From contig NZ_CP048836.1 in NCBI RefSeq assembly GCF_010983895.1, forward strand, positions 1,426,001 through 1,490,000: a stretch of DNA of 64,000 nucleotides. The letters run 5' to 3'. A program made the position numbers and the translations under genes. This stretch comes from Nitrogeniibacter mangrovi (lineage in GTDB: Bacteria; Pseudomonadota; Gammaproteobacteria; Burkholderiales; Rhodocyclaceae). The notes under the pieces are model-generated. The model had not been told where the DNA came from. It searched no databases and saw only the letters and a list, made by a program, of their open reading frames with translations. Shown in pieces: positions 1-64,000 of the stretch (positions within the stretch are counted from its first letter, which is position 1; the number at the start of each line of letters is the position of its first letter).

Positions 1-435
1 CTGAAGCCGGGCCTCGGTCTGGTGCTGGGCGTCGAGGGCACGTCGGCGCTCGCGCCGGTTCTCCACCTCGCGCAATTCGCGCTCCACCGCAGGCACCAGG
101 CGCTCGAGCCGGCTCTTGCTGAGGTAGTCATGCGCGCCGGCACGCATGGCGGCGATCGCGGTCTCCTCTCGGATGACGCCGGAGACGATGATGAAGGGGA
201 TGTCGAGATCCAGGTTCTGGAGGATGCCCAGCGCGCCGATCGCGCTGAATCCGGGCAGGTCGTGATCGCTGATGATCAGATCCCACGGCTGCTTGCGCAG
301 CGCCGTTTCCGTCCCCGCCGGGGTGTCGACCCGCAGCACCTCGAGTTCATAGCCGGCGTGACGGAAACGATGGGCGAGCAACAGGGCGTCGTCCTCGTTG
401 TCCTCGATGATCAGAAGGCGTAATCGACGTGGCAT
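1..435 (-). CDS. Response regulator receiver protein, partial (3' part outside the window)
   Basis: The reading frame runs off the left edge, leaving 145 codons. It is a CheY-like receiver domain: acidic pocket E11/D12, phosphoacceptor D57 in ISDHDLPG and the conserved lysine K107 in DYLSKS. After about residue 115 it turns into a charged, probably coiled-coil linker, so an output or sensor domain (PAS, GGDEF or kinase) probably follows outside the window. In-frame ATGs at 453, 447 and 435 are all possible; none has a strong ribosome-binding site, and 435 gives the usual short N-terminus before the first beta strand. It lies outside the island, upstream of the two tRNA genes. Confidence 0.8.
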   Translation of the reverse strand, partial: MPRRLRLLIIEDNEDDALLLAHRFRHAGYELEVLRVDTPAGTETALRKQPWDLIISDHDLPGFSAIGALGILQNLDLDIPFIIVSGVIREETAIAAMRAGAHDYLSKSRLERLVPAVERELREVENRRERRRALDAQHQTEARLQ

Positions 436-570
436 CGGAGCGTCCATGGCCATCGACCGGGCCGGATTGAGCGTAGCATGAGCCTGCATGCATGGATTAT
501 GCCGCGCCTGTCGGTCAGCACCAAACCCACACGTGCGGCCGGTGATTGATCCGGATATAATCGCCAGCCT

Positions 571-646
571 GCCGGTTTAGCTCAGTTGGTAGAGCAACCG
601 CCTTGTAAGCGGTAGGTCGTCTGTTCGAGTCAGACAACCGGCACCA
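571..646 (+). tRNA. tRNA-Thr (anticodon TGT)
   Basis: A complete 76-nt cloverleaf: acceptor stem GCCGGTT pairs with AACCGGC, the anticodon loop CTTGTAA gives TGT at 604-606, the T-arm reads TTCGAGT and CCA is encoded at 644-646. A TATAAT at 556-561 sits ten bases before the 5' end and is a likely -10 box. Confidence 0.97.
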
Positions 647-684
647 CCAAACGTCGTCAAAGGGAAAAAAGTGACGGCGATGCC

Positions 685-713
685 TTGACAGTACTTTTTT
701 GGTGGCCTATAGT
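685..713 (+). promoter_or_regulatory. Sigma-70 promoter of the initiator tRNA
   Basis: TTGACA (685-690) and TATAGT (708-713) are separated by 17 bases and end 13 bases before the tRNA 5' end, a near-consensus promoter in the expected place. Confidence 0.8.
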
Positions 714-726
714 TTTGCCTCTCGGA

Positions 727-850
<124 letters not shown>

Positions 851-969
851 TTTTCGGGCTGCACATGTCCTTGTGCCCATCTTGTGCCCAACGACAAACT
901 GGTGCTTACGCCTATCCCGTGGAATTTGACCTTCGGGTGATACGTGCGCGTCGTGCCTCCGGGCACAGA

Positions 970-1197
970 TCATGGTTTTCCGGTAGCGGACCGGTCCTCC
1001 GGAACACGTTCGAGCAGTTCTGCCAAAGAGCAATCGAGGTATCGGCAGAGGCTGTCCAGTACGCCGAATTCAACGCGCTCAGCTGTCTCGTGATAGAGGC
1101 GGGTCACCGTTCCCCGATTGATGCCCGTGTCGCGGGCGACATCGCTGATTTTCAATCGACGTTCCCCCAAAAGTCTCGAAAGATGGCACTTGATCAT
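970..1197 (-). CDS. Small Cro/CI-type helix-turn-helix regulator
   Basis: A 75-residue protein that is nearly all one XRE-type DNA-binding domain of the HTH_26 kind: ISDVARDTGINRGTVTRLY is the helix-turn-helix, followed by a second helical part ending in AELLERVP. The ATG at 1197 is chosen because GAGG lies just upstream; longer in-frame starts have none. It sits directly after attL and is divergent from the excisionase-like gene, the usual place for the switch that controls excision. Its target is not shown by the sequence. Confidence 0.8.
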   Translation of the reverse strand: MIKCHLSRLLGERRLKISDVARDTGINRGTVTRLYHETAERVEFGVLDSLCRYLDCSLAELLERVPEDRSATGKP

Positions 1198-1341
1198 CGT
1201 TACCTCAAAAAGATCTCTTGTAGGGCATTTTGATGCTTGAAAAGGCATTTTACTTTGATAGGTTGGTCTTTAGTAGATCGTTAAGTCCGTTGTCGGATCG
1301 AAGTGATCTGCTGATGATTAAATCTAGTCAAGGAGATCGAA

Positions 1342-1554
1342 ATGGTGACCGAAGCAACCTATCTGACCACCGAGGAGTTGGCCAAACGCATCAAATACGA
1401 TGTGCGAACGATCCGTGAACGGCTGAAGGATTCCGTGCTCCTCGAAGGGGTGCACTACTTCCGCCCGTTTGGCGGCCGGAAGATCCTCTTCCTGTGGGAA
1501 CGGATCGAGAAGGATATGAAATCCGTCTCGCTCCGCAACCCGTTCGCTGTTTGA
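1342..1554 (+). CDS. Excisionase-like MerR/AlpA-type small protein
   Basis: A 70-residue protein with strong Shine-Dalgarno AAGGAG at -8. YLTTEELAKRIKYDVRTIRERL is a winged-helix start of the excisionase/AlpA type, followed by GVHYFRPFGGRKILFLWERIEK, the wing that recurs in Xis-like proteins lying before integrases. The integrase fragment begins 12 bases after its stop. A truncated homologue lies beyond the right attachment repeat at 32548. I infer a role as recombination directionality factor or integrase regulator. Confidence 0.75.
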   Translation: MVTEATYLTTEELAKRIKYDVRTIRERLKDSVLLEGVHYFRPFGGRKILFLWERIEKDMKSVSLRNPFAV

Positions 1555-1565
1555 GGAGGGGGCAA

Positions 1566-1689
1566 ATGGGATCGATCAGAAAGAGGGCTGACAACGGAAA
1601 GTTGTTCCTGGACTTCCGCTATCGAGGCAAGCGCTGTCGTGAACAAACCGATCTGGATGACACGTCGGCAAATCGCAAGCGTCTGAACG
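1566..1689 (+). pseudogene. Tyrosine-integrase N-terminal fragment (arm-binding domain)
   Basis: The first 41 codons (MGSIRKRADNGKLFLDFRYR onward) are the beta-sheet arm-type DNA-binding start typical of integrases with an Arm-DNA-bind domain. At about position 1690 the frame runs into the left end of an insertion sequence, and the rest of the integrase, including the catalytic R-H-R-Y domain, is missing. The island therefore has no visible recombinase of its own. Confidence 0.75.
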
Positions 1690-1911
1690 TGAATTGCCCC
1701 GGGAATCGCGGAGGCTCCAACTCTTGAGAAGATAGAGCCATGAAGAAGACAAGCAGATACTCCCCCGAGGCGCGCGAACGAGCCGTTCGCATGGTGTTCG
1801 AGCAGCGTGAGCAGCACGGCTCACAATGGGCGGCGATTGCCTCGATCGCTCCGAAGATCGGTTGCAGCACGCAGACCTTGTGCAACTGGGTTCGCCAGCA
1901 CGAGCGCGACC
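1690..1911 (+). mobile_element. IS3-family insertion sequence remnant (left end and start of orfA)
   Basis: The remnant starts with TGAATTGCCCCGGGAATCGC, a typical IS3-family terminal repeat. OrfA starts at 1740 (MKKTSRYSPEARERAVRMVF) and keeps its helix-turn-helix up to CNWVRQHERDR, about 57 codons, where homology stops at about 1911. OrfB and the right end are absent. This element interrupts the integrase. Confidence 0.75.
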
Positions 1912-2040
1912 GCAATCTGCTCATCGGTAAATCTCGACTTCTTCACGGCTACATCCTCCTGCTCATATCGTGAAAATTGCGCCGAAATTTCCAGCTTAGA
2001 AGGGTTCAGTTTCTTGGGTCAGCCTCAGTCAGCCTCAAGT
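1912..2040 (-). mobile_element. Second IS3-family remnant, opposite orientation
   Basis: Read on the minus strand, this begins with a TGAGGCTGACCC-type end near 2040 and reaches a GTG-started MKKSRFTDEQI at 1948-1912 preceded by an AGGAGGA ribosome-binding site, the start of an IS407-like OrfA. It is cut exactly where the first remnant ends, so two elements met by deletion or recombination. A tandem GTCAGCCTCA pair (about 2029-2048) marks its outer edge. Confidence 0.55.
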
Positions 2041-2100
2041 GCGTGGGCGTTCTCAGATTGAACGGTATGGCGGAAGGGAACTGGTCATGAGGCCCCATTA

Positions 2101-2120
2101 CTGAGCCCTTCTAGGCTCAG
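2101..2120 (-). terminator. Hairpin downstream of the nitronate monooxygenase gene
   Basis: CTGAGCC and GGCTCAG form a 7-bp stem with a 6-base loop 49 bases past the stop of the minus-strand gene. No T-run follows, so it may be a factor-dependent or weak terminator. Confidence 0.35.
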
Positions 2121-2168
2121 GAGGGCCGGTGCAGGGCCGACGTTCAACGCGATCTACGTCATAGCGGA

Positions 2169-3284
2169 TCAGTCACCGACAACGGACTCGTCTGCGCGAT
2201 CACCCGACACGCCGCCGAGAGTGACTTCGGCGTGCTGCCACTCTTCGACGATCTGCTCGATCAATGCCGCTGCCGGTAGTTCGCGCACTAAGGGGGCACC
2301 CTGTCCGGCCCAGTGTGCAGCGTAGCTGTCATCGCCACGTTTCGCCGCAGCCTGGTGGAGGGCCTTGCCGGCATGGTAGGTGATCGGATAATCGGGTGGC
2401 GCTGGGGCATCGTCTCTTCCCAGTGTGTGCAAGCGGTTGACGATGCCGCGTGCAGGCCGGCCGGAGATGGCTGAGGTGATGGCCGTGTGGTGCGCACTCG
2501 CGCTCTTCAGCGCATTGCGGTAAGCAAGGCTCGCCGAGGATTCGGGACACAGGATGAACGCCGTGCCCATCTGCGCAGCCGATGCGCCAAGCCGCAGGGC
2601 GGCAGCGACACCGTCGCCGTCCATGATCCCGCCGGCGGCGACGATCGGTAGTCGCGTCTGTCGCGACAGCAGCCGCACTAGGGAGAAGGTGCCGATAAGT
2701 TTGTCCTCCGCGGGGTCGAAAATCCCGCGGTGCCCGCCGGCCTCGGCGCCCTGCGCTACGAGAACGTCGATGCCGGCATGCTCGACCGCGTCCGCCTCCG
2801 CAAGATCGGTCGCGCAGGCCATGGTGACGATGCCCGCCTGTCGCAGGGCGGCGATCCAGTGAGGGTCAGGGAGGCCGAAGTGGAAACTGACCACCGCCGG
2901 TTTCTCGTCGAGCAGCATCGCCAGCAGGGCGTCGTTGCCGAGCGCCGTCGGGTAGATTTCTCGCAACGATTTCGGTGGTTCCGCGCCGAACTTGCGGAAC
3001 TCCGCCGCCAGATGCGTCAGCCAAGCCGTCTCGCGGGCGTGATCGGCCGTTGCGGGGCGATGGCAGAACAAGTTGACGTTGAACGGCTTGTCGGTGAGCT
3101 GGCGGGTCTCGCGGATCTGCCTGGCCGCTTGGTCCACCGTCGCGGCACCAAGACCCAGCGAACCGAGGCCACCGGCCTCGGACACTTCGGCCACCAGTCC
3201 AGGCGTGGACACGCCAGCCATCGGCGCCTGAATGATCGGGTAGCGGATCCCCAATTTCGCGACCAGGGTCTCGAACGAAGACAT
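2169..3284 (-). CDS. Class I nitronate monooxygenase
   Basis: The 371-residue TIM-barrel flavoprotein oxidises alkyl nitronates; the best known physiological substrate of class I enzymes is propionate 3-nitronate, which yields malonate semialdehyde plus nitrite/nitrate. Family motifs are all present: [10 protein letters not shown] (19-28), [10 protein letters not shown] (66-75), SFHFG (133-137, with the likely catalytic His135), [11 protein letters not shown] (177-187, FMN phosphate), MGTAF (239-243) and [10 protein letters not shown] (274-283). ATG 3284 is preceded by AAGGAG. The gene follows the MOSC gene by 70 bp on the same strand, and both diverge from a LysR gene across a strong palindrome. 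The class I call is firm; the true substrate is inferred from context. Confidence 0.85.
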
Positions 3285-3354
3285 GGATTCTCCTTTCACG
3301 GGCTCATGCAGATTGTGAAGGGTACGCATGCGCATGCCGGCGTCCCGGGCGTGA

Positions 3355-4032
3355 TCAATCGGCGGCGGCGACGTGCTTTCGCAACCACTTCACCCGTTCG
3401 ATCAAACGTCGCTTCCAGTCTTCGGCAAGGCCGGGCACGGCAGCCAGCTCCAAAAGATCGTCGAGTGCCGGTCGGTGCGACGACTGCACCTGCCAGAACT
3501 GATCGATGGAGAAGCGCTCGGTCTGCCGGTCCAGGAGCCTCATCTCATCACCCTGCTGGATCAGTCCCGGCTCGATCACCCGGTAGTACCAACCGGTGAT
3601 CCGCGTCTGCGCTACATGCATCGACATACGCTCGATGCCGAAGCGATGACTGATTTTCCAGCATGGGCTGCGCGGCTGGGACACTTGCAGGACGGTACTG
3701 CCGGCTCGGAAGATGTCGCCGATGTGCACGTTCCGCTCGGTGAGGTGCAACGCCGACAGATTCTCTCCCAGACTCCCCGGCACCAGCGCGTTTGAGCATT
3801 GCGGAAACGCTTGTGCCAGGTGTGCATAGTTGTCGGCCGCATACTGGTGAACAGCCTTTTCCGGTCCACCGTGCACCCGCGGGTCGCCATGCTCGTCGCC
3901 CACGATGCCGTGGGCCTCGACACGCGCCGGTCCCGCGATGCGTCGCTTGAAGATACCGCTGCGCTGCCCCTCCGGCGCCAGGACGCCCATCCCGCCGGCG
4001 AAGACGAGATCAATCGTCGACTTGAGATTCAT
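3355..4032 (-). CDS. MOSC-domain protein, YiiM-like
   Basis: A 225-residue protein made of a MOSC beta-barrel with the family signatures [20 protein letters not shown] (45-64), GSLGENL (86-92) and the conserved Cys124 in RSPCWKI, followed by a C-terminal three-alpha segment as in YiiM. YiiM-type proteins carry molybdenum cofactor and reduce N-hydroxylated compounds. A link to nitrogen-oxide side products of the neighbouring nitronate monooxygenase is plausible but unproven. It is the first gene of a two-gene minus-strand unit under the palindrome at 4062-4096. Confidence 0.85.
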
Positions 4033-4061
4033 TTCAAACCATCTCGATGTCCAAGTTCAGG

Positions 4062-4119
4062 TCACTTTACGGGTCACCATCAATCCCGTAAAGTGATTCG
4101 ATGTGATGGAACGCATCAC
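4062..4119. promoter_or_regulatory. Divergent LysR-type operator region
   Basis: The 110-bp gap between the MOSC gene and the LysR gene holds a perfect 12-bp inverted repeat, TCACTTTACGGG (4062-4073) and CCCGTAAAGTGA (4085-4096), with an 11-base spacer, and a second dyad GTGATG-N5-CATCAC (4103-4119). Two dyads between a LysR gene and its divergent target match the usual recognition-plus-activation site layout. Confidence 0.75.
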
Positions 4120-4142
4120 TGACAGTAATGGGAGGTGGAGTC

Positions 4143-5030
4143 ATGGAGATGCGCCAGCTGAAGATATTTTGTGCCGTGGCCGAGCAAGGCAGCTTCACCG
4201 CCGCCGCCAACACGGTGCATACGGTCCAGTCCAACGTCACCATGCGCGTGAAGGAACTGGAGGCCGAACTGAGCCAGCAACTGTTCATCCGGCAAAAGAG
4301 TGGTGTCGTGCTCACCTCGGCAGGCCAGACGTTTCTCGGCTATGCGCGGCGTATCCTTCAACTCACCGACGAGAGTCGCAGTGCGTTGCAGGACACCGGG
4401 ACGCCGACGGGGCTGCTGCGCCTCGGTTCGATGGAGACGACGGCCGCGATTCGGCTGCCGCAGGTTCTGACCAAGTATCGCGAGAAATATCCCGAGGTTC
4501 AGCTGTCCTTGCTCACGGGCACCACCGCCGAACTGATCAAGGCCGTTGAATCGCATCGCATCGACGGTGCTTTCGTGGGGGGGTTCCATCAGAACCTGGC
4601 GCTGGAGCAGGAAGAAGTCTTCCATGAAGAACTTGTCCTCGTGAGCAGTAGCGACTTCGATTCACTCGAGGTGCTCATCGAAAACATGCCACAACAGACG
4701 GTGTTGGTGTTTCGGACAGGCTGCTTCTATCGCTCGACGCTGGAGAACTGGTTCTACCAAGTGGGCCTGGTTCCCAATCAGATCATGGAGCTCGGTACCC
4801 TTGACGGCATCATCTCGTGCGTTGCCGCCGGGATGGGCGTCACCCTGCTGCCCAAGGCGATCGCCGAGAACTACGCGATGCGGCATCCCATCCGTCACCA
4901 TGCGCTCCCGTCGGAGTTTTCCAAGGTCGCCACCGTGTTCATCCGCAGGAGCGACACCCTGGCCACCTCGGCGTTGAAGGTATTCATCGACCTGACGCAA
5001 GAGCAGTACCGGCACGCTCCGACCGCGTGA
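4143..5030 (+). CDS. LysR-type regulator, probable activator of the nitronate monooxygenase-MOSC unit
   Basis: A 295-residue LysR protein with the N-terminal winged helix-turn-helix (FTAAANTVHTVQSNVTMRVK) and a periplasmic-binding-like effector domain. ATG 4143 is chosen for the GGAGG seven bases upstream. It resembles the island's second LysR (15010-15897): both have HTVQSNVT, an LG-S/T-METTAA stretch and a TTGTT motif, so they belong to one subfamily and may sense related effectors. Its divergent position across a perfect palindrome implies control of the monooxygenase unit. Confidence 0.85.
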   Translation: MEMRQLKIFCAVAEQGSFTAAANTVHTVQSNVTMRVKELEAELSQQLFIRQKSGVVLTSAGQTFLGYARRILQLTDESRSALQDTGTPTGLLRLGSMETTAAIRLPQVLTKYREKYPEVQLSLLTGTTAELIKAVESHRIDGAFVGGFHQNLALEQEEVFHEELVLVSSSDFDSLEVLIENMPQQTVLVFRTGCFYRSTLENWFYQVGLVPNQIMELGTLDGIISCVAAGMGVTLLPKAIAENYAMRHPIRHHALPSEFSKVATVFIRRSDTLATSALKVFIDLTQEQYRHAPTA

Positions 5031-5139
5031 TTGCGGCCCCCTGCGGGGGCGACGACCGGCGCGTCCGCGCGCACAAGCGCGCTCCTCTGCGGCCGCCGCA
5101 GGGCACCGTACCGCCGGTCGCCCGGTGGGGTGCCGTGTC

Positions 5140-6518
5140 TCATCGCAGGCGTGCTCCGTCGGTGTTTGTGGCGTTGTGCGGGCGAGGGCTGGCCGGTGAG
5201 TGCTCATGGGATCGTGGGCGGGCAAAGCGGTGCATGATCCAGCGATTGAGTAGCGCGCAGGCCACCAGCAGCCCGCTGGTGACGAAGAAGACGGAGGGCA
5301 GTCCCGCATGGGCGCCGATCTGGCCGCCCAGCAAGGGCCCGACCACTTGGCCGGTGAACTTGGCGGACTGCAGGTAGCCGAGGGTTTTGCCTGAATTGCG
5401 CTCGCTCACCAGCTCGCGAACCAGCTTGGCGACGGACGGCAGCAGTCCGGCGATGGTCATTCCCATCAGGCCGCGCAGGAGGGCCAGTTGCCACCAGCGG
5501 GTGACATAGGCCTGGGGCAGCATGACCAGGCCGGTTGCCAGCAGGCAGCCGATGATCACGTTCCAGCTGCCCACCCGATCGGCCAACGCCCCCAGGCGTG
5601 GTGCAGTCAGCATGCTGCCGAACGCCGAAGCCGCCATGACGAACCCCGCCATCGGGGCAAGCTTTTCAGGCGGAACACCCAGCTGGGCAATGTAGACGGT
5701 GATGATCGGCTCAATGGACATATTGGCCAGCAAGACCATCATGGCCGTGATCAGGAGCGCCGCGAGCAGGGGGCGATTGGAGGCCCCGCCAGCGGCATGG
5801 CGACCTGCGTCTTCCTTCGGATGCTGGGCATCCACGCCCCTGTCGAAATCCTCCTGCACCAGGAAGATGGTGGCCATTGCGGCCACTGCGATCATCGCCC
5901 CGCCGACGAAGAAGGTGCCGCGGATGCCGACCCATCCCGGCAGGAATCCACCCACCAGTGGACCGATCAGGTTGCCGGCCAGGGCGCCGGTGGACAGCAC
6001 CCCGAGCGCCCAGCCCGCGCGCTCCGGCGGCGCCTGGGTGCCGACCATGACAATCGAGGCCGAGGCGAACCCCCCACCAGGCCGGCGGCCAGACGCAACA
6101 GCACCAGTTCGATGACGCTGTGCGCCAGACCAATGAGGGACATGACTACGGCCATGCCGATGGCCGCTCGTACCAACATCGGTTTGCGCCCGTAGCGGTC
6201 TGCCAGACGCCCCCATACCGGCGCGGTGATGGCGGTACCGAAGAAGGTCGCCCCAAAGGCCAGCGCCGACCACTGCACCACCCCCGCCTCGGTCGTCTCA
6301 CCCATCTGTGCCACGTAGAGCGGCAGGAACGGTAGCAGCATGGTGAGGCTCACGAGCGTCGTGAACGATCCGAACACGCAGACGGCCAGATTCCGCCGCC
6401 AGTAGGGGCGATTTCGTTCGGCGTAGCTGGCACCGTGGGGCTCCGTAGGCAACTGCGGCCGACTGCCGTCGTTGCGGCGCGCTCCGCCTGTGGTGATTGG
6501 GTGAATGTCAGCAGCCAT
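5140..6518 (-). pseudogene. MFS transporter with a frameshift
   Basis: Two overlapping frames together give a roughly 459-residue major facilitator protein. Residues up to LRLAAGLVGG (6518 to about 6070) hold the first transmembrane helices and the loop signature GRLADRYGRKPM; the downstream frame continues with GFASASIVMVGTQAPP to the stop at 5140. The break lies at a run of six G (minus strand, 6069-6074); a seventh G would restore the frame. It may be a real pseudogene, a phase-variable tract or a sequencing error. The closest type is a 12-TM multidrug/sugar-efflux-like permease. Confidence 0.75.
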
Positions 6519-6554
6519 CTGTCGTCATGCCTCGTTCTCTACTTGCGCCGGCAA

Positions 6555-7781
6555 TCAACCGTCTTGCGTTGCCTCGTGCCGCGCGGCCGAGGTACCGATG
6601 AAGTCGGTCGCCAGGGCCAGTACGATGGCGGCGCTCCCGATGGTGAAGAGCAGGCCGTAGTCCCCCCCGCTGGCCGAGAATACGAAGGTCAGGCCGTAGG
6701 CGGCCAAGGCCTGGCACAGGGCGAAACCGATGGTGGCCGTGCTCCAGGCCGGAATCTGCTGCGCAGGGTGATGGGCCAGGAGTTCATGCAAACGCCCCAG
6801 CACCAGCGGAACGGTGCCGGTGACGATAGCCCCCACCACGACGCTTGAGACCATCAGCCACACCATGTTGAGGCCGCAGGCCGGAACCGCGACGGCCACT
6901 GCTTCCAGCACGAACGAAGTGCGCAGGGCGCGGCCGAAGCCCACCGTGTCCGCCAGCATGCCGGACAGGACGGGGCCCACCGTGGCGCCGATGCCGAACA
7001 GCACCCAGTGCTCCGCCCCCACCTGCAACCCCTTGCCAAGGCCGTGGGCCACGAAGTCCACCAGGAAGATCATGTGAGGTACCCAGCCGACGGCGTTGAG
7101 GGCGTACTCCACATAGAGCGCCCGCAGGAGACGATTTCCGGATGCGCGGCGCGGGTGCGGGTGGGGCTTCGGGACGGCTGCCTGGCTCGGCCACCCGTTC
7201 CAAGCGATCGCGGTGAGCGCCAGCGAGATGACGCCCATGCCGAGCCAGGTGTCGCGCAAGCCTTGTTCGAGTAGCAGCGGCACCAGCGTGCCGGAAGCGA
7301 CGATGCCGACGCCGACACCCATGAAGATCACGCCACTGGCGAGCCCGCGACGTGCCGGACGCACCAAGGGAAGCACCGCCGGTGCGGCCAGCACCATCAG
7401 TACGCCACCGGCCATTCCAGACAGCAGACGCCAGACGAAGAACCAGATGAACGACGCGGGCTGGGCGCATGCGAAGAAGGCGACCGTGGCCAGAATCATC
7501 ATGCCCCGCAGGCAGATCGCCGACCGATCCCCCGCGGCAATCGGCCGTCCGGCCAGGGCGCCGATCAGGTATCCGGCCAGATTGGCGGCGCCCAGGTAGG
7601 CCGCCTGGGAGGGATCGAACCAATGGGCGTCAACAATCGCCGGCAGCAAGGGCGTGTACGCAAATCGCGCGAGGCCGATGCCCACCAGACTTGCGCAGAA
7701 GCCTGCGAGCGTCCCTCTGACCGCGTTCGCAGAGCGCGTTCCTGAATTCTTTTGGCCGCCGGATGCGACAAGCTTGTCCAC
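6555..7781 (-). CDS. YbfB/YjiJ-family MFS transporter
   Basis: A 408-residue, 12-helix permease. The start (GTLAGFCASLVGIGLARFAYTPLLPAI) is the signature of the YbfB/YjiJ family of major facilitator proteins, whose substrates are mostly unknown. It follows in the same direction as the frameshifted MFS gene, 36 bp ahead of it, so the two may have formed one unit. Confidence 0.8.
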   Translation of the reverse strand: MDKLVASGGQKNSGTRSANAVRGTLAGFCASLVGIGLARFAYTPLLPAIVDAHWFDPSQAAYLGAANLAGYLIGALAGRPIAAGDRSAICLRGMMILATVAFFACAQPASFIWFFVWRLLSGMAGGVLMVLAAPAVLPLVRPARRGLASGVIFMGVGVGIVASGTLVPLLLEQGLRDTWLGMGVISLALTAIAWNGWPSQAAVPKPHPHPRRASGNRLLRALYVEYALNAVGWVPHMIFLVDFVAHGLGKGLQVGAEHWVLFGIGATVGPVLSGMLADTVGFGRALRTSFVLEAVAVAVPACGLNMVWLMVSSVVVGAIVTGTVPLVLGRLHELLAHHPAQQIPAWSTATIGFALCQALAAYGLTFVFSASGGDYGLLFTIGSAAIVLALATDFIGTSAARHEATQDG

Positions 7782-8051
7782 GATGATCCCTTCAGCGAGT
7801 ACGACGCAGTGACGCTACTACGAACAAAAAATCTTCAAAAATGATTTAACGAGATTGTAGATATCTTGTTTTGGAATGTTTGATGAGCGAAATCGATCAA
7901 AGCTCCGCCGTTGTGTTGATTCGCGCATCGTGAGCGGACCCTGGGATCAGGAGGTGGTGAATGTCGCTCATCTGAGCCTGCGATTGTTTCGGTCGCACTC
8001 AGGCGAGGAGTGAAGGGAAGATGAGTTCATGTTTCTCAAACACGCTTTGCC
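7782..8051. other. Intergenic region, AT-rich
   Basis: This 270-bp gap separates the minus-strand MFS gene from the plus-strand acetyltransferase. It is less GC-rich than its neighbours around 7820-7880 and probably carries both promoters. No clear palindrome or gene is visible. Confidence 0.4.
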
Positions 8052-8534
8052 ATGAATTCGGAATCCAAGTGGCCCGTGGTCGTCGCCGAGTTGAACAGGT
8101 CTGCAGACCTCAGAGATTTCATCGCCGGACTGGCGGTGGATGACATACGCGCCCGTTTCAATGCGTCGTTGCTACCCGAGGTGCTGCCCGGCATGCTTGC
8201 GCCGGCACCGTCCAGTGGCTTCATCAACCTTGGTGCGTGGAAGCAAGGCCGGCTCGTCGGGACGGCCGTTCTCGCCCATGAAGAAGACGACCGCTACGAA
8301 CTGGCGGTACTGGTTCGCTCGAACATGAAGCGCCGCGGGATCGGAACGGCGCTGACCTTAGAGGCGTTGCGCAATGCGGCCCGCCTGGATGCGGGCAGGG
8401 TCGTGGCCCACGTTCGAGCCAGCAACACGGCGGCACTGGCGCTGCTCAGCGCTACGGGTTTCCGTCGGATCTCGGCGCTGGGATTCGAAATGATGTTCGG
8501 TCGCTGGCCGGCGGCTACAGCCAATGGCTGCTGA
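8052..8534 (+). CDS. GNAT-family N-acetyltransferase
   Basis: A 160-residue protein with the GNAT fold. The acetyl-CoA pyrophosphate-binding motif A is RSNMKRRGIGTAL (residues about 90-102), followed by the motif B segment VRASNTAALALLSATGFRR. The substrate cannot be told. It converges on the GcvA-type LysR gene, with 7 bp between stops. Confidence 0.75.
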   Translation: MNSESKWPVVVAELNRSADLRDFIAGLAVDDIRARFNASLLPEVLPGMLAPAPSSGFINLGAWKQGRLVGTAVLAHEEDDRYELAVLVRSNMKRRGIGTALTLEALRNAARLDAGRVVAHVRASNTAALALLSATGFRRISALGFEMMFGRWPAATANGC

Positions 8535-8541
8535 CGCCCGA

Positions 8542-9432
8542 TCACCGATCCGGTGGGGAGACATCGAGCAGCCAGTCGGTAAACAGGCGAAGCTCGCGGC
8601 GCGGTGCTTCGTCGGCCGGTTGAATCAACCAGAAACCGGTGGTGGACCTGATCGGAGGCTGAGCAGCCTCCACGAGTCGCCCGGCCGCCAAGTCGTCATC
8701 AATGAGTGGGCGGCGGCCGATCGCGACGCCCAGGCCTTCCTGCGCCGCGGCCACAGCCATCTGAACCGTATCGAAGTTCATTCCCGTGTCCAGATCGATA
8801 CCGCTGGCGCCGCTCCATTGCGCCCAAGAGTCCCAGTCCTCCGCGATCGATGTCACGTGCAACAAGGGAACCGACGCCAGATCCAGTTCCCCCCCTTGCT
8901 GATGCTCGGCCTTGAAAGCCGGGGAACACACCGGAACGAGCTCTTCCAAAAACAGGCAGGTGGACTTGAGATTCGGCCAGGGCGCCTGGCTCATCCGGAT
9001 CGCGAGGTCCACATTGTCACCGGGGAAATCGACATTCCTGTGGATCGTATCCACCGATACCAGGATGTCCGGATACCGCATTCGGAAGTCCGTGAGGCGA
9101 GGCAAGAGCCAACGGATCGCAAAGGTCGGGGTGGTGCTGATGGAGACCCGCGGCTCGCCATGTCTTCTTGGAAGTCGCCCGGTGCCAACGGCAATCGAAG
9201 TCAAGGCATCGGACACGAACGGCAGATATTCCCGCCCCTCACGAGTCAGGGCCACCCCATTTCCCAGGCGTTCGAACAGCGCAATGCCCAGCCATTGCTC
9301 CAGCGAAGCAATACCGTGGCTGACCGCGCTCGAAGTCAGATGCAACTCGTGGGCAGCGAGTTTGAAGCTTTGATGGCGCCCTGCGGACTCGAACAACCGC
9401 AGCGCCGCCAAAGGAGGAAGTCGAAGTGCCAT
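8542..9432 (-). CDS. GcvA-type LysR regulator
   Basis: A 296-residue LysR regulator. MALRLPPLAALRLFESAGRH and SSAVSHGIASLEQWLG are typical of the GcvA/AmpR subgroup. It is divergent from the short-chain dehydrogenase gene at 9710, and a 39-bp near-perfect palindrome (9508-9546) lies between them, so it probably regulates itself and that gene. Confidence 0.82.
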   Translation of the reverse strand: MALRLPPLAALRLFESAGRHQSFKLAAHELHLTSSAVSHGIASLEQWLGIALFERLGNGVALTREGREYLPFVSDALTSIAVGTGRLPRRHGEPRVSISTTPTFAIRWLLPRLTDFRMRYPDILVSVDTIHRNVDFPGDNVDLAIRMSQAPWPNLKSTCLFLEELVPVCSPAFKAEHQQGGELDLASVPLLHVTSIAEDWDSWAQWSGASGIDLDTGMNFDTVQMAVAAAQEGLGVAIGRRPLIDDDLAAGRLVEAAQPPIRSTTGFWLIQPADEAPRRELRLFTDWLLDVSPPDR

Positions 9433-9507
9433 GTTGCGGTTCCTCGTGGGCCGAAGTCAGTGATTGTGCACTACCTGGCGGAGGACGATCAGGCCGGGCG
9501 AGCGCTC

Positions 9508-9546
9508 GCGCATCGGAGTGCAACGTTACTTTGCACCCCGATGCGC
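9508..9546. promoter_or_regulatory. Large palindrome, likely LysR operator
   Basis: The arms GCGCATCGGAGTGCAA (9508-9523) and TTGCACCCCGATGCGC (9531-9546) match at 15 of 16 positions around a 7-base spacer. The site lies between the divergent GcvA-type LysR gene and the dehydrogenase gene. Confidence 0.65.
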
Positions 9547-9709
9547 AGGTCATTGACGATCCCACTGATGAGCTCCGGTAAAAACTGCGTTGCCCGGCGG
9601 CGCCTTTATCCCCCCTTCGCGCGCTTCTATGGTCGACCTCACGCAGGGCACCGCCAGGACTTGTAGTGCCCGACTCGGATGAATGACGCAAGCTATGGAG
9701 TATCGGAAA

Positions 9710-10447
9710 ATGGAAACAAAGACGCGGACCGTCGTAATCACCGGCGCATCGAGCGGCATCGGTTTTGCACTGGCGCGGGCCTATCTGCAGCGGGGTTACA
9801 ACGTCGTCGGAAACGCCAGGCGACCGGAGCGCTTGCAGGCTGCCGAACAGACGCTGCGCAGCGTCGGCAATTTCGTGACCGTCGATGGCGACATTGGTCT
9901 CGAGGAAACGTCGCGCAGGCTCTTCGAGCGCGCGATCGCGTGTTTCGGCCAGGTCGACATTCTCGTCAACAACGCGGGGATCTTCATCGCGAAGCCGGTC
10001 GCGGAATACACGTCCGGCGACATCGACCGTCTGATCGACACCAATCTCCGAGGATTCCTCTACCCAACCCGGGCCGCGGTCGCTCACATGAGCGGAAATG
10101 GCGGCGGCCACATCATCAACATCACTGCGGCGCTCGGTATGCAGCCGACGGTGAAGGTGCCTGCCGTTCTCCCGGTGCTGACCAAAGGTGGCCTCAATCA
10201 GGCAACCCGCGCCCTCGCGGTCGAGCTGGCCCGGTACGGCATCAAGGTCAACGCCGTCGCGCCTGGCGTGATCGACACCCCCTTGCACAGCCCGGAGAAG
10301 CACGCCTTCCTCGCCACCCTGAACCCCTCGGGGCGCGTGGGCCAAACCCAGGACATCGTCGACGCGGTCCTCTATCTCACCGATTCCGATTTCACGACTG
10401 GTGCCGTCCTTCCCGTCGATGGAGGTGCGGCGGCCGGATGCTCGTGA
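9710..10447 (+). CDS. Short-chain dehydrogenase/reductase-like protein lacking the catalytic Tyr
   Basis: The 245-residue Rossmann protein keeps the cofactor motif TGASSGIG (11-18), the structural NNAG and the PG-VIDTP segment of classical SDRs, and ends with the usual VDGG. The active site is odd: the expected Ser is in NITAALG and the Tyr-x-x-x-Lys motif reads PVLTK, so Tyr is Pro while Lys remains. It may have lost redox activity or act in another way. ATG 9710 has GGAG nine bases upstream; ATGs at 9683 and 9695 are alternatives without a good site. Confidence 0.75.
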   Translation: METKTRTVVITGASSGIGFALARAYLQRGYNVVGNARRPERLQAAEQTLRSVGNFVTVDGDIGLEETSRRLFERAIACFGQVDILVNNAGIFIAKPVAEYTSGDIDRLIDTNLRGFLYPTRAAVAHMSGNGGGHIINITAALGMQPTVKVPAVLPVLTKGGLNQATRALAVELARYGIKVNAVAPGVIDTPLHSPEKHAFLATLNPSGRVGQTQDIVDAVLYLTDSDFTTGAVLPVDGGAAAGCS

Positions 10448-10824
10448 CGAGCCGGCCGATCGGAGGTGGTGCGGGAATATTCAAGCCGACGTCGGATAGT
10501 TTGTCCGCCCGGCGAACCACGAAACGGAAAGGACGACATTTCGCGCTAATTGGAGACGCGCGGTTCGCACTATTGCGTGGAAAAAAATCGACACAAAGGA
10601 AATCGTCCGAGATGGATTACTTTTCCGGGAATACGTCGAGATCCACAACGACACTTGACGTTATCTCCCCACGAGATAGCCGTATCTGAAATTTTCGTTT
10701 GATGTCCGGTTTGAATGGTGAGACGGTAAATGAAACGGCGGAAAGGCGCCGCTCAAGAAGCGCAAAATATTTCCCCCGGAAAATCCAAACCCGGCCTGGA
10801 GCAATTGCAAGGAGACAACGGCAA
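10448..10824. promoter_or_regulatory. Leader/promoter region of the prpD-caaD operon with LysR-like dyad
   Basis: The 377-bp gap has no convincing gene. TATCTCCCCACGAGATA (10662-10678) is a perfect 6-bp inverted repeat with a 5-base spacer and contains a T-N11-A core (TCTC-N5-GAGA), the usual LysR box. It lies 150 bp before the start codon, and a TTGACG stands at 10655-10660. The regulator encoded after the operon (15010) is the obvious candidate. Confidence 0.5.
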
Positions 10825-12240
10825 ATGAATGACCCAACAATCGTTCAGCGCATCGGAAAATTCGCACATGGTGCAAGCGCAGAACATCTGTCAGCCAATT
10901 CAAGGCGACTTTTTAAACGCAATATTCTCGACAGTCTTGGATGCGCCATCGCCGCGCTGCCGGGCAAACCGTTCGGCCAGTTGCGCAGTCAGTTCGAAGA
11001 GTATCGCGGCACCGGCGCCGGTTCGTGCTCGCTGATCGGTGGCGGCAAGACCTCGCCCGATCAGGCGGCCCTGTATAACTGCGGCCTCGTGCGATACGTA
11101 GACCTCCTCGACAGCTACATGTCGCCCGGTGGTCTGTGCCATCCGAGCGACAATTTCGGGACGATTCTCGCCGCGGCCGAGCATGTAGGCGCCAGCGGCG
11201 AAGACTTCCTGCTCGCACTCGCCGTGGCATACGAGATCCAGTCGCGCATCACCGCAGTGGTGCCGGTCATGGCCCTGGGTTTCAACCATGCAATCCAGCT
11301 GGCCGCGTCCGCGGCGGCGGGGGCGGGCAAGCTCTTCGGCCTGTCCGCCGAACAGATCGCGCACGCGGTGGCGATTGCAACGGTCGACAATGTATCGTTG
11401 AGCTGCGTCCATTCGGAACCGGTGTCGCAATGGAAGGGCTTTTCGCCGGGCATCACCGGTATGCGCGCCATCTATTCCGCGTCGCTCGCCAAACGGGGCT
11501 TCACCGGGCCGCTCCGGCTCTTTGAAGGACCGAACGGCCTCGAGCGCATGTTCGCGCAGCCCATCGAGGTGGACTGGGAAGATCCGGGCCTCGCGATCAT
11601 CCAGCAGACCGTCATGAAGAAGTATTGCTCGCTGATTCACGGTCAGCCGGTACTCGAAGCGACGCTGGACTTGAAGCGCATCAACGGCATTGATGGTGCT
11701 GACGTCGAATCGGTCGTCTGCGACATCTTTCAGACGGGATATGACATTGCGGGCGGCGGCGGGTTTGGCTCGAAGGACTCGCCGCGTACCAAAGAGCAGG
11801 CGGACTACAACCTCAAGTACCTGATCGCCGCCGCCCTGCTGGACGACGTGGTGGGTCCGGCACAGCTTGAGCCGGAGCGTATCTGTGCCGACGACGCCCA
11901 GGCGCTGCTTGCACGCGTGACAGTGCGCCCCGACGAGTCCTTCAGTGCTCAGTACCCCCACGCACTCAATACGCGGATCACCATTCAGTGCAAGGACGGA
12001 CGGGTGGTGTCGAAGGAGCACGTCGGCTTCGAGGGCGGTCTCGAGAAACCGCTGACGTGGGAGCGGACCGTCGAAAAATTCCATTGGCTCAGTGAGCAAT
12101 ATGCCGAGAGGGCACTTCGCGACGAGATCATTCAATGGGTCTTGCATCTCGAAGACCGTCCGGTCGGCACATTGATGGAGCTGTTGGCGCGCGTGAGTCC
12201 CACGCAACGGTTCCCGGCCGATCACCCCGGGATTCAGTGA
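10825..12240 (+). CDS. MmgE/PrpD-family protein
   Basis: A 471-residue member of the MmgE/PrpD family, which includes 2-methylcitrate dehydratase, cis-aconitate decarboxylase and iminodisuccinate epimerase. The N-terminal all-helical domain (RNILDSLGCAIAALPGKPFG, YVDLLDSYMSPGGLCHPSDN) and the C-terminal lid (KKYCSLIHGQPVLEATLDL) are typical. ATG 10825 follows AAGGAG. It is the first gene of an operon with both dehalogenase-like tautomerase subunits and a DUF485/symporter pair, so it probably prepares or uses a small unsaturated carboxylic acid. The reaction (dehydration, decarboxylation or isomerisation) cannot be decided from sequence. Confidence 0.82.
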   Translation: MNDPTIVQRIGKFAHGASAEHLSANSRRLFKRNILDSLGCAIAALPGKPFGQLRSQFEEYRGTGAGSCSLIGGGKTSPDQAALYNCGLVRYVDLLDSYMSPGGLCHPSDNFGTILAAAEHVGASGEDFLLALAVAYEIQSRITAVVPVMALGFNHAIQLAASAAAGAGKLFGLSAEQIAHAVAIATVDNVSLSCVHSEPVSQWKGFSPGITGMRAIYSASLAKRGFTGPLRLFEGPNGLERMFAQPIEVDWEDPGLAIIQQTVMKKYCSLIHGQPVLEATLDLKRINGIDGADVESVVCDIFQTGYDIAGGGGFGSKDSPRTKEQADYNLKYLIAAALLDDVVGPAQLEPERICADDAQALLARVTVRPDESFSAQYPHALNTRITIQCKDGRVVSKEHVGFEGGLEKPLTWERTVEKFHWLSEQYAERALRDEIIQWVLHLEDRPVGTLMELLARVSPTQRFPADHPGIQ

Positions 12241-12265
12241 AACCAGAGTAGGTTAGGAGACGAAT

Positions 12266-12496
12266 ATGGCCCTTATCTCAATTGACATGCGTTTCGGCCG
12301 AACCGATGAGCAGAAGCGGAAACTTGCCGCCGGTTTGTTGGAAATCATCGGTGCCGCGACGGGTGAGACGCGAAACGACATCTTCCTGGTGTTCCGGGAA
12401 GGGCGCGGTATCAATTTCGTCGAGCACGGCGAGCACCTCCCGGAATATGTCGAAGGCGCGGCGAACGACACGGATCTCATCAGCCGCCTCAAATGA
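12266..12496 (+). CDS. caaD1: trans-3-chloroacrylate dehalogenase-like tautomerase, alpha subunit
   Basis: The 76-residue tautomerase-superfamily protein closely resembles the CaaD alpha subunit, with RFGRTDEQKR and GINFVEHGEHLP. Counted after Met removal, the residues known to matter in CaaD are all present: Arg8, Arg11, Phe39, Phe50 and Glu52. Position 1 is Ala, not Pro; in CaaD the catalytic Pro1 is the one of the beta subunit, so this need not abolish activity. CaaD adds water to trans-3-chloroacrylate, giving malonate semialdehyde and HCl, and works as an alpha3-beta3 hexamer. AGGAG precedes the start, 25 bp after the prpD-like gene. The true substrate may be a natural analogue. Confidence 0.88.
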   Translation: MALISIDMRFGRTDEQKRKLAAGLLEIIGAATGETRNDIFLVFREGRGINFVEHGEHLPEYVEGAANDTDLISRLK

Positions 12497-12533
12497 TCAG
12501 CACCATCGGAAAACGGACCAAAGGAGCATAGCC

Positions 12534-12731
12534 ATGCCATTCATCGAATGCCATATCAAACAAGGTCTGACGCGAGAGCGTCGGGAAGAGCTGATGCGGG
12601 ACATCGTTCAGGTGACCCACGATTCGATCGGCTCCGACCCGAAGATCATCAACGTCATCATCCACGAGCATCCCGCCGAGAACATCAGCATTTCCAGTCG
12701 AATCAACGGCGAAGAGTACAAGAAGAAATAG
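12534..12731 (+). CDS. caaD2: trans-3-chloroacrylate dehalogenase-like tautomerase, beta subunit
   Basis: The 65-residue partner begins MPFIECHIKQGL, so processing would expose Pro1, the general acid of CaaD. SIGSDPKIINV and ENISISSRINGE match the CaaD beta subunit as remembered. It starts 37 bp after the alpha gene with AAGGAG upstream. Two adjacent, different 4-oxalocrotonate-tautomerase-like genes of these lengths are the hallmark of the heterohexameric dehalogenase rather than of a homohexameric tautomerase. Confidence 0.88.
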   Translation: MPFIECHIKQGLTRERREELMRDIVQVTHDSIGSDPKIINVIIHEHPAENISISSRINGEEYKKK

Positions 12732-12741
12732 CATTCGAATG

Positions 12742-12778
12742 AACGCCCCGCGCAGAGCATCGCGCAACCGGGGGCGTT
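12742..12778 (+). other. Stem-loop between caaD2 and the transporter genes
   Basis: AACGCCCC (12742-12749) pairs with GGGGCGTT (12771-12778), with a further CGCG/CGCG pairing inside. No T-run follows. It may lower read-through or protect the upstream mRNA. Confidence 0.4.
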
Positions 12779-12880
12779 ATTCGTAAATAGAAGCTGACAT
12801 CTGTGCAATGCCCATTTGGTGGAACGGCGTCGCTTCGATGCCGTGCCATGAAAACTTATGTCCCATCGGGAGGTGGAGCG

Positions 12881-13144
12881 ATGAGCGTATTTGGTGGCTT
12901 GGAGACACAACGAACGAACTCTGGTGAGAGGACGGGTCTGGCCTTGACGCTGATGGTGGTCGAGGTCGTGATGTTTTTTGGGTTCATCGCGCTGGGCGCG
13001 TTCGATCCCAAGAAGCTGGCCGCGCCTTTGGTCGCTGATGGCGTTATTACCATCGCCTTTCTCTACGGCTTCGTCATTCTGGTCGTGAGCGTCCTTCTGA
13101 CCGGATTGTATGTCGCGGTTGAAAACAGTGGAGACGGATCGTGA
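12881..13144 (+). CDS. DUF485 membrane protein (YjcH-like), symporter partner
   Basis: An 87-residue protein with two transmembrane helices ([20 protein letters not shown] and [20 protein letters not shown]), the build of the YjcH/DUF485 proteins coded just before acetate permease ActP. ATG 12881 has GGAGG upstream, and the stop overlaps the start of the symporter gene (GTGA), which suggests coupled translation. Confidence 0.8.
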
Positions 13145-14853
13145 CAGAAGGCGCGCCTGACGGCCAATTTTCCCTTGATATCCGGATGCGAAAGATGAAC
13201 ATCAAAATTCGATGCAGGACCGCTGCGACCGCGGCGCTATGGGCCATCTCGAGTGGCGGATGCCTTGCAGCGACAAACGGTACCCCGGACAGTGCTTCGG
13301 GAACGAATTCAATCGCGATCATGTTTTTCGCGGTATTCGTCGCCGCCACCTTATTCATTACCTATTGGGCTGCGAAGCGCACAAAATCGGCCGACGATTA
13401 TTACGCGGCCGGCGGTGAAATCACGGGACTGCAGAACGGTCTCGCAATCGCCGGTGATTTCATGTCGGCGGGCGCATTTCTCGGTCTCACGGCGCTGGTC
13501 TACAATCGGGGCTTCGATGGCATTGTTTACGCGGTCGGCTATGCGACGGGGATGCCTATCGTCGTGTTCCTGTTGGCGTCGCGATTGCGCAAGCTCGGCA
13601 GATATACGTTTGCAGACGTGGTGTCGACACGCCTCAACGAACGGCCGGTGCGTGTGTTTTCTGCCTGCGCCTCGCTGTGTATCGTGTCGCTGTACCTGAT
13701 TGCTCAGATGGTCGGTGCCGGGCAACTCATCCAGCTGCTGTTTGGGCTCGATTACATCTATGCGGAATTCCTGGTCGGTTCTCTCATGATGGTTTACGTC
13801 ATTTTTGGCGGCATGGTGGCGACGACCTGGGTCCAGATCGTCAAGGCGGTGCTCCTCCTGGCGGGCGGCCTCGTTGTGGCGGGGCTGGTCATGCAGGGAT
13901 TCGGTTTCGATTTCAGCGCGATGTTGCGAACCGCGGTGGATGTCCATCACGAGCACAATGCCATCCTCAGCCCGCGGTTCCTGGCAGACAACCCGGTATC
14001 GGCGTTTTCGCTGGGGCTGGCGCTGATGTTCGGCACGTCCGGCCTGCCGCACATTCTCATGCGGTTCTTCACGGTGAGGGATGCGCGCGCCGCCAGATCC
14101 TCGGTGTTCTGGGCCAGCGTATTCATGAACATCTTTTTCGCGCTGGTCTTCGTCATCGGGTTTGGCGCCATCGCGCTGGTCGCCTCGAATCCCGCCTTTC
14201 TCGATGCGGCGGGCAAGCCCCTCGGCGGCGGGAACATGGTCGCCATTCACCTGGCCCGAGCGGTCGGCGGGAATGCATTGCTCGGCTTCGTCTCGGCGGT
14301 TGCCTTCGCCACGATTCTCGCCGTCGTGTCAGGGCTGACACTTGCGGGGTCGTCCGCGGTGTCGCACGACATCTATGCCTGTGTGTTTCGCAAGGGGCAG
14401 ACGGACGAACGCGCGGAACTTCGAGTGTCGCGCGTGTGTACGCTCGTGCTCGGCGTCGTCTCGGTCGTGCTCGGCATCGCGTTTCAATCGCAGAATGTGG
14501 CCTACATGATCGGGCTCACCTTCTCGGTCGCGTGCAGCTCAACGTTTCCGGTGTTGCTGCTCACGCTCTACTGGCGCGGATTGACCACGCGTGGTGCGGT
14601 CATCGGTGGCTCGGTTGGCCTGGTCTCGGCGGTGCTGCTTACGATCGCCGGGCCGGCCGTCTGGGTGCACGTGCTGGGCCATGGGGAGCCGCTTTTCGCG
14701 ATCGACCCGCCGACGATCGTCTCGATGCCCCTGGCGTTCGTCGCGTGCTGGCTGGTATCGCTGCTCGATCGCAGCTCGCAGGCCGATATCGATCGTGCCT
14801 GGCACGGCGGCAAGGTGAGCGAGATGGGCGCCACGAGCATGATCGGGAATTAA
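13141..14853 (+). CDS. Sodium:solute symporter, ActP-like (copy 1)
   Basis: A permease of 570 residues if the GTG at 13141 is used, with about 13 to 14 transmembrane helices. Signatures include [34 protein letters not shown] and [14 protein letters not shown], as in monocarboxylate symporters of the acetate/glycolate permease type. A signal-like stretch ([20 protein letters not shown]) precedes the first helix. GTG 13141 overlaps the upstream stop and has GGAG at -8; ATGs at 13186 and 13195 are alternatives. I infer uptake of the short-chain acid used by the operon. Confidence 0.85.
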
Positions 14854-14884
14854 AGCCCCGAGCCGGTGCCCTGTCTTTCGACGC

Positions 14885-14910
14885 ATCGCCCGCCGATACT
14901 GGCGGGCGAT
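14885..14910 (+). terminator. GC-rich hairpin after the symporter gene
   Basis: ATCGCCCGCC and GGCGGGCGAT form a perfect 10-bp stem with a 6-base loop, 32 bp past the stop. There is no T-run, so it is probably a factor-assisted terminator or 3'-end stabiliser. Confidence 0.5.
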
Positions 14911-15009
14911 CTGACACAGTGAAGCGCTGGTGGTTTCTTGTCCGACACCCGAAAAGATCCACCGGCCGTTTCGACGGAACTTGATTGCCATTCTCTGGAG
15001 GTACAAAGC

Positions 15010-15897
15010 ATGGACGTCGCCGATCTCAGGGTATTCGAAGCCGTAGCGCGCCACGGCAGCATGAACCGCGCCGCGCTCGAGCTGCACACGGTCCAGTCCA
15101 ACGTGACCGTGCGCATCCGTTCGCTCGAGCGTCAGATCGGCATGCCGCTGTTTCGACGCCACGCGCGTGGCGTGAGCTTGACCCCGGCCGGCCAGCGCAT
15201 GCTGCCTTATGCGATGCGCATTGCGAAACTCGTGGCCGATGCAAAAACGGCGGCGCTCGATGAGGGGGCGCCGAGTGGCCCCCTGAGCCTCGGCACCTTG
15301 GAGACGACGGCTGCATTGCGTTTGTCGCCGATACTGAGCGGCTTCGCGCGCAGATATCCGCAGGTGAAGTTGTCGCTGACGACCGGAACGACGTGCAGTC
15401 TCACGGCAGACGTGACCGATTGCCGTCTTGACGGCGCCTTCGTGGCCGGTCCGATTGATCATCCGGACCTGCGCTGCGAAACCATTTCCCGCGAAGAACT
15501 GGTCCTGGTCACGCCCCGAACGATGCGGTCGATGAAGGCCCTTTCGTCGATGGCAGGCCTCCAGACGATCGTCTTTCGCCTCGGCTGCTCCTACCGCCAG
15601 CGTCTTGAGGCGCTGCTGGCAGAAATGGGCATCATGACCACGAGCCCCCTGGAATTCGGCTCTACCGACGCCATTCTCGCCTGTGTTGCCGCGGGTGTCG
15701 GCATTACCCTGCTGCCGAGGGCCATCGTTTCCGGCACGCGCGAGAAGGACGCGATCGCCATTCATAGCCTTCCGCCCGAAAGGGCCCAGGTCGAGACGCT
15801 CTTCATCCGCAGGCACGACGGCTATCTATCCAGCGCGATGCACGCATTCATCGATTCGGCGCGTTCCGAGTTCGGGCCGGTGATGGCTGCCGCCTGA
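15010..15897 (+). CDS. LysR-type regulator of the prpD-caaD operon (inferred)
   Basis: A 295-residue LysR protein. The helix-turn-helix is in SMNRAALELHTVQSNVTVRI, and the effector domain has LGTLETTAALRLSPIL and LSLTTGTT. ATG 15010 follows GGAGG. It resembles the LysR at 4143 closely, and it lies 157 bp after the symporter gene in the same direction, so it may be cotranscribed with or autoregulate the catabolic operon. Control by this protein is inferred from position only. Confidence 0.83.
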   Translation: MDVADLRVFEAVARHGSMNRAALELHTVQSNVTVRIRSLERQIGMPLFRRHARGVSLTPAGQRMLPYAMRIAKLVADAKTAALDEGAPSGPLSLGTLETTAALRLSPILSGFARRYPQVKLSLTTGTTCSLTADVTDCRLDGAFVAGPIDHPDLRCETISREELVLVTPRTMRSMKALSSMAGLQTIVFRLGCSYRQRLEALLAEMGIMTTSPLEFGSTDAILACVAAGVGITLLPRAIVSGTREKDAIAIHSLPPERAQVETLFIRRHDGYLSSAMHAFIDSARSEFGPVMAAA

Positions 15898-15950
15898 GGC
15901 TGTCGGGCGAGCAAGCAGCGTTCGTCCGCAGACCGTTCGATCGCGCTAGC

Positions 15951-16925
15951 TCAGGCCGTCACCAGAGCCGACATGCGCCGTACGGCTTGGCATGCCGGCG
16001 GGGTCGTGGAGACTGTCGTCCGTGACGCTTCAGCCCTGAAGAACTCGGTGCAACAGTCGATGAAGGTTCGGAAGCGCGCCGGCAGCAACTCCCGATGTGA
16101 ATAGAAGAGACATATTTCCGCATCGGCGTCTGGGGTGAAGCAGGTGGGTAGAACGGGCACGAGATGGCCCCTGGCGATGTCTTCCCGAATCATCAGTTCG
16201 GGCAGCAGGGCGATGCCGGCTCCCGCAAGCGCCGCGGTGTGCACCATGGCCTCATTGCCGTACAGCGACGAGCGCGCGCGCACGCTCACGAGCCCCCCGG
16301 CCTCGAGCAGGTCGATGCAGTCACTGTCGCGCCGCCGGATCTTCGGATTCAGGAGAAGGAAGTGTTCGGCGAGATCCGCCGCCGTCTTCGGCATGTCGTG
16401 CCGACTCAGGTAGCCGGCCGTGGTGACCCAGATGCGTCTCGATTGCGACAGCGTCCGACGAATTACGACGGACTGCTCGACGAGGTTTGGCGGCAGAATC
16501 GCAATATCGCATTGACCGTCATAAAGGCTCACGACACCGTCGTGAACGGAAATCACCAGATCGACCCTCGGCGCCACCGAACGATATTGGCCGATGAAAC
16601 GTGCAAAGGTCTCGTTGATCAAGGTGGGATGGATGGCCAGGCGAAGCCTTCCACCATCGACTTCGTGCTCCTGGGTGATGCGTCGGTTCGCCTCGTCGAG
16701 CTCTTCGAGCAGCTTGGAACAGCTCAGGAAATACGTTTGGGCGGCTTCGGTCAGATTCACCGAGCGTGTCGTGCGATGAAGCAGCCTCGTCTGGACGCTG
16801 TTTTCCAGCTTCGCGACAGCCTTGGAAACGGAACCCGTGGTTACTCCGAGCGACACGGCTGCCTTGCTGAAGCTTCGATGCCGAGCCGCCGCGACAAATG
16901 CCCTCAACATGTGGAGTTGGTCCAT
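15951..16925 (-). CDS. LysR-type regulator
   Basis: A 324-residue LysR protein. MDQLHMLRAFVAAARHRSFS and TGSVSKAVAKLENSVQTRLL mark the CrgA/DmlR-like subgroup that regulates metabolic genes. GAGG precedes the ATG. It is divergent from the double carboxymuconolactone-decarboxylase-domain gene, with a 380-bp gap, and converges with the previous LysR gene. Confidence 0.82.
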   Translation of the reverse strand: MDQLHMLRAFVAAARHRSFSKAAVSLGVTTGSVSKAVAKLENSVQTRLLHRTTRSVNLTEAAQTYFLSCSKLLEELDEANRRITQEHEVDGGRLRLAIHPTLINETFARFIGQYRSVAPRVDLVISVHDGVVSLYDGQCDIAILPPNLVEQSVVIRRTLSQSRRIWVTTAGYLSRHDMPKTAADLAEHFLLLNPKIRRRDSDCIDLLEAGGLVSVRARSSLYGNEAMVHTAALAGAGIALLPELMIREDIARGHLVPVLPTCFTPDADAEICLFYSHRELLPARFRTFIDCCTEFFRAEASRTTVSTTPPACQAVRRMSALVTA

Positions 16926-17305
16926 CGTGCACCTCGCTGGAAAGAACAGACTTGCGATCGTGCGAACGTTGAATTGAATCCATCGCCAATGACAATTGAT
17001 GTTCAGAGTTCATTGGTTAACGCGGTTATCGACCATCTGATCGCATAAGGAAAGCTTAGCGAATTTATGGGCCAGGCGAGGCGAATTATCGTGATGAGGG
17101 TATCGATCCGAGTGATTGATCGCATTTACCTTACGTCGGGTTCTTATTTAATTCTGCTGACGCTCCATGTGCACGGATATGTGAAATTATCGTGGTGACG
17201 GAAAATATAACGTTGATCTTATTGTGCTGATCAATATTCTTTCCGTCGAAGAGCGCATGTCGTCATGTAGGATAAAACCATCCAAAATCAATTCACGGAG
17301 CGGTT
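16926..17305. promoter_or_regulatory. AT-rich divergent intergenic region
   Basis: This gap is clearly less GC-rich than its surroundings and holds no gene. TTGATC-N10-GATCAA (17213-17234) is an inverted repeat, and two similar GAA(A)TTATCGTG(A/G)TGA motifs near 17084 and 17182 form a direct repeat. These are candidate sites for the divergent LysR regulator. Confidence 0.4.
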
Positions 17306-18064
17306 ATGCCACTGACTCAACGACAGCAGCAGGTCAAGGACGAATTCATTCGAATCAGAAAGACCTGGGCCCCCCAGTGGGAAAGCATCTTGCGGCTCGA
17401 TTGCGAGTTTCTGCACGCATACCTTCATCTGTCGGCTGTACCGCTCCAGAGGAATCACTTGGAGGACAAGGTGAAGGAGTTCATCTATATCGCGATTAAC
17501 GCCTCTTCGACGCATCTGTTCGCGCCCGGGATACAGATGCATCTTCAGGCGGCATTGGACATGGGCGCTACCCGTGAGGAGCTCATGGACGTCCTCGAAC
17601 TGACGAGCACTGTCGGGATTCATGCCTCGAACGTCGCATTTCCCATTCTCCGCGAGGTCTTGAATGAACACGGGGCAGCCATCGAACGTCGCGCCGATGA
17701 CGGTCGATATGCCGCTCTAAGACAGCGATTTGTTGACGACCAAGGCAACTGGGACAGCACCTGGGAAGCGCTGCTCGACACGGACCCCGATCTGTTCGAA
17801 CGGTACCTCGAATTCTCTGCCGTCCCGTGGCGATCGAATCATCTGTCACCCAAGGTCAAAGAATTGATTCTCTGTGCCGTCGACACTGCGGCCACGCATC
17901 TCTATACGCCTGGAATCAGGACGCACATGCGGAATGCGATTCGTCACGGTGCAACCGCAGGGGAAATCATCGAAGTCATTGAAATTGTCAGCGTGATCGG
18001 CATTCATGGTGCGCTGATCGGGACACCGATGCTTGAGGAGCGCGCGGGCGCGCGGGAAGAATAG
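17306..18064 (+). CDS. Tandem carboxymuconolactone-decarboxylase (AhpD-fold) domain protein
   Basis: The 252-residue protein repeats one domain twice. Unit 1 is about 48-115 (NHLEDKVKEFIYIAINASST, GIQMHLQAALDMGATREEL) and unit 2 about 165-240 (NHLSPKVKELILCAVDTAAT, GIRTHMRNAIRHGATAGEI). The AhpD Cys-x-x-Cys is absent, so a peroxidase role is unlikely; the fold suggests a decarboxylase or hydrolase for a small acid. GGAG precedes the ATG. Confidence 0.78.
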   Translation: MPLTQRQQQVKDEFIRIRKTWAPQWESILRLDCEFLHAYLHLSAVPLQRNHLEDKVKEFIYIAINASSTHLFAPGIQMHLQAALDMGATREELMDVLELTSTVGIHASNVAFPILREVLNEHGAAIERRADDGRYAALRQRFVDDQGNWDSTWEALLDTDPDLFERYLEFSAVPWRSNHLSPKVKELILCAVDTAATHLYTPGIRTHMRNAIRHGATAGEIIEVIEIVSVIGIHGALIGTPMLEERAGAREE

Positions 18065-18359
18065 GGCGAGCGTCGTGTTCGCTCGCAAGCTCGGGTCGAT
18101 CACGGGCGCGCGACACTTTCCCCGCAACCGCGCGACAGCCGCGTCTTTCCGGCACGGCTCGAACAGCCCCTCATTCCGTTAGACGGCAGCGATTGGCGGA
18201 CTGGACGCGTGATCGTCGATCGAGGCCGTTACCGTGTCGACGCCGACGTCCCCGGCGTCGAGATCATCCGCTCGGGCACGGACGACATGCAGCGCGGTGA
18301 AATCGCGCCTGCTGGCGGGGCGACAAGCGTCCCGTCCGGGTGGCGCGGGGGCACGGGGA
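18065..18359. other. Gap without a recognisable gene
   Basis: The 295 bp between convergent genes contain a GC-rich stretch with open frames on both strands but no start with a good ribosome-binding site and no family I recognise. It may be decayed sequence. Confidence 0.35.
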
Positions 18360-18824
18360 TCAACTCTCACCTCGCCGGACGCCCCGTAGCAGTGTCTCTG
18401 CGACAAGGACCAGGCCGGTGACGATCGCGCAGCCGACGACCGCGAGCGGATTGACGCCGCACAGCACCGCGCCGCCGCTTGCCATGGCGGGTGGATGCCG
18501 CAGGCGGGTGAACTGTAGCGACAGCAGGAGCACGCAGCCGACAGGGAATGCGGCGGACAGCGCGCCCTGCCCGAAGGCGAGTGTGCGGGTGTCGAGCAGG
18601 CCGAGCGCGGCTGCGCTCGCTGCGCTGATCATGTGCGAGGCGAGCTGGGCCGCAACGCGCGTCGCGTCGGCCCTCCCGCGCACGTCAGCGCTCATGGCCG
18701 TGATCAGCAGCGGAAACACGGCGGCTTGGGCGCCAAGGGTACCCGCTACCGGCGCGCAAGCCGCGCAGACGAGCAAAGTGCGCAAAAATGAAGATTGCAT
18801 GGCGGCGTCGATCGGACGGGCCAT
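18360..18824 (-). CDS. HPP-family integral membrane protein, possible nitrite transporter
   Basis: A 154-residue protein with four to five transmembrane helices. LGAQAAVFPLLITAM and LRHPPAMASGGAVL are the family signature (the HPP motif gives the name), and the C-terminal helix reads LAVVGCAIVTGLVLVAE. HPP proteins of cyanobacteria and plastids are known nitrite transporters. The start codon directly follows the stop of the nitronate-monooxygenase-like gene (TGAATG), so the pair is cotranscribed. Nitrite release by that enzyme would explain the pairing; this is inference. Confidence 0.75.
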   Translation of the reverse strand: MARPIDAAMQSSFLRTLLVCAACAPVAGTLGAQAAVFPLLITAMSADVRGRADATRVAAQLASHMISAASAAALGLLDTRTLAFGQGALSAAFPVGCVLLLSLQFTRLRHPPAMASGGAVLCGVNPLAVVGCAIVTGLVLVAETLLRGVRRGES

Positions 18825-19862
18825 TCACGAACGGCCTTCCTCCCGGGCATCACGATGCTTCGCGTGAAGGATGCCATCTCGCGCCGAAGGGTCCGTGGTG
18901 CAACGTTCCACGCGACTGACGTCCGCCTGGATGGGTAAGCCGCGGGCGAGTTCGGCGACGCGTTCGGCTGCCGGAACGATGTCGAGGACTTTTCCGGAGC
19001 CCTGGCCGGCGTACAGCGACAGCTTCTGGGCCATTTTCGGCTTGTCGATCGTGCGTGCGCCTCCGCCCACAAAGCGCAGTACATTCCACTTGTCGTGATT
19101 GGGAATCACCCGGTGGGGAGTCCCGTACGGCCATCCGAAGGAGTAGCCGGTTCGATACTCGGTATCGTCGGTCGTTGCTTCGACGATCTTCTGCTTGTAG
19201 AGCGGGTGCGCATTCGATTCGTCGCACGCCACGAAAGCGGTGCCGACCAGCACACCCGAGGCGCCCAGTTCCATTGCCACCGCCACATCGGCTCGATTCG
19301 TGATGCCACCCGCAGCCAGGACGGGGCGCCCCTGCGCGATGTCGAGAATCGATGGTAGCAAGGACATGAGCCCGATCGTGCCCGGATTGAGGTGGCCGCC
19401 GCATTCGCTGCCTTGTGCCACGATGATGTCCGCACCGTGAGACAGAGCCTCCTTGGCGAGCTTGGTCGTACCGACCTGCACCATGACCACCAGGCCCGCG
19501 TGTTTCGCTCGCGGAATCATGTCGGCGGCGTAATCCTCAGCGTAAAACAGCGACAGCAGCCGGGGCCTTTCCTCCAGGATGACCTGGAATTGTGCTTCGA
19601 AGACATCCGGACCGCCGAATTTTGGCACCACGTTCACGCCGAACGGTTTGTCCGTCAGGCGCTTGGTTTCCTGAATCCACTTGCGCAAGGCCAGTGGAGG
19701 AAGACGCAGTCCGCCGACGATGCCCATGCCGCCTGCATTGGTTGCGGCGGCGACAAGCTCGGGGCCGGAGATCGCAGCCATCCCCGCGGCAAAGATCGGG
19801 TATTCGATGCCGCAGAGCCGCGTGACGACGTTGCCGGGGTAGTTCACGTTCACGAGTTTCAT
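18825..19862 (-). CDS. Nitronate monooxygenase / 2-nitropropane dioxygenase-like flavoprotein
   Basis: A 345-residue TIM-barrel FMN protein of the NMO/FabK family: YPIFAAGMAAISGPELVAA, GADIIVAQGSECGGH, PVLAAGGITNRADVA and GVLVGTAF. It lacks the class I signatures (no SFHFG, no [10 protein letters not shown]), so nitronate oxidation is less certain than for the gene at 2169; it could reduce an enoyl thioester or oxidise another substrate. It sits in a tight operon: cytochrome b561 (4-bp class gap) before it and HPP directly after it. Confidence 0.75.
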   Translation of the reverse strand: MKLVNVNYPGNVVTRLCGIEYPIFAAGMAAISGPELVAAATNAGGMGIVGGLRLPPLALRKWIQETKRLTDKPFGVNVVPKFGGPDVFEAQFQVILEERPRLLSLFYAEDYAADMIPRAKHAGLVVMVQVGTTKLAKEALSHGADIIVAQGSECGGHLNPGTIGLMSLLPSILDIAQGRPVLAAGGITNRADVAVAMELGASGVLVGTAFVACDESNAHPLYKQKIVEATTDDTEYRTGYSFGWPYGTPHRVIPNHDKWNVLRFVGGGARTIDKPKMAQKLSLYAGQGSGKVLDIVPAAERVAELARGLPIQADVSRVERCTTDPSARDGILHAKHRDAREEGRS

Positions 19863-19865
19863 GAT

Positions 19866-20420
19866 TTAAAGCTCCACATGTTTTCCGAACATCCGCTTCA
19901 GCACATCGTTCTTGAGCACGAAGTGGCTCTTGAGTGCTCCGAAGATATGGAGCCCAAGCCCCGCGAGAAATGCCGTCGCACCGATGTTGAAAAGGATACC
20001 GACGACGTCCTTCACGGGCTGGCTGGGTCCGATGAGGGCAGGAATCGAGAACCCGCCAGGCAGCTCGATGGCTACGCCGGCTGCCGATCGATAGAGCCAT
20101 ACGGCAATCGGCAGCAGCACCATGGCCAGGGCCATGGCCACCGCCACCGAGCGGCTGACGATGACCTCGATGGGGTGGGGTGTCCCGACCGGCAGCGGTT
20201 GGTAGGACGTGACGCGTGCCCAGAGGCGGTAGATCGAGACGAGGAACAAGAGGGTGCCGAGCAGGTTCTGCAGTTGCTCGAGATCCACTCGTCGCGCCTC
20301 GTCCCCAATCTGGGGAATGGCGATGCCCAATCCGATGATCGACAACAGCAGCGCTGCCACGATCCAGTGCATCACGAGCGTAATGGGCGAGTAACCCAGG
20401 CCGTTGTCTCGTAGTTGCAT
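19866..20420 (-). CDS. Cytochrome b561 family membrane protein
   Basis: A 184-residue four-helix membrane protein with the build of prokaryotic b561: SPITLVMHWIVAALLLS carries the first haem histidine (His18), and GLHIFGALKSHFVLKND in the last helix carries another. Such proteins pass electrons between the quinone pool and a partner enzyme or superoxide. It starts the segment b561, NMO-like, HPP, with 3 bp to the next start. Confidence 0.82.
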   Translation of the reverse strand: MQLRDNGLGYSPITLVMHWIVAALLLSIIGLGIAIPQIGDEARRVDLEQLQNLLGTLLFLVSIYRLWARVTSYQPLPVGTPHPIEVIVSRSVAVAMALAMVLLPIAVWLYRSAAGVAIELPGGFSIPALIGPSQPVKDVVGILFNIGATAFLAGLGLHIFGALKSHFVLKNDVLKRMFGKHVEL

Positions 20421-20522
20421 GTGTTTCTCCTCGAGTATTGTTTCAGGAACCGGATGGGCGGTGACCGAAGGAGCCCGCGGACATGAAATCCGTACGCGCC
20501 CGGGGCACCGCCCGATAAGCGG

Positions 20523-22196
20523 CTAGTGGCGGACTGCCCCGGCAGCGCCCAGCCCTGTCTGGGCGGCGACGAACTGGTCGTCGAACGCTTCGCGCTCGCG
20601 TCCGGCCCGGGAACTGCGGTCGGTAATCGATCCGAGCCAGGTGAAGAGGAAGGCCACATTCACCGAGACGATCGCCGGGTAGTCGTACGGGAAGATTGCG
20701 TGGTCGTTGCCCAGTACCTTGACCCAGACGGCGGGCGAGAGGATGACCAGCGCGACCGAGCTGATGAGTCCCGCCGTGCCGCCAATCAGTGCTCCGCGGG
20801 TCGTCAAGCCTTTCCAGAACATGGAAAGTGCGAGGATCGGGAAATTCACCGAGGCAGCGATGCCGAAGGTCAGGCCGATCAGGAAGGCGATATTCTGGTC
20901 CTTGAACAGAATGCCCAGGATCACCGCCACCACGCCGATGCACACCGGCGCGATCCTCGAAACCCGCCTCTGCTCCGCTTCGGAAGCGCGGTTCTTCTTG
21001 ATGACGCGGGTGTAGAGGTCGTGCGCGATGGCCGAGGTGCCCGCGATCGCGAGCCCGGATACCACCGCCAGAATCGTGGCGAAGGCCACCGCGGACAGGA
21101 AGCCGAGCATGAGATCCCCGCCGACTGCCTTGGCCAGGTGCATGACCGGCATGTTGTTGCCACCGATGAGCTTCCCGGCAAGATCGCCTCCTACGAAGAA
21201 GGCGGGATCGCGACCGACGATGACGATCGCGGCCATTCCCAGCACCACCACCAGCAGGAAAAAGAACCCGATGGCACCGGTCGCCACGAACACGGACTTT
21301 CGCGCTTCCTTCGCGTTGGCGACGGTAAAAAAGCGCATGAGAATGTGGGGCAGGCCGGCGGTCCCGAAGACCAGCGCAATCGAAAGCGAGATGATCGCGA
21401 TCGGATCGGCGGTCAACTTGCCGGGCAACAGAATGGCGGCGCCGTCTTTGTGGGCGGCAACCGCTTGGTCGAACAGGGAATCGAGCGAGAAGCCGAACTT
21501 GCTTATCGCCAGGAAACCCAGCACCGTGCCGCCAAGAAGCAAGAGGCACGCCTTGGTGATCTGGACCCAGGTGGTCGCCACCATGCCGCCGAACGTGACG
21601 TAGATCACCATCAATACCCCGACGATGATCACCGCATAATTGTAGGGCAGGCCGAACAGCAGCTGGATCAGCTGGCCGGCCCCGACCATCTGGGTGATGA
21701 GGTAAAAGCAGACCACCGTGAGCGACGAAAATGCCATCAACGTCCGTATCGGGCCTTCGTCGAGCCGGTTCGCGACGATGTCGGAGATGGTGATGCGCCC
21801 CAGGTTTCTGATTCGCTCCGCGAACAGGAACAGCAGCACCGGCCAGGCCACGAAGAAGCTGATCGCGTAGATCATGCCGTCATAGCCCCTGAAGAAGATC
21901 ATGCTGGTGAGCCCCAGCAGCGTCCCCGCGGACATGTAGTCACCGGCCAAGGCGATACCGTTCTGGAAGCCGGTGATGCCGCCGCCGGCGGTGTAGAAGT
22001 CGTTGACCGATTTCGTCCTTGAAGCCGACCAGTAGGTGATGGCCAGTGTCGCTCCCACGAACACCAAGAACAGAATGATCGCCGTCGTATTGATTGGTTG
22101 CCGTTCGACTGCCTGCAACGCACCCGGCGCCGCAAACGCAGTCATCGTCGGTCCCATCAGGGCCATGAGCATCAGTAGGTTGCGTGTCGATTTCAT
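20523..22196 (-). CDS. Sodium:solute symporter, ActP-like (copy 2)
   Basis: A 557-residue permease paralogous to the one at 13141: TYWSASRTKSVNDFYTAGGG, GDYMSAGTLLGLTSM and [17 protein letters not shown] cleavable-looking N-terminus (LLMLMALMGPTMTAFAAPG) precedes the first helix. The ATG at 22196 overlaps the stop of the DUF485 gene (ATGA). The b561-NMO-HPP genes follow after 103 bp on the same strand, so the transporter probably feeds that set. Confidence 0.86.
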   Translation of the reverse strand: MKSTRNLLMLMALMGPTMTAFAAPGALQAVERQPINTTAIILFLVFVGATLAITYWSASRTKSVNDFYTAGGGITGFQNGIALAGDYMSAGTLLGLTSMIFFRGYDGMIYAISFFVAWPVLLFLFAERIRNLGRITISDIVANRLDEGPIRTLMAFSSLTVVCFYLITQMVGAGQLIQLLFGLPYNYAVIIVGVLMVIYVTFGGMVATTWVQITKACLLLLGGTVLGFLAISKFGFSLDSLFDQAVAAHKDGAAILLPGKLTADPIAIISLSIALVFGTAGLPHILMRFFTVANAKEARKSVFVATGAIGFFFLLVVVLGMAAIVIVGRDPAFFVGGDLAGKLIGGNNMPVMHLAKAVGGDLMLGFLSAVAFATILAVVSGLAIAGTSAIAHDLYTRVIKKNRASEAEQRRVSRIAPVCIGVVAVILGILFKDQNIAFLIGLTFGIAASVNFPILALSMFWKGLTTRGALIGGTAGLISSVALVILSPAVWVKVLGNDHAIFPYDYPAIVSVNVAFLFTWLGSITDRSSRAGREREAFDDQFVAAQTGLGAAGAVRH

Positions 22197-22501
22197 TTGC
22201 GCTCTCCGGCCAAGATCTTCACGGTGAGCTCGTCGAATTCGCCGTTTGCCCGTTGCGCATACACGCCCGTCAGCAGCCATGAACCGACGATCAAGGCAGC
22301 GCCGACCGGCCAGCCAACATTTATGACGCCACTGGAAACCTTCGCTGCGAGCAGCTGCGGTGCGAAAGCGGCAACGAAGATAAATGCGTAATACGGAATC
22401 AGGATCGCCGCTGTCAGCCAGGCGACGAATCTCCTCCGGCGCGTTACGAGTACATGAAATAGGGGATTGCTCCGAATCCCGGAAAGTGCGGTCGTCTCCA
22501 T
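22193..22501 (-). CDS. DUF485 membrane protein (YjcH-like), copy 2
   Basis: A 102-residue protein with two helices (WLTAAILIPYYAFIFVAAF, WPVGAALIVGSWLLTGVYA) of the YjcH/DUF485 family. ATG 22501 is preferred because GGAG lies eight bases upstream; ATG 22525 has none. The stop overlaps the symporter start. Confidence 0.8.
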   Translation of the reverse strand: METTALSGIRSNPLFHVLVTRRRRFVAWLTAAILIPYYAFIFVAAFAPQLLAAKVSSGVINVGWPVGAALIVGSWLLTGVYAQRANGEFDELTVKILAGERK

Positions 22502-22979
22502 CTGCTTGTCTCCATCCTTTGACATTTTTTGTGGCATCACCTGCGAGTGCTCGTGACATCGAATTGGCCGCGATTTCTTCGCCATTGAACGATAGGCAGG
22601 ACTTTGCATCAGCACAAATGATGCGTTGTGATGGTATCTATCTCAATTTGTGAATTTTCTTCGGAAGGCGGACGGAGACCGTATGACCCGCCCGTTGAGC
22701 GTCGGCAGCCCACGGGGCCAGCGGCCATCTCCGACCCGGGCAGGCGTGTTGCACCGTATGCGACCAGAACTCCAACCCGCGTGCTGCGTTCATGCGGGAA
22801 TCAGAAAATCATTTTTTATGATTGGTGTTATCTTCAATGATCATTTTACGAAATGCGTTGAGTCTCGTACTGTTTTCGGACGCTGGGTAGCTCCGATGTC
22901 GGTCTCGTCGTGGGCGTCTGGCGTGACATTCGTTGAAAACCAACCGTTACCCCGCACCCGACAGACGAACGAGGCACCG
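22502..22979. promoter_or_regulatory. Divergent promoter region between the transporter operon and sodB
   Basis: These 478 bp contain no convincing gene. AT-rich tracts at about 22620-22660 and 22800-22855 probably hold the two promoters. A CACAAAT and an ATTTGTG (about 22612-22652) form a widely spaced inverted repeat. Confidence 0.35.
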
Positions 22980-23564
22980 ATGGACCACAGACTTCCCCCG
23001 CTTCCCTACGCAAAGAATGCGCTGGCTCCCCACATGTCAGCGGAAACCTTCGACTACCACTACGACAAGCATCACCAGGCCTACGTCACGAATCTGAATG
23101 CCCAGATCAAGGACACGCCTTTCGAAAACCTGGCGCTCGAAGAAATCGTCAGGCAGGCGCCCGCTGGTGGCATCTACAACAATGCCGCGCAAGCCTGGAA
23201 CCACACCTTCTTCTGGAATTGCATGGCGCCCGCCGGGGGTGCTGCGCCGACCGGACCGTTGGCCGACGCGATCAACGCCAAATGGGGAAGCCTCGAGGCC
23301 TTCAAGAACGCGTTCCGTGCTGCGGCCGTGAGCAACTTCGGATCGGGCTGGACCTGGCTGGTCAAGAAGGCCGACGGCACGGTGGATGTCGTCAACACCG
23401 GTGCGGCCGGCAATCCGCTGACCGGCGGCGATACGCCCTTGTTGTGTATCGACGTCTGGGAGCACGCCTATTACATCGACTATCGCAATGCCCGCCCGGC
23501 CTTCGTCGACGCCTTTCTCGACAAGCTCGTGAACTGGGCCTTTGCCCAGGCCAACTTTGCCTGA
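22980..23564 (+). CDS. sodB: Iron superoxide dismutase
   Basis: A 194-residue Fe/Mn-type dismutase. Metal ligands are His27, His75, Asp158 and His162 (AWNHTFFWN, DVWEHAYY), and FGSGWTWLV with the AAQAWNHTFFWN context favours the iron form. It removes superoxide in the cytoplasm. GAGG precedes ATG 22980. It lies 69 bp before mmsA in the same direction. Flavin oxidation of nitronates can leak superoxide, which would explain a dedicated copy here. Confidence 0.92.
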   Translation: MDHRLPPLPYAKNALAPHMSAETFDYHYDKHHQAYVTNLNAQIKDTPFENLALEEIVRQAPAGGIYNNAAQAWNHTFFWNCMAPAGGAAPTGPLADAINAKWGSLEAFKNAFRAAAVSNFGSGWTWLVKKADGTVDVVNTGAAGNPLTGGDTPLLCIDVWEHAYYIDYRNARPAFVDAFLDKLVNWAFAQANFA

Positions 23565-23633
23565 ACCGCTGCCGAGCTCGGCAGACCGACACCATCATTT
23601 TTGCGACAAGCCGTTCAATTGGAGACAGCCGTC

Positions 23634-25151
23634 ATGACCACCGAACCCGCAAACATCGACCACTACATTCACGGCCGCGTGAGGCCGGGAGCCTCGGGCC
23701 GCGCACAGCGCGTCACCAATCCGGCCACGGGCGTCGTCACCGGTCAGGTGGCGCTCGCCTCCGCGACCGAGGTCGATGCCGCCGTGCAGTCGGCCGCTGC
23801 CGCGTTCCCTGCCTGGTCCAATCTTTCGCCACTGCGTCGTGCGCGCGTCATGTTCAAGTTCCTCGAGCTGCTCAACCGGCATCGCGACGAACTTGCGCAC
23901 CTGATCACCGCCGAGCACGGCAAGGTATTCACGGATGCGCAGGGTGAAGTGACGCGCGGCATCGAGGTCGTGGAATTCGCGTGTGGGATCCCGCAGCTGC
24001 TCAAGGGCGACTACACCGAGCAGGTCTCCACCGGTATCGACAACTGGACGATGCGTCAGCCGCTGGGTGTGGTGGCCGGCGTCACGCCGTTCAACTTTCC
24101 GGTGATGGTGCCCATGTGGATGTTCCCGGTGGCGATCGCCTGCGGTAACACCTTCGTGCTCAAACCCAGCCCGATCGATCCCAGCCCTTCGTTGCGCATC
24201 GCCGAACTGTTCAAAGAGGCGGGCCTGCCCGATGGCGTGTTCAATGTCGTGCAGGGCGACAAGGAGGCGGTCGACGCCTTGCTCGAACACCCGGATGTGA
24301 CCGCCGTCAGCTTCGTCGGCTCGACGCCGATCGCCAACTACATCTACGAGACCGGCGCCCACCACGGCAAGCGCGTGCAGGCCCTGGGCGGAGCGAAGAA
24401 CCACATGGTGGTGATGCCCGATGCCGACATCGAGCGCACCGTCGATGCGCTGATCGGCGCGGCCTACGGTTCGGCCGGTGAGCGCTGCATGGCGATCTCG
24501 GTGGCCGTGCTGGTGGGCGACGTTGCCGACACGCTCGTGCCGCGTCTGGTCGAGCGCACCCAGGCGCTGAAGGTGCTCGATGGCGAGAACCTCGATGCGG
24601 AGATGGGGCCGATCGTCACCCGCGCGGCCCACGAACGCATCACCGGCTACATCGAGCAGGGCGTTCAGGAAGGCGCGACCCTGCTGGTCGACGGGCGCGG
24701 TTTCGACGCCAACCAGGCCGGCCCGAATTGCGGCGATGGGTATTGGATGGGCGGCACGCTGTTCGACAACGTCACGCCCGAGATGCGTATCTACCAGGAA
24801 GAGATCTTCGGACCGGTGCTGGCCTGCGTGCGCGTGAACGACTTCGCCGAGGCGGTGGATCTGGTCAATGCGCACGAGTTTGGCAACGGCACTGCCTGCT
24901 ACACCAGTGACGGCAACGTGGCACGCGAATTCGCGCGACGCATCCAGGTCGGCATGGTCGGCATCAATGTGCCGATTCCGGTGCCCATGGCCTGGCACGG
25001 CTTCGGCGGCTGGAAGCGCTCGCTGTTCGGCGACATGCATGCCTACGGCGAAGAAGGCGTGCGTTTCTACACCAAGCAGAAGTCGATCATGCAGCGCTGG
25101 CCCCAGAGCATCTCCAAGGGCGCCGAATTCGCCATGCCCACTTCGCAGTAA
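23634..25151 (+). CDS. mmsA: (Methyl)malonate semialdehyde dehydrogenase, CoA-acylating
   Basis: The 505-residue aldehyde dehydrogenase turns malonate semialdehyde, CoA and NAD into acetyl-CoA, CO2 and NADH (propionyl-CoA from the methyl form). Catalytic Cys285 lies in SAGERCM, the cofactor segment is [22 protein letters not shown], and [14 protein letters not shown] and the MmsA-type [16 protein letters not shown] (Arg108, expected to bind the carboxylate) set it apart from ordinary aldehyde dehydrogenases. ATG 23634 has GGAG upstream. With the dehalogenase and decarboxylase in the same island it gives an oxidative exit for malonate semialdehyde. Confidence 0.9.
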
Positions 25152-25268
25152 GCGTTACCGCGCAGCTCGCCGACGCGATCTCGCAGAGTCGACCACCCGG
25201 CTTACGGGCGGCGACTCTGCGACCCGGGCGCCGGGTCAATTGCATACAGGCAACAGAGAGGACACCCC

Positions 25269-25739
25269 ATGAAAGCAATTCAAGAAGCCATCACCGGCAA
25301 GGAAGACGCTGGAGAGTCGTCGTCGCCATTTCAGGCGCTCGTCCAGTTCTACTGTGCATTCAATTCCGGTGACCTGGCGATGATGTCGGAGAACTGGGCC
25401 CAGACCGACGACATCGCTATGGACAATCCGCTGGGCGGCATCAAGCGCGGCTGGGCCGAAATTCAGCCCGTATATGACCGCCTGTTCAACGGACCGGCGG
25501 AAGTCTACGTGGAATATTTCGACTACACCCTCCACGAGACGGCCGACATGTTCTATGCCGTCGGAAGGGAGCGCGGTTTTTTCCGCCTCGGAGGCGAAGA
25601 CGTGACACTCGCAATTCGTACGAGCCGGATTTTCCAAAAAATCGATGGCCGCTGGAAACAGGTTCATCACCACGGCTCGATCGATGACCCACAGTTATTG
25701 AGCCGCTATCAATCTGCTGTGCTCGGCACGAGGTCATGA
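25269..25739 (+). CDS. NTF2/SnoaL-like fold protein
   Basis: A 156-residue protein of the NTF2-like superfamily: a helical start (FQALVQFYCAFNSGDLAMMS) then an open beta-cone with DNPLGGIKRGWAEIQPVYDRLF and the closing GRWKQVHHHGSIDDP. Such proteins are often small isomerases, hydrolases or binding proteins. The function here is unknown. Its stop (25737-25739) overlaps a possible upstream start of the flavohaemoglobin gene. Confidence 0.75.
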   Translation: MKAIQEAITGKEDAGESSSPFQALVQFYCAFNSGDLAMMSENWAQTDDIAMDNPLGGIKRGWAEIQPVYDRLFNGPAEVYVEYFDYTLHETADMFYAVGRERGFFRLGGEDVTLAIRTSRIFQKIDGRWKQVHHHGSIDDPQLLSRYQSAVLGTRS

Positions 25740-25774
25740 ATGTTCCGCACACCCGCACTGACAAGGAAAGCCCG

Positions 25775-26962
25775 ATGCTGACCGAGCGCCAACGCGACAT
25801 CATCAAGGCAACCGTCCCGCTGCTCGAAACCGGCGGAGAGACGCTCACCACCCACTTCTACACGGTGATGCTCAACGAGTATCCGCAGGTCCGGCCGATG
25901 TTCAATCAGGCGCACCAGGCCAGCGGCACACAGCAGCGGGCACTGGCCAACGGCGTGCTGATGTACGCCCGCAACATCGACCGGCTCGAAGCTCTCGGCC
26001 CGTTGGCGGCGCAGATCGTCAACAAGCACGTGGCGCTGCAGGTGCAGCCGGAGCACTACCCCATCGTCGGCACCTGCCTGATACGCGCCATCGATGAGGT
26101 GCTTGGCCCGGAACTGGCCACGGACGAAGTGATCGACGCCTGGGGCGCCGCCTACCAACAGCTCGCGGACATCCTGATCGGTGCCGAGGACGCGGTGTAC
26201 GACAGCCTTGCCTCTGCTCCCGGCGGCTGGCGCGGCAGCCGGGAATTTCGCGTCGTCCGCAAAGTGCCCGAGAGCGCCGAGATCACGTCCTTCTACCTGG
26301 AGCCGGTCGACGGCGGGCCCGTGCTCACATACGAGCCCGGCCAGTACATCGGCCTTCGACTCGTCATCGACGGTGACGAAATCCGCCGCAACTACTCGCT
26401 GTCCTCGGCTCCCAACGGCCGCGGCTACCGCATCAGTGTCAAGCGAGAGCCCGCCGGTGTGGCCTCCGGTCATTTGCACGATCACATACATGAGGGCAGT
26501 ACGCTCGAACTTTTCCCGCCAGCAGGCGAATTCACGCTTGGCGATGGCGACGGACCACTGGTCTTCATCAGCGGCGGTGTCGGCATCACGCCTACGCTGG
26601 CGATGGCCGAGGCCGCACTGAACGACGGCGACCGGAGCATCGTCTTCATCCACTACGCTCGTGACGCACAGGCGCATGCCTTCGGCGACGTCATCGACGC
26701 GTGGGCCGCCCGCTATTCGCGGTTCCGCCGGTTCGTCGTCTACGAACATGATCAGGAGGGCGCGTCGCGTCAGCCGGATGCGGTCGGCCGCCCCACGTTC
26801 GAGCAGTTGAAGCAGTGGCTTCCCGCCGATGGCGATTTCGACGCCTACTTCCTCGGACCCAAACCCTTCATGGCCGCCATCAAACGGTACTTGAACGAGC
26901 TGGGGCTGCCCGCCGAAAGAGGGCGTTACGAATTCTTCGGTCCAGCGGAAGCGCTGAATTGA
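25775..26962 (+). CDS. hmp: Flavohaemoglobin / nitric oxide dioxygenase
   Basis: A 395-residue protein: globin domain (1-138) with the proximal His in NKHVALQVQPEHYPIVG, then an FAD domain (RNYSLSSAPNG) and an NAD domain (FISGGVGITPTLAMAE, FLGPKPFM). It oxidises NO to nitrate with NADH and O2. ATG 25775 gives the classical N-terminus and has AAGGAAAG upstream; ATG 25736 would add 13 residues and overlap the previous stop. In this island it is a likely defence against NO from nitrite. Confidence 0.92.
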   Translation: MLTERQRDIIKATVPLLETGGETLTTHFYTVMLNEYPQVRPMFNQAHQASGTQQRALANGVLMYARNIDRLEALGPLAAQIVNKHVALQVQPEHYPIVGTCLIRAIDEVLGPELATDEVIDAWGAAYQQLADILIGAEDAVYDSLASAPGGWRGSREFRVVRKVPESAEITSFYLEPVDGGPVLTYEPGQYIGLRLVIDGDEIRRNYSLSSAPNGRGYRISVKREPAGVASGHLHDHIHEGSTLELFPPAGEFTLGDGDGPLVFISGGVGITPTLAMAEAALNDGDRSIVFIHYARDAQAHAFGDVIDAWAARYSRFRRFVVYEHDQEGASRQPDAVGRPTFEQLKQWLPADGDFDAYFLGPKPFMAAIKRYLNELGLPAERGRYEFFGPAEALN

Positions 26963-27211
26963 ACGACAAATGCCGAGCAACCAGACGCGGTGGACGACCG
27001 ATGACTCCGTGATCGACGATGCGGCGTGGGTGAAACGTCGTGACGTTGACGCTCATGATGCGGGCATGAGGGTGCGGGTCGGTCAGAGCGTCGCGACCGA
27101 AGGCGCACCGATGGCTGCGGCCAACAATGATTGACGGCGGTAGCGCCGTCGCAGGCCGCTTTTCGAAAAAATCTGAATTGGTTATCCAATGTGGCGCTAA
27201 GGAGAATCTCA

Positions 27212-27604
27212 ATGCCATTACTCAAGTTCGATATTATCCAGGGGCGTAGCGACGCCCAGGTTCGCACCCTCCTGAATGCGGCCCATGAGGCGATGGTGCG
27301 GGCGTTTGAAGTCCCACCGAGCGATCGCTATCAATGCGTCACCCAACACCGTGCAGGTGAATTGGTGCTGGAGGACACCGGCCTGGGCTACCCCCGCTCG
27401 ACCGATGTCGTCTTACTGACCGTGTTCTCACGGAAGCGCACTCAGGAGCAGAAGGTCGCGTTCTATCGCCTGCTGGCAGACAGGCTTCAAGCGGATTGCG
27501 GCCTGTCGCCGGACGACCTGATCGTCTCTGTAATCGAGAATGCCGATGCGGATTGGTCGTTCGGCCGTGGCCGCGCACAGTTCTTGACCGGAGAGCTCCG
27601 ATAG
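27212..27604 (+). CDS. Malonate semialdehyde decarboxylase (tautomerase superfamily)
   Basis: The 130-residue tautomerase-fold protein matches malonate semialdehyde decarboxylase in every residue reported to matter there. Counted after Met removal these are Pro1, Asp37, Arg73, Arg75, Trp114 and Phe116, with the motif DADWSFGRGRAQFLTGEL near the end. It would turn malonate semialdehyde into acetaldehyde and CO2, the step after 3-chloroacrylate dehalogenation in 1,3-dichloropropene degraders. AAGGAG precedes ATG 27212. It stands alone, 250 bp after hmp. Confidence 0.9.
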   Translation: MPLLKFDIIQGRSDAQVRTLLNAAHEAMVRAFEVPPSDRYQCVTQHRAGELVLEDTGLGYPRSTDVVLLTVFSRKRTQEQKVAFYRLLADRLQADCGLSPDDLIVSVIENADADWSFGRGRAQFLTGELR

Positions 27605-27999
27605 GCCGGGCAGTGACCGTGCATCGCCCCGAGTATCGCGGCGGCTCCGCCGCTTGAGCCGGCGGGGCCTCCTGTCGCTTCGGCGACGCCCGAAGCGGTT
27701 CGGTGTGATGCCGGGAGAAGTCAATGGCGCGTTGTGGTGGCGCTGCAGGCAGGGCGCGTGCCGCTGTTCCAGCAGCGCCAGGCGGGTAGATGCGTTCCGG
27801 TCGTGGCGATCCGCACGTACGGGCGGACGCGGGGCTGACGCTCGTTGGGGGCGCAGCCGAAGAGGGCGGGAACGAGGGCGCCCCCGCCCCGGGGCCGAGC
27901 GGTTGAAGCGGTATTGTCTTCGCGACGTGACGCGAGAGCGTGCGTATCGAGCATCTGCTCGCAAGCCGCGCCCGAGTGCATTCCCAAGGAGAAAACCAA
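27605..27999. other. GC-rich gap before etfB
   Basis: The 395 bp show several GC-rich inverted repeats around 27630-27700 but no supported gene and no T-run terminator. The etfB promoter is probably in the right half. Confidence 0.35.
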
Positions 28000-28749
28000 G
28001 TGAAGATCGTGCTTCCCGTCAAACGGGTCGTCGATTACAACGTGAAGGTACGTGTCAAGAGCGACGGCTCAGGTGTCGACATCGCGAACGTGAAGATGAG
28101 CATGAATCCGTTCGATGAAATCGCGGTGGAAGAGGCGGTGCGCCTCAAGGAAGCCGGCGTTGCCACCGAGGTGGTGGCCATCTCCTGCGGCGTCGCCCAG
28201 TGCCAGGAGACGCTGCGCACCGCCATGGCCATCGGCGCCGATCGCGGCATCCTGGTGCAGACCGACGAGGAGTTGCAGCCGCTGGCCGTGGCCAAGCTGC
28301 TCAAGGCCATCTGCGACAAGGAGTCGCCCGAGCTGGTGGTGCTCGGCAAGCAGGCCATCGACGACGACGCCAACCAGACCGGGCAGATGCTCGCCTCGCT
28401 GATGAACGTGGCCCAGGCCACCTTCGCCTCCAAGGTGGCGATCGCCGACGGCAAGGCCACGGTGACCCGCGAGATCGATGGCGGCCTGGAGACCCTTTCG
28501 ATGTCGCTGCCGGCCATCGTGACCACCGATCTGCGCCTCAACGAGCCGCGCTACGCCACGTTGCCGAACATCATGAAGGCGAAGAAGAAGCCGCTCGAGA
28601 CCGTCACGCCGGCTGACCTGGGTGTCGACGTCGCGCCGCGCCTGAAGACGCTCAAGGTCGAGGAGCCGCCCAAGCGCAGCGCCGGGGTGAAAGTGGCGGA
28701 TGTGGCCGAACTGGTCGCCAAACTCAAGAACGAAGCCAAGGTGATCTGA
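28000..28749 (+). CDS. etfB: Electron transfer flavoprotein, beta subunit
   Basis: A 249-residue beta subunit starting at GTG 28000, which has AAGGAG eight bases upstream and gives the classical [14 protein letters not shown] start. [15 protein letters not shown] and the recognition-loop area are typical. With EtfA it takes electrons from acyl-CoA dehydrogenases and similar flavoproteins and passes them to ETF:quinone oxidoreductase. No such dehydrogenase is in the window. Confidence 0.93.
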
Positions 28750-28751
28750 AC

Positions 28752-29684
28752 ATGAGCATTCTCGTCATTGCAGAACACGACAACGCGGTGCTCAAGGCCG
28801 CGACCCTGAACACCGTCGCGGCCGCGCAGGCCATCGGCGGCGACATCGACCTGCTGGTGGCCGGCAGCGGCTGCGGCGCGGTGGCCGAGGCGGGCGCCCG
28901 TCTGGCCGGTGTGGGCCGGGTGCTGGTGGCCGATGCGGGCCACTACGCCGAGCACGGCGCCGAGAACCTGGCGGCGCTTGTCGTCGCCCGGGCCGGCGGC
29001 TACAGCCACATCCTCGCGCCGGCGAGCACCTTCGGCAAGAACCTGCTGCCGCGCGTGGCCGCCACGCTCGATGTGGCGCAGATCTCCGACATCATCGCGG
29101 TGGAGTCGGCCGATACCTTCAAGCGGCCGATCTACGCCGGCAACGCCATCGCCACCGTTCAGAGCGCCGATCCGGTCAAGCTCATCACCGTGCGCACCAC
29201 GGCCTTCGAGGCGGTGGGCGAGGGCGGCTCGGCCGCGGTCGAAGCCATCGACGCGGCGGCCGACACCGGGCTCAGCGCCCTGGTCGGGCGCGAACTGACC
29301 AAGTCCGAGCGCCCGGAACTGGGCGCGGCGAGTGTGATCGTCTCCGGCGGTCGCGGCGTGGGCAGCAGCGAGAACTATCACGCCCTGCTCGAACCGCTGG
29401 CCGACAAGCTCGGCGCGGCGCTCGGCGCCAGCCGGGCGGCCGTCGATGCCGGCTACGTGCCCAACGACTACCAGGTGGGCCAGACCGGCAAGATCGTCGC
29501 GCCGCAGCTGTACGTGGCGGTGGGCATCTCCGGGGCGATCCAGCATCTGGCCGGCATGAAGGACTCGAAGGTGATCGTCGCCATCAACAAGGACGAGGAG
29601 GCGCCGATCTTTCAGGTCGCCGACTACGGTCTGGTGGCGGATCTGTTCGAGGCCGTGCCCGCGCTCCTGGAGTTGTTCGAATGA
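28752..29684 (+). CDS. etfA: Electron transfer flavoprotein, alpha subunit
   Basis: A 310-residue alpha subunit, 2 bp after etfB. The C-terminal FAD domain is clear: [40 protein letters not shown]. Whether this is a housekeeping copy or serves an island oxidoreductase cannot be told; the gene looks similar in base composition to core genes. Confidence 0.93.
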
Positions 29685-29745
29685 CGGCGGTCTCACTTTA
29701 TCTTCCGGCGCATCAACTCCCTCCGCTCTGATCGCTGGAGTATTG

Positions 29746-29781
29746 GTCGGCTCGGATTGCGGTTCGAGCCGACATTTTTTA
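29746..29781 (+). terminator. Rho-independent terminator of etfBA
   Basis: GTCGGCTCG (29746-29754) and CGAGCCGAC (29765-29773) form a 9-bp stem followed by ATTTTTTATT. Confidence 0.88.
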
Positions 29782-30492
29782 TTGTGAATGGAGTTATGGG
29801 CTCCTATGCGTGAATCGATGAATCTCGACGTATTAATCGCCAACGACAGCCCGGAGGGGCATAAGGGTCAAGCGAGTGGTTGGCGCGGCAGATGCCTAAA
29901 TATCGGTGTGTCTCGTCGAGAGGGCGGCCGGGATCGGTGTCGGATAAATACCAAATCAGAGCAATCCGCACTTGGCGGCTCAAAGAGGTCTACCCGCTTC
30001 GACTAAATGGCTGCCCGGTCCGAGCAGGCGTCACTTCCACATGTGGCAGCAGCGCTTCGGCTAAGCGCACGACATCTACACGGCTACTCGACGGTGTTGT
30101 CGTTGAGGCGCACAACTGTCGGAGCATCTTCGCACCGGCGATCGCCATGTGGCGCCTCTAGGCAACAACGACGAAAGCTCTTCTACGTAGGGGCTGCCGC
30201 CGCAATGCGCGAACCCAACACTTCGGCCGCCCCGTCGAAATATTCGAAATAGTGCAGTTTGTCGCCGATGCGTGGGCGGATGAGGCTCTTGTGCGACAGG
30301 TCGCCGTCGCCTCGCATTGAGGCGAAGCCGCAGCCCGCAAGTGCGCTCCGAGGTTCCCGAACGACGCAACGATTGGGTACTTCACATCCATGACCAACTG
30401 GGGCTCGCCGCGAAATCGGAAAATTCTACGCACGTTAGTGTCATGGATAGATACGGCAATCTGACGTACATGCGCACAAGGAGGGCAACACA
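29782..30492. other. Degraded island segment
   Basis: No intact gene is supported in these 711 bp. On the minus strand a frame ending at TAG 30185-30183 reads like the tail of a real protein (RPRIGDKLHYFEYFDGAAEV before the end) but has no start and is not recognised. The rest looks like remnants near the right island end. Confidence 0.4.
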
Positions 30493-30819
30493 TTGCCCGC
30501 TGCTACCTCTACCATCCGCCTTGAAGCCCGGATCGGCACCGATCTCTATTCGATGGTCAAACGCGCCGCTGAACTTCAGGGGCGCACTCTGGCTGACTTC
30601 GTGGTTGCTGCCGTCCAGAAGGCCGCGCAACACGCGATTGAGCAAGCGGAAGTCATCCGCCTGTCACGGGTCGATCAGGCGTGCTTTGCACTGCTGCTGC
30701 TGTCACCGCCGCAGTGGGCTCCAGCGTTGGAGCGCGCTTTCGCGCGTCGCCGCAGGTTGCTGCATGAGCTGTGCGCCGTCCCAGGGGTACCCGAGTGTGA
30801 AGGAGGCTCCCGCGCATGA
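30493..30819 (+). CDS. DUF1778 (TacA-type) antitoxin, orphan
   Basis: A 108-residue protein with the ribbon-helix-helix start of DUF1778 antitoxins (STIRLEARIGTDLYSMVKRA) and the DFVVAAVQKAAQHAIEQAEV helix. It uses TTG 30493 with a strong AAGGAGG eight bases before it. Its stop overlaps ATG 30816, where the GNAT toxin gene should start (MSTLRH), but that frame stops after six codons. The toxin is therefore lost, leaving an orphan antitoxin. Confidence 0.75.
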   Translation: MPAATSTIRLEARIGTDLYSMVKRAAELQGRTLADFVVAAVQKAAQHAIEQAEVIRLSRVDQACFALLLLSPPQWAPALERAFARRRRLLHELCAVPGVPECEGGSRA

Positions 30820-31012
30820 GCACATTACGTCACTGAGAAGTGGATGAGGAAAGCTGGTCAGCACATCGCGGTGCTTTGGTGCCGGAATGCCCGAGGATGC
30901 TGGCGTCGAGAGAAGAGACTATTGGCAAGAACGCTAGGCAGAGGGGCATGTTGAGCCGCCAAGTTGCTGAGCGTAATATGGCCGTGGATCAGCAACGCCT
31001 GTGAGGTGAAGC

Positions 31013-31240
31013 GTGTCAGACGCGTTCATATCGATCGTTTCGATTCTGGGGGGAACCTTGGCGTTCGCGTGCCTTCTCGTCATCGCCTTCTATCTGAAGA
31101 TGCGGCATGCCTCGAATAGCGCATCCAGGGAGCATCTGCGGGCGCGCACTCGACGTTCCCGTACTGGGCGCAGTCCGGCCCGGGGGCAAGGCCCTCGATC
31201 GATTGGTTATCGTCGGGGAACCGATGGATGCCGGGTTTGA
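31013..31240 (+). CDS. Possible small membrane protein, perhaps frameshifted
   Basis: From GTG 31013 (GAGGTG upstream) the first 30 residues form one hydrophobic helix (SIVSILGGTLAFACLLVIAF). After about residue 38 it becomes Arg-rich and unlike a real protein. A neighbouring frame (ALDVPVLGAVRPGGKALDRL, to a stop at about 31252) looks more natural, so a frameshift near 31135 is possible. Not recognised. Confidence 0.3.
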   Translation: MSDAFISIVSILGGTLAFACLLVIAFYLKMRHASNSASREHLRARTRRSRTGRSPARGQGPRSIGYRRGTDGCRV

Positions 31241-31473
31241 ACCAACCTAGCGCCCCTTCACGAGCGACATTGGCAAGGCTCGAGAAGCGCGGCGCTCTCT
31301 TGCACTCGCATCGTCAAAGCATCGTTTGGCTAGCCACGTTGGTTCAGCGCAGGGTGGAGGAGTCGGGTGACCTCACCGGATTTGATGCCGAGGCCTGGCT
31401 GGATGAATGCCTGTTTCAAGTCGACCCGGCGCTTGGGGGGGCTGCTGCCGATTGCTTACTTGGCCGAGCCTGA
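31228..31473 (+). CDS. DUF2384 (MbcA/ParS/Xre toxin-binding) domain protein
   Basis: The 81-residue protein ends in a segment typical of the antitoxin toxin-binding domain DUF2384: ESGDLTGFDAEAWLDECLFQ then DPALGG. The full antitoxins usually have an Xre domain before it and a RES or similar toxin after it; neither is present here. It may be a remnant or a short stand-alone member. Confidence 0.45.
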   Translation: MPGLNQPSAPSRATLARLEKRGALLHSHRQSIVWLATLVQRRVEESGDLTGFDAEAWLDECLFQVDPALGGAAADCLLGRA

Positions 31474-32134
31474 TGTTGTTGCTCTGCGCGCAGGCCAGTG
31501 TGTATTACTGACCCCTCGCTAGACGGAGAGACAAGAGTAGAACCCTGCCGAGATCGTCGGCAGCAGTGAGATCGCGGCGTCGGATTGTGATGGTGCCGGA
31601 TATCCGTGAAATGGACCTCGTGCTGTCGTCTGGCCAAATGACGTTTCCCCGGATGCTCAAAGAGGGGAGAGCGTCGCGGGCGGACAAGCAACAGGCGTTT
31701 CTCAAGCGATCTTAGGGGAGTTTAGTGATTTTCGATAAACTCCCCTAACCTTCCTCGATATCGGGAAGTAACGTTGGGTGTCAGATGCGGGGGGGGGACG
31801 CTGGTCAGGCATGGATGGCGCGGATCAGGGATGCTCCATTCATGTTGTTCAACGCCGGGATCTGCTCAGCATCACGAAGCGCAACCGACTGGTGATCCAG
31901 ATGGTCGGATGCTCGGCCGAAGGTCGAAATAAACTGGTGAGCGGGGAAGAGGGGTTGAGCTTCCAGATCGACGTTTTTGTGGGATGGTTGTGACATCGGC
32001 ACGATCGGGCTGAAGTGAGCGGACTGGAACGTCACAAATCGGTGTTGTGAGAAACTCAACAAATCAAAGGCTTAGCCGATTGGTGCCGATTCTCCACCAC
32101 GCGATTGCTCTGCACGCCGAGCAAAATTATTAGC
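31474..32134. other. Gene-poor right end of the island
   Basis: These 661 bp before the right attachment repeat have no supported gene. A frame ending with a TAG near 31716 (VMVPDIREMDLVLSSGQMTF) could be a coding fragment. The notable item is the palindrome at 31712-31748. Confidence 0.4.
31712..31748. repeat. Perfect 12-bp inverted repeat
   Basis: TTAGGGGAGTTT and AAACTCCCCTAA flank a 13-base spacer. No T-run follows. It could be an operator, a recombination site or a bidirectional terminator of lost genes. Confidence 0.6.
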
Positions 32135-32226
32135 CTCATAACCCGGGGTCGTAGGTTCAAGTCCTACCCCCGCAACCACGAATTTCGCTGAAAACCCAAT
32201 CACTTAACGGTGGTTGGGTTTTTTGC
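32135..32226 (+). repeat. Right attachment repeat (attR) of the tRNA-fMet island
   Basis: The 92-bp copy of 758-850 carries only the anticodon-to-CCA half of tRNA-fMet plus its terminator, so it is not a second tRNA gene. Sequence to its right again shows a small minus-strand frame and an excisionase-like start, as after the left copy. Confidence 0.9.
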
Positions 32227-32427
32227 ATTCGGGCCCAGCCATCGCCGTTGGCCCAGAATCGACCCAACGTCGTCCGTGGCCGGACACATCGCCAATGCCA
32301 AGCGGAGCACTTCCGATCTTGTTGGGATCTTTCCCGGTGTCTCCAGCAAAGAAACGCGTTTGTGATCGATCTGTGTTGCCAGATCATCCGTGCGTCGAAT
32401 GCGGATTAGTTGGCGTCCCTCACGCAC
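32200..32427 (-). CDS. Possible small ribbon-helix-helix-like regulator
   Basis: The frame encodes 75 residues; the middle (IDHKRVSLLETPGKIPTRSE then VLRLALAM) looks like a ribbon-helix-helix sheet and helix. Its last codons lie inside the attachment repeat, and no good ribosome-binding site is seen, so it may be a chance frame or a decayed gene. Confidence 0.25.
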   Translation of the reverse strand: MREGRQLIRIRRTDDLATQIDHKRVSLLETPGKIPTRSEVLRLALAMCPATDDVGSILGQRRWLGPNAKNPTTVK

Positions 32428-32547
32428 TCCTTCTCACTCGCCCGCTCGGATGGCATCCATCCGGAAAATAGCGGGTGGGTCACGCACCGCTCCACGGTCG
32501 ATTGAATTTGTCGAGCCAATACGACGTTCAATAGCAGGGTGCTGGAA

Positions 32548-32655
32548 ATGACCGCCGCATGGCTCGCAACCGAACAGCTTGCGGAGCGCATCAAATGTGA
32601 TCAGCGCAGCATCCGCGAGCGCCTCAAGGACGGCGTGCTGCTTGAGGGGGCAGGT
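32548..32655 (+). pseudogene. Excisionase-like gene remnant of a second element
   Basis: The start MTAAWLATEQLAERIKCDQR then SIRERLKDGVLLEG aligns with the intact protein at 1342 (YLTTEELAKRIKYDVRTIRE, RLKDSVLLEG). Homology ends at about 32655, and the downstream integrase is absent. This implies that a related element once sat next to the right attachment site. Confidence 0.7.
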
Positions 32656-32721
32656 TCGCGAACGCAGGAGAGCAGCGGAAGAGAGACGGTCCGTGAATCC
32701 ACCGGATGGGGGCGGTTCAGC

Positions 32722-32747
32722 CAAAAAGAATGCCGCCCGTGGGCGGC
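32722..32747 (-). terminator. Rho-independent terminator of the TonB receptor gene
   Basis: On the minus strand GCCGCCC-N2-GGGCGGC is followed by ATTCTTTTT, 64 bp past the receptor stop. Confidence 0.75.
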
Positions 32748-32810
32748 GAAGGGGTGCGGAGACAATCACCGGGGTTTGCGTCGAAGGGGGTGGATTCCCC
32801 CTGCGTGATG

Positions 32811-35066
32811 TCAGTGCCAGGCGATGCGCAGGCCGATCCAGGCCGCGCGTGGCGCGCCCGGGGAAACAAAGCGCTCGTCTTTCCAGTCGTCGGGATTGGT
32901 GAGGAAGCTGCCGCGCGCATCGAAGGGATTTTCCGCCAGGGCGCCGGCGCTCTCGTATTCGGAATCGAACACGTTGTCGATACGGCCGAACACGGTCCAC
33001 CCCTTGGCGAACTGCCAATCGGCATCGACATTGAAGACGGCGTAGCCGTCGATCTTGCCGCGTCCGTCGTGTTTGTCGTTCTCGTTGCCGCGTACCAGCT
33101 GGTCACTGAACGCCTGCATGTTGGTGCCGATGCGCAGCGTGTTGCTGGGGTGCCAGTTGAGCGCCAGCTTGAGGCTGTGGCGGGGCAGCGCGGGCAGCCT
33201 GTCGCCGGAGGAGACGCGGATCTCGTCGGCGCCGCAGCGCGGATCGGCCCCGGCGGAGCTGTTCGATTCGGCCATCAGGCAGGCGCTGCTTTCATAGGTC
33301 GCGCGCAGCCAGGTGTAGTTGGCGCTCCAGTCGAAGACGCCGTGGCTGCCGGAGAGTCCGAGTTCGACGCCCTGGCGGCGGGTCTTGCCGAAGTTGGTGA
33401 AATAGCCGGCGCTGGTGGAGGTGCCGACGAACAGGATGTCGTCGTGGTTGGTGGTGCTGAACACCGTGGCATTCCAGTTCAGCGCCTTGCCCTGATGCCC
33501 GCGCAGGCCGAATTCGAAGGTCTTTGCGACGACCTGATCGAGATGAGGGTCCGCCGCGAGCGCGTTGGGCAGCGTGCAGGGGTTGGTCGGATCGGCGCAG
33601 CCCAGTTCGATGGGCGTGGGCGCGCGGTTGCCTTCGTTGTAGGACGCGTAGAAACCGATGCCCGGATTGATCTGCCAGGTGACGCCGACGGCAGGATTGA
33701 GGCGGTGATAGGTGAAGTCGCCATTCAGATCGTCCCCGAGACGATCCTTGTTGATGACGCGCGTGCGGTTGTATCGGGCCGAGCCGGTCAGGGCGACCGC
33801 ATCGTTGAGCGAATAGGTGTCGGTGACATAGACGCTCGAGGTGCGGGTTCGGCCGTACAGGCTGTTGGCCAGCTCGACATCTTCATCCGGATCGACGCCT
33901 CGCGCTTCGGTCAACTCGCCGCCCTGCTCGGACTGGAAGAAGCTTGCGCGGGTGCGGTCATGACTGACCCCCGCGGTCAGCTGATGCTGATCGGCGTAGT
34001 GCGTCCATTGCAAGGCCAGGCCCAGCGCGTACTGATCGGTGCCCGTACGATTGAGGACGCCGCCCGCGGGCTCGTCGCCCGGGATCGAACCGTTGAGCAC
34101 CCATTGTTCATACTCGTCGGGATATTCGTCGTTGCCGTCGCCGTTGAGGGTGCGGGTGTGCACGTTGCGCCAGTAGATCCGGCCAGTCAGCTGATTGGTG
34201 TCGTCCAGCCAGTGATTGCCGGTCAGGCCGATCTGCATCAACCGGTTACGGGTGTTGTCCGGGTAGGTGAAGATCGATTCCCTGTCGTGACGATAGAAGC
34301 TGTCCGGCAACAGGCCGTTGCCCGTCAGGTCGGTATCGGCGTAGGTGATGCTGAGGTAGGCATCCGAATGCTCGCCGCGCCAGCCCAGCTTGCTGAACAG
34401 CTGCTTGACGTCGGTCGGCGAGTGATCACGCCAGCCTTCTTCTTCGAACGAATCGGCCGCGAAGAACCAGTCGAGGTTCTCGCTCGATCCACCATGGGCC
34501 AGACCGACGGTCCAGCGACCGAAGCTACCGCCGCTGATCTCCAGATCCGTACCGGGGTTGTTGCGCCCGTCCTTGGTCCGCATGGACACCGCACCGCCGA
34601 GCGTGTTGAGGCCGAACACCGGGTTGGAACCGGGCAATACGGTGATGCTCTCGAGCGCAGGCTGCGGGACGAGATCCCAGTTGACCACGTCGCCGAAGCC
34701 CTCGTTGATCCGGATGCCGTCGACGAAGACCGACAGACCCTGCGGGGTGCCTAGCAGGGGCGAGGCGGTAAACCCGCGGAAGTTCAGGTCGGCCTGGAAC
34801 GGATTGTTCTGCACCTCGTTTACGGTCGCGCTGCCGAGCGTGCGATTCATCTTTGTGGCGACCGATTCGCCGCTCGCCGGCTGGATGCGCTCGACGTTTG
34901 CCGGAACCCGTTCGCGTTCGATGCCGATGCCCGGCAGGGGTGTGCTCTCGACGACCTCGACGGTCGGCAGGGGGGTGTCGGAGCGGGCGAACACCGCAGC
35001 GGGTGCGAGCAGCAGCGCCACGGCGGCGGGAACAGCGAGGGGATAGCCGGATCGATCGAGAGGCAT
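32811..35066 (-). CDS. TonB-dependent outer-membrane receptor
   Basis: A 751-residue outer-membrane protein. It has a signal peptide (AAVALLLAPAAVFARS), a plug domain (about 50-170: RGFTASPLLGTPQGLSVFVD, GLNTLGGAVSMRTK) and a 22-strand barrel ending in a terminal aromatic-type strand (WIGLRIAWH). An extended TonB box-like PTVEVVES lies near residue 34. It resembles TonB receptors for siderophores or other metal complexes, but the ligand is not shown. It is divergent from the two-component genes at 35241, which may control it. Confidence 0.88.
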   Translation of the reverse strand: MPLDRSGYPLAVPAAVALLLAPAAVFARSDTPLPTVEVVESTPLPGIGIERERVPANVERIQPASGESVATKMNRTLGSATVNEVQNNPFQADLNFRGFTASPLLGTPQGLSVFVDGIRINEGFGDVVNWDLVPQPALESITVLPGSNPVFGLNTLGGAVSMRTKDGRNNPGTDLEISGGSFGRWTVGLAHGGSSENLDWFFAADSFEEEGWRDHSPTDVKQLFSKLGWRGEHSDAYLSITYADTDLTGNGLLPDSFYRHDRESIFTYPDNTRNRLMQIGLTGNHWLDDTNQLTGRIYWRNVHTRTLNGDGNDEYPDEYEQWVLNGSIPGDEPAGGVLNRTGTDQYALGLALQWTHYADQHQLTAGVSHDRTRASFFQSEQGGELTEARGVDPDEDVELANSLYGRTRTSSVYVTDTYSLNDAVALTGSARYNRTRVINKDRLGDDLNGDFTYHRLNPAVGVTWQINPGIGFYASYNEGNRAPTPIELGCADPTNPCTLPNALAADPHLDQVVAKTFEFGLRGHQGKALNWNATVFSTTNHDDILFVGTSTSAGYFTNFGKTRRQGVELGLSGSHGVFDWSANYTWLRATYESSACLMAESNSSAGADPRCGADEIRVSSGDRLPALPRHSLKLALNWHPSNTLRIGTNMQAFSDQLVRGNENDKHDGRGKIDGYAVFNVDADWQFAKGWTVFGRIDNVFDSEYESAGALAENPFDARGSFLTNPDDWKDERFVSPGAPRAAWIGLRIAWH

Positions 35067-35240
35067 TCTTGTTTCGATTCCTTGATGAATGAAATTTGGT
35101 CCGTACGAACCGGCACCGTTCCTGAGAGCGGCACGTGCGTGTCGGGACGTGGCGACAAAGCCTAAGAGATCGAGCCTTGAAGCAATATGGGAAAAATTCC
35201 TGATCTTGTCGGTGGAGGCATCGGCGATACACTTGGATCT

Positions 35241-36611
35241 ATGGAACTCACTTCGATACTCATGCGCCGCATGGCGGCTATTTCACTGTTGTGCCTGGTT
35301 TGTGTACTGGTGCTTGCGATGTGGCGTGGGTGGGGCGACGTGCGCCAGGAGGGGCTGGGGGCAGGGCAGGTCGCCGAACTGACGCGCCGTCTTGCCCAGT
35401 TGCGTGAGGTGCCCACCGACGGTGTGGAGGCGGAACTGGCGACGCTGCGTGCGCTGGTCGCGGGCGGCAGATTGCGTCACCTCGGGGTCGAGATCGCTGA
35501 TCCGGCGAGCGGTGAGGTGCTGGTGCGCTCCTCGCCCGCCACGGGTAGCGGCGTGATCGACTGGTTGCGCGGGCACCTGGCGCCGCACGGCCGGCCGCCG
35601 ACCACGCGCTGGACGGTCGAACGGCCGGACGGGCGCCAATTCGACGTGACCCTGACCGCCAGTCCCGACAGCGAGCAGCGCGAAGCACTGGGCAACATCG
35701 CGGGCGTGGTCGGCGTGATGGTGCTCTACAGTGTGGCGTTGCTGGCGGGCATGTACTGGGCGGTGCGTCATGCGTTCGCGCCCTTGCGCCAGATCGTTGC
35801 CACCATTGGCGCCTTCGGGCGCCAGCGCTACGATGCGCGCCTGCCGGACAGGGGGGTGCGCGAACTGGATGTGATCAGCCATGCGCTCAATCACCTGGCC
35901 CAGAGTCTGGCGCGAGTTGAGGGCGAACGGCGCGATCTGAGTCTCAAGGTGCTCACCTTGCAGGAGGACGAACGCGCGCGCATCGCCCGTGAGCTGCACG
36001 ACGAGTTCGGTCAGGTGCTTACGGCGATGCGCGCCGATCTGACTTTTCTGCAACGCAGCCTGCCCGCAGGGAGCGACGTGCTGGCCGTGGCGGCCGCGCT
36101 CGAGGCGCAGTGCGTCGGCATCCAGCAGGGAGTGCGTGGTCTGCTCGGCTGGTTGAGTGCGCCCGGCCTTGAAGGTGGGCGCGGTGGTCGGCGCGAAGGG
36201 GCGCGGCTGGGGGAGATGATCCGGGCCCTGGTCGACAACTGGGCTCTGCGGCCCGGGCAGGACACGGACTATCACCTCGACTTGCGCTTGAGCGGTGAGT
36301 TGCCTCAGGCACTGGCCTTGTCCCTGTATCGCATGACCCAGGAGGCACTCACCAACGTGGCGCGCCACGCACAGGCCGGCCGCGTTGACATCCAGCTGGA
36401 CGGTGACGCGAGTGCCGAGGTGCGATGGTCGGTCAGCGACGACGGTGTGGGCAGGGGGGCGGATGATGAAGGCGCGCTGTCGGGCAACGGGCTGGCCGGC
36501 ATCCGCGAGCGTGTGTGGGCGCACGGCGGCCGCCTGCATATGGGGCCCGGACGTGACGGTCGTGGATGGACGCTGGCAGCCAGCTTTCCGGCACCGGAGG
36601 TGGTGGCATGA
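35241..36611 (+). CDS. Sensor histidine kinase, NarL/UhpB type
   Basis: A 456-residue membrane kinase. It has one helix at the N-terminus (AAISLLCLVCVLVLAMW), a periplasmic part to about residue 150, a second helix (IAGVVGVMVLYSVALLAGMY), a HAMP region, and the HisKA_3 phosphoacceptor His253 in RELHDEFGQVL with the DE of the NarX/UhpB group. The HATPase domain shows MTQEALTNVARHA, DDGVG and GNGLAGIRER. ATG 35241 is preferred over the one at 35187. Its stop overlaps the regulator start (ATGA). Confidence 0.9.
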   Translation: MELTSILMRRMAAISLLCLVCVLVLAMWRGWGDVRQEGLGAGQVAELTRRLAQLREVPTDGVEAELATLRALVAGGRLRHLGVEIADPASGEVLVRSSPATGSGVIDWLRGHLAPHGRPPTTRWTVERPDGRQFDVTLTASPDSEQREALGNIAGVVGVMVLYSVALLAGMYWAVRHAFAPLRQIVATIGAFGRQRYDARLPDRGVRELDVISHALNHLAQSLARVEGERRDLSLKVLTLQEDERARIARELHDEFGQVLTAMRADLTFLQRSLPAGSDVLAVAAALEAQCVGIQQGVRGLLGWLSAPGLEGGRGGRREGARLGEMIRALVDNWALRPGQDTDYHLDLRLSGELPQALALSLYRMTQEALTNVARHAQAGRVDIQLDGDASAEVRWSVSDDGVGRGADDEGALSGNGLAGIRERVWAHGGRLHMGPGRDGRGWTLAASFPAPEVVA

Positions 36612-37255
36612 GCGAGCTCGCGGTGGCTATTGCCGATGATCACGCCGTGGTGCGCACCGGTTACCGGCGGCTGCTCGAACTGGAAGTCGGCGTGCGCGTG
36701 GTCGCCGAGTTCGGCGACTGCGAGAGTGCCTACGCGTGGCTCACCGCACACGCGGCGGACATCCTGATTCTCGATCTGTCCATGCCGGGGCGCGGTGGGC
36801 TCGAGACGCTCGCACGGTTGCGCCAGCGCATACCGGCGCTCAAGGTGCTGGTGTTCTCCATGTATGACTCGCCCGCCATGGTGAGTCAGGCCATGGACGC
36901 GGGGGCCGCCGGCTATCTGACAAAGAGCAGCGCGCCGGACGAGCTGATCTTGGCGGTTCACGCGATCGGGCGCGGCGAGCGCCCGCTGTCGCCCGACGCA
37001 GCGCGCGCGCTGGCGGCTGCCGACGCCGCGGGCCAGACGCCCCAACGGGTGTTATCGACACGTGAGTTCGAGGTGTTCGTACTGCTGGCTCGCGGCTTCA
37101 ACGTCGAAGAGATCGCTGATCGTCTGTACATCAGTGCCAAGACGGTGGCCAACTACCAAACGACCATCCGCCACAAAACCGGACTGGCGACCGCTTTGGA
37201 AATGCACCGTTACGCGCTTGAGCACCGCATCCTGCCGGGCGTACCCGGACAATGA
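36608..37255 (+). CDS. NarL/FixJ-type response regulator
   Basis: A 215-residue regulator: receiver domain with D10/D11, phosphoacceptor D56 (LDLSMPG) and the GYLTKSS lysine, then a LuxR-type helix-turn-helix (LSTREFEVFVLLARGFNVEE, ISAKTVANYQTTI). It is the partner of the kinase, sharing 4 bp with it. Confidence 0.93.
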   Translation: MSELAVAIADDHAVVRTGYRRLLELEVGVRVVAEFGDCESAYAWLTAHAADILILDLSMPGRGGLETLARLRQRIPALKVLVFSMYDSPAMVSQAMDAGAAGYLTKSSAPDELILAVHAIGRGERPLSPDAARALAAADAAGQTPQRVLSTREFEVFVLLARGFNVEEIADRLYISAKTVANYQTTIRHKTGLATALEMHRYALEHRILPGVPGQ

Positions 37256-37326
37256 GCCGTGCTCCGATGCTACCGGGCCGGCCTCGCTCACACCCGATCA
37301 ACCCGACGATGCCGGAGCACGATGCG

Positions 37327-37450
37327 GTGTCCCGGTGTTCCGTGCCCTGTTTTCCAACACCCGACGCGTCGCCGAACGGGCGTTGGCCGAAATCATCATG
37401 TTGCCGGGCGGCATCCCCGAAAAGAAGATCGCCCGGCATCGCGGCGGCGG
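37327..37450 (+). pseudogene. Phosphoglycerate dehydrogenase (serA) fragment
   Basis: About 40 codons (VPVFRALFSNTRRVAERALA, then EIIMLPGGIPEKK) match the region of SerA just before its nucleotide-binding domain. No start, no continuation and an odd R in place of conserved residues mark it as a gene scrap. Confidence 0.65.
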
Positions 37451-37455
37451 GGTAC

Positions 37456-37849
37456 GCCGGCCCGCCCCGAGGCGCTCGAGGGACATCTCTGCCTGTCCTA
37501 TTCGAACCGGCTCGCCGAAAACCCGTGGCGTTTCGAGTCGCCCGCCGGGCCGGTGGAGATCCCGGTCGGTAGCCGGTTCGGCGTCAACAACCGCGAGGCG
37601 GTGCGCGAAGTGGCGCTCGAGCATCACGGCATCGCGCTGCTTCCCACCTTCGTCGTGTGGCGCGATCTTGCCGAGGGAGCGCTGCAGCGGCTGCTGTCGC
37701 AGTGGCCGGTCCATGGCTTGTTCGGCTAGCACGTGCGTGCCGTCTATCCGGCGAACCGGCGGACGTCGCCGAAAATCCGCGCGTTCATCGACTTCTATGT
37801 GGAATGCATTGGTGCGCCGCCCTATTGGGATCGGGCGGGCGCCAGGTGA
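37456..37849 (+). pseudogene. LysR C-terminal fragment with an internal stop
   Basis: From about 37456 the frame reads as the effector domain of a LysR protein (HLCLSYSNRLAENPWRFESP, GIALLPTFVVWRDLAEGALQ). A TAG at 37727-37729 interrupts it, and it continues in frame (KIRAFIDFYVECIGAPPYWD) to TGA 37847. The DNA-binding half is gone. It abuts the serA fragment. Confidence 0.75.
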
Positions 37850-37879
37850 GCGGTCCCGCACGCCATGGACGGCGGGGAC

Positions 37880-39055
37880 TCAGAGGATGGCGAGCGCCTG
37901 ATTCAGATCGGTCAGCAGGTCGTCCGGGCTTTCCAGACCGATGGACAGGCGCAGCAGATTGTCACCGATGCCCCGTGCTGCCCGGGTGGCGGGGTCGAGG
38001 CTGCGATGAGAGGTCAGCGCGGGCTGGGACACCAGGCTCTCCACGCCCCCGAGGCTGACGGCCAGCGCGAACAGACCGAAGCGGTCGGCCACGGCCGAGG
38101 TGGCGGTGGCGTCACCATCGACCGCGAGGGTCAGCATGCCGCCGAAGCCGCGCATCTGGCGTGCGGCCACCGCATGGCCGGGAAACTCCGGCAGGCCGGG
38201 GTACAGCACCTGGCGTACCCGCGGGTGCGCCTTCATGGCCTGGGCGATGGTCAGGGCCGAGGCATTGTGGCGGGCGACGCGCACATCCAGGGTGGCCAGG
38301 CTGCGCGAAAGAAGGTGCGCCGTCTCCGGGGCGATGGTCTGGCCCAGGTTGCGGCGCCAGGCGTCGATGGGCTCGAGCAGCACGGCGGCGCCGGCCACCA
38401 CGCCGCCGGTCAGATCGCTGTGCCCGCCGAGGTATTTGGTGGCGCTGTGGATCACCAGGTCGGCGCCGAGCACGAGTGGTTGCTGGTTCACCGGCGTCGC
38501 GAACGTGCTGTCGACCACCACCCGGGCGCCATGCTGGTGGGCGGTTTCGGCAACCGCGGCGATGTCGATGATTTCCAGGGTCGGATTGGCCGGTGTCTCC
38601 AGGTACACCAGCCGGGCGCCGGCCTGCAAGGCGTTGTCCAGGGCGGTCGTGTTGCCGGCGGCCACCTCGGTCACCGGCAGGCCGAGGCTGGCGAGCTGGT
38701 TCTGCAGCAAGGCGCGGGTGCCGCCGTAGATTTCACCGATGCAGACGATGCCGTTGCGGGCGTGCGCGAGTAGCGTGGCCGAGATGGCCGCCATGCCGGA
38801 GGCGAAAGCGAGGGCGCCGTCCGCCTCTTCGAGGCTCGCCAGCCGCGCTTCCAGGCTGTGGATTGTCGGGTTGGAACCATAGCGGCTGTAGAAATAGCCG
38901 CGCCGCCGCCCCTCGGCCACCTCGCACAGCGCCTGGGTATCGGGAAAGCGAAAGGTCGTGGTGTCGTAGAGCGGCGTGTGCGGTGAGCCGAGGGCGTCGG
39001 CATGCCCCTCGACATGGATGCATCGCGTCGCCAGGTGCCAGTGGGTGTGCGTCAT
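37880..39055 (-). CDS. Cystathionine gamma-synthase / PLP-dependent trans-sulfuration enzyme
   Basis: A 391-residue PLP enzyme of the Cys/Met metabolism family. YSRYGSNPTIHSLEARLASL is the N-terminal substrate loop, SGMAAISATLL binds the cofactor phosphate, VVDSTFATPVNQQPL holds the Asp, and HSATKYLGGHSD the Schiff-base Lys. Family members (cystathionine gamma-synthase, O-acetylhomoserine sulfhydrylase, methionine gamma-lyase) cannot be separated with certainty by eye. ATG 39055 gives a normal N-terminus. Confidence 0.85.
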   Translation of the reverse strand: MTHTHWHLATRCIHVEGHADALGSPHTPLYDTTTFRFPDTQALCEVAEGRRRGYFYSRYGSNPTIHSLEARLASLEEADGALAFASGMAAISATLLAHARNGIVCIGEIYGGTRALLQNQLASLGLPVTEVAAGNTTALDNALQAGARLVYLETPANPTLEIIDIAAVAETAHQHGARVVVDSTFATPVNQQPLVLGADLVIHSATKYLGGHSDLTGGVVAGAAVLLEPIDAWRRNLGQTIAPETAHLLSRSLATLDVRVARHNASALTIAQAMKAHPRVRQVLYPGLPEFPGHAVAARQMRGFGGMLTLAVDGDATATSAVADRFGLFALAVSLGGVESLVSQPALTSHRSLDPATRAARGIGDNLLRLSIGLESPDDLLTDLNQALAIL

Positions 39056-39433
39056 GGGCTTCTTCAGTTGGTGAGGGGGGCGGCGGAACGGGGCCTGGAC
39101 ATTACGGTAGCACCTCAACGGCGACACGTGCATCCGGTGCCGTCGAGGGGCGGAAATGCCCTCCGCGATCCGTGTGCCTGATGGGGGTGAGTGCGTCGGC
39201 CGGCTTCGGTTCGTGTCCGCCCGTGCGGTGCCCGCCTCGCCTGCGGCTCGACGCACGTGGACCGGAGTGAATCGCTGCGTGGCGCGCGCGACAGTCTCGT
39301 TGCCCGCCTCCAACCGATATCATGGCGGTCCATGAGCGACGCCCGTGTCTTGCAACGTACAGGAGGCGTCCTTCGCTCCTCGGGACACGCGCCGCAGAAG
39401 GTCTCCCGATGATCTGTTCCACGAGATTCCTTG
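39056..39433. other. Divergent intergenic region
   Basis: A GC-rich 378-bp gap between the PLP enzyme and the ABC transporter. It should contain both promoters, but I see no strong boxes, palindromes or small genes. Confidence 0.35.
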
Positions 39434-41230
39434 ATGCCTGGCATGACCGATATTTCCTCTCCTGTTGATCGACGGCTTTCGTCCCTGGCGGGTCTGTGGC
39501 CCTTTCTGCGCCCCTACCGGATGCGCATGGCGCTCGCTTTCATCCTGCTGTGTCTGGGGTCCATCACCATCTTGCTGGTGCCGCTGGCCTTTCGCGATCT
39601 CATCGATGCCGGCTTCGGCGCTGCGGCAACGTCGCGTGACGGTCTGTTTGGTGGCCTGAGTCTGAACATGCAGTTCCTGGCCCTGTTCGGGCTCGCGGCA
39701 TTCTGGGGCGCAGCCGTGGCGGCACGCTATTACACGGTCTCGTGGATCGGTGAGCGGGCGACGGCCGATCTGCGCAGCGCCGTCTATGCCCGGGTCCTGT
39801 CCCAGTCGCCGCAGTTTTTCGAAACCCTGCAGACCGGCGAGGTGCTCTCCCGCCTGACCGGCGACACCACGCTGATCCAGACCGTGGTCGGCAGTTCGAT
39901 CTCCATGGGATTGCGCAGCCTGTTCCAGTTCGTCGGCGGCATGGTCATGCTGGCGGTCACCAGCTTTCACCTGTTCGCGCTGAATCTGGGCCTGATGGTG
40001 CTGTTGATCCTGCCCATCGTCGCCATCGGCCGGAAGGTCAGGACGCTCTCGCGTGAATCGCAGGACCGGATCGCCGACGCGTCCGCCCTGGCGGGCGAAA
40101 TCCTCAACGCGATGCCGACGGTTCAGGCTTATACGCAGGAGCAGCGCGAGGCGCGCCGCTTCGCCGAACGCACCGAAACGAGCTTTGCCACCGCGATCCG
40201 GCGCACCCGCCTGCGGGCGGCGATGACGGCCCTGATCATCACCGCCGTGATGGGGACGATCATCTTCGTGCTGTGGGTGGGCGCGCGCCAGGTGCATGAC
40301 GGCACGCTGACCAACGGGCAGTTGCTGTCGTTCGTGCTCTATGCCGCGCTCGTGGCCGGTGGGGTCGGCACCTTGTCGGAAGTCTGGGGTGACGTAATGC
40401 GTGCTGCGGGCGCGGCGCAGCGCTTGCTCGAACTGCTGCACGCCGACTCGGCCATCCGCGAGACGCCGCAACCGCAGCGACCGATGGTGGCGAAGGTGGC
40501 GTCGATTGCCTTCGAGCACGTTCGCTTCGCCTATCCGGCGCGCCCGGACGTGCTCGCTCTGGACGACATCTGCCTGACCATCGCCCCGGGCGAGAGCGTC
40601 GCCCTGGTGGGGCCATCCGGCGCCGGCAAGAGCAGTCTGTTTCAACTGCTGCTGCGTTACTACGAGGCCTCCAGCGGCGCCATTCGCATCAACGGCCAGG
40701 ACATCCGGCAACTGCGTCTGAACGACCTGCGCAGGGAGATTGCCATCGTTGCGCAGGATCCGGTGATCTTTTCCGCCAGTGCCATCGAGAACATCCGCTA
40801 CGGCCGCCCCGAGGCAACCGACGCCGAGGTGCAGGCGGCGGCCCGGGCCGCCTTCGCCGAGGATTTCATCGCGCGCCTGCCGGAGGGCTATCAGACCTTT
40901 CTTGGCGAACGCGGCACTCGCCTGTCCGGCGGCCAGCGCCAGCGCATCGCCATTGCTCGCGCCATTCTCAAGGGGGCCCGCCTGCTGTTGCTCGACGAAG
41001 CCACCAGTGCGCTGGATGCAGAATCGGAGATTCTGGTGCAGCAAGGTCTCGGTGCCGCCATGGAGGGGCGCACGACCCTGGTCATCGCCCATCGCCTGGC
41101 GACCGTCCAGAAGGTCGATCGTGTCGTGGTGATGGACCACGGGCGCATCATCGAGACCGGCACCCCGACCGATCTGCGCAGGCAAGGTGGCTTGTATGCG
41201 CGGCTGGCGGCGCTTCAGCTGGATCTGTAG
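39434..41230 (+). CDS. MsbA-like ABC exporter (fused permease-ATPase)
   Basis: A 598-residue half-transporter. Six transmembrane helices (about 20-310) include the ERATADLRSAVYARVLSQSP coupling region. The ATPase domain has Walker A GPSGAGKSS, the signature LSGGQRQRIAIARA, Walker B LLLLDEATSALD and H-loop AHRLATV. It belongs to the MsbA-related family of proteobacterial exporters, for which lipids or drugs are likely cargo. ATG 39434 is used; TTG 39431 and ATG 39443 are alternatives. Confidence 0.88.
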   Translation: MPGMTDISSPVDRRLSSLAGLWPFLRPYRMRMALAFILLCLGSITILLVPLAFRDLIDAGFGAAATSRDGLFGGLSLNMQFLALFGLAAFWGAAVAARYYTVSWIGERATADLRSAVYARVLSQSPQFFETLQTGEVLSRLTGDTTLIQTVVGSSISMGLRSLFQFVGGMVMLAVTSFHLFALNLGLMVLLILPIVAIGRKVRTLSRESQDRIADASALAGEILNAMPTVQAYTQEQREARRFAERTETSFATAIRRTRLRAAMTALIITAVMGTIIFVLWVGARQVHDGTLTNGQLLSFVLYAALVAGGVGTLSEVWGDVMRAAGAAQRLLELLHADSAIRETPQPQRPMVAKVASIAFEHVRFAYPARPDVLALDDICLTIAPGESVALVGPSGAGKSSLFQLLLRYYEASSGAIRINGQDIRQLRLNDLRREIAIVAQDPVIFSASAIENIRYGRPEATDAEVQAAARAAFAEDFIARLPEGYQTFLGERGTRLSGGQRQRIAIARAILKGARLLLLDEATSALDAESEILVQQGLGAAMEGRTTLVIAHRLATVQKVDRVVVMDHGRIIETGTPTDLRRQGGLYARLAALQLDL

Positions 41231-41477
41231 TCGCGTCGGGGCGAGTGCCCGCGTGCGTAGCGAAGTGGGGCGCGCTCACCGCCAGCCGATCCGGCGGGCC
41301 GTCTGGCGCTTCCCGGAGTGCGTTTTGGCGCGTTGCCGATGACGCGGGCAATCGGTCGTCATGTTGCCAGCGCGCGGGTAACGGGTTGCGTCATGTCGAC
41401 AAGCCATCGGGTGACCGACCCGTCAACCGGGTGAATCTGGGACTTGTGGGCGTCGTGGACCGTGCCTGGGCAGGGCT

Positions 41478-41630
41478 TCAGGTGTCGAGCCGATGCAGGC
41501 GAGTGACCATGGCGAACATGGCCGCTAGAATCAGCGGGGTAGCATAGCGAAGGCTGTTTCCCTCGGCGGCGACCGCGATGCCGCACAGGACGCCCACCAG
41601 GATCATAATCATCGAAATGGCTTTGTTCAT
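41478..41630 (-). CDS. 50-residue two-helix membrane peptide
   Basis: The peptide has two hydrophobic helices (SMIMILVGVLCGIAVAA and LRYATPLILAAMFAMV) with a short polar hinge and a basic tail (TRLHRLDT). CAGGTG stands before ATG 41630. A promoter and a LexA-like box lie upstream. No family is recognised. The build recalls small stress-induced inner-membrane proteins, which is only an analogy. Confidence 0.6.
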   Translation of the reverse strand: MNKAISMIMILVGVLCGIAVAAEGNSLRYATPLILAAMFAMVTRLHRLDT

Positions 41631-41637
41631 GATGCAC

Positions 41638-41687
41638 CTGTCTATTTGAACAGTAATGACTTTATATACAGTCCCTGTTTCTGTCAA
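41638..41687 (-). promoter_or_regulatory. Promoter with LexA-like box
   Basis: On the minus strand TTGACA (41687-41682) is followed by TATAAA (41666-41661) with a 15-base spacer, or TAAAGT with 17. Just downstream CTGT-N8-ACAG (41653-41638), inside TACTGTTCAAATAGACAGGT, fits the proteobacterial LexA box exactly in its defining bases, at a position where a bound repressor would block transcription. Confidence 0.5.
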
Positions 41688-41761
41688 CGGAGGCGGTGGA
41701 TGAACCTGTGGCTGACGTGCGTCGAAGGGTGATCGGGTTGGTGGTGGTGCGATGAACCAAT

Positions 41762-41815
41762 AAAAACGCCAAGGCGCTGGCCTTGGCGTTTCGGTATCGG
41801 GTGGTGGGCCGGGGG
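41762..41815 (-). repeat. Distal copy of the tmRNA 3' end (attachment repeat)
   Basis: The first 46 bp (41762-41807) are identical to 43572-43617, which hold the ssrA terminator, the CCA end and the bases between; the match continues with one base missing. A copy lacking the rest of tmRNA is a trace of integration at the ssrA 3' end. Confidence 0.85.
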
Positions 41816-41925
41816 CTATTTGAAAGACGGCATAAGTATCCGTATCTACTGGAAAACCTCTGATTTTAAATTCATGTGTACCGTCTTGGATACCGTCATC
41901 ACTGTGTCGTGAGACCTATCTCCGG

Positions 41926-42843
41926 TCAAGCGCCGGAAGCTGTCCACGGGCCGCCTGGGGGCCAGTGCGCTGGGTAGGTGGTTCCGCGGCTGGCGGCCGT
42001 GAGCGCTGGCGCTAGGAAGTCGCGGAGCTGCGCAACGACCGTGTCGAGTTCGAGCGCATCGAGGGCGTTGCGCTTGAGGAAGCCTCGCCACTGCTGCACC
42101 TTCTGTGCATCGTTGGCGAATTCGTCGGTCAGACCAAACGGCTGCGCGTGGGATGGAAAAGGCGTCCTTCGGCGTTCGAAGGTGGCCTGGATGGCGCGAC
42201 GCAGCGTGTCGCCGTCGAACGGGGTGTGGCCGGCGAGAATCCACAGATCGAAGTAGTCCTTCAGCCGACTGTTGGCGATGCCCAGCGCGGTCAGGGCCTC
42301 GAGCTTCTCGGCGACCACGGTGTCCCGTGGATAGACGCGCAGGCGCGGGGCGTCGAAGCCCGACAGCAAGATGGGATAGTCGACTTCTTCCGGGCCGGGT
42401 GTCACCGCGTCGCCAAACCCGATGTCCAACTGGATGCTGACGCGTGCGCCGTCGATCAAGGCCAGCAAGGTGACGCGGATGCCGGCGTAGTTGGCTTCTT
42501 TGCGGATCTCGTCTGCTTTCACGGTGTCGGGACGGAAGTCCACGCCGTCGTCCGCCTCGATGGCGCTGACTTCCTCGAAGACGGTCTCGAGCTGCGGGAG
42601 GTCCGCCTGACCGAAGCCGAGGAAATCAGCATCGCGGGTCGGCCGGTGGGGGATGTCGAACCACAGGTCGAAGAGCAGGGCACCCTTGAGAAGGAACTGC
42701 CCGGCGTGTGCGGAGATGCTCAGGCGGTACAGCAGGCGCTCCAGTGCGTATCGTGTCAGGACCAGATTGAAGTCCTGCCCGGATTCGCGGGCGTGGTTGA
42801 GCAGGCGGGCGCGTACCGACGCGGCCCGGTTGCGCTGGCTCAT
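41926..42843 (-). CDS. AbiEii/AbiGii toxin (nucleotidyltransferase)
   Basis: The 305-residue toxin of the type IV AbiE system. The DUF1814 motifs are visible: LLKGALLFDLWFD, then HRPTRDADFLGFG with the metal-binding Asp residues, VVAEKLEALTALG and RLKDYFDLWIL. AbiEii proteins are nucleotidyltransferases that stop growth on phage infection. ATG 42843 overlaps the antitoxin stop by ATGA, the classical arrangement. Confidence 0.9.
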   Translation of the reverse strand: MSQRNRAASVRARLLNHARESGQDFNLVLTRYALERLLYRLSISAHAGQFLLKGALLFDLWFDIPHRPTRDADFLGFGQADLPQLETVFEEVSAIEADDGVDFRPDTVKADEIRKEANYAGIRVTLLALIDGARVSIQLDIGFGDAVTPGPEEVDYPILLSGFDAPRLRVYPRDTVVAEKLEALTALGIANSRLKDYFDLWILAGHTPFDGDTLRRAIQATFERRRTPFPSHAQPFGLTDEFANDAQKVQQWRGFLKRNALDALELDTVVAQLRDFLAPALTAASRGTTYPAHWPPGGPWTASGA

Positions 42844-43439
42844 GTGAGGCTGTCCATGTAGGGGCGCATCACGTTGGCGACCCGGCACAGCTTCGCGTAC
42901 TTCCAGAGATCGTCCATCCGGATGCGCTTCGCCAGCCAGGCTTCGGTGAGCGCTTCCATGGCGACATCGAGCCCGATCTTGTGGCGAAACTTGAAGCAGT
43001 CGGCCACCGTGCGCGCCACGTTGGTGACGCGCACCGGGACGCCATCGATGGTGACGGTGTCGATGCCTTCCGTCAGGGCATCTCCGGAAAACCGGACGAC
43101 CCGCAGTGGCGGGTAATCCATCTTCGGTGCGCGCGCCTTGTTCGCGACCGCCACCCAGACTTCGAAAGGGGCCTGGGTGGTGATGCCATGCAGTTGCAGC
43201 GCGGACAGCAGGCAGATGATCGCCTGGGGATGTTTGCGCGAGACTTCGGCGACGGTGCCGTGCTCAGTCGATGCGCGCTCTGGCAGTGCATATAGGCCGT
43301 ATCCAATCCGCTGAAGCTTGCCTTGGCGCACAAGACGGGTCAGGGCGACACGAGGAAGGCCATGGGCGGTCAGGTCGCGTGGACGAAGGAGGCCGTGGTT
43401 GGCGGCAAGTTCCAGGATGCGCTTGTGAGAACTTTCCAT
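42840..43439 (-). CDS. AbiEi antitoxin / autorepressor
   Basis: A 199-residue antitoxin with an N-terminal winged helix (ILELAANHGLLRPRDLTAHG, LPRVALTRLVRQGKLQRIG, YGLYALPE) and the C-terminal AbiEi domain (HPQAIICLLSALQLHGI, NVARTVADCFKFRHKIGLDV). Family members bind inverted repeats in their own promoter; a perfect one lies 20 bp upstream. Confidence 0.9.
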   Translation of the reverse strand: MESSHKRILELAANHGLLRPRDLTAHGLPRVALTRLVRQGKLQRIGYGLYALPERASTEHGTVAEVSRKHPQAIICLLSALQLHGITTQAPFEVWVAVANKARAPKMDYPPLRVVRFSGDALTEGIDTVTIDGVPVRVTNVARTVADCFKFRHKIGLDVAMEALTEAWLAKRIRMDDLWKYAKLCRVANVMRPYMDSLT

Positions 43440-43459
43440 CCCGTGATGATGTACCTAAA

Positions 43460-43487
43460 TGTCGGTAGATATCAACAAATACCGACA
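43460..43487. promoter_or_regulatory. AbiEi operator palindrome
   Basis: TGTCGGTA and TACCGACA form a perfect 8-bp inverted repeat with a 12-base spacer, 21 bp before the antitoxin start. It overlaps the likely -35/spacer region, as expected for autorepression. Confidence 0.7.
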
Positions 43488-43567
43488 AAACGAAACGCGA
43501 CACGTAGATTGACGATCATGAGGAGCTCATGTTGGCCGCAATATTGCCCATCCATGGCAAAGCAGCC

Positions 43568-43600
43568 AAAAAAAAACGCCAAGGCGCTGGCCTTGGCGTT
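43568..43600 (-). terminator. Rho-independent terminator of ssrA
   Basis: On the minus strand AACGCCAAGG pairs with CCTTGGCGTT around a 6-base loop and is followed by a run of T. The same hairpin is present in the distal repeat (41762-41790). Confidence 0.9.
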
Positions 43601-43626
43601 TCGGTATCGGGTGGTGGAGCCGGGGG
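43572..43626 (-). repeat. Proximal tmRNA-end attachment repeat
   Basis: Overlaps the ssrA 3' end and terminator; the partner copy is 41762-41815. The two enclose about 1.8 kb with the abiE genes. Confidence 0.85.
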
Positions 43627-43986
43627 GAATCGAACCCCCGTCCGCAAGCCCTCTACAGCGAGCTCTACATACTTAGTCTGTCAATTTTGATTTAATCGCG
43701 GGGGTCGGCCGACAGACGAACCATCCCGCAACGAGTTACCTTGGATTTAGGCTTTGTGTCAAGTAACCCGACACATCACCGAGTTCCTGTAAATGACACT
43801 GCAAGATGCGGCTTTCACCCCATCATCCGACCCAGGAACCTGTCGGTGCAGCGCCCGCCGGGATTAAGCGGCGAGAGCGAAACGCTCGTCGTTGGCGTTT
43901 ATTGATTTCCAGCGGATTTACGAGGTGACTGGACCTCGGTATGCACTCATCTGCTTCGCGACCCACGTCGAAGCCATGTCGGCCCC
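43612..43986 (-). ncRNA. ssrA: Transfer-messenger RNA (tmRNA)
   Basis: A one-piece tmRNA of about 375 nt. The 5' end GGGGCC pairs with GGCTCC before ACCA; the T-arm reads GGGGGTTCGATTCCCCC. The tag frame GCC AAC GAC GAG CGT TTC GCT CTC GCC GCT TAA encodes ANDERFALAA, the form common in betaproteobacteria. It rescues stalled ribosomes together with SmpB. Confidence 0.97.
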
Positions 43987-43997
43987 ACGGAGTATCT

Positions 43998-44027
43998 TGA
44001 ATATCGGGATGATCCGCGATATTTCAA
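43998..44027 (-). promoter_or_regulatory. Probable ssrA promoter
   Basis: On the minus strand TTGAAA (44027-44022) and TATTCA (44003-43998) stand 18 bases apart, just upstream of the mature 5' end at 43986. Confidence 0.5.
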
Positions 44028-44041
44028 GTGATGAGATCTTA

Positions 44042-44713
44042 TCACGATGTGGCCAGCGCCAGACCGCAGATCGTGGCGAGTTCCGCTGGATGCTGGATGG
44101 TCCAGTCCGCCCCCCAATGTTCGATGGGGGTGTCGACGCCGAGGTAGCCCCAGGCGGCTGCCACCGTCGCCATGCCCGCCGCGGCGCCTGCCTGAACGTC
44201 ACGCAGATCGTCGCCGACGTAGAGTGCGTCCGCCGGGGGGAGATCGCACAGCGTGGCGGCAAGGAGCAGTGAATCGGGTGCCGGTTTGGGGTGATCGGTG
44301 CTGTCACCGCTGACGATGCACGCACATCGTGCAGTCAGACCGAGCGCGTCGACCAGAGGTTCGGTGAAGCGGCGGGGTTTGTTGGTGACGATGCCCCATG
44401 GGACGCCGTGCGTGTCGAGCGTGTCGAGCACGGGGACGAGCGCGGGAAAGACCTCGGTATCGACACACAGGCGCTCGGCATAGAGTTCGAGAAACCGCGC
44501 TGCCAGGTCGGCATAGTCTGCATCGCCCGGTTGGACACCGAAACCGGCTCGGAGCATGCCGCGGGTGCCGGCCGAGGTATAAGGGCGTAGCGACGCAAGC
44601 GCGCGCTCGGGATGGCCACGTTCGACCAGCAGTGCGTTCAGGGCACCACCCAGGTCGGGAGCTGTGTCCGCCAGTGTGCCGTCCAGGTCGAAGAGGACCG
44701 CCTTAAATCTCAC
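44042..44713 (-). CDS. gph: Phosphoglycolate phosphatase
   Basis: A 223-residue HAD phosphatase: motif [14 protein letters not shown], motif II IVTNKP, motif III Lys in [10 protein letters not shown] and motif [10 protein letters not shown]. It converts 2-phosphoglycolate to glycolate. The first 11 bp overlap the end of ubiG, a common pairing in betaproteobacteria. Confidence 0.92.
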
Positions 44714-45398
44714 GCGTGGCGTGCACCAGATAATTCACGTCGGTGTCGCTGCCGAGCGCGTAGATCCGCGTCAGCGGATTGTAGGTGAGGCCGCGCAGGC
44801 GCGATACCGCCAGACGGTTGTCACGACACATGCGGCTCAGTTCGGACGGCTTGAGGAACTTGGCATAGTCGTGGGTGCCCCGGGGTAGCAGCTTGAGGAG
44901 GTACTCGGCGCCCACCACGGCCATGAGGTAGGCCTTGGCGTTGCGGTTGATGGTGGAAAAGAACACGTGACCACCGGGTTTGACCATTCGGGCGCAGGCA
45001 GCGACGATGCTGGCCGGGTCGGGCACATGTTCGAGCATTTCGAGGCAGGTGACGACGTCGAATTCGCCGGCATGGGCTTGCGCCATGGCTTCGGCACTGA
45101 TGTGCTGGTAATCGACGTTCAGACCGGATTCATGCAGATGCAGGCGGGCGACACTCAGGGCCTTTTCGCCCAGGTCGATGCCCGTGACGTTGGCGCCACG
45201 TTCGGCCATGCCCTCGGCCAGAATGCCGCCGCCGCAGCCGACGTCGAGCACGCGCTTGCCCTTCAGGGCGGCGATGGAGTCAATCCAGTCGAGCCGGAGC
45301 GGGTTGATTTCGTGCAGGGGGCGGAACTCGGATTCCGGGTCCCACCAGCGGTGAGCCAGGTCGCTGAATTTCTGAAGTTCTGCGGGATCGGCGTTCAT
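44703..45398 (-). CDS. ubiG: Ubiquinone biosynthesis O-methyltransferase UbiG
   Basis: A 231-residue SAM methyltransferase that performs both O-methylations of ubiquinone synthesis. The start [20 protein letters not shown] is diagnostic of UbiG, the SAM motif is [13 protein letters not shown], and [12 protein letters not shown] and TYNPLTR follow. Confidence 0.95.
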
Positions 45399-45441
45399 GG
45401 GTCTGCGTCATTGAGAAACGCCGGAAAGATAGCATGAATAT

Positions 45442-45469
45442 GAAAAAGCCCCGCACGCGGCGGGGCTTT
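45442..45469 (-). terminator. Rho-independent terminator of the OmpA-family gene
   Basis: AAAGCCCCGC and GCGGGGCTTT form a 10-bp stem with a 5-base loop, followed by T bases on the minus strand (two after the stem), 21 bp past the stop. It may work in both directions. Confidence 0.8.
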
Positions 45470-45489
45470 GGCGTGACGCGAAGGATCGA

Positions 45490-46206
45490 TTACTTGGAGC
45501 CGATCACTTCGATTTCGACGCGACGGTCCGGCTGCAGGCACTCGATGAGTTTCTTGCGGCCGAGGCTGTTCTTGCAGTTGTCGGTCGTCACCGGCTGGGT
45601 TTCACCCTTGCCTTCGGTGTAGATGCGGTTGGCTTCGATGCCCTTGCCGACCAGATATTCCTTGACCGCGGCAGCGCGCTTCTCGGACAGTTTCTGGTTG
45701 TAGGCGGCGGAGCCCAGGCGGTCGGTGTGGCCGACGGCCAGGATGACTTCCAGTTTCAGGGCTTCGGCCTGGGCAGCCAGGCGATCCAGCTTGGTCTTGC
45801 CTTCCGGCTTCAGGACGGCCTTGTCGAAGTCGAACAGGGCGTCGGCGGCCAGCTTGACCTTCTCGGCGGAGGGCTTGGGCGCCGGTGCCGGCATCGGCTT
45901 GGCTTCAGGGGCAGCGGCCATCTTGGCGGTGCAGGCGTCTTTCGGCATCAGGTCGCCGTCGCAGCCGCAACCGACCGGGAATTCACCGGCCATGACGTTG
46001 GCGGCAGCGGCCGGGGTCCAGGAACCGGTGCGCCAGCACAGGTCGTAGCCGCTTCGGGTCACCACATTGCGACCGTCGATCACATAGGGAACGTCCCCCT
46101 TGCCGGTCACGACGATGTCGTCCGCTGCGATGGAAGCCATTGCGGTGAAACCGAGTACAGCAGCCGCAGCAGCCATCGTGAGCTGTTTTTTCATTTGTTT
46201 GATCAT
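45490..46206 (-). CDS. OmpA-family outer-membrane/peptidoglycan-binding protein
   Basis: A 238-residue protein with a signal peptide (KKQLTMAAAAAVLGFTAMAS), a short Cys-containing N-terminal part (SGYDLCWRTGSW), a Pro/Ala linker and the C-terminal OmpA peptidoglycan-binding domain (LFDFDKAVLKPEGKTKLDRL, VGHTDRLGSAAYNQKLSEKR, DRRVEIEVIG). There is no beta-barrel, so it resembles the short OmpA-like proteins of Rhodocyclales. AGGA precedes ATG 46206. Confidence 0.9.
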   Translation of the reverse strand: MIKQMKKQLTMAAAAAVLGFTAMASIAADDIVVTGKGDVPYVIDGRNVVTRSGYDLCWRTGSWTPAAAANVMAGEFPVGCGCDGDLMPKDACTAKMAAAPEAKPMPAPAPKPSAEKVKLAADALFDFDKAVLKPEGKTKLDRLAAQAEALKLEVILAVGHTDRLGSAAYNQKLSEKRAAAVKEYLVGKGIEANRIYTEGKGETQPVTTDNCKNSLGRKKLIECLQPDRRVEIEVIGSK

Positions 46207-46275
46207 AGGTTCCTCGTCATTTGGCAAGGTTTTCAGAAGTTACTGACCGTCAATACCCACACGGTAATAGTCAAT

Positions 46276-47592
46276 TTAATTACCGAGCTTATTCTGCCAT
46301 ACGCGTGCAATGGCGAGCAATTCGCTGTTGGGTTTTTGCAACAACTGTTTATGTTTTAGCACAGCTTCGCCGCCAACCCAGACGTCGGTCACGTGCTCGC
46401 GCCCGGCGCAGTACACCAGATGCGAGACGGGATTGAAACAGGGTTGTGTTTCGATTGTTGAAAGATCCACGGCGCACAGGTCGGCGTATTTGCCTGGTGA
46501 GATCGATCCGATCGAATCGGCCATGCCGAGGGCGGTCGCGCCGTCCATGGTCGCCATGCGCAGGACGCGGGCGGCGGGCAGGGCGCTGGCATCGCCCGAG
46601 CTGACCTTGGCGAGCAGCGCGGCCTCGCGCATTTCGGTGAACAGGTCCAGGCGATTGTTGCTGGCGGCACCGTCGGTGCCCAGGCCCACGCGCACGCCGC
46701 GAGCGGTCAGCGCGGTGATGGGGGCGATGCCGCTGGCCAGCTTCATGTTCGAGGAGGGGCAGTGGGCCACGCTCGCGCCGTAGTGCGCGAGCATGGCGAT
46801 TTCCTCGTCGGCCAGATGGACGGCGTGGACGCCGATCAGGTTGGCGCCGACGATGCCCAGCTTCTCCAGCCGTGCCAGCGGCCGCATGCCGTGCTGGTGG
46901 ACGCCTTCGCTGACTTCGTGCGCGGTCTCGTGTACATGCAGATGGATGGGCAGGTCCAGCTCGTTGGCGAGGTTCACGATCCGCGAGAACGTGTCGTCGG
47001 TCACGGTGTACGGAGCGTGTGGCGCCAGGGCGAAGCCGATGCGGGGGTGCCCGCGCCATTGGTCACGGGCGGCCAGCCCCTTGCGCAGGTACTCGTCGGC
47101 GCTGCTGGCGTAGGGGGTGGGGAACTCGATGGTGGTGACGCCGACGACGGCGCGCATGCCGATCTGGTCGAAGGCGGCCGCGGCGGCGTCGGGGTAGAAA
47201 TACATGTCGTTGCAGGTGGTGATGCCGCCGCGCAGCATCTCGGCGGCCGCCAGCAAGGTGCCGTCGCGCACGAACGGGGCGCTGACATGTTTGCCCTCGG
47301 CCGGCCAGATGGCCTGTTCGAGCCACTGCATGAGGGGCAGGTCGTCTGCCAGCCCGCGCATCAGGCTCATGGCCGCGTGGGTGTGCAGGTTCACCAGCCC
47401 CGGAATCAGGGCGTGCTGCTCGAGGGTGTGTTCCTTGGCGCCGGCAAAGCGCAGGCGCGCTTCGTCCCGCGGCAGTACGGCGACGATACGCCCGTTCTGG
47501 ACGGCGACACTGTGATGTTCCAGGACCGGGTCGCCGGGTTCGACCGGAATGACCCAGCGGGCGCTGATGAGCAGCTCGGCGGTTTCGCTCAT
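46276..47592 (-). CDS. 5-methylthioadenosine/S-adenosylhomocysteine deaminase (TRZ/ATZ family)
   Basis: A 438-residue amidohydrolase. Metal ligands lie in NLHTHAAMSL, HLHVHETAHE and GLGTDGAASNN. The length and motifs fit the MTA/SAH deaminase group, which removes the amino group from adenosine derivatives; other amidohydrolase substrates are possible. In many relatives it is near ubiG, as here. Confidence 0.85.
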   Translation of the reverse strand: MSETAELLISARWVIPVEPGDPVLEHHSVAVQNGRIVAVLPRDEARLRFAGAKEHTLEQHALIPGLVNLHTHAAMSLMRGLADDLPLMQWLEQAIWPAEGKHVSAPFVRDGTLLAAAEMLRGGITTCNDMYFYPDAAAAAFDQIGMRAVVGVTTIEFPTPYASSADEYLRKGLAARDQWRGHPRIGFALAPHAPYTVTDDTFSRIVNLANELDLPIHLHVHETAHEVSEGVHQHGMRPLARLEKLGIVGANLIGVHAVHLADEEIAMLAHYGASVAHCPSSNMKLASGIAPITALTARGVRVGLGTDGAASNNRLDLFTEMREAALLAKVSSGDASALPAARVLRMATMDGATALGMADSIGSISPGKYADLCAVDLSTIETQPCFNPVSHLVYCAGREHVTDVWVGGEAVLKHKQLLQKPNSELLAIARVWQNKLGN

Positions 47593-47783
47593 GACGTCTC
47601 TCGAGGCGGGAGGCCGTCATTCAATCCCGGGGCGCGGAAAAGATCAAGGGAGCGGGGGTGTGACCGGGCTGGCGGCGGCGCCTGGTGACGGCGGCGGTCG
47701 CTGCAGCGCCATCGGTCTGGTGCGGGCGACGTGATAATATTTCACTCTTTTGAATCCCGCCCGTGCGGGCGTTTCGGGACACC

Positions 47784-50426
47784 ATGGATCAATTCGCCAA
47801 AGAGACGCTTCCCATCAGCCTCGAGGAGGAGATGCGCCACGCCTATCTCGATTACGCGATGAGCGTGATCGTGGGCCGTGCACTGCCCGATGTCCGGGAC
47901 GGTCTCAAGCCGGTTCACCGCCGTGTGCTCTTCGCCATGGACGAGGCCAACATCGCCTGGAACCGGCCGTATGTGAAGTGCGCGCGCGTGGTCGGTGACG
48001 TGATGGGTAAGTATCACCCGCACGGCGATTCGGCCATCTACGACACCCTGGTACGCATGGCGCAGGATTTTTCCCTGCGCTACATGCTCGTGGACGGGCA
48101 GGGCAACTTCGGTTCCATCGATGGCGACAACGCCGCCGCAATGCGTTATACCGAGTGCCGCCAGGCGCGCATCGCCAGCGAGCTGCTCTCCGACATCGAC
48201 AAGGAAACCGTCGATTTCGTGCCCAACTACGACGGCAAGGAGAAGGAGCCGTCGGTGTTGCCGGCGCGCATTCCGAACCTGCTCATCAACGGTTCGTCGG
48301 GGATCGCGGTCGGCATGGCCACCAACATTCCGCCGCACAATCTGTCGGAGGTGATCGAGGCGTGCCTGCTGCTGCTCGGCGAGCCGGCCACGGACATCGA
48401 GGACCTGATCCGCATCGTCAAGGCGCCCGACTTCCCGACCGCGGGCCTGATCTACGGCCTGTCGGGGGTGCACGACGGCTACCGCACCGGTCGCGGCCGG
48501 GTGATCATGCGGGCGCGCACCCATTTTGAGGACCTGGAGAAGGGCAACCGGCAGGCCATCATCGTCGACGAGCTGCCCTACCAGGTGAACAAGCGGGCCC
48601 TGCTCGAGCGCATCGCCGAACTGGTCAACGAGAAGAAGATCGAGGGCATTTCCGAGATCCGCGACGAGTCGGACAAGTCCGGCATGCGCGTGGTCATCGA
48701 GCTCAAGCGCGGTGAAGTGCCCGAAGTGGTGCTCAACAAGCTGTTCAAGCAGACCCAGCTGCAGGACACCTTCGGCATGAACATGGTGGCGCTGGTGGAC
48801 GGTCGCCCCAAGCTGCTCAACCTGCGCGAGATGCTCGACTGCTTCCTGCAGCATCGTCGCGAGGTGGTCACCCGGCGCACCATCTACGAACTGCGCAAGG
48901 CGCGCGAGCGCGGCCACGTGCTCGAAGGCCTCGCCGTGGCGCTGTCGAACGTGGACGAGGTGATCGCGCTGATCAAGGCGGCACCGACGCCGGCCGACGC
49001 CAAGCAGGCGCTGATGACGCGGCTGTGGCGCTCGCCCCTGGTCGAGGAAATGCTCGCTCGCTCCGAGGCCGACAGTGCCGGTTACCGGCCGGATGGCCTG
49101 GCGCCGGAGTTCGGCCTGCAGGCCGACGGTTACCGCCTCTCCGAGGCCCAGGCCCAGGCCATTCTCGATCTGCGCCTGCAGCGCCTGACCGGGCTGGAGC
49201 AGGACAAGATCGTCACCGAGTACAAGGAGGTCATGGAAGTGATCACCGACCTGCTCGACATCCTTGCCAAGCCGGCGCGGGTGACCGCCATCATCGGCGA
49301 GGAGCTGGAGGCCATCAAGACGCAGTACGGCGACGAGCGCCGCTCCGAGATCGTGCTCGACACCGCCGACATCAACATCGAGGACCTGATCGCGCCCGAA
49401 GACATGGTGGTGACCCTGTCGCACACCGGCTACTTCAAGCGCCAGCCGTTGACCGACTACCGCTCCCAGCGCCGCGGCGGGCGCGGCAAGCAGGCGACGC
49501 AGATGAAGGAAGACGACTTCATCGACCGCCTGTTCGTGGCCAACACCCACGACACCATCATGTGCTTCTCCAACCGTGGCCGGGCCTACTGGCTCAAGGT
49601 TTACGAGGTGCCGGAGGGGACGCGCAACTCGCGCGGCAAACCGATCATCAACCTGTTCCCGCTGCAGGAAGGGGAGAAGATCACCGCGGTGCTGCCGGTC
49701 AAGGAGTTCGACGAGGACCATTTCGTGTTCATGGCGACCTCGCGCGGCACCGTGAAAAAGACGCCGCTGTCCGATTTCTCCAACCCGCGCAAGGCCGGCA
49801 TCATCGCCGTGGGGCTGGACGAGGACGATTACCTCATCGGTGTGCAGATCACCAACGGCAGCTACGACGTGATGCTGTTCTCCGATGCCGGCAAGGCGGT
49901 GCGCTTCGCCGAGACCGACGTGCGCCCGATGGGCCGTACGGCGCGCGGCGTGCGCGGCATGATGCTCGAGCCCGGCCAGCAGGTGATCAGCATGCTGGTG
50001 GTCGCGGACGAGACCTGGGCGGTGCTGACCGCCACCGAGCACGGCTACGGCAAGCGGACCCCGGTGGGCGAATATACCCGCCACGGTCGCGGCACCAAGG
50101 GGATGATCGCGATCCAGTCCTCCGAGCGCAACGGCAAGCTGGTTGGCGCGGTGCTGGTGCAGCCGCAGCACGAGATCATGCTCATTTCCACCGGCGGGGT
50201 GCTGATCCGGACCAAGGTCGAGCACATTCGCGAGATGGGCCGCTCGACGCAGGGCGTGACCCTGATTTCCCTCGACAAGGGGACCTTCCTCGCGGGCATC
50301 GAGCCGGTGGCCGAGTCCGACGACGACGAACTCGACGAGCTCGTCGATGAAATCGAGGGGGCCGCGGAGGATGCTGCGACACCGCCGGCCTCCGACGCGG
50401 ATGGCGATGTGGGCGAGGATGCGTAA
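47784..50426 (+). CDS. gyrA: DNA gyrase subunit A
   Basis: An 880-residue gyrase subunit. With ATG 47784 ([17 protein letters not shown]) the catalytic Tyr is residue 122 and the quinolone-region residues are Ser83 and Asp87, the sensitive form. The C-terminal DNA-wrapping domain has the GyrA box QRRGGRG and an acidic tail ([14 protein letters not shown]). It starts the gyrA-serC-pheA run; serC begins at the base after its stop. Confidence 0.97.
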
Positions 50427-51524
50427 ATGAGCCGGGTGTTCAATTTTTCGGCCGGCCCGGCCGCGCTGCCCGAGTCGGTGCTGCGCCGCGCCGCCGAGGA
50501 GATGCTCGACTGGCACGGCACCGGCGTGAGCGTGATGGAAATGAGCCATCGCAGCGCTGCCTTCCAGTCCATCTACCAGCAGGCGGAAGCCGATTTCCGC
50601 GAGCTGCTCGGCGTGCCGGCCAACTACCGCATCCTGTTCATGCAGGGCGGCGCCATCGCCGAGAACGCGATCGTGCCCATGAACCTGCTCGGCGACAAGC
50701 GGGGGGCCGACTACGTGGTGACCGGATCCTGGTCCACCAAGTCGCAGCAGGAGGCGCGCAAGTTCGCCGAGGTGAATATCGCCGCCACGGCCGAGGCGAG
50801 CGGCTTCACGACCATCCCGGCCATGGAGCGCTGGCGCCTGTCGGACGATCCGGCCTACCTGTTCATCTGTTCCAACGAAACCATCGGCGGCGTCGAATTC
50901 GCCTTCGACCCGGATCTGGGCGACATCGGCCGGCCCGACCTGCCGCTGGTGGCGGACATGTCGTCCAACATCCTCTCGCGCCCTATGGACGTCTCCCGCT
51001 ATGGGCTGATCTTCGGCGGCGCGCAGAAGAACATCGGTCCGGCCGGGCTGACCTTCGTCATCGTGCGCGAGGATCTGCTCGGCAAGGCCCACAAGGACTG
51101 CCCCTCGGCCTTCGACTACGCGCTCGTGGCCGAGGCCGAGTCCATGTACAACACGCCGCCCACCTACGCCATCTACATCGCCGGGCTGGTGTTCCAGTGG
51201 CTGCGTGCGCAGGGCGGGGTCGAGGCCATGGGCCAGCGCAACGCCGCCAAGTCCGCCTTGCTATACAACTACGTCGACACCAGCGATTTCTACGAGAACC
51301 GCATCGACCGGGCCTGCCGCTCGCGCATGAACGTGCCCTTCCTGCTCAAGGACGATCGTCTCAACGCGGCCTTCCTGGAAGAGAGCGCCGCCGCCGGGCT
51401 GGTGCAGCTCAAGGGGCACAAGTCGGTCGGCGGCATGCGGGCCTCCATCTACAATGCCATGCCGATCGAGGGTGTCGAGGCCCTGATCGGGTTCATGCAG
51501 GATTTTGCCAAGCGTAAGGGCTGA
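50427..51524 (+). CDS. serC: Phosphoserine aminotransferase
   Basis: A 365-residue PLP enzyme for serine and pyridoxal phosphate synthesis: [10 protein letters not shown] start, [14 protein letters not shown], and the Schiff-base Lys in [12 protein letters not shown]. It starts directly after gyrA and ends 12 bp before pheA. Confidence 0.97.
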
Positions 51525-51536
51525 CAGAGGCGACCG

Positions 51537-52607
51537 ATGAGCGAAGAAAAGGAATTGCTCCAGCTGCGCAACGAGATCGATGCGATCGACGATGAGTTGC
51601 TCGCCAAGTTCTCGCGCCGCGCCAAACTGGCCCAGCGTGTGGGCGAAATCAAGCATGGCAACCTGTATCGGCCGGAACGCGAGGCCCAGGTGCTGCGGCG
51701 CCTCGCCGAGGCCAATCCCGGCCCCCTGCCGGCCCAGGCGGTGCAGAAGATCTTCCGTGAGCTGATGTCCGCCTGCCTGGCGCTCGAGCAGCCGCTCAAG
51801 GTGGCCTATCTCGGCCCCGCCGGCACCTTCTCCGAAAGCGCGTCGCGCAAGCACTTCGGCAGCGCGCCGACCTTCATGCCCATGCTTGCGATCGATGACG
51901 TGTTCCGCTCGGTCGAAGCCGGCACGGTCGATTACGGCGTGGTGCCGGTGGAGAATTCCACCGAAGGCGCGGTCGGACGCACCCTCGATCTGTTGCTGGC
52001 CAACCCGCTGAGAATCTGCGGCGAGGTCAAGTTGCGCATCCACCAGCACCTGCTCTCCAAGGCCGACGGCCTCGGTGCGGCGCGGCGGGTGTATTCCCAT
52101 GCGCAGAGCCTGGCCCAGTGCCAGGAGTGGCTGAACCGCAACCTGCCTGCGCTGCCGCGCGTGCCGGTGGCCAGCAATGCCGAAGCGGCGCGCCTGGCGG
52201 CCGAAGATCCGGAATCGGTGGCGATTGCCGGCGAGGCGGCAGCGGAGTTGTACGGGCTCAATATCCTGTCCGCCAACATCGAGGACGACCCGAACAACAC
52301 CACCCGATTCCTGGTGATCTGCCAGCATGACGCAGGCCCTTCGGGCAAGGACAAGACCTCGATCGTGTGCTCCACGCCCAACCGCGCCGGGGCCATGCAC
52401 AAGCTGCTCCAGCCGCTGGCCGACTTCGGCGTCAGCATGACCAAGCTGCAGTCGCGCCCGGCCCGTTCGGGGTTGTGGGAATACGTCTACTACATTGACT
52501 TTGAAGGTCACCAGAAGGACGAGAAGGTGGCAGCGGCGCTCAAGGCGCTGGACGACAACGCCAGCTTCGTGAAGGTGCTCGGCTCCTATCCGGTGGCCGC
52601 GCTCTGA
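51537..52607 (+). CDS. pheA: Chorismate mutase-prephenate dehydratase (P-protein)
   Basis: A 356-residue bifunctional enzyme for phenylalanine synthesis. Chorismate mutase is about 1-90 (LRNEIDAIDDELLAKFSRRA), prephenate dehydratase about 90-270 (GPAGTFSESASRKHFG, NTTRFLVI) and a C-terminal ACT domain (SIVCSTPNRAGAMHKLLQPL, KLQSRPAR) that would bind phenylalanine for feedback control. Confidence 0.96.
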   Translation: MSEEKELLQLRNEIDAIDDELLAKFSRRAKLAQRVGEIKHGNLYRPEREAQVLRRLAEANPGPLPAQAVQKIFRELMSACLALEQPLKVAYLGPAGTFSESASRKHFGSAPTFMPMLAIDDVFRSVEAGTVDYGVVPVENSTEGAVGRTLDLLLANPLRICGEVKLRIHQHLLSKADGLGAARRVYSHAQSLAQCQEWLNRNLPALPRVPVASNAEAARLAAEDPESVAIAGEAAAELYGLNILSANIEDDPNNTTRFLVICQHDAGPSGKDKTSIVCSTPNRAGAMHKLLQPLADFGVSMTKLQSRPARSGLWEYVYYIDFEGHQKDEKVAAALKALDDNASFVKVLGSYPVAAL

Positions 52608-52653
52608 GCGCCACTGGCGCGCAGCCGTATTGAACAACCGCAGGGAGGCATTC

Positions 52654-53766
52654 GTGGGTATTGCAGATCAGGTCTCGGCCTCGATACGGGCGATTTCGCC
52701 TTATCAGCCGGGCAAGCCGATGGCCGAACTGGCCCGGGAGATGGGCCTGCAGATGGGCGCCATCGTCAAGCTCGCGTCCAACGAGAATCCGCTCGGCATG
52801 AGCCCCATGGCGCGTGAGGCCATCGCGCGCGAGCTGGCGGATCTGCCGCGCTACCCGGATGGCAACGGCTTTGAACTGAAAGCGGCCCTGAGTGCCCGGT
52901 TCCAGGTGACGCCCGAGCGGATCGTGCTGGGCAACGGTTCGAACGACGTCCTCGACCTGATCGCACGCACCTTTCTGAACCCCGGTGACGAAGCGGTGTT
53001 TTCCGAGCACGGCTTCGCCGTCTACCCCATCTCCACCCTGGCGGCCGGCGGCAAGCCGGTGCAGGTGCCGGCGCGCGACTACGGCCACGATCTGGATGCC
53101 ATGGCGGCGGCAATCACGGCGCGCACCCGCGTGGTGTTCATCGCCAATCCCAACAACCCCACCGGCACCTTCGTGCCTGGCGCGCAGCTCGAGGCCTTTC
53201 TCGCTCGCGTGCCGGCCAATGTGGTCGTGGTGCTCGACGAGGCCTACACCGAATACCTGCCCGACGAGGATCGCTACGACAGCATCGCCTGGCTGGCCCG
53301 CTTCCCCAACCTGATCATCTCGCGCACGTTTTCCAAGGCCTACGGGCTGGCCGGCCTGCGGGTCGGCTTCGGCCTCGGCAGTGCGGAGCTTATCGACCTG
53401 CTCAACCGGGTCCGGCAGCCGTTCAACGTCAGCTCGCTGGCGCTGGCGGCCGCGGCTGCGGCGCTGAAGGATCAGGCCTTCGTGGCGCGCAGCGCCGATA
53501 TCAACCGGCGCGGCATGGCACAGCTGATCGGCGCCTTTGGCCAGCTCGGGCTCGAATGGATTCCGTCCTGGGGCAATTTCGTCACCGTTCGCGTGGGTGA
53601 CGCGGCCGGGGTCAATCGGCGCCTGCTCGAGCAGGGCGTCATCGTGCGCCCCATCGGCGCCTACGGTCTGCCCGAATGGCTGCGCGTGTCCGTCGGCCTG
53701 CCCGAGGAAAACGCGCGCTTCATCGAAGCGCTGCAGGTGGCGCTCCATCCCGGGGCGGGCCAATGA
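52654..53766 (+). CDS. hisC: Histidinol-phosphate aminotransferase
   Basis: A 370-residue PLP aminotransferase with KLASNENPLG, NPNNPTGTF and the PLP Lys in SRTFSKAYGLAGLRVG. GTG 52654 is chosen because GGAGG stands six bases upstream; a TTG at 52630 precedes that site. In this cluster the enzyme may also serve the aromatic aminotransferase step. It overlaps tyrA by ATGA. Confidence 0.94.
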   Translation: MGIADQVSASIRAISPYQPGKPMAELAREMGLQMGAIVKLASNENPLGMSPMAREAIARELADLPRYPDGNGFELKAALSARFQVTPERIVLGNGSNDVLDLIARTFLNPGDEAVFSEHGFAVYPISTLAAGGKPVQVPARDYGHDLDAMAAAITARTRVVFIANPNNPTGTFVPGAQLEAFLARVPANVVVVLDEAYTEYLPDEDRYDSIAWLARFPNLIISRTFSKAYGLAGLRVGFGLGSAELIDLLNRVRQPFNVSSLALAAAAAALKDQAFVARSADINRRGMAQLIGAFGQLGLEWIPSWGNFVTVRVGDAAGVNRRLLEQGVIVRPIGAYGLPEWLRVSVGLPEENARFIEALQVALHPGAGQ

Positions 53767-54659
53767 CGCAGGTGGAGCGACCTGCCGTCATCGGTCGGCT
53801 GGTGGTGTGTGGTGTCGGCTTGATCGGCGGCTCGTTCGCACTGGCGCTGCGGCGTGCCGGCCTGGTCGGCGAGGTGATCGGCATCGGCCGCAGCGAGGCG
53901 TCGCTGCAGCGGGCCCAGGCACTCGGCGTGATCGACGGCTACACCATGGCGTGGGCCGAGGCGCTCAAGGGCGCGGATTTCGTCCTCCTGGCGATGCCGG
54001 TAGGTCAGGCCGACGCGGTGGCAGCGCGCATGGCGCCTCACCTCGAAGCGCACACCCTGGTCACTGACGCGGGCAGCACCAAGCGCGACATGATCGAGGC
54101 CTTCTATGCCCATCTCGGCGACCACCTCGACCGGGTCGTGCCGGCCCATCCGATCGCCGGTGCCGAGCGCAGCGGGGCGGATGCGGCCTTCGCGGAACTG
54201 TTCGATGATCGCAAGGTGGTGCTCACCCCGCTGGCCGAGAACACCCCCGCGGCGATCGAACGGGTTGCCGCGGTGTGGGCGGCCTGCGGCGCGCAGATCC
54301 GGCGCATGAGCCCGCAGGAGCACGACCGGGTATTTGCCGCGGTCAGTCACCTGCCGCATCTGCTGGCCTTCGGGCTGGTGCACGATCTGGCGGGGCGGGC
54401 AAACTCCGAAGAGTTGTTCAGCTACGCGGCGAGCGGCTTCCGTGACTTCACCCGCATTGCCGGCAGTCATCCGGAAATGTGGCGCGACATCTGTCTGGCG
54501 AACCGGCATGCGCTGCTGGCCGAGCTCGATCAGTATCTCGGTGAGCTCGCCTACCTGCGCGCCTTGCTCATCGGGAACGACGGTCCGGCGCTCGAGGCGC
54601 TCTTCGCCGAGGCGCGCGAGGCGCGCAACCGTTGGGCCGACAAGGCCTTTCCCTCCTGA
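53763..54659 (+). CDS. tyrA: Prephenate dehydrogenase
   Basis: A 298-residue enzyme of tyrosine synthesis: Rossmann motif [23 protein letters not shown], the [10 protein letters not shown] substrate motif and the SHLPHLLAF helix. No ACT domain is present. The ATG overlaps the hisC stop. Confidence 0.95.
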
Positions 54660-54679
54660 ATTCAACGGAGTTCCGATTC

Positions 54680-56617
54680 ATGGAATTTCTCGATCTCCCG
54701 CCGATGATGTCGGCGGCCGGGCGTGTGCGGTTGCCCGGTTCGAAAAGCATTTCCAACCGGGTGCTGCTGCTTGCGGCCCTGTCGTCCGGCGAGACCGAGG
54801 TGCGCGATCTGCTGCGCTCCGACGACACCGAACGCATGCTCGAGGCCCTGCGTGCCCTGGGCGTGAGCTGGATGCACGACGCGGAGACGGACGTCTATCG
54901 CGTGCGCGGCGTGGCCGGTCCGTTTCCGGTCAAGCAGGCGGATCTGTTCCTCGGCAACGCGGGCACGGCGTTTCGCCCGCTGACCGCGGCCCTGGCGCTG
55001 TCCGGCGGCAGTTATCGACTCTCCGGCGTGCCACGCATGCACGAGCGTCCGATCGGCGATCTGGTCGACGCCCTGCGTCAGCTCGGTGCGGACATCGCCT
55101 ACGAAGGCAATCCGGGCTACCCGCCGCTGCAGATCCAGCCGGCCGGCGCGGGACTGAAGCGGCAGGCGGCCGTGCGCGGCGACGTCTCCAGCCAGTTTCT
55201 CACCGCCCTGCTCATGGCCGCGCCGCTGGCCGGTGGCGAAGTGGTCATCGATGTGATCGGCGAGCTGATCTCCAAGCCCTATATCGAGATCACTCTCGAC
55301 CTGATGCGTCGCTTCGGGGTCGAGGTGGTGCGCGAGGGCTGGTCCCGCTTCGTGGTGCCGGCCGGTGCCGGCTACCGCAGTCCAGGCGTCATTCACGTGG
55401 AAGGGGATGCGTCCTCGGCATCCTATTTTCTCGCCGCCGGTGTGCTCGGCGGCGGGCCGGTACGGGTCGAGGGCGTCGGCCGCGACAGCATCCAGGGGGA
55501 CGTGCGTTTCGCCGAGGCGCTCGAGCAGCTCGGCGCCCGCATTACCTGGGGCGATCACTGGATCGAGGCGGCGGCCCCGGCCGATGGCCGTCTCAAGGCC
55601 TTCGACCTCGATCTGAACCACATCCCCGACGCGGCCATGACCCTGGCGGTCATGGCGCTGTTCTGCGACGGCCCCAGCCGCCTGCGCAACATCGCCAGCT
55701 GGCGGGTCAAGGAAACCGACCGGCTCGCGGCCATGGCCACCGAGTTGCGCAAGGTCGGCGCCGTGGTCGAGGAGCTGCCCGACGCGCTGCAGATCGAGCC
55801 GCCCGCGACGCTCGTGAGCGCCGCCATCGATACCTACGACGACCACCGCATGGCCATGTGTTTCTCCCTGGCGACGCTCGGCGGCCCGGGGATGCGCATC
55901 AACGATCCGGCCTGCGTGAACAAGACCTTCCCGAGTTACTTCGATGTATTCCGTCAGGTGACGCAGCCGGTACCGGTCATCGCCATCGACGGGCCATCGG
56001 CCTCGGGCAAGGGCACCGTGGCAGCCCGTGTGGCCGAGGCGCTCGGCTTCCACTATCTCGACAGCGGCTCGCTCTATCGTCTGGTGGCGCTGGCCGCACT
56101 CAAGGCCGGGCTGGCCGAGTCCGACCCGCGTGTCGTGGATATCGCCCGCCACCTGCCCGCCGCCTTCGAGGCCGGCGTGGTGCGTCTGTCGGGCGAGGAC
56201 GTGACCGATGCCATCCGCAGCGAAGCCTGCTCCGTCATGGCCTCCAAGGTCGCCGCGAGGTCCGAGGTGCGCGATGCGCTGCTCGACCGCCAGCGCGCCT
56301 ATCGCCGTCCCCCCGGGCTGGTGGCCGAGGGGCGCGACATGGGCTCGGTGGTGTTTCCCGATGCGGGCACCAAGGTGTTTCTGACCGCCTCCGTCGAGGC
56401 GCGTGCGGAACGTCGCTATAAGCAGTTGATGGAAAAGGGATTGCCTGCTAATATCGATAGTCTTTCACAGGATCTACGCGAACGGGACGAGCGGGACGCT
56501 TCCCGGCCGGTCGCGCCTTTGAAGAAATTGCCCGACGCGACCGAACTGGAGACGTCCGAGATGACTGTGGATCAGGCTGTCTCGTTCGTTCTGGATCTGG
56601 TCGGCGCCAAGGGCTGA
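54680..56617 (+). CDS. Fused EPSP synthase-cytidylate kinase
   Basis: One 645-residue reading frame joins AroA (about 1-430) and Cmk (about 432-645). AroA shows [51 protein letters not shown] and [11 protein letters not shown]. Cmk shows the P-loop GPSASGKGT at about 437, [21 protein letters not shown] and [13 protein letters not shown]. The link is short ([20 protein letters not shown]) with no stop. The first half makes EPSP for chorismate, the second phosphorylates CMP/dCMP. Such fusions are known in betaproteobacteria. ATG 54680 has GGAG upstream. Confidence 0.95.
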
Positions 56618-56693
56618 CACGTGCTGCCGGCGCTTGGCCGGCTTTTTGATTAATCAACCCGCTGCGGTCAAACGCGGCAACCAGGTTTCCTTT

Positions 56694-58400
56694 ATGTCCA
56701 CTGCCACCCCCGAAATGTCCATGGAAAGTTTTGCCGAGCTGTTCGAGGAGTCCCTCGCGCAGCAGGAAATGCGCACGGGCGAAGTGATCACCGCCGAGGT
56801 GGTCCGCGTCGACCAGAACTTTGTCGTCGTCAACGCCGGCCTCAAGTCCGAGAGCTATGTGCCCATCGATGAATTCCGCAACGACCATGGCGAACTTGAA
56901 GTCAAGGAAGGCGACTATGTCCAGGTCGCCATCGACGCGCTCGAAGACGGCTACGGCGAGACCCGCCTGTCGCGCGACAAGGCCAAGCGCATTGCCGCCT
57001 GGAACGACCTCGAACTGGCCCTGAACGAAGGCTCGCTGGTCAACGGTGTCGTCAGCGGCCGCGTCAAGGGTGGTCTGACCGTCATGACCAACGGCATCCG
57101 CGCCTTCCTGCCGGGTTCCCTGGTCGACATGCGTCCGGTCAAGGACACCACGCCGTACGAAGGCAAGGAATTCGAATTCAAGGTCATCAAGCTCGACCGC
57201 AAGCGCAACAACGTGGTCGTGTCCCGCCGCGCAGTGCTCGAAGAGACCATGGGCGAAGAGCGCGAGAAGCTCCTCGAGAACCTCACCGAGGGCATGGTCG
57301 TCAAGGGCATCGTCAAGAACATCACCGACTACGGTGCGTTCGTCGATCTGGGCGGCATCGACGGTCTGCTGCACATCACCGACCTGGCCTGGCGCCGTGT
57401 GCGTCACCCGTCGGAAGTCGTGGCGGTGGGCGACGAGCTCGAAGCCAAGGTCCTCAAGTTCGACCGCGAGCGTTGCCGCGTGTCCCTGGGCCTCAAGCAG
57501 CTGGGCGAAGATCCGTGGGTCGGCATCGCACGCCGCTACCCGAACGGCACCCGCCTGTTCGGCAAGGTCACCAACATCACCGACTACGGTGCGTTCGTGG
57601 AAGTCGAGCAGGGCATCGAGGGTCTGGTGCACGTGTCCGAAATGGACTGGACCAACAAGAACATCCACCCGACCAAGGTCGTCCAGCTGGGCGATGAGGT
57701 CGAGGTCATGATTCTCGATATCGACGAAGAGCGTCGCCGCATCTCCCTGGGCATGAAGCAGTGCATGGCCAACCCGTGGGAAGAGTTCTCCATGAACTTC
57801 AAGAAGGGCGACAAGGTCTCCGGCCAGATCAAGTCCATCACCGACTTCGGTGTGTTCATCGGTCTGGATGGCGGCATCGACGGTCTGGTGCACCTGTCCG
57901 ACCTGTCCTGGTCCGAGCAGGGCGAGGAAGCCGTTCGCAACTTCAAGAAGGGCGACGAAGTCCAGGCCGTGGTGCTGGCCATCGACGTCGAGCGCGAGCG
58001 CATCTCCCTGGGCATCAAGCAGCTCGATGGCGACCCCTTCACCAACTTCATCGCCACCCACGAGAAGAACAGCCTCGTGCGCGGTACGGTCAAGTCCGTG
58101 GATGCTCGCGGTGCCGTGATCACCCTGGGTGAGGACGTGGAAGGCTATCTGCGGGTCTCCGAGGCTGCGGCTCACCGCGTCGAAGACCTGAGCACCATGC
58201 TCAAGGAAGGCGACGAAGTCGAGACCATGATCATCAACGTGGATCGCAAGTCCCGCTCGATCAACCTGTCGATCCGCGCCAAGGATCAGGCTGAAACCTC
58301 CGAAGCCATGCAGAAACTGGCCTCCGAGAGCTCCGCCGCGACGGGGACGACGAGCCTGGGCGCACTGCTCAAGGCCAAGCTGGACGAACAGAAGCAATAA
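56694..58400 (+). CDS. rpsA: 30S ribosomal protein S1
   Basis: A 568-residue protein with six S1 domains in a row (for example [60 protein letters not shown]). It brings mRNA to the 30S subunit. ATG 56694 is used; ATG 56715 is an alternative. It follows cmk, as in most proteobacteria. Confidence 0.97.
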
Positions 58401-58412
58401 ATCTTGATTGCC

Positions 58413-58697
58413 ATGACCAAATCGGAACTCATTGCGCGGCTGGCGGGGCGATTCCCGCAGCTGGTCGCCAAGGATGCCGATTACGCTGTCAAGATGATTC
58501 TCGATGCGATGACGGCGTCACTGTCTCGCGGTGATCGCATCGAGATTCGCGGCTTCGGTAGCTTCGCACTGAACTACCGGCCGCCGCGTGTGGGTCGCAA
58601 TCCCAAGTCCGGCGAACGTGTCGAGGTGGCGGAGAAGTACGTGCCCCACTTCAAGGCGGGCAAGGAATTGCGCGAACGCGTCGATCTGGCCGAGTAA
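58413..58697 (+). CDS. ihfB: Integration host factor, beta subunit
   Basis: A 94-residue DNA-bending protein of the HU/IHF family: [17 protein letters not shown] start and the arm [17 protein letters not shown] with the tip Pro. It follows rpsA by 12 bp. Confidence 0.96.
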
Positions 58698-58724
58698 TCG
58701 GCAGTGGTCGTGTCACAGGATTCG

Positions 58725-58752
58725 GAAGGCGGTGAAAACCGCCTTCTTTTTT
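58725..58752 (+). terminator. Rho-independent terminator of rpsA-ihfB
   Basis: GAAGGCGGT-GAAA-ACCGCCTTC followed by six T, 28 bp after the ihfB stop: an ideal tetraloop terminator. Confidence 0.93.
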
Positions 58753-58780
58753 GCCCTCGAGTCGGCCATAATCCACCCCT

Positions 58781-59095
58781 ATGCGCATACTGATCTGGAT
58801 CGTTCGGCTGGCGATATTTCTGGTGCTCTTCGGCTTTGCCGTCAAGAATGACCAGATCGTGTCGCTCAAATCCTATCTGGGCGGCCAATGGCATTTGCCG
58901 CTCGTGTTCGTCATTCTGATTGCATTTGCGGCAGGGGCCGTGGTCGGCGTGAGCGCCACGGTGTCGTCGCTGTTGCGACAGCGCCGGGAAATCGCCCGCT
59001 TGCGCCGATCCCTGCGCAAGGCCGAGCAGGCCGTAGGCAAGATGAGTGAATCCACCGAGGTCGTGCCCGCGGCCGAGGATGGGGCCCGCGCCTGA
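58781..59095 (+). CDS. lapA: LapA-family lipopolysaccharide assembly protein
   Basis: A 104-residue inner-membrane protein with two helices (IWIVRLAIFLVLFGFAVKN and LVFVILIAFAAGAVVGVSAT) and a basic coiled tail (RQRREIARLRRSLRKAEQ), the DUF1049/LapA form. It is coded 6 bp before lapB. Confidence 0.88.
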   Translation: MRILIWIVRLAIFLVLFGFAVKNDQIVSLKSYLGGQWHLPLVFVILIAFAAGAVVGVSATVSSLLRQRREIARLRRSLRKAEQAVGKMSESTEVVPAAEDGARA

Positions 59096-59101
59096 CCCCC
59101 T

Positions 59102-60277
59102 ATGGACATCGAACTGTGGTGGTTGCTGGCGTTCCCGCTGTTTTTTCTTCTCGGGTGGCTGGCGGCGCGTATTGACATTCGTCATGTCGTCCGCGAGTCC
59201 CGATCCCTGCCGCGCTCCTATCTGAGCGGGCTGAACTTCCTGCTCAACGAGCAGCCCGACAAGGCCATCGACGCCTTCATCGAGGCGGTACGCATCGACC
59301 CCGATACGGTCGAACTGCATTTTGCCCTCGGCAGCCTGTTTCGGCGTCGGGGGGAGACCGAGCGCGCCATTCGTCTGCACCAGCACCTGGTCGACCGGGA
59401 CGATCTGGGCGAGGTCCAGCGCACCCAGGCGCTCGCGGAGCTGGGGCACGACTACCTCAAGGCGGGTCTGCTCGACCGGGCCGAAGCGGCCTTCCAACGC
59501 CTGCGTGGCACGGCGCTGGATGATCAGGCGCTCGAGAATCTGCTCGAGATCTACCAGCAGGAGAAGGACTGGCCCAAGGCCATCGAGATCGCCCGGGCGC
59601 TGCCCGATCACGAGAGCCTGTGGTGGCGCAAGGAGATGGCCAATTTCCATTGCGAGTTGGCCGACAGCGCCATGACCGAGTCCCGCTTCGCCGACGCCCA
59701 GGCCTCGGTCGATGCGGCCCTCGCGGTCAATCCGCGCTCCGTGCGCGCCAGCCTGATCAAGGGGGACCTGTGCCTGCAGGCGGAGCGCCCCGAGGCGGCC
59801 ATCGACGCCTGGAAGAAGATCGAGGCGCAGAATGCGGCCTATCTGGCCCTGGTGGCCGAACGCATCATGACTACCCATGAGCGCATCGATCGTGCCCCGC
59901 AAGGGTTGCAGATGCTGCGCGCGTTCCTCGAACGCCATCCGTCGCTGGATCTGCTCGATACCGTGTTCGAGGCCATGCTCCGGCAACAGGGGCCGAAAGC
60001 CGCCTACGATCTGGTGCGTGAGGAACTGCGCCGCAATCCCACCCTGCTCGGGCTGGACAAGCTGCTCGAAGCCGGCATCATGACGGCGCCGGTGGAGTAC
60101 CGCACCGACGTCGAGCTGGTTCGCCAGCTGGTGCACTCGCACACTCGCCGGGTGGCGCGCTATCGCTGCGACGCCTGCGGGTTCAAGGCGCGCCAGTTCT
60201 ACTGGCGGTGCCCCGCCTGCGGCGGCTGGGAGACCACGCCGCCCAAGCGCACGGAAGAATATGATCTCGCCCCCTGA
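59102..60277 (+). CDS. lapB: Lipopolysaccharide assembly protein LapB
   Basis: A 391-residue protein: an N-terminal membrane anchor (WLLAFPLFFLLGWLAARID), about nine TPR repeats, and a C-terminal rubredoxin-like zinc/iron site (CDACG and CPACG). LapB controls LpxC breakdown by FtsH and so the lipid A level. Confidence 0.93.
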   Translation: MDIELWWLLAFPLFFLLGWLAARIDIRHVVRESRSLPRSYLSGLNFLLNEQPDKAIDAFIEAVRIDPDTVELHFALGSLFRRRGETERAIRLHQHLVDRDDLGEVQRTQALAELGHDYLKAGLLDRAEAAFQRLRGTALDDQALENLLEIYQQEKDWPKAIEIARALPDHESLWWRKEMANFHCELADSAMTESRFADAQASVDAALAVNPRSVRASLIKGDLCLQAERPEAAIDAWKKIEAQNAAYLALVAERIMTTHERIDRAPQGLQMLRAFLERHPSLDLLDTVFEAMLRQQGPKAAYDLVREELRRNPTLLGLDKLLEAGIMTAPVEYRTDVELVRQLVHSHTRRVARYRCDACGFKARQFYWRCPACGGWETTPPKRTEEYDLAP

Positions 60278-60326
60278 GCCCGTCGCTTGGGGCGAGCCCG
60301 TTTTTTGAAATGAAGGAATTCCGACC

Positions 60327-61649
60327 ATGAAAATCACCGTCATCGGTTCCGGCTACGTGGGGCTCGTTTCGGGTGCCTGTCTGGCCGACGTGGGCAACGA
60401 CGTCATGTGCCTGGACGTGGATCCGGCCAAGATCAAGATCCTCGAGGATGGCGGCATCCCGATCCATGAACCGGGCCTGGAGGAGATGGTCCGGCGCAAC
60501 GTGGCGGCCGGGCGTCTGTCCTTCACCACCGATGTGGCCAAGGCGGCCCAATACGGCACCATCCAGTTCATCGCGGTGGGCACGCCGCCCGACGAGGACG
60601 GCTCGGCCGACCTGCAGTACGTGCTCGCCGCCGCGCGCAACATCGGCAAGCACATGGACGACTACCGGGTCATCGTGGACAAATCCACGGTGCCGGTCGG
60701 CACGGCCGACAAGGTGCGCGCCGCGGTGGCCGAAGAGCTGGCCGCGCGGGGCAGCGATCTGACCTACAGCGTGGTCTCCAACCCCGAATTCCTCAAGGAA
60801 GGGGCGGCCATAGAAGACTTCATGCGCCCCGACCGCATCGTCGTCGGCGCCGAGGATGAGCGCGCCATCGAACTGATGCGGCAGCTGTATGGCCCGTTCC
60901 AGCGCAACCACGACAAGCTCGTGTTCATGGACGTGCGCAGCGCCGAGCTGACGAAATACGCGGCCAACGCCATGCTCGCCACCCGTATCAGCTTCATGAA
61001 CGAACTGGCCAATCTGGCCGAGACGCTCGGTGCCGACATCGAGCTGGTGCGCCAGGGTATCGGCTCGGATCCGCGCATCGGCTGGCACTTCCTCTACGCC
61101 GGTTGCGGCTATGGCGGTTCGTGCTTCCCGAAAGACGTGAAAGCGCTGATCCGTACCGGGCGCGAGTACGGCCACGAACTGCAGGTACTCGGGGCCGTCG
61201 AGGCCGCCAACGACGCGCAGAAGCATGTGCTGGTGGACAAGATCGTCGCGCGCTTCGGCGAGGACCTGTCGGGGCGCCGGTTCGCCATGTGGGGCCTGGC
61301 TTTCAAACCCAACACCGACGACATGCGCGAAGCGCCCAGCCGGGTGATCGCGGCGGAGCTGTTCAAGCGCGGCGCCACCGTCGTCGCCTACGACCCGGTG
61401 GCCATGCAGGAGGCCGAGCGCATCTTCGGCGACGAGCCGCGCCTGAGCTATGCCGGCCGCCCCAAGAGTGCGCTCGACGAGGCCGACGCGCTGGTGATCG
61501 TGACCGAGTGGAAGGAATTCCGCAGCCCCGATTTCGACGCCATCAAGAGCCGCCTCAAGCAGCCGGTGATCTTCGACGGCCGCAACATGTACGACCCGGC
61601 CATGGTGCGCGAGCAGGGCATCGAGTATCACGGCATCGGGCGCGTCTGA
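60327..61649 (+). CDS. ugd: UDP-glucose 6-dehydrogenase
   Basis: A 440-residue enzyme oxidising UDP-glucose to UDP-glucuronate. NAD site [16 protein letters not shown]; catalytic Cys in [14 protein letters not shown]-terminal domain [13 protein letters not shown]. It supplies sugar for surface polysaccharide. Confidence 0.95.
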
Positions 61650-61653
61650 GGTG

Positions 61654-62595
61654 ATGGTGCCCGCCTCCCTGCCCGACACCTCGGGTGCCCGCGTGCTGGT
61701 GGTCGGCGACGTCATGCTCGATCGCTACTGGTTCGGTGACGTGAGCCGGATCTCGCCGGAGGCGCCGGTGCCGGTGGTGCGCATGACCCGCGCCGAGGAC
61801 CGGCCGGGCGGGGCGGCGAACGTGGCCCGCAACGTGGCCGCGCTGGGCGCGCAGGCGTCGCTGCTTTCGGTCGTGGGTGAGGACGAGGCGGCCGATGCGC
61901 TCACGCGGCTGCTCGATGAATCGAGTATCGACGCCCATCTGTTTCGCGACCCGGCGCTGCAGACCACCCTCAAGCTGCGGGTGGTGGGGCGCAGCCAGCA
62001 GTTGTTGCGCATCGATTTCGAGCAACGCCCCCAGGCCGACACCCTGGCGGCCAAGCTGCAGACCTATGCGGAGCTGGTGGCGCAGCACGACCTGGTGCTG
62101 CTGTCCGATTACGACAAGGGCGCGCTCGATCACGTCGCCCAGATGATCGAACTGGCGCGCCAGGCCGGCAAGCCGGTACTCGTCGACCCCAAGGGCGACG
62201 ATTTCGCGCGCTACAAGGGCGCGAGCGTGCTCACCCCCAATCGCGGCGAGCTGCAGGGTATCGTCGGCCGCTGGCGCTCGGAGGACGATCTGCGCACGCG
62301 CGTCGACGCCTTGCGGGCCGAACTCGACCTGTCGGCCCTGCTGCTCACCCGCTCGGAAGAGGGCATGACGCTGTTTACCGATGCCGGCGTGTTCCACGAA
62401 CCGGCCCGGGCGCGCGAGGTGTTCGACGTCTCCGGCGCCGGCGATACCGTCATCGCCACCTTCGCGGTCATGCTCGCCAGTGGCGCGGATGCGCCGGCGG
62501 CGATGGCGTGGGCCAACCTGGCCGCGGGCATCGTCGTGGGCAAGCTCGGTACGGCTGTTGCTACCATAGCGGAGTTGCGCGGCGCGGCCGCCTGA
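61654..62595 (+). CDS. rfaE1: D-glycero-beta-D-manno-heptose-7-phosphate kinase
   Basis: A 313-residue PfkB-type kinase for ADP-heptose synthesis: VVGDVMLDRYWFGDVSRISP, RPGGAANVARNVAALG and the catalytic GAGDTV. The adenylyltransferase half of HldE is absent, so this is the one-domain form. GTG 61651, ATG 61654 and GTG 61657 are all possible starts; it follows ugd by a few bases. Confidence 0.93.
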   Translation: MVPASLPDTSGARVLVVGDVMLDRYWFGDVSRISPEAPVPVVRMTRAEDRPGGAANVARNVAALGAQASLLSVVGEDEAADALTRLLDESSIDAHLFRDPALQTTLKLRVVGRSQQLLRIDFEQRPQADTLAAKLQTYAELVAQHDLVLLSDYDKGALDHVAQMIELARQAGKPVLVDPKGDDFARYKGASVLTPNRGELQGIVGRWRSEDDLRTRVDALRAELDLSALLLTRSEEGMTLFTDAGVFHEPARAREVFDVSGAGDTVIATFAVMLASGADAPAAMAWANLAAGIVVGKLGTAVATIAELRGAAA

Positions 62596-62616
62596 TTCCC
62601 CAAGGTAAAACGCTCA

Positions 62617-63507
62617 ATGGACTACAAAACGCTCGAAGACTATGTTGGAGATACGCCACTGGTGCGTCTCAAACGCATCGGTGCCGACACCGGCAACATC
62701 ATCCTCGCCAAGCTGGAGGGCAACAACCCGGCCGGTTCGGTGAAGGATCGACCGGCGCTGTCCATGATCGTCCGGGCCGAGGCCGCCGGGCGCATCCACC
62801 CGGGCGACACCCTCATCGAGGCGACCAGCGGCAACACCGGCATCGCCCTGGCCATGGCGGCGGCCATCCGCGGCTACCGCATGATCCTGGTGATGCCCGA
62901 AAACCAGAGCGTCGAGCGCCGCCAGACCATGCGCGCCTTCGGCGCCGAACTGGTGCTCACCCCCAAGGAGGGTGGCATGGAACTGGCGCGGGACATGGCC
63001 GAGCGCATGCGCGACGAAGGCCAGGGGACCATCCTCGACCAGTTCGGCAATCCGGACAATCCGGTGGCCCACTTCGAAGGGACCGGGCCGGAGATCTGGC
63101 GCCAGACCGGGGGCGAAATCACCCATTTCGTCAGTTCCATGGGTACCACCGGGACGATCATGGGCACTTCCCGCTTTCTCAAGTCGCAGAAGCCGGACAT
63201 CGAGATCGTCGGTTGCGAGCCGGCCCAGGGCGCGCAGATTCCCGGGATCCGCAAGTGGCCGGAGGCGTATCTGCCGAGTATCTACGACGCGACCCGGGTC
63301 GATCGCATCGAGCCGGTCACCCAGCCCGACGCCGAGGCGATGACCCGGCGCCTGGCGCGCGAAGAGGGCATCTTCGCCGGCATCTCTTCCGGCGGCGCCA
63401 TGCATGTGGCCCTGCGCATCGCCGAACAGGTGCGCGACGCGGTGATCGTGTCGATCGTGTGCGATCGGGGGGATCGCTACCTGTCGACAGGCGTGTTCCC
63501 CGCCTGA
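62617..63507 (+). CDS. cysM: Cysteine synthase B
   Basis: A 296-residue PLP enzyme: PLP Lys in NNPAGSVKDRPAL, EATSGNTGIALA, and the shorter CysM form with GEITHFVSSMGTTGTIMG. It makes cysteine from O-acetylserine and sulfide or thiosulfate. Confidence 0.95.
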   Translation: MDYKTLEDYVGDTPLVRLKRIGADTGNIILAKLEGNNPAGSVKDRPALSMIVRAEAAGRIHPGDTLIEATSGNTGIALAMAAAIRGYRMILVMPENQSVERRQTMRAFGAELVLTPKEGGMELARDMAERMRDEGQGTILDQFGNPDNPVAHFEGTGPEIWRQTGGEITHFVSSMGTTGTIMGTSRFLKSQKPDIEIVGCEPAQGAQIPGIRKWPEAYLPSIYDATRVDRIEPVTQPDAEAMTRRLAREEGIFAGISSGGAMHVALRIAEQVRDAVIVSIVCDRGDRYLSTGVFPA

Positions 63508-63510
63508 GCC

Positions 63511-64000
63511 ATGGCCGGGCGTCGGCGGACGCGTTGGCAGGGCCTCGTCGCCGGCGCTCTGGTGGCGACGGCGAACCTGGCCTGTGCCGGGCTGCAGCTG
63601 ACCGTCGCGGACATCCGTGGCGCGGGCGTGGCAGTCCGCGGCATCCATCTCGTCTTGCCCGACGAAGACAGCGCCCCTGGCGCCCTCGACATTCAGACAC
63701 TCCAGCTCGGCGCGCGCCAGTGGCGCCGGCTTCACATCCGCTGCGGGTCGCTGTCCCTCGCGCAGGGGCATATCCGTTGTGACGATGGCCGCTTGGGCGG
63801 ACCGGACGGTTTGCGCGGGGCGCGCATCGCCTTCGATGTCGACGCCGCGTCCGCCAGCGGGTCGCTTAAATTGCAGTTGGCCGACGGGGGGCTGGTGTCC
63901 GCGACGCGCACGGCTGGCGGCGAGATGCGTTCAAGCTTGCAGCGCGTGTCGCTCGGTTCGCTGCTCGATCTGGCCCGGATCGACCGGCACGGGCACCAAG
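63511..64000 (+). CDS. Unrecognised exported protein, partial
   Basis: An open frame from ATG 63511, 3 bp after cysM, runs beyond the right edge (163 codons visible). It has an Arg-rich start and a hydrophobic segment (GLVAGALVATANLACAGLQL) that looks like a signal peptide. The rest is beta-like (IRGIHLV-type strands with repeated small and polar residues) without a family I know. The close spacing suggests cotranscription with cysM. Confidence 0.65.
   Translation, partial: MAGRRRTRWQGLVAGALVATANLACAGLQLTVADIRGAGVAVRGIHLVLPDEDSAPGALDIQTLQLGARQWRRLHIRCGSLSLAQGHIRCDDGRLGGPDGLRGARIAFDVDAASASGSLKLQLADGGLVSATRTAGGEMRSSLQRVSLGSLLDLARIDRHGHQ

Follow-up and report, generated by a model that had tools for sequence, protein, structure and literature searches.

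Within a 64,000-nt window of Nitrogeniibacter mangrovi (GCF_010983895.1, contig NZ_CP048836.1, positions 1,426,001 to 1,490,000), we found an island at approximately 2169..27604 that, judging from its gene content, could well be an acquired locus for breaking down nitro-carboxylic acids, 3-nitropropionate (3-NPA) being the likeliest of them, with malonate semialdehyde as the common product; we advance this reading tentatively. The clustering of its genes is more than chance, because the same genes are found together in other genomes. The features of the island and its left edge are as follows.

571-802: tRNA-Thr/tRNA-Met, beside the integrase remnant at the left edge
1551..1973, plus strand: integrase arm-domain remnant and transposase fragment (PF12167, PF01527), left edge
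2169..3335, minus strand: NMO1, class I nitronate monooxygenase (best PDB match 4q4k, E 5.7e-117, 58.2% identity over 342 positions; three class I motif stretches kept)
3355..4032, minus strand: MOSC-domain protein, 19 nt from NMO1 (PF03473, 112.5 bits)
4128..5030, plus strand: LysR_A regulator, divergent from MOSC-NMO1; relatives adjoin NMO2 elsewhere
5140..6518, minus strand: MFS transporter broken over two frames (overlapping MFS_1 ORFs 5140-6273 and 5967-6518)
6555..7781, minus strand: YbfB-type MFS transporter (PF06779, 268 bits), with a 62% relative in the Caballeronia glathei island L021
8052..8534, plus strand: GNAT acetyltransferase (PF00583)
8542..9432, minus strand: LysR_B regulator (profile search)
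9683..10447, plus strand: SDR oxidoreductase (PF13561, 160 bits)
~10825..12240, plus strand: MmgE/PrpD-family protein, directly upstream of CaaD (PF03972, 215.6 bits; PF19305, 120.8 bits); the ORF opens at TTG 10699, the likely start being ATG 10825
12266..12496, plus strand: CaaD alpha subunit (1s0y_A, E 7.5e-31; Arg8, Arg11 and Glu52 kept)
12534..12731, plus strand: CaaD beta subunit (1s0y_B, E 1.1e-20; Pro1 kept)
12881..13144, plus strand: DUF485 protein (PF04341, 48.8 bits)
13141..14853, plus strand: SSS1, ActP-type cation/monocarboxylate symporter (NF006903, 782.4 bits, cut-off 750)
15010..15897, plus strand: LysR_C regulator; relatives downstream of CaaD in other loci
15951..16925, minus strand: LysR_D regulator (profile search and locus comparison)
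17306..18064, plus strand: CMD-family protein with two CMD stretches (PF02627); relatives in L011, L025 and L037
18360..18824, minus strand: ORF adjoining NMO2, without a Pfam match
18825..19862, minus strand: NMO2, second NMO-family flavoprotein, not class I (PF03060, 182.4 bits)
19866..20420, minus strand: cytochrome b561-like protein, 3 nt from NMO2 and conserved with it (NF008566, 23.2 bits, below the cut-off)
20523..22196, minus strand: SSS2, ActP-type symporter (NF006903, 830.6 bits, cut-off 750)
22193..22615 (ORF limits), minus strand: DUF485 protein (PF04341, 100.1 bits)
22980..23564, plus strand: Fe/Mn superoxide dismutase, SOD (PF02777, PF00081)
23634..25151, plus strand: MmsA, CoA-acylating (methyl)malonate-semialdehyde dehydrogenase (TIGR01722, 695.7 bits, cut-off 448.5)
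25269..25739, plus strand: SnoaL-like protein (PF13474)
25775..26962, plus strand: flavohaemoglobin, Hmp, NO dioxygenase family (NF009805, 547 bits, cut-off 432)
27212..27604, plus strand: malonate semialdehyde decarboxylase, MSAD (2aag, E 5.3e-58; Pro1, Asp37, Arg73 and Arg75)

The profile scan took in 26 island proteins, one of which (18360-18824) matched nothing. A sequence-only reading of the same DNA had named CaaD (both subunits), MSAD with all key residues, MmsA and a class I NMO, and each of these assignments was borne out; it was silent on the MmgE/PrpD protein, NMO2, MOSC, cytochrome b561, flavohaemoglobin, SOD and both ActP-type symporters.

The alpha chain of the window CaaD is 70% identical to that of Pseudomonas pavonaceae (1s0y_A), and the enzyme as a whole is 66% identical to P. 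pavonaceae CaaD over 137 aligned residues. The residues that we take to be catalytic are retained throughout: Arg8, Arg11 and Glu52 in 25/25 alpha chains (the window, 23 loci and P. pavonaceae) and Pro1 in 24/24 beta chains (the window and 23 loci), counts that leave out the distant Sphingomonas L075 and Rhodococcus L008 proteins, which have Asp at position 52; one PDB chain among the alpha matches has Gln there. Judged by family and kept catalytic residues, the window pair is a true CaaD. MSAD is 69.5% identical to the characterized 2aag over 128 residues, and the four residues listed for it are presumably the key functional ones.

NMO1 groups in the tree with 4q4k, which we take to be the "class I" NMO "PA4202" (the motif assignment is likewise our assumption), with a support of only 0.65 at that node and 0.97 for the wider clade. 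NMO2 falls outside class I, with 34.4% identity and with one 10-residue stretch and the SFHFG stretch missing; a third NMO type linked to CaaD also lacks the class I motifs, and both may have a different role. The NCBIfam model nearest to the MOSC protein is 6-hydroxyaminopurine reductase (NF008577), at 153.3 bits against a cut-off of 294.

The MmgE/PrpD protein is a constant companion of CaaD. It lies intact upstream of CaaD in 21 of the 23 loci compared (it is split over two frames in L027 and a remnant in L029), and in PLSDB, MmgE of at least 74% identity occurs in exactly the ten records with CaaD above 80%, the next relative being at 43%. It scores far below the PrpD 2-methylcitrate dehydratase equivalogs of NCBIfam (116.2 versus 950, 81.6 versus 575 and 64.6 versus 458 bits). 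The nearest solved structures, 2-methylcitrate dehydratase, IDS epimerase and cis-aconitate decarboxylase, belong to the same family and act on di- and tricarboxylates, but the similarity is weak (closest PDB match, E 5.5e-17), and the island protein differs from them in being a constant neighbor of CaaD.

Beyond MmgE/PrpD, the CaaD neighbors common to several genomes are LysR regulators, MmsA, NMO and MOSC, and much of the island gene set is present in C. glathei (L021/L035). An NMO-family gene lies within ~10 kb of CaaD in 10/20 genome loci, versus 0.57 expected, and in 7/13 after like architectures were merged by our own grouping, many of the compared loci being close relatives (Paraburkholderia). 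The linked genes come from three NMO subfamilies, one of which recurs at CaaD in L028, an alphaproteobacterial MAG, and MSAD lies within ~10 kb of CaaD in 4/6 close MSAD copies. Co-occurrence elsewhere, whose absence had been named beforehand as refuting, was thus observed far above expectation. No NMO was found in the flanks of the other 10/20 genome loci, some of which are cut by contig ends, or in the 15-kb flanks of the three plasmid loci examined (L006, L007 and L009); L012 to L016, which lack a linked NMO, carry an NMO1-MOSC-SDR-SSS2-cytochrome b561-NMO2 module elsewhere in the genome (L030 to L034). Evenly drawn family and order samples held no other close CaaD or NMO2 (1/150 and 1/399), 12 further matches in one sample being tautomerases at 28 to 35%, so these samples were unable to test co-occurrence inside the Burkholderiaceae; a second sampling center, G379, a group of 17 genomes, yielded nothing. 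Hmp and SOD were not found in the 39 other loci searched and are therefore particular to the N. mangrovi island.

From the families, catalytic residues, gene order, and recurrence and linkage described above, we infer a route for 3-NPA, a legume and fungal toxin, together with all substrates, the direction in which MmgE works, nitro as the group that leaves, and what MOSC, SOD and Hmp do here. The class I NMO would oxidize the 3-NPA nitronate, releasing nitrite or related oxides of nitrogen along with malonate semialdehyde. NO would be cleared by Hmp and superoxide by SOD, and N-oxygenated by-products might be reduced by the MOSC protein. Malonate semialdehyde would then pass to acetyl-CoA through MmsA or to acetaldehyde through MSAD. 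The MmgE/PrpD-CaaD pair would form a second, hydrolytic entry, in which a trans-3-substituted acrylate is made or prepared by MmgE and then hydrated at C3 by CaaD, with loss of the substituent, most likely nitro. The product would again be malonate semialdehyde, the intermediate common to both branches. The nitro reading is supported by the finding that a class I NMO adjoins MOSC in an island that also holds MmsA, Hmp and SOD, and the presence of NMO2, MOSC, flavohaemoglobin and SOD fits a nitro compound. The recurrence of the CaaD-NMO pairing in other bacteria suggests that the dehalogenase may naturally help break down a plant nitro-toxin. NMO alone already gives malonate semialdehyde, so 3-NPA use has no evident call for MmgE-CaaD, which speaks against this reading.

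In favor of the nitro reading, 3-nitroacrylate is described, in the part of the source available to us, as the product of 3-NPA oxidation by succinate dehydrogenase (SDH) (PMC8064083). We regard it as rather unlikely, but worth stating, that CaaD originated as a hydratase that denitrates 3-nitroacrylate: SDH would oxidize part of the 3-NPA to the enzyme-inactivating trans-3-nitroacrylate, and MmgE-CaaD, linked with NMO, MOSC and MSAD and in some loci with an additional SdhA, would destroy or exploit it, releasing malonate semialdehyde and nitrite. trans-3-Nitroacrylate is an isostere of trans-3-chloroacrylate. If this origin were true, the P. pavonaceae pesticide dehalogenase would be a recruited nitroacrylate enzyme. 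The P. pavonaceae enzyme is closest (78%) to the CaaD of L028, itself linked to MmgE and NMO. In L007 and L028, an SdhA paralogue lies within ~6 kb of CaaD, a pattern of 2/23 loci noticed post hoc, with a rough chance figure of 0.006 chosen after the fact. The L007 gene is an sdhD-sdhA copy, 87 to 94% like relatives' SdhA and beside another operon, and may belong to the neighboring MaoC-MFS-MmgE-acyl-CoA dehydrogenase-CaiB run. We therefore set SdhA aside as a module part and keep it as a hint.

The sequence-only reading had proposed a combined module in which CaaD acts on halogenated acids of the 3-chloroacrylate type, with a separate entry for nitropropionate. Its two branches with semialdehyde consumers were upheld and are recurrent; chloroacrylate as the natural CaaD substrate is not supported. 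The complete catalytic residues and the closeness of CaaD and MSAD to those of P. pavonaceae, which degrades 1,3-dichloropropene, do speak for such a substrate, but no haloalkane dehalogenase gene was recognized among the 26 island proteins scanned, Tautomerase_3 (PF14832), which we take to be the family holding cis-CaaD, is absent from the N. mangrovi genome although present somewhere in 10/20 genomes searched, and the conserved partners of CaaD are MmgE and NMO rather than dehalogenases. We consider the chloro-substrate reading unlikely. That a mobile region gathered widespread catabolic genes by chance, without a pathway to unite them, appears highly improbable: the integrase remnant and transposase fragment, the broken MFS gene and the abundance of NMO-family genes (8 to 21 matches per genome) would suit it, but the NMO and MSAD linkage and the gene set shared with C. 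glathei argue against it. No convincing attachment-site pair was found among the 20 direct-repeat families listed out of 23 (search over 400-30500), and no promoter-like elements were found in 9400-16000, versus 1.8 in shuffles.

It is possible, though on balance doubtful, that the island joins two unrelated modules, NMO for 3-nitropropionate and MmgE-CaaD for another natural trans-3-substituted acrylate or alkynoate (e.g., propynoate from decarboxylation), which share a location since each delivers malonate semialdehyde to MmsA and MSAD. The genome and plasmid loci without a linked NMO favor such a division, as do the di- and tricarboxylate substrates of MmgE/PrpD relatives. Against it, L018, L020 and L021 have NMO and MOSC genes immediately ahead of MmgE, and in L011 and L028 an NMO gene comes straight after CaaD beta, an order that resembles a single operon more than simple closeness.

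CaaD is a textbook dehalogenase for a man-made fumigant, and to our knowledge its natural role is unsettled; MmgE/PrpD as its constant partner, in NMO- and MSAD-rich loci, gives a concrete handle on its natural substrate. If the 3-NPA reading is true, it would extend the genetics of 3-nitropropionate breakdown to the strains of Paraburkholderia, Caballeronia and Cupriavidus identified here, and it would flag MmgE/PrpD and MOSC members with no assigned reaction. CaaD-positive strains include C. glathei DSM 50014 and Paraburkholderia phymatum STM815.

Among the papers searched, none contained both "nitronate monooxygenase" and "chloroacryl." The scheme for 3-NPA in Pseudomonas sp. Nvir, as far as the accessible portion of the source goes, resembles the island in 3-oxopropanoate, its (methyl)malonate-semialdehyde dehydrogenase and Hmp, a flavohaemoprotein acting on NO, but differs in a proposed distant monooxygenase (32% identity), and the word "tautomerase" does not appear in the main text as accessed (PMC9552603). 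P. pavonaceae 170, in its 1,3-dichloropropene pathway, has the same two-subunit CaaD and the same MSAD type with catalytic residues kept, whereas, in a comparison by enzymes alone, the island CaaD follows MmgE/PrpD and sits with NMO, MOSC and Hmp. The class I NMOs (propionate-3-nitronate monooxygenases) of Pseudomonas aeruginosa (NmoA) and Pseudomonas JS189 are matched by NMO1 in identity to 4q4k (58%), in motif stretches and in a nearby LysR gene. In the island, the class I NMO is accompanied by NMO2, MOSC, MmgE-CaaD and MSAD.

The sequence-only reading had joined routes for chloroacrylate-like and nitropropionate-like acids at malonate semialdehyde, and the four enzymes that it named do belong to their families: CaaD (trans-3-chloroacrylate dehalogenase, alpha and beta chains), malonate semialdehyde decarboxylase (MSAD), MmsA, and a class I nitronate monooxygenase (NMO1). 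CaaD alpha starts 25 nt past an MmgE/PrpD-family gene (MmgE) and CaaD beta 37 nt past alpha, both starts being preceded by a purine-rich stretch; a DUF485 gene and then an ActP-type symporter gene lie downstream of beta. A MOSC gene is found 19 nt from NMO1 and a cytochrome b561-like gene 3 nt from a second NMO-family gene (NMO2), and flavohaemoglobin (Hmp) and SOD genes are also in the island. As a set, NMO1, MOSC, NMO2, the cytochrome b561-like protein, Hmp, and SOD fit the breakdown of a nitro compound that gives off nitrite, NO, and superoxide. A study on Pseudomonas Nvir ties nitropropionate use to Hmp and a (methyl)malonate-semialdehyde dehydrogenase (PMC9552603).

The island comprises ~26 genes of a 4.24-Mb, one-contig genome (window, G000:C1:1426001-1490000) and is bounded on the left by a tRNA pair together with integrase and transposase pieces (571-1973) and on the right by an electron-transfer-flavoprotein gene pair (27940-29684).

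571-802: tRNA-Thr and tRNA-Met, left edge
1551-1973: Arm-domain integrase remnant and transposase fragment, beside tRNA-Thr/tRNA-Met
2169-3335, minus strand: NMO1
5140-6518, minus strand: MFS transporter gene, broken into two overlapping frames; a related MFS gene adjoins NMO1 in another locus (L043)
18825-19862, minus strand: NMO2
30493-30819, plus strand: TacA1-like antitoxin gene, just beyond the electron-transfer-flavoprotein genes

The tRNA-adjacent integrase remnant and transposase fragment likely mark an old insertion edge. Since CaaD was present in 1 of 150 genomes in an evenly drawn family sample and NMO2 (E of 1e-80 or better) in 1 of 399 in an evenly drawn order sample, the one being the window's own genome in both cases, the island appears to be foreign to its host. 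Two of its LysR regulators, LysR_A and LysR_C, are alike (4398-4470 versus 15265-15337, 71% DNA identity over the stretch), a hint that the two branches respond to similar inducers.

A scan of genome contigs yielded 20 CaaD loci (alpha chain, 68 to 91% identical), and PLSDB held ten CaaD records above 80%, three of which were read with 15-kb flanks; the 23 loci compared exclude a Rhodococcus (56%) and a Sphingomonas (46%) locus. Because an intact MmgE gene lay directly upstream of CaaD in 21 of the 23 loci and because, in PLSDB, MmgE at ≥74% identity was confined to exactly the ten CaaD records (next relatives, 43%), MmgE and CaaD constitute one unit. The exceptions were L027, where MmgE is split over two frames, and L029, where a mere remnant is left. 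MmsA was found within the flank read in 14 of the 23 loci, LysR_C/LysR_A-type regulators in 19, and MSAD in 5 (L007, L010, L019, L024, and L028). A protein with a Cas12f1-like TNB domain (TnpB-type; L029:11112-12650) adjoins the CaaD unit with the remnant MmgE. On a Methylosinus trichosporium OB3b plasmid (L074), a 40% MmgE relative adjoins a phosphosulfolactate synthase gene, and sdhB, sdhC, and sdhD (as annotated) lie some kilobases from it.

An NMO-family gene lay within the flank read (at most ~10 kb from CaaD) in 10 of the 20 genome loci (L010, L011, L018, L020, L021, L023, L025, L026, L027, and L028), relative to 0.57 expected from NMO match counts and genome sizes (average substituted for L017). 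When like architectures were merged, by our own grouping, 7 of 13 groups were NMO-linked (binomial, 2.5e-7, using the largest single-locus chance). The L019 genome carries NMO2 ~19 kb from CaaD (L037), outside the count, and no NMO was found near CaaD in the 15-kb flanks of the three plasmid loci, which are separate from the 20-locus count. In the tree, three NMO subfamilies adjoin CaaD.

Table. NMO subfamilies near CaaD in the tree
Class I NMO1: window, L011, L021
NMO2: window, L010, L025, L027, L021 with L035
Third NMO type: L011, L018, L020, L023, L026, L028

NMO1 alone groups with the class I structure 4q4k and keeps the class I motifs; 4q4k shares 34% identity with NMO2 and 31% with the third type. 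Since three separate subfamilies are linked to CaaD, the linkage argues for function and not for inheritance alone. The order is NMO, MOSC, MmgE, CaaD alpha, CaaD beta in L018, L020, and L021. In the alphaproteobacterial MAG of L028, NMO instead comes last, after MmgE, CaaD alpha, and CaaD beta, and MSAD is divergent.

All five genomes with CaaD but no linked NMO at L012 to L016 have a separate cluster of NMO1, MOSC, SDR, SSS2, cytochrome b561, and NMO2 (L030 to L034, picked for two NMO matches close together and not a random sample), with LysR_A in three of the five stretches. Cupriavidus necator A5-1 (L036, in the genome of L029) has the cluster with MmsA and LysR_A and without SDR. In Caballeronia glathei (L021 and L035), the nitro cluster and MmgE-CaaD adjoin, along with a YbfB-type MFS gene, LysR_C, LysR_D, and SDR, so that a large part of the gene set seen in the window recurs there, differently ordered. 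CaaD was present in 8 of 9 NMO2 records of PLSDB and NMO2 in 8 of 10 CaaD records; this overlap is weak evidence, because the eight shared records all come from Paraburkholderia and the two genes are widely separated in them. On Tistrella mobilis pTM1 (L076), an NMO2-type gene has cytochrome b and LysR genes as neighbors, and the record gives no CaaD match; NMO2 and cytochrome b can thus occur as a pair on their own.

MSAD at least 50% identical to the window's occurs in 6 of the 19 CaaD genomes, with copies within ~10 kb of CaaD in four of the six (L010, L019, L024, and L028); the copies in genomes G162 and G165 lie outside the CaaD flanks read. Of the comparative evidence, this linkage speaks most strongly for malonate semialdehyde as the product of CaaD at these loci, although the lack of MSAD at ≥50% in 13 of the 19 genomes counts against that reading. 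A second MSAD-like stretch in the window's own genome (L002, near 111676) shares 86% identity across the last 91 residues, and its N-terminal part is unmatched.

Succinate dehydrogenase, according to PMC8064083, oxidizes 3-nitropropionate to 3-nitroacrylate, hence the inactivation of the enzyme by 3-nitropropionate. Since trans-3-nitroacrylate has the same shape as trans-3-chloroacrylate and nitrite would be its leaving group, the known chemistry of CaaD would yield malonate semialdehyde and nitrite, and CaaD may act on this compound. The SdhA paralogs found near CaaD in L028 (TIGR01816, 940.5 bits; two more SdhA pieces in that genome, 67 to 74%) and in L007 hint at support for the nitroacrylate reading. 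Weighing against this hint, they represent 2 of 23 loci and were noticed after the fact, and the sdhD-sdhA copy in L007 borders another operon. SdhA was absent from all other CaaD flanks read, and none of the 23 SdhA matches listed in 19 further genomes (the window's own included) could be tied to CaaD. Given that one contig of C. sordidicola G163 (L024) ends in an SdhA piece, next to which stand the MaoC and MFS genes that L007 also has (L061), this strain may share the L007 arrangement. Past sdhD-sdhA and the CaaD unit, L007 continues directly into a run of genes for MaoC, MFS, another MmgE/PrpD protein, acyl-CoA dehydrogenase, and CaiB (19595-25370; MFS profile-scanned, the others recognized by eye).

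A Sphingomonas panacis plasmid (L075) carries, at a distance of 6 kb from an NMO-family gene, a tandem tautomerase pair (10001-10497) that is CaaD-like (46 to 47%) with Asp at alpha position 52. The first residue of the alpha chain is Ala in 24 of 24 non-pavonaceae chains versus Pro in P. pavonaceae CaaD. Since the latter shares 78% identity with the L028 enzyme and 66 to 73% with the others, the pesticide enzyme, as judged by these identities, falls within the range of the MmgE-linked family.
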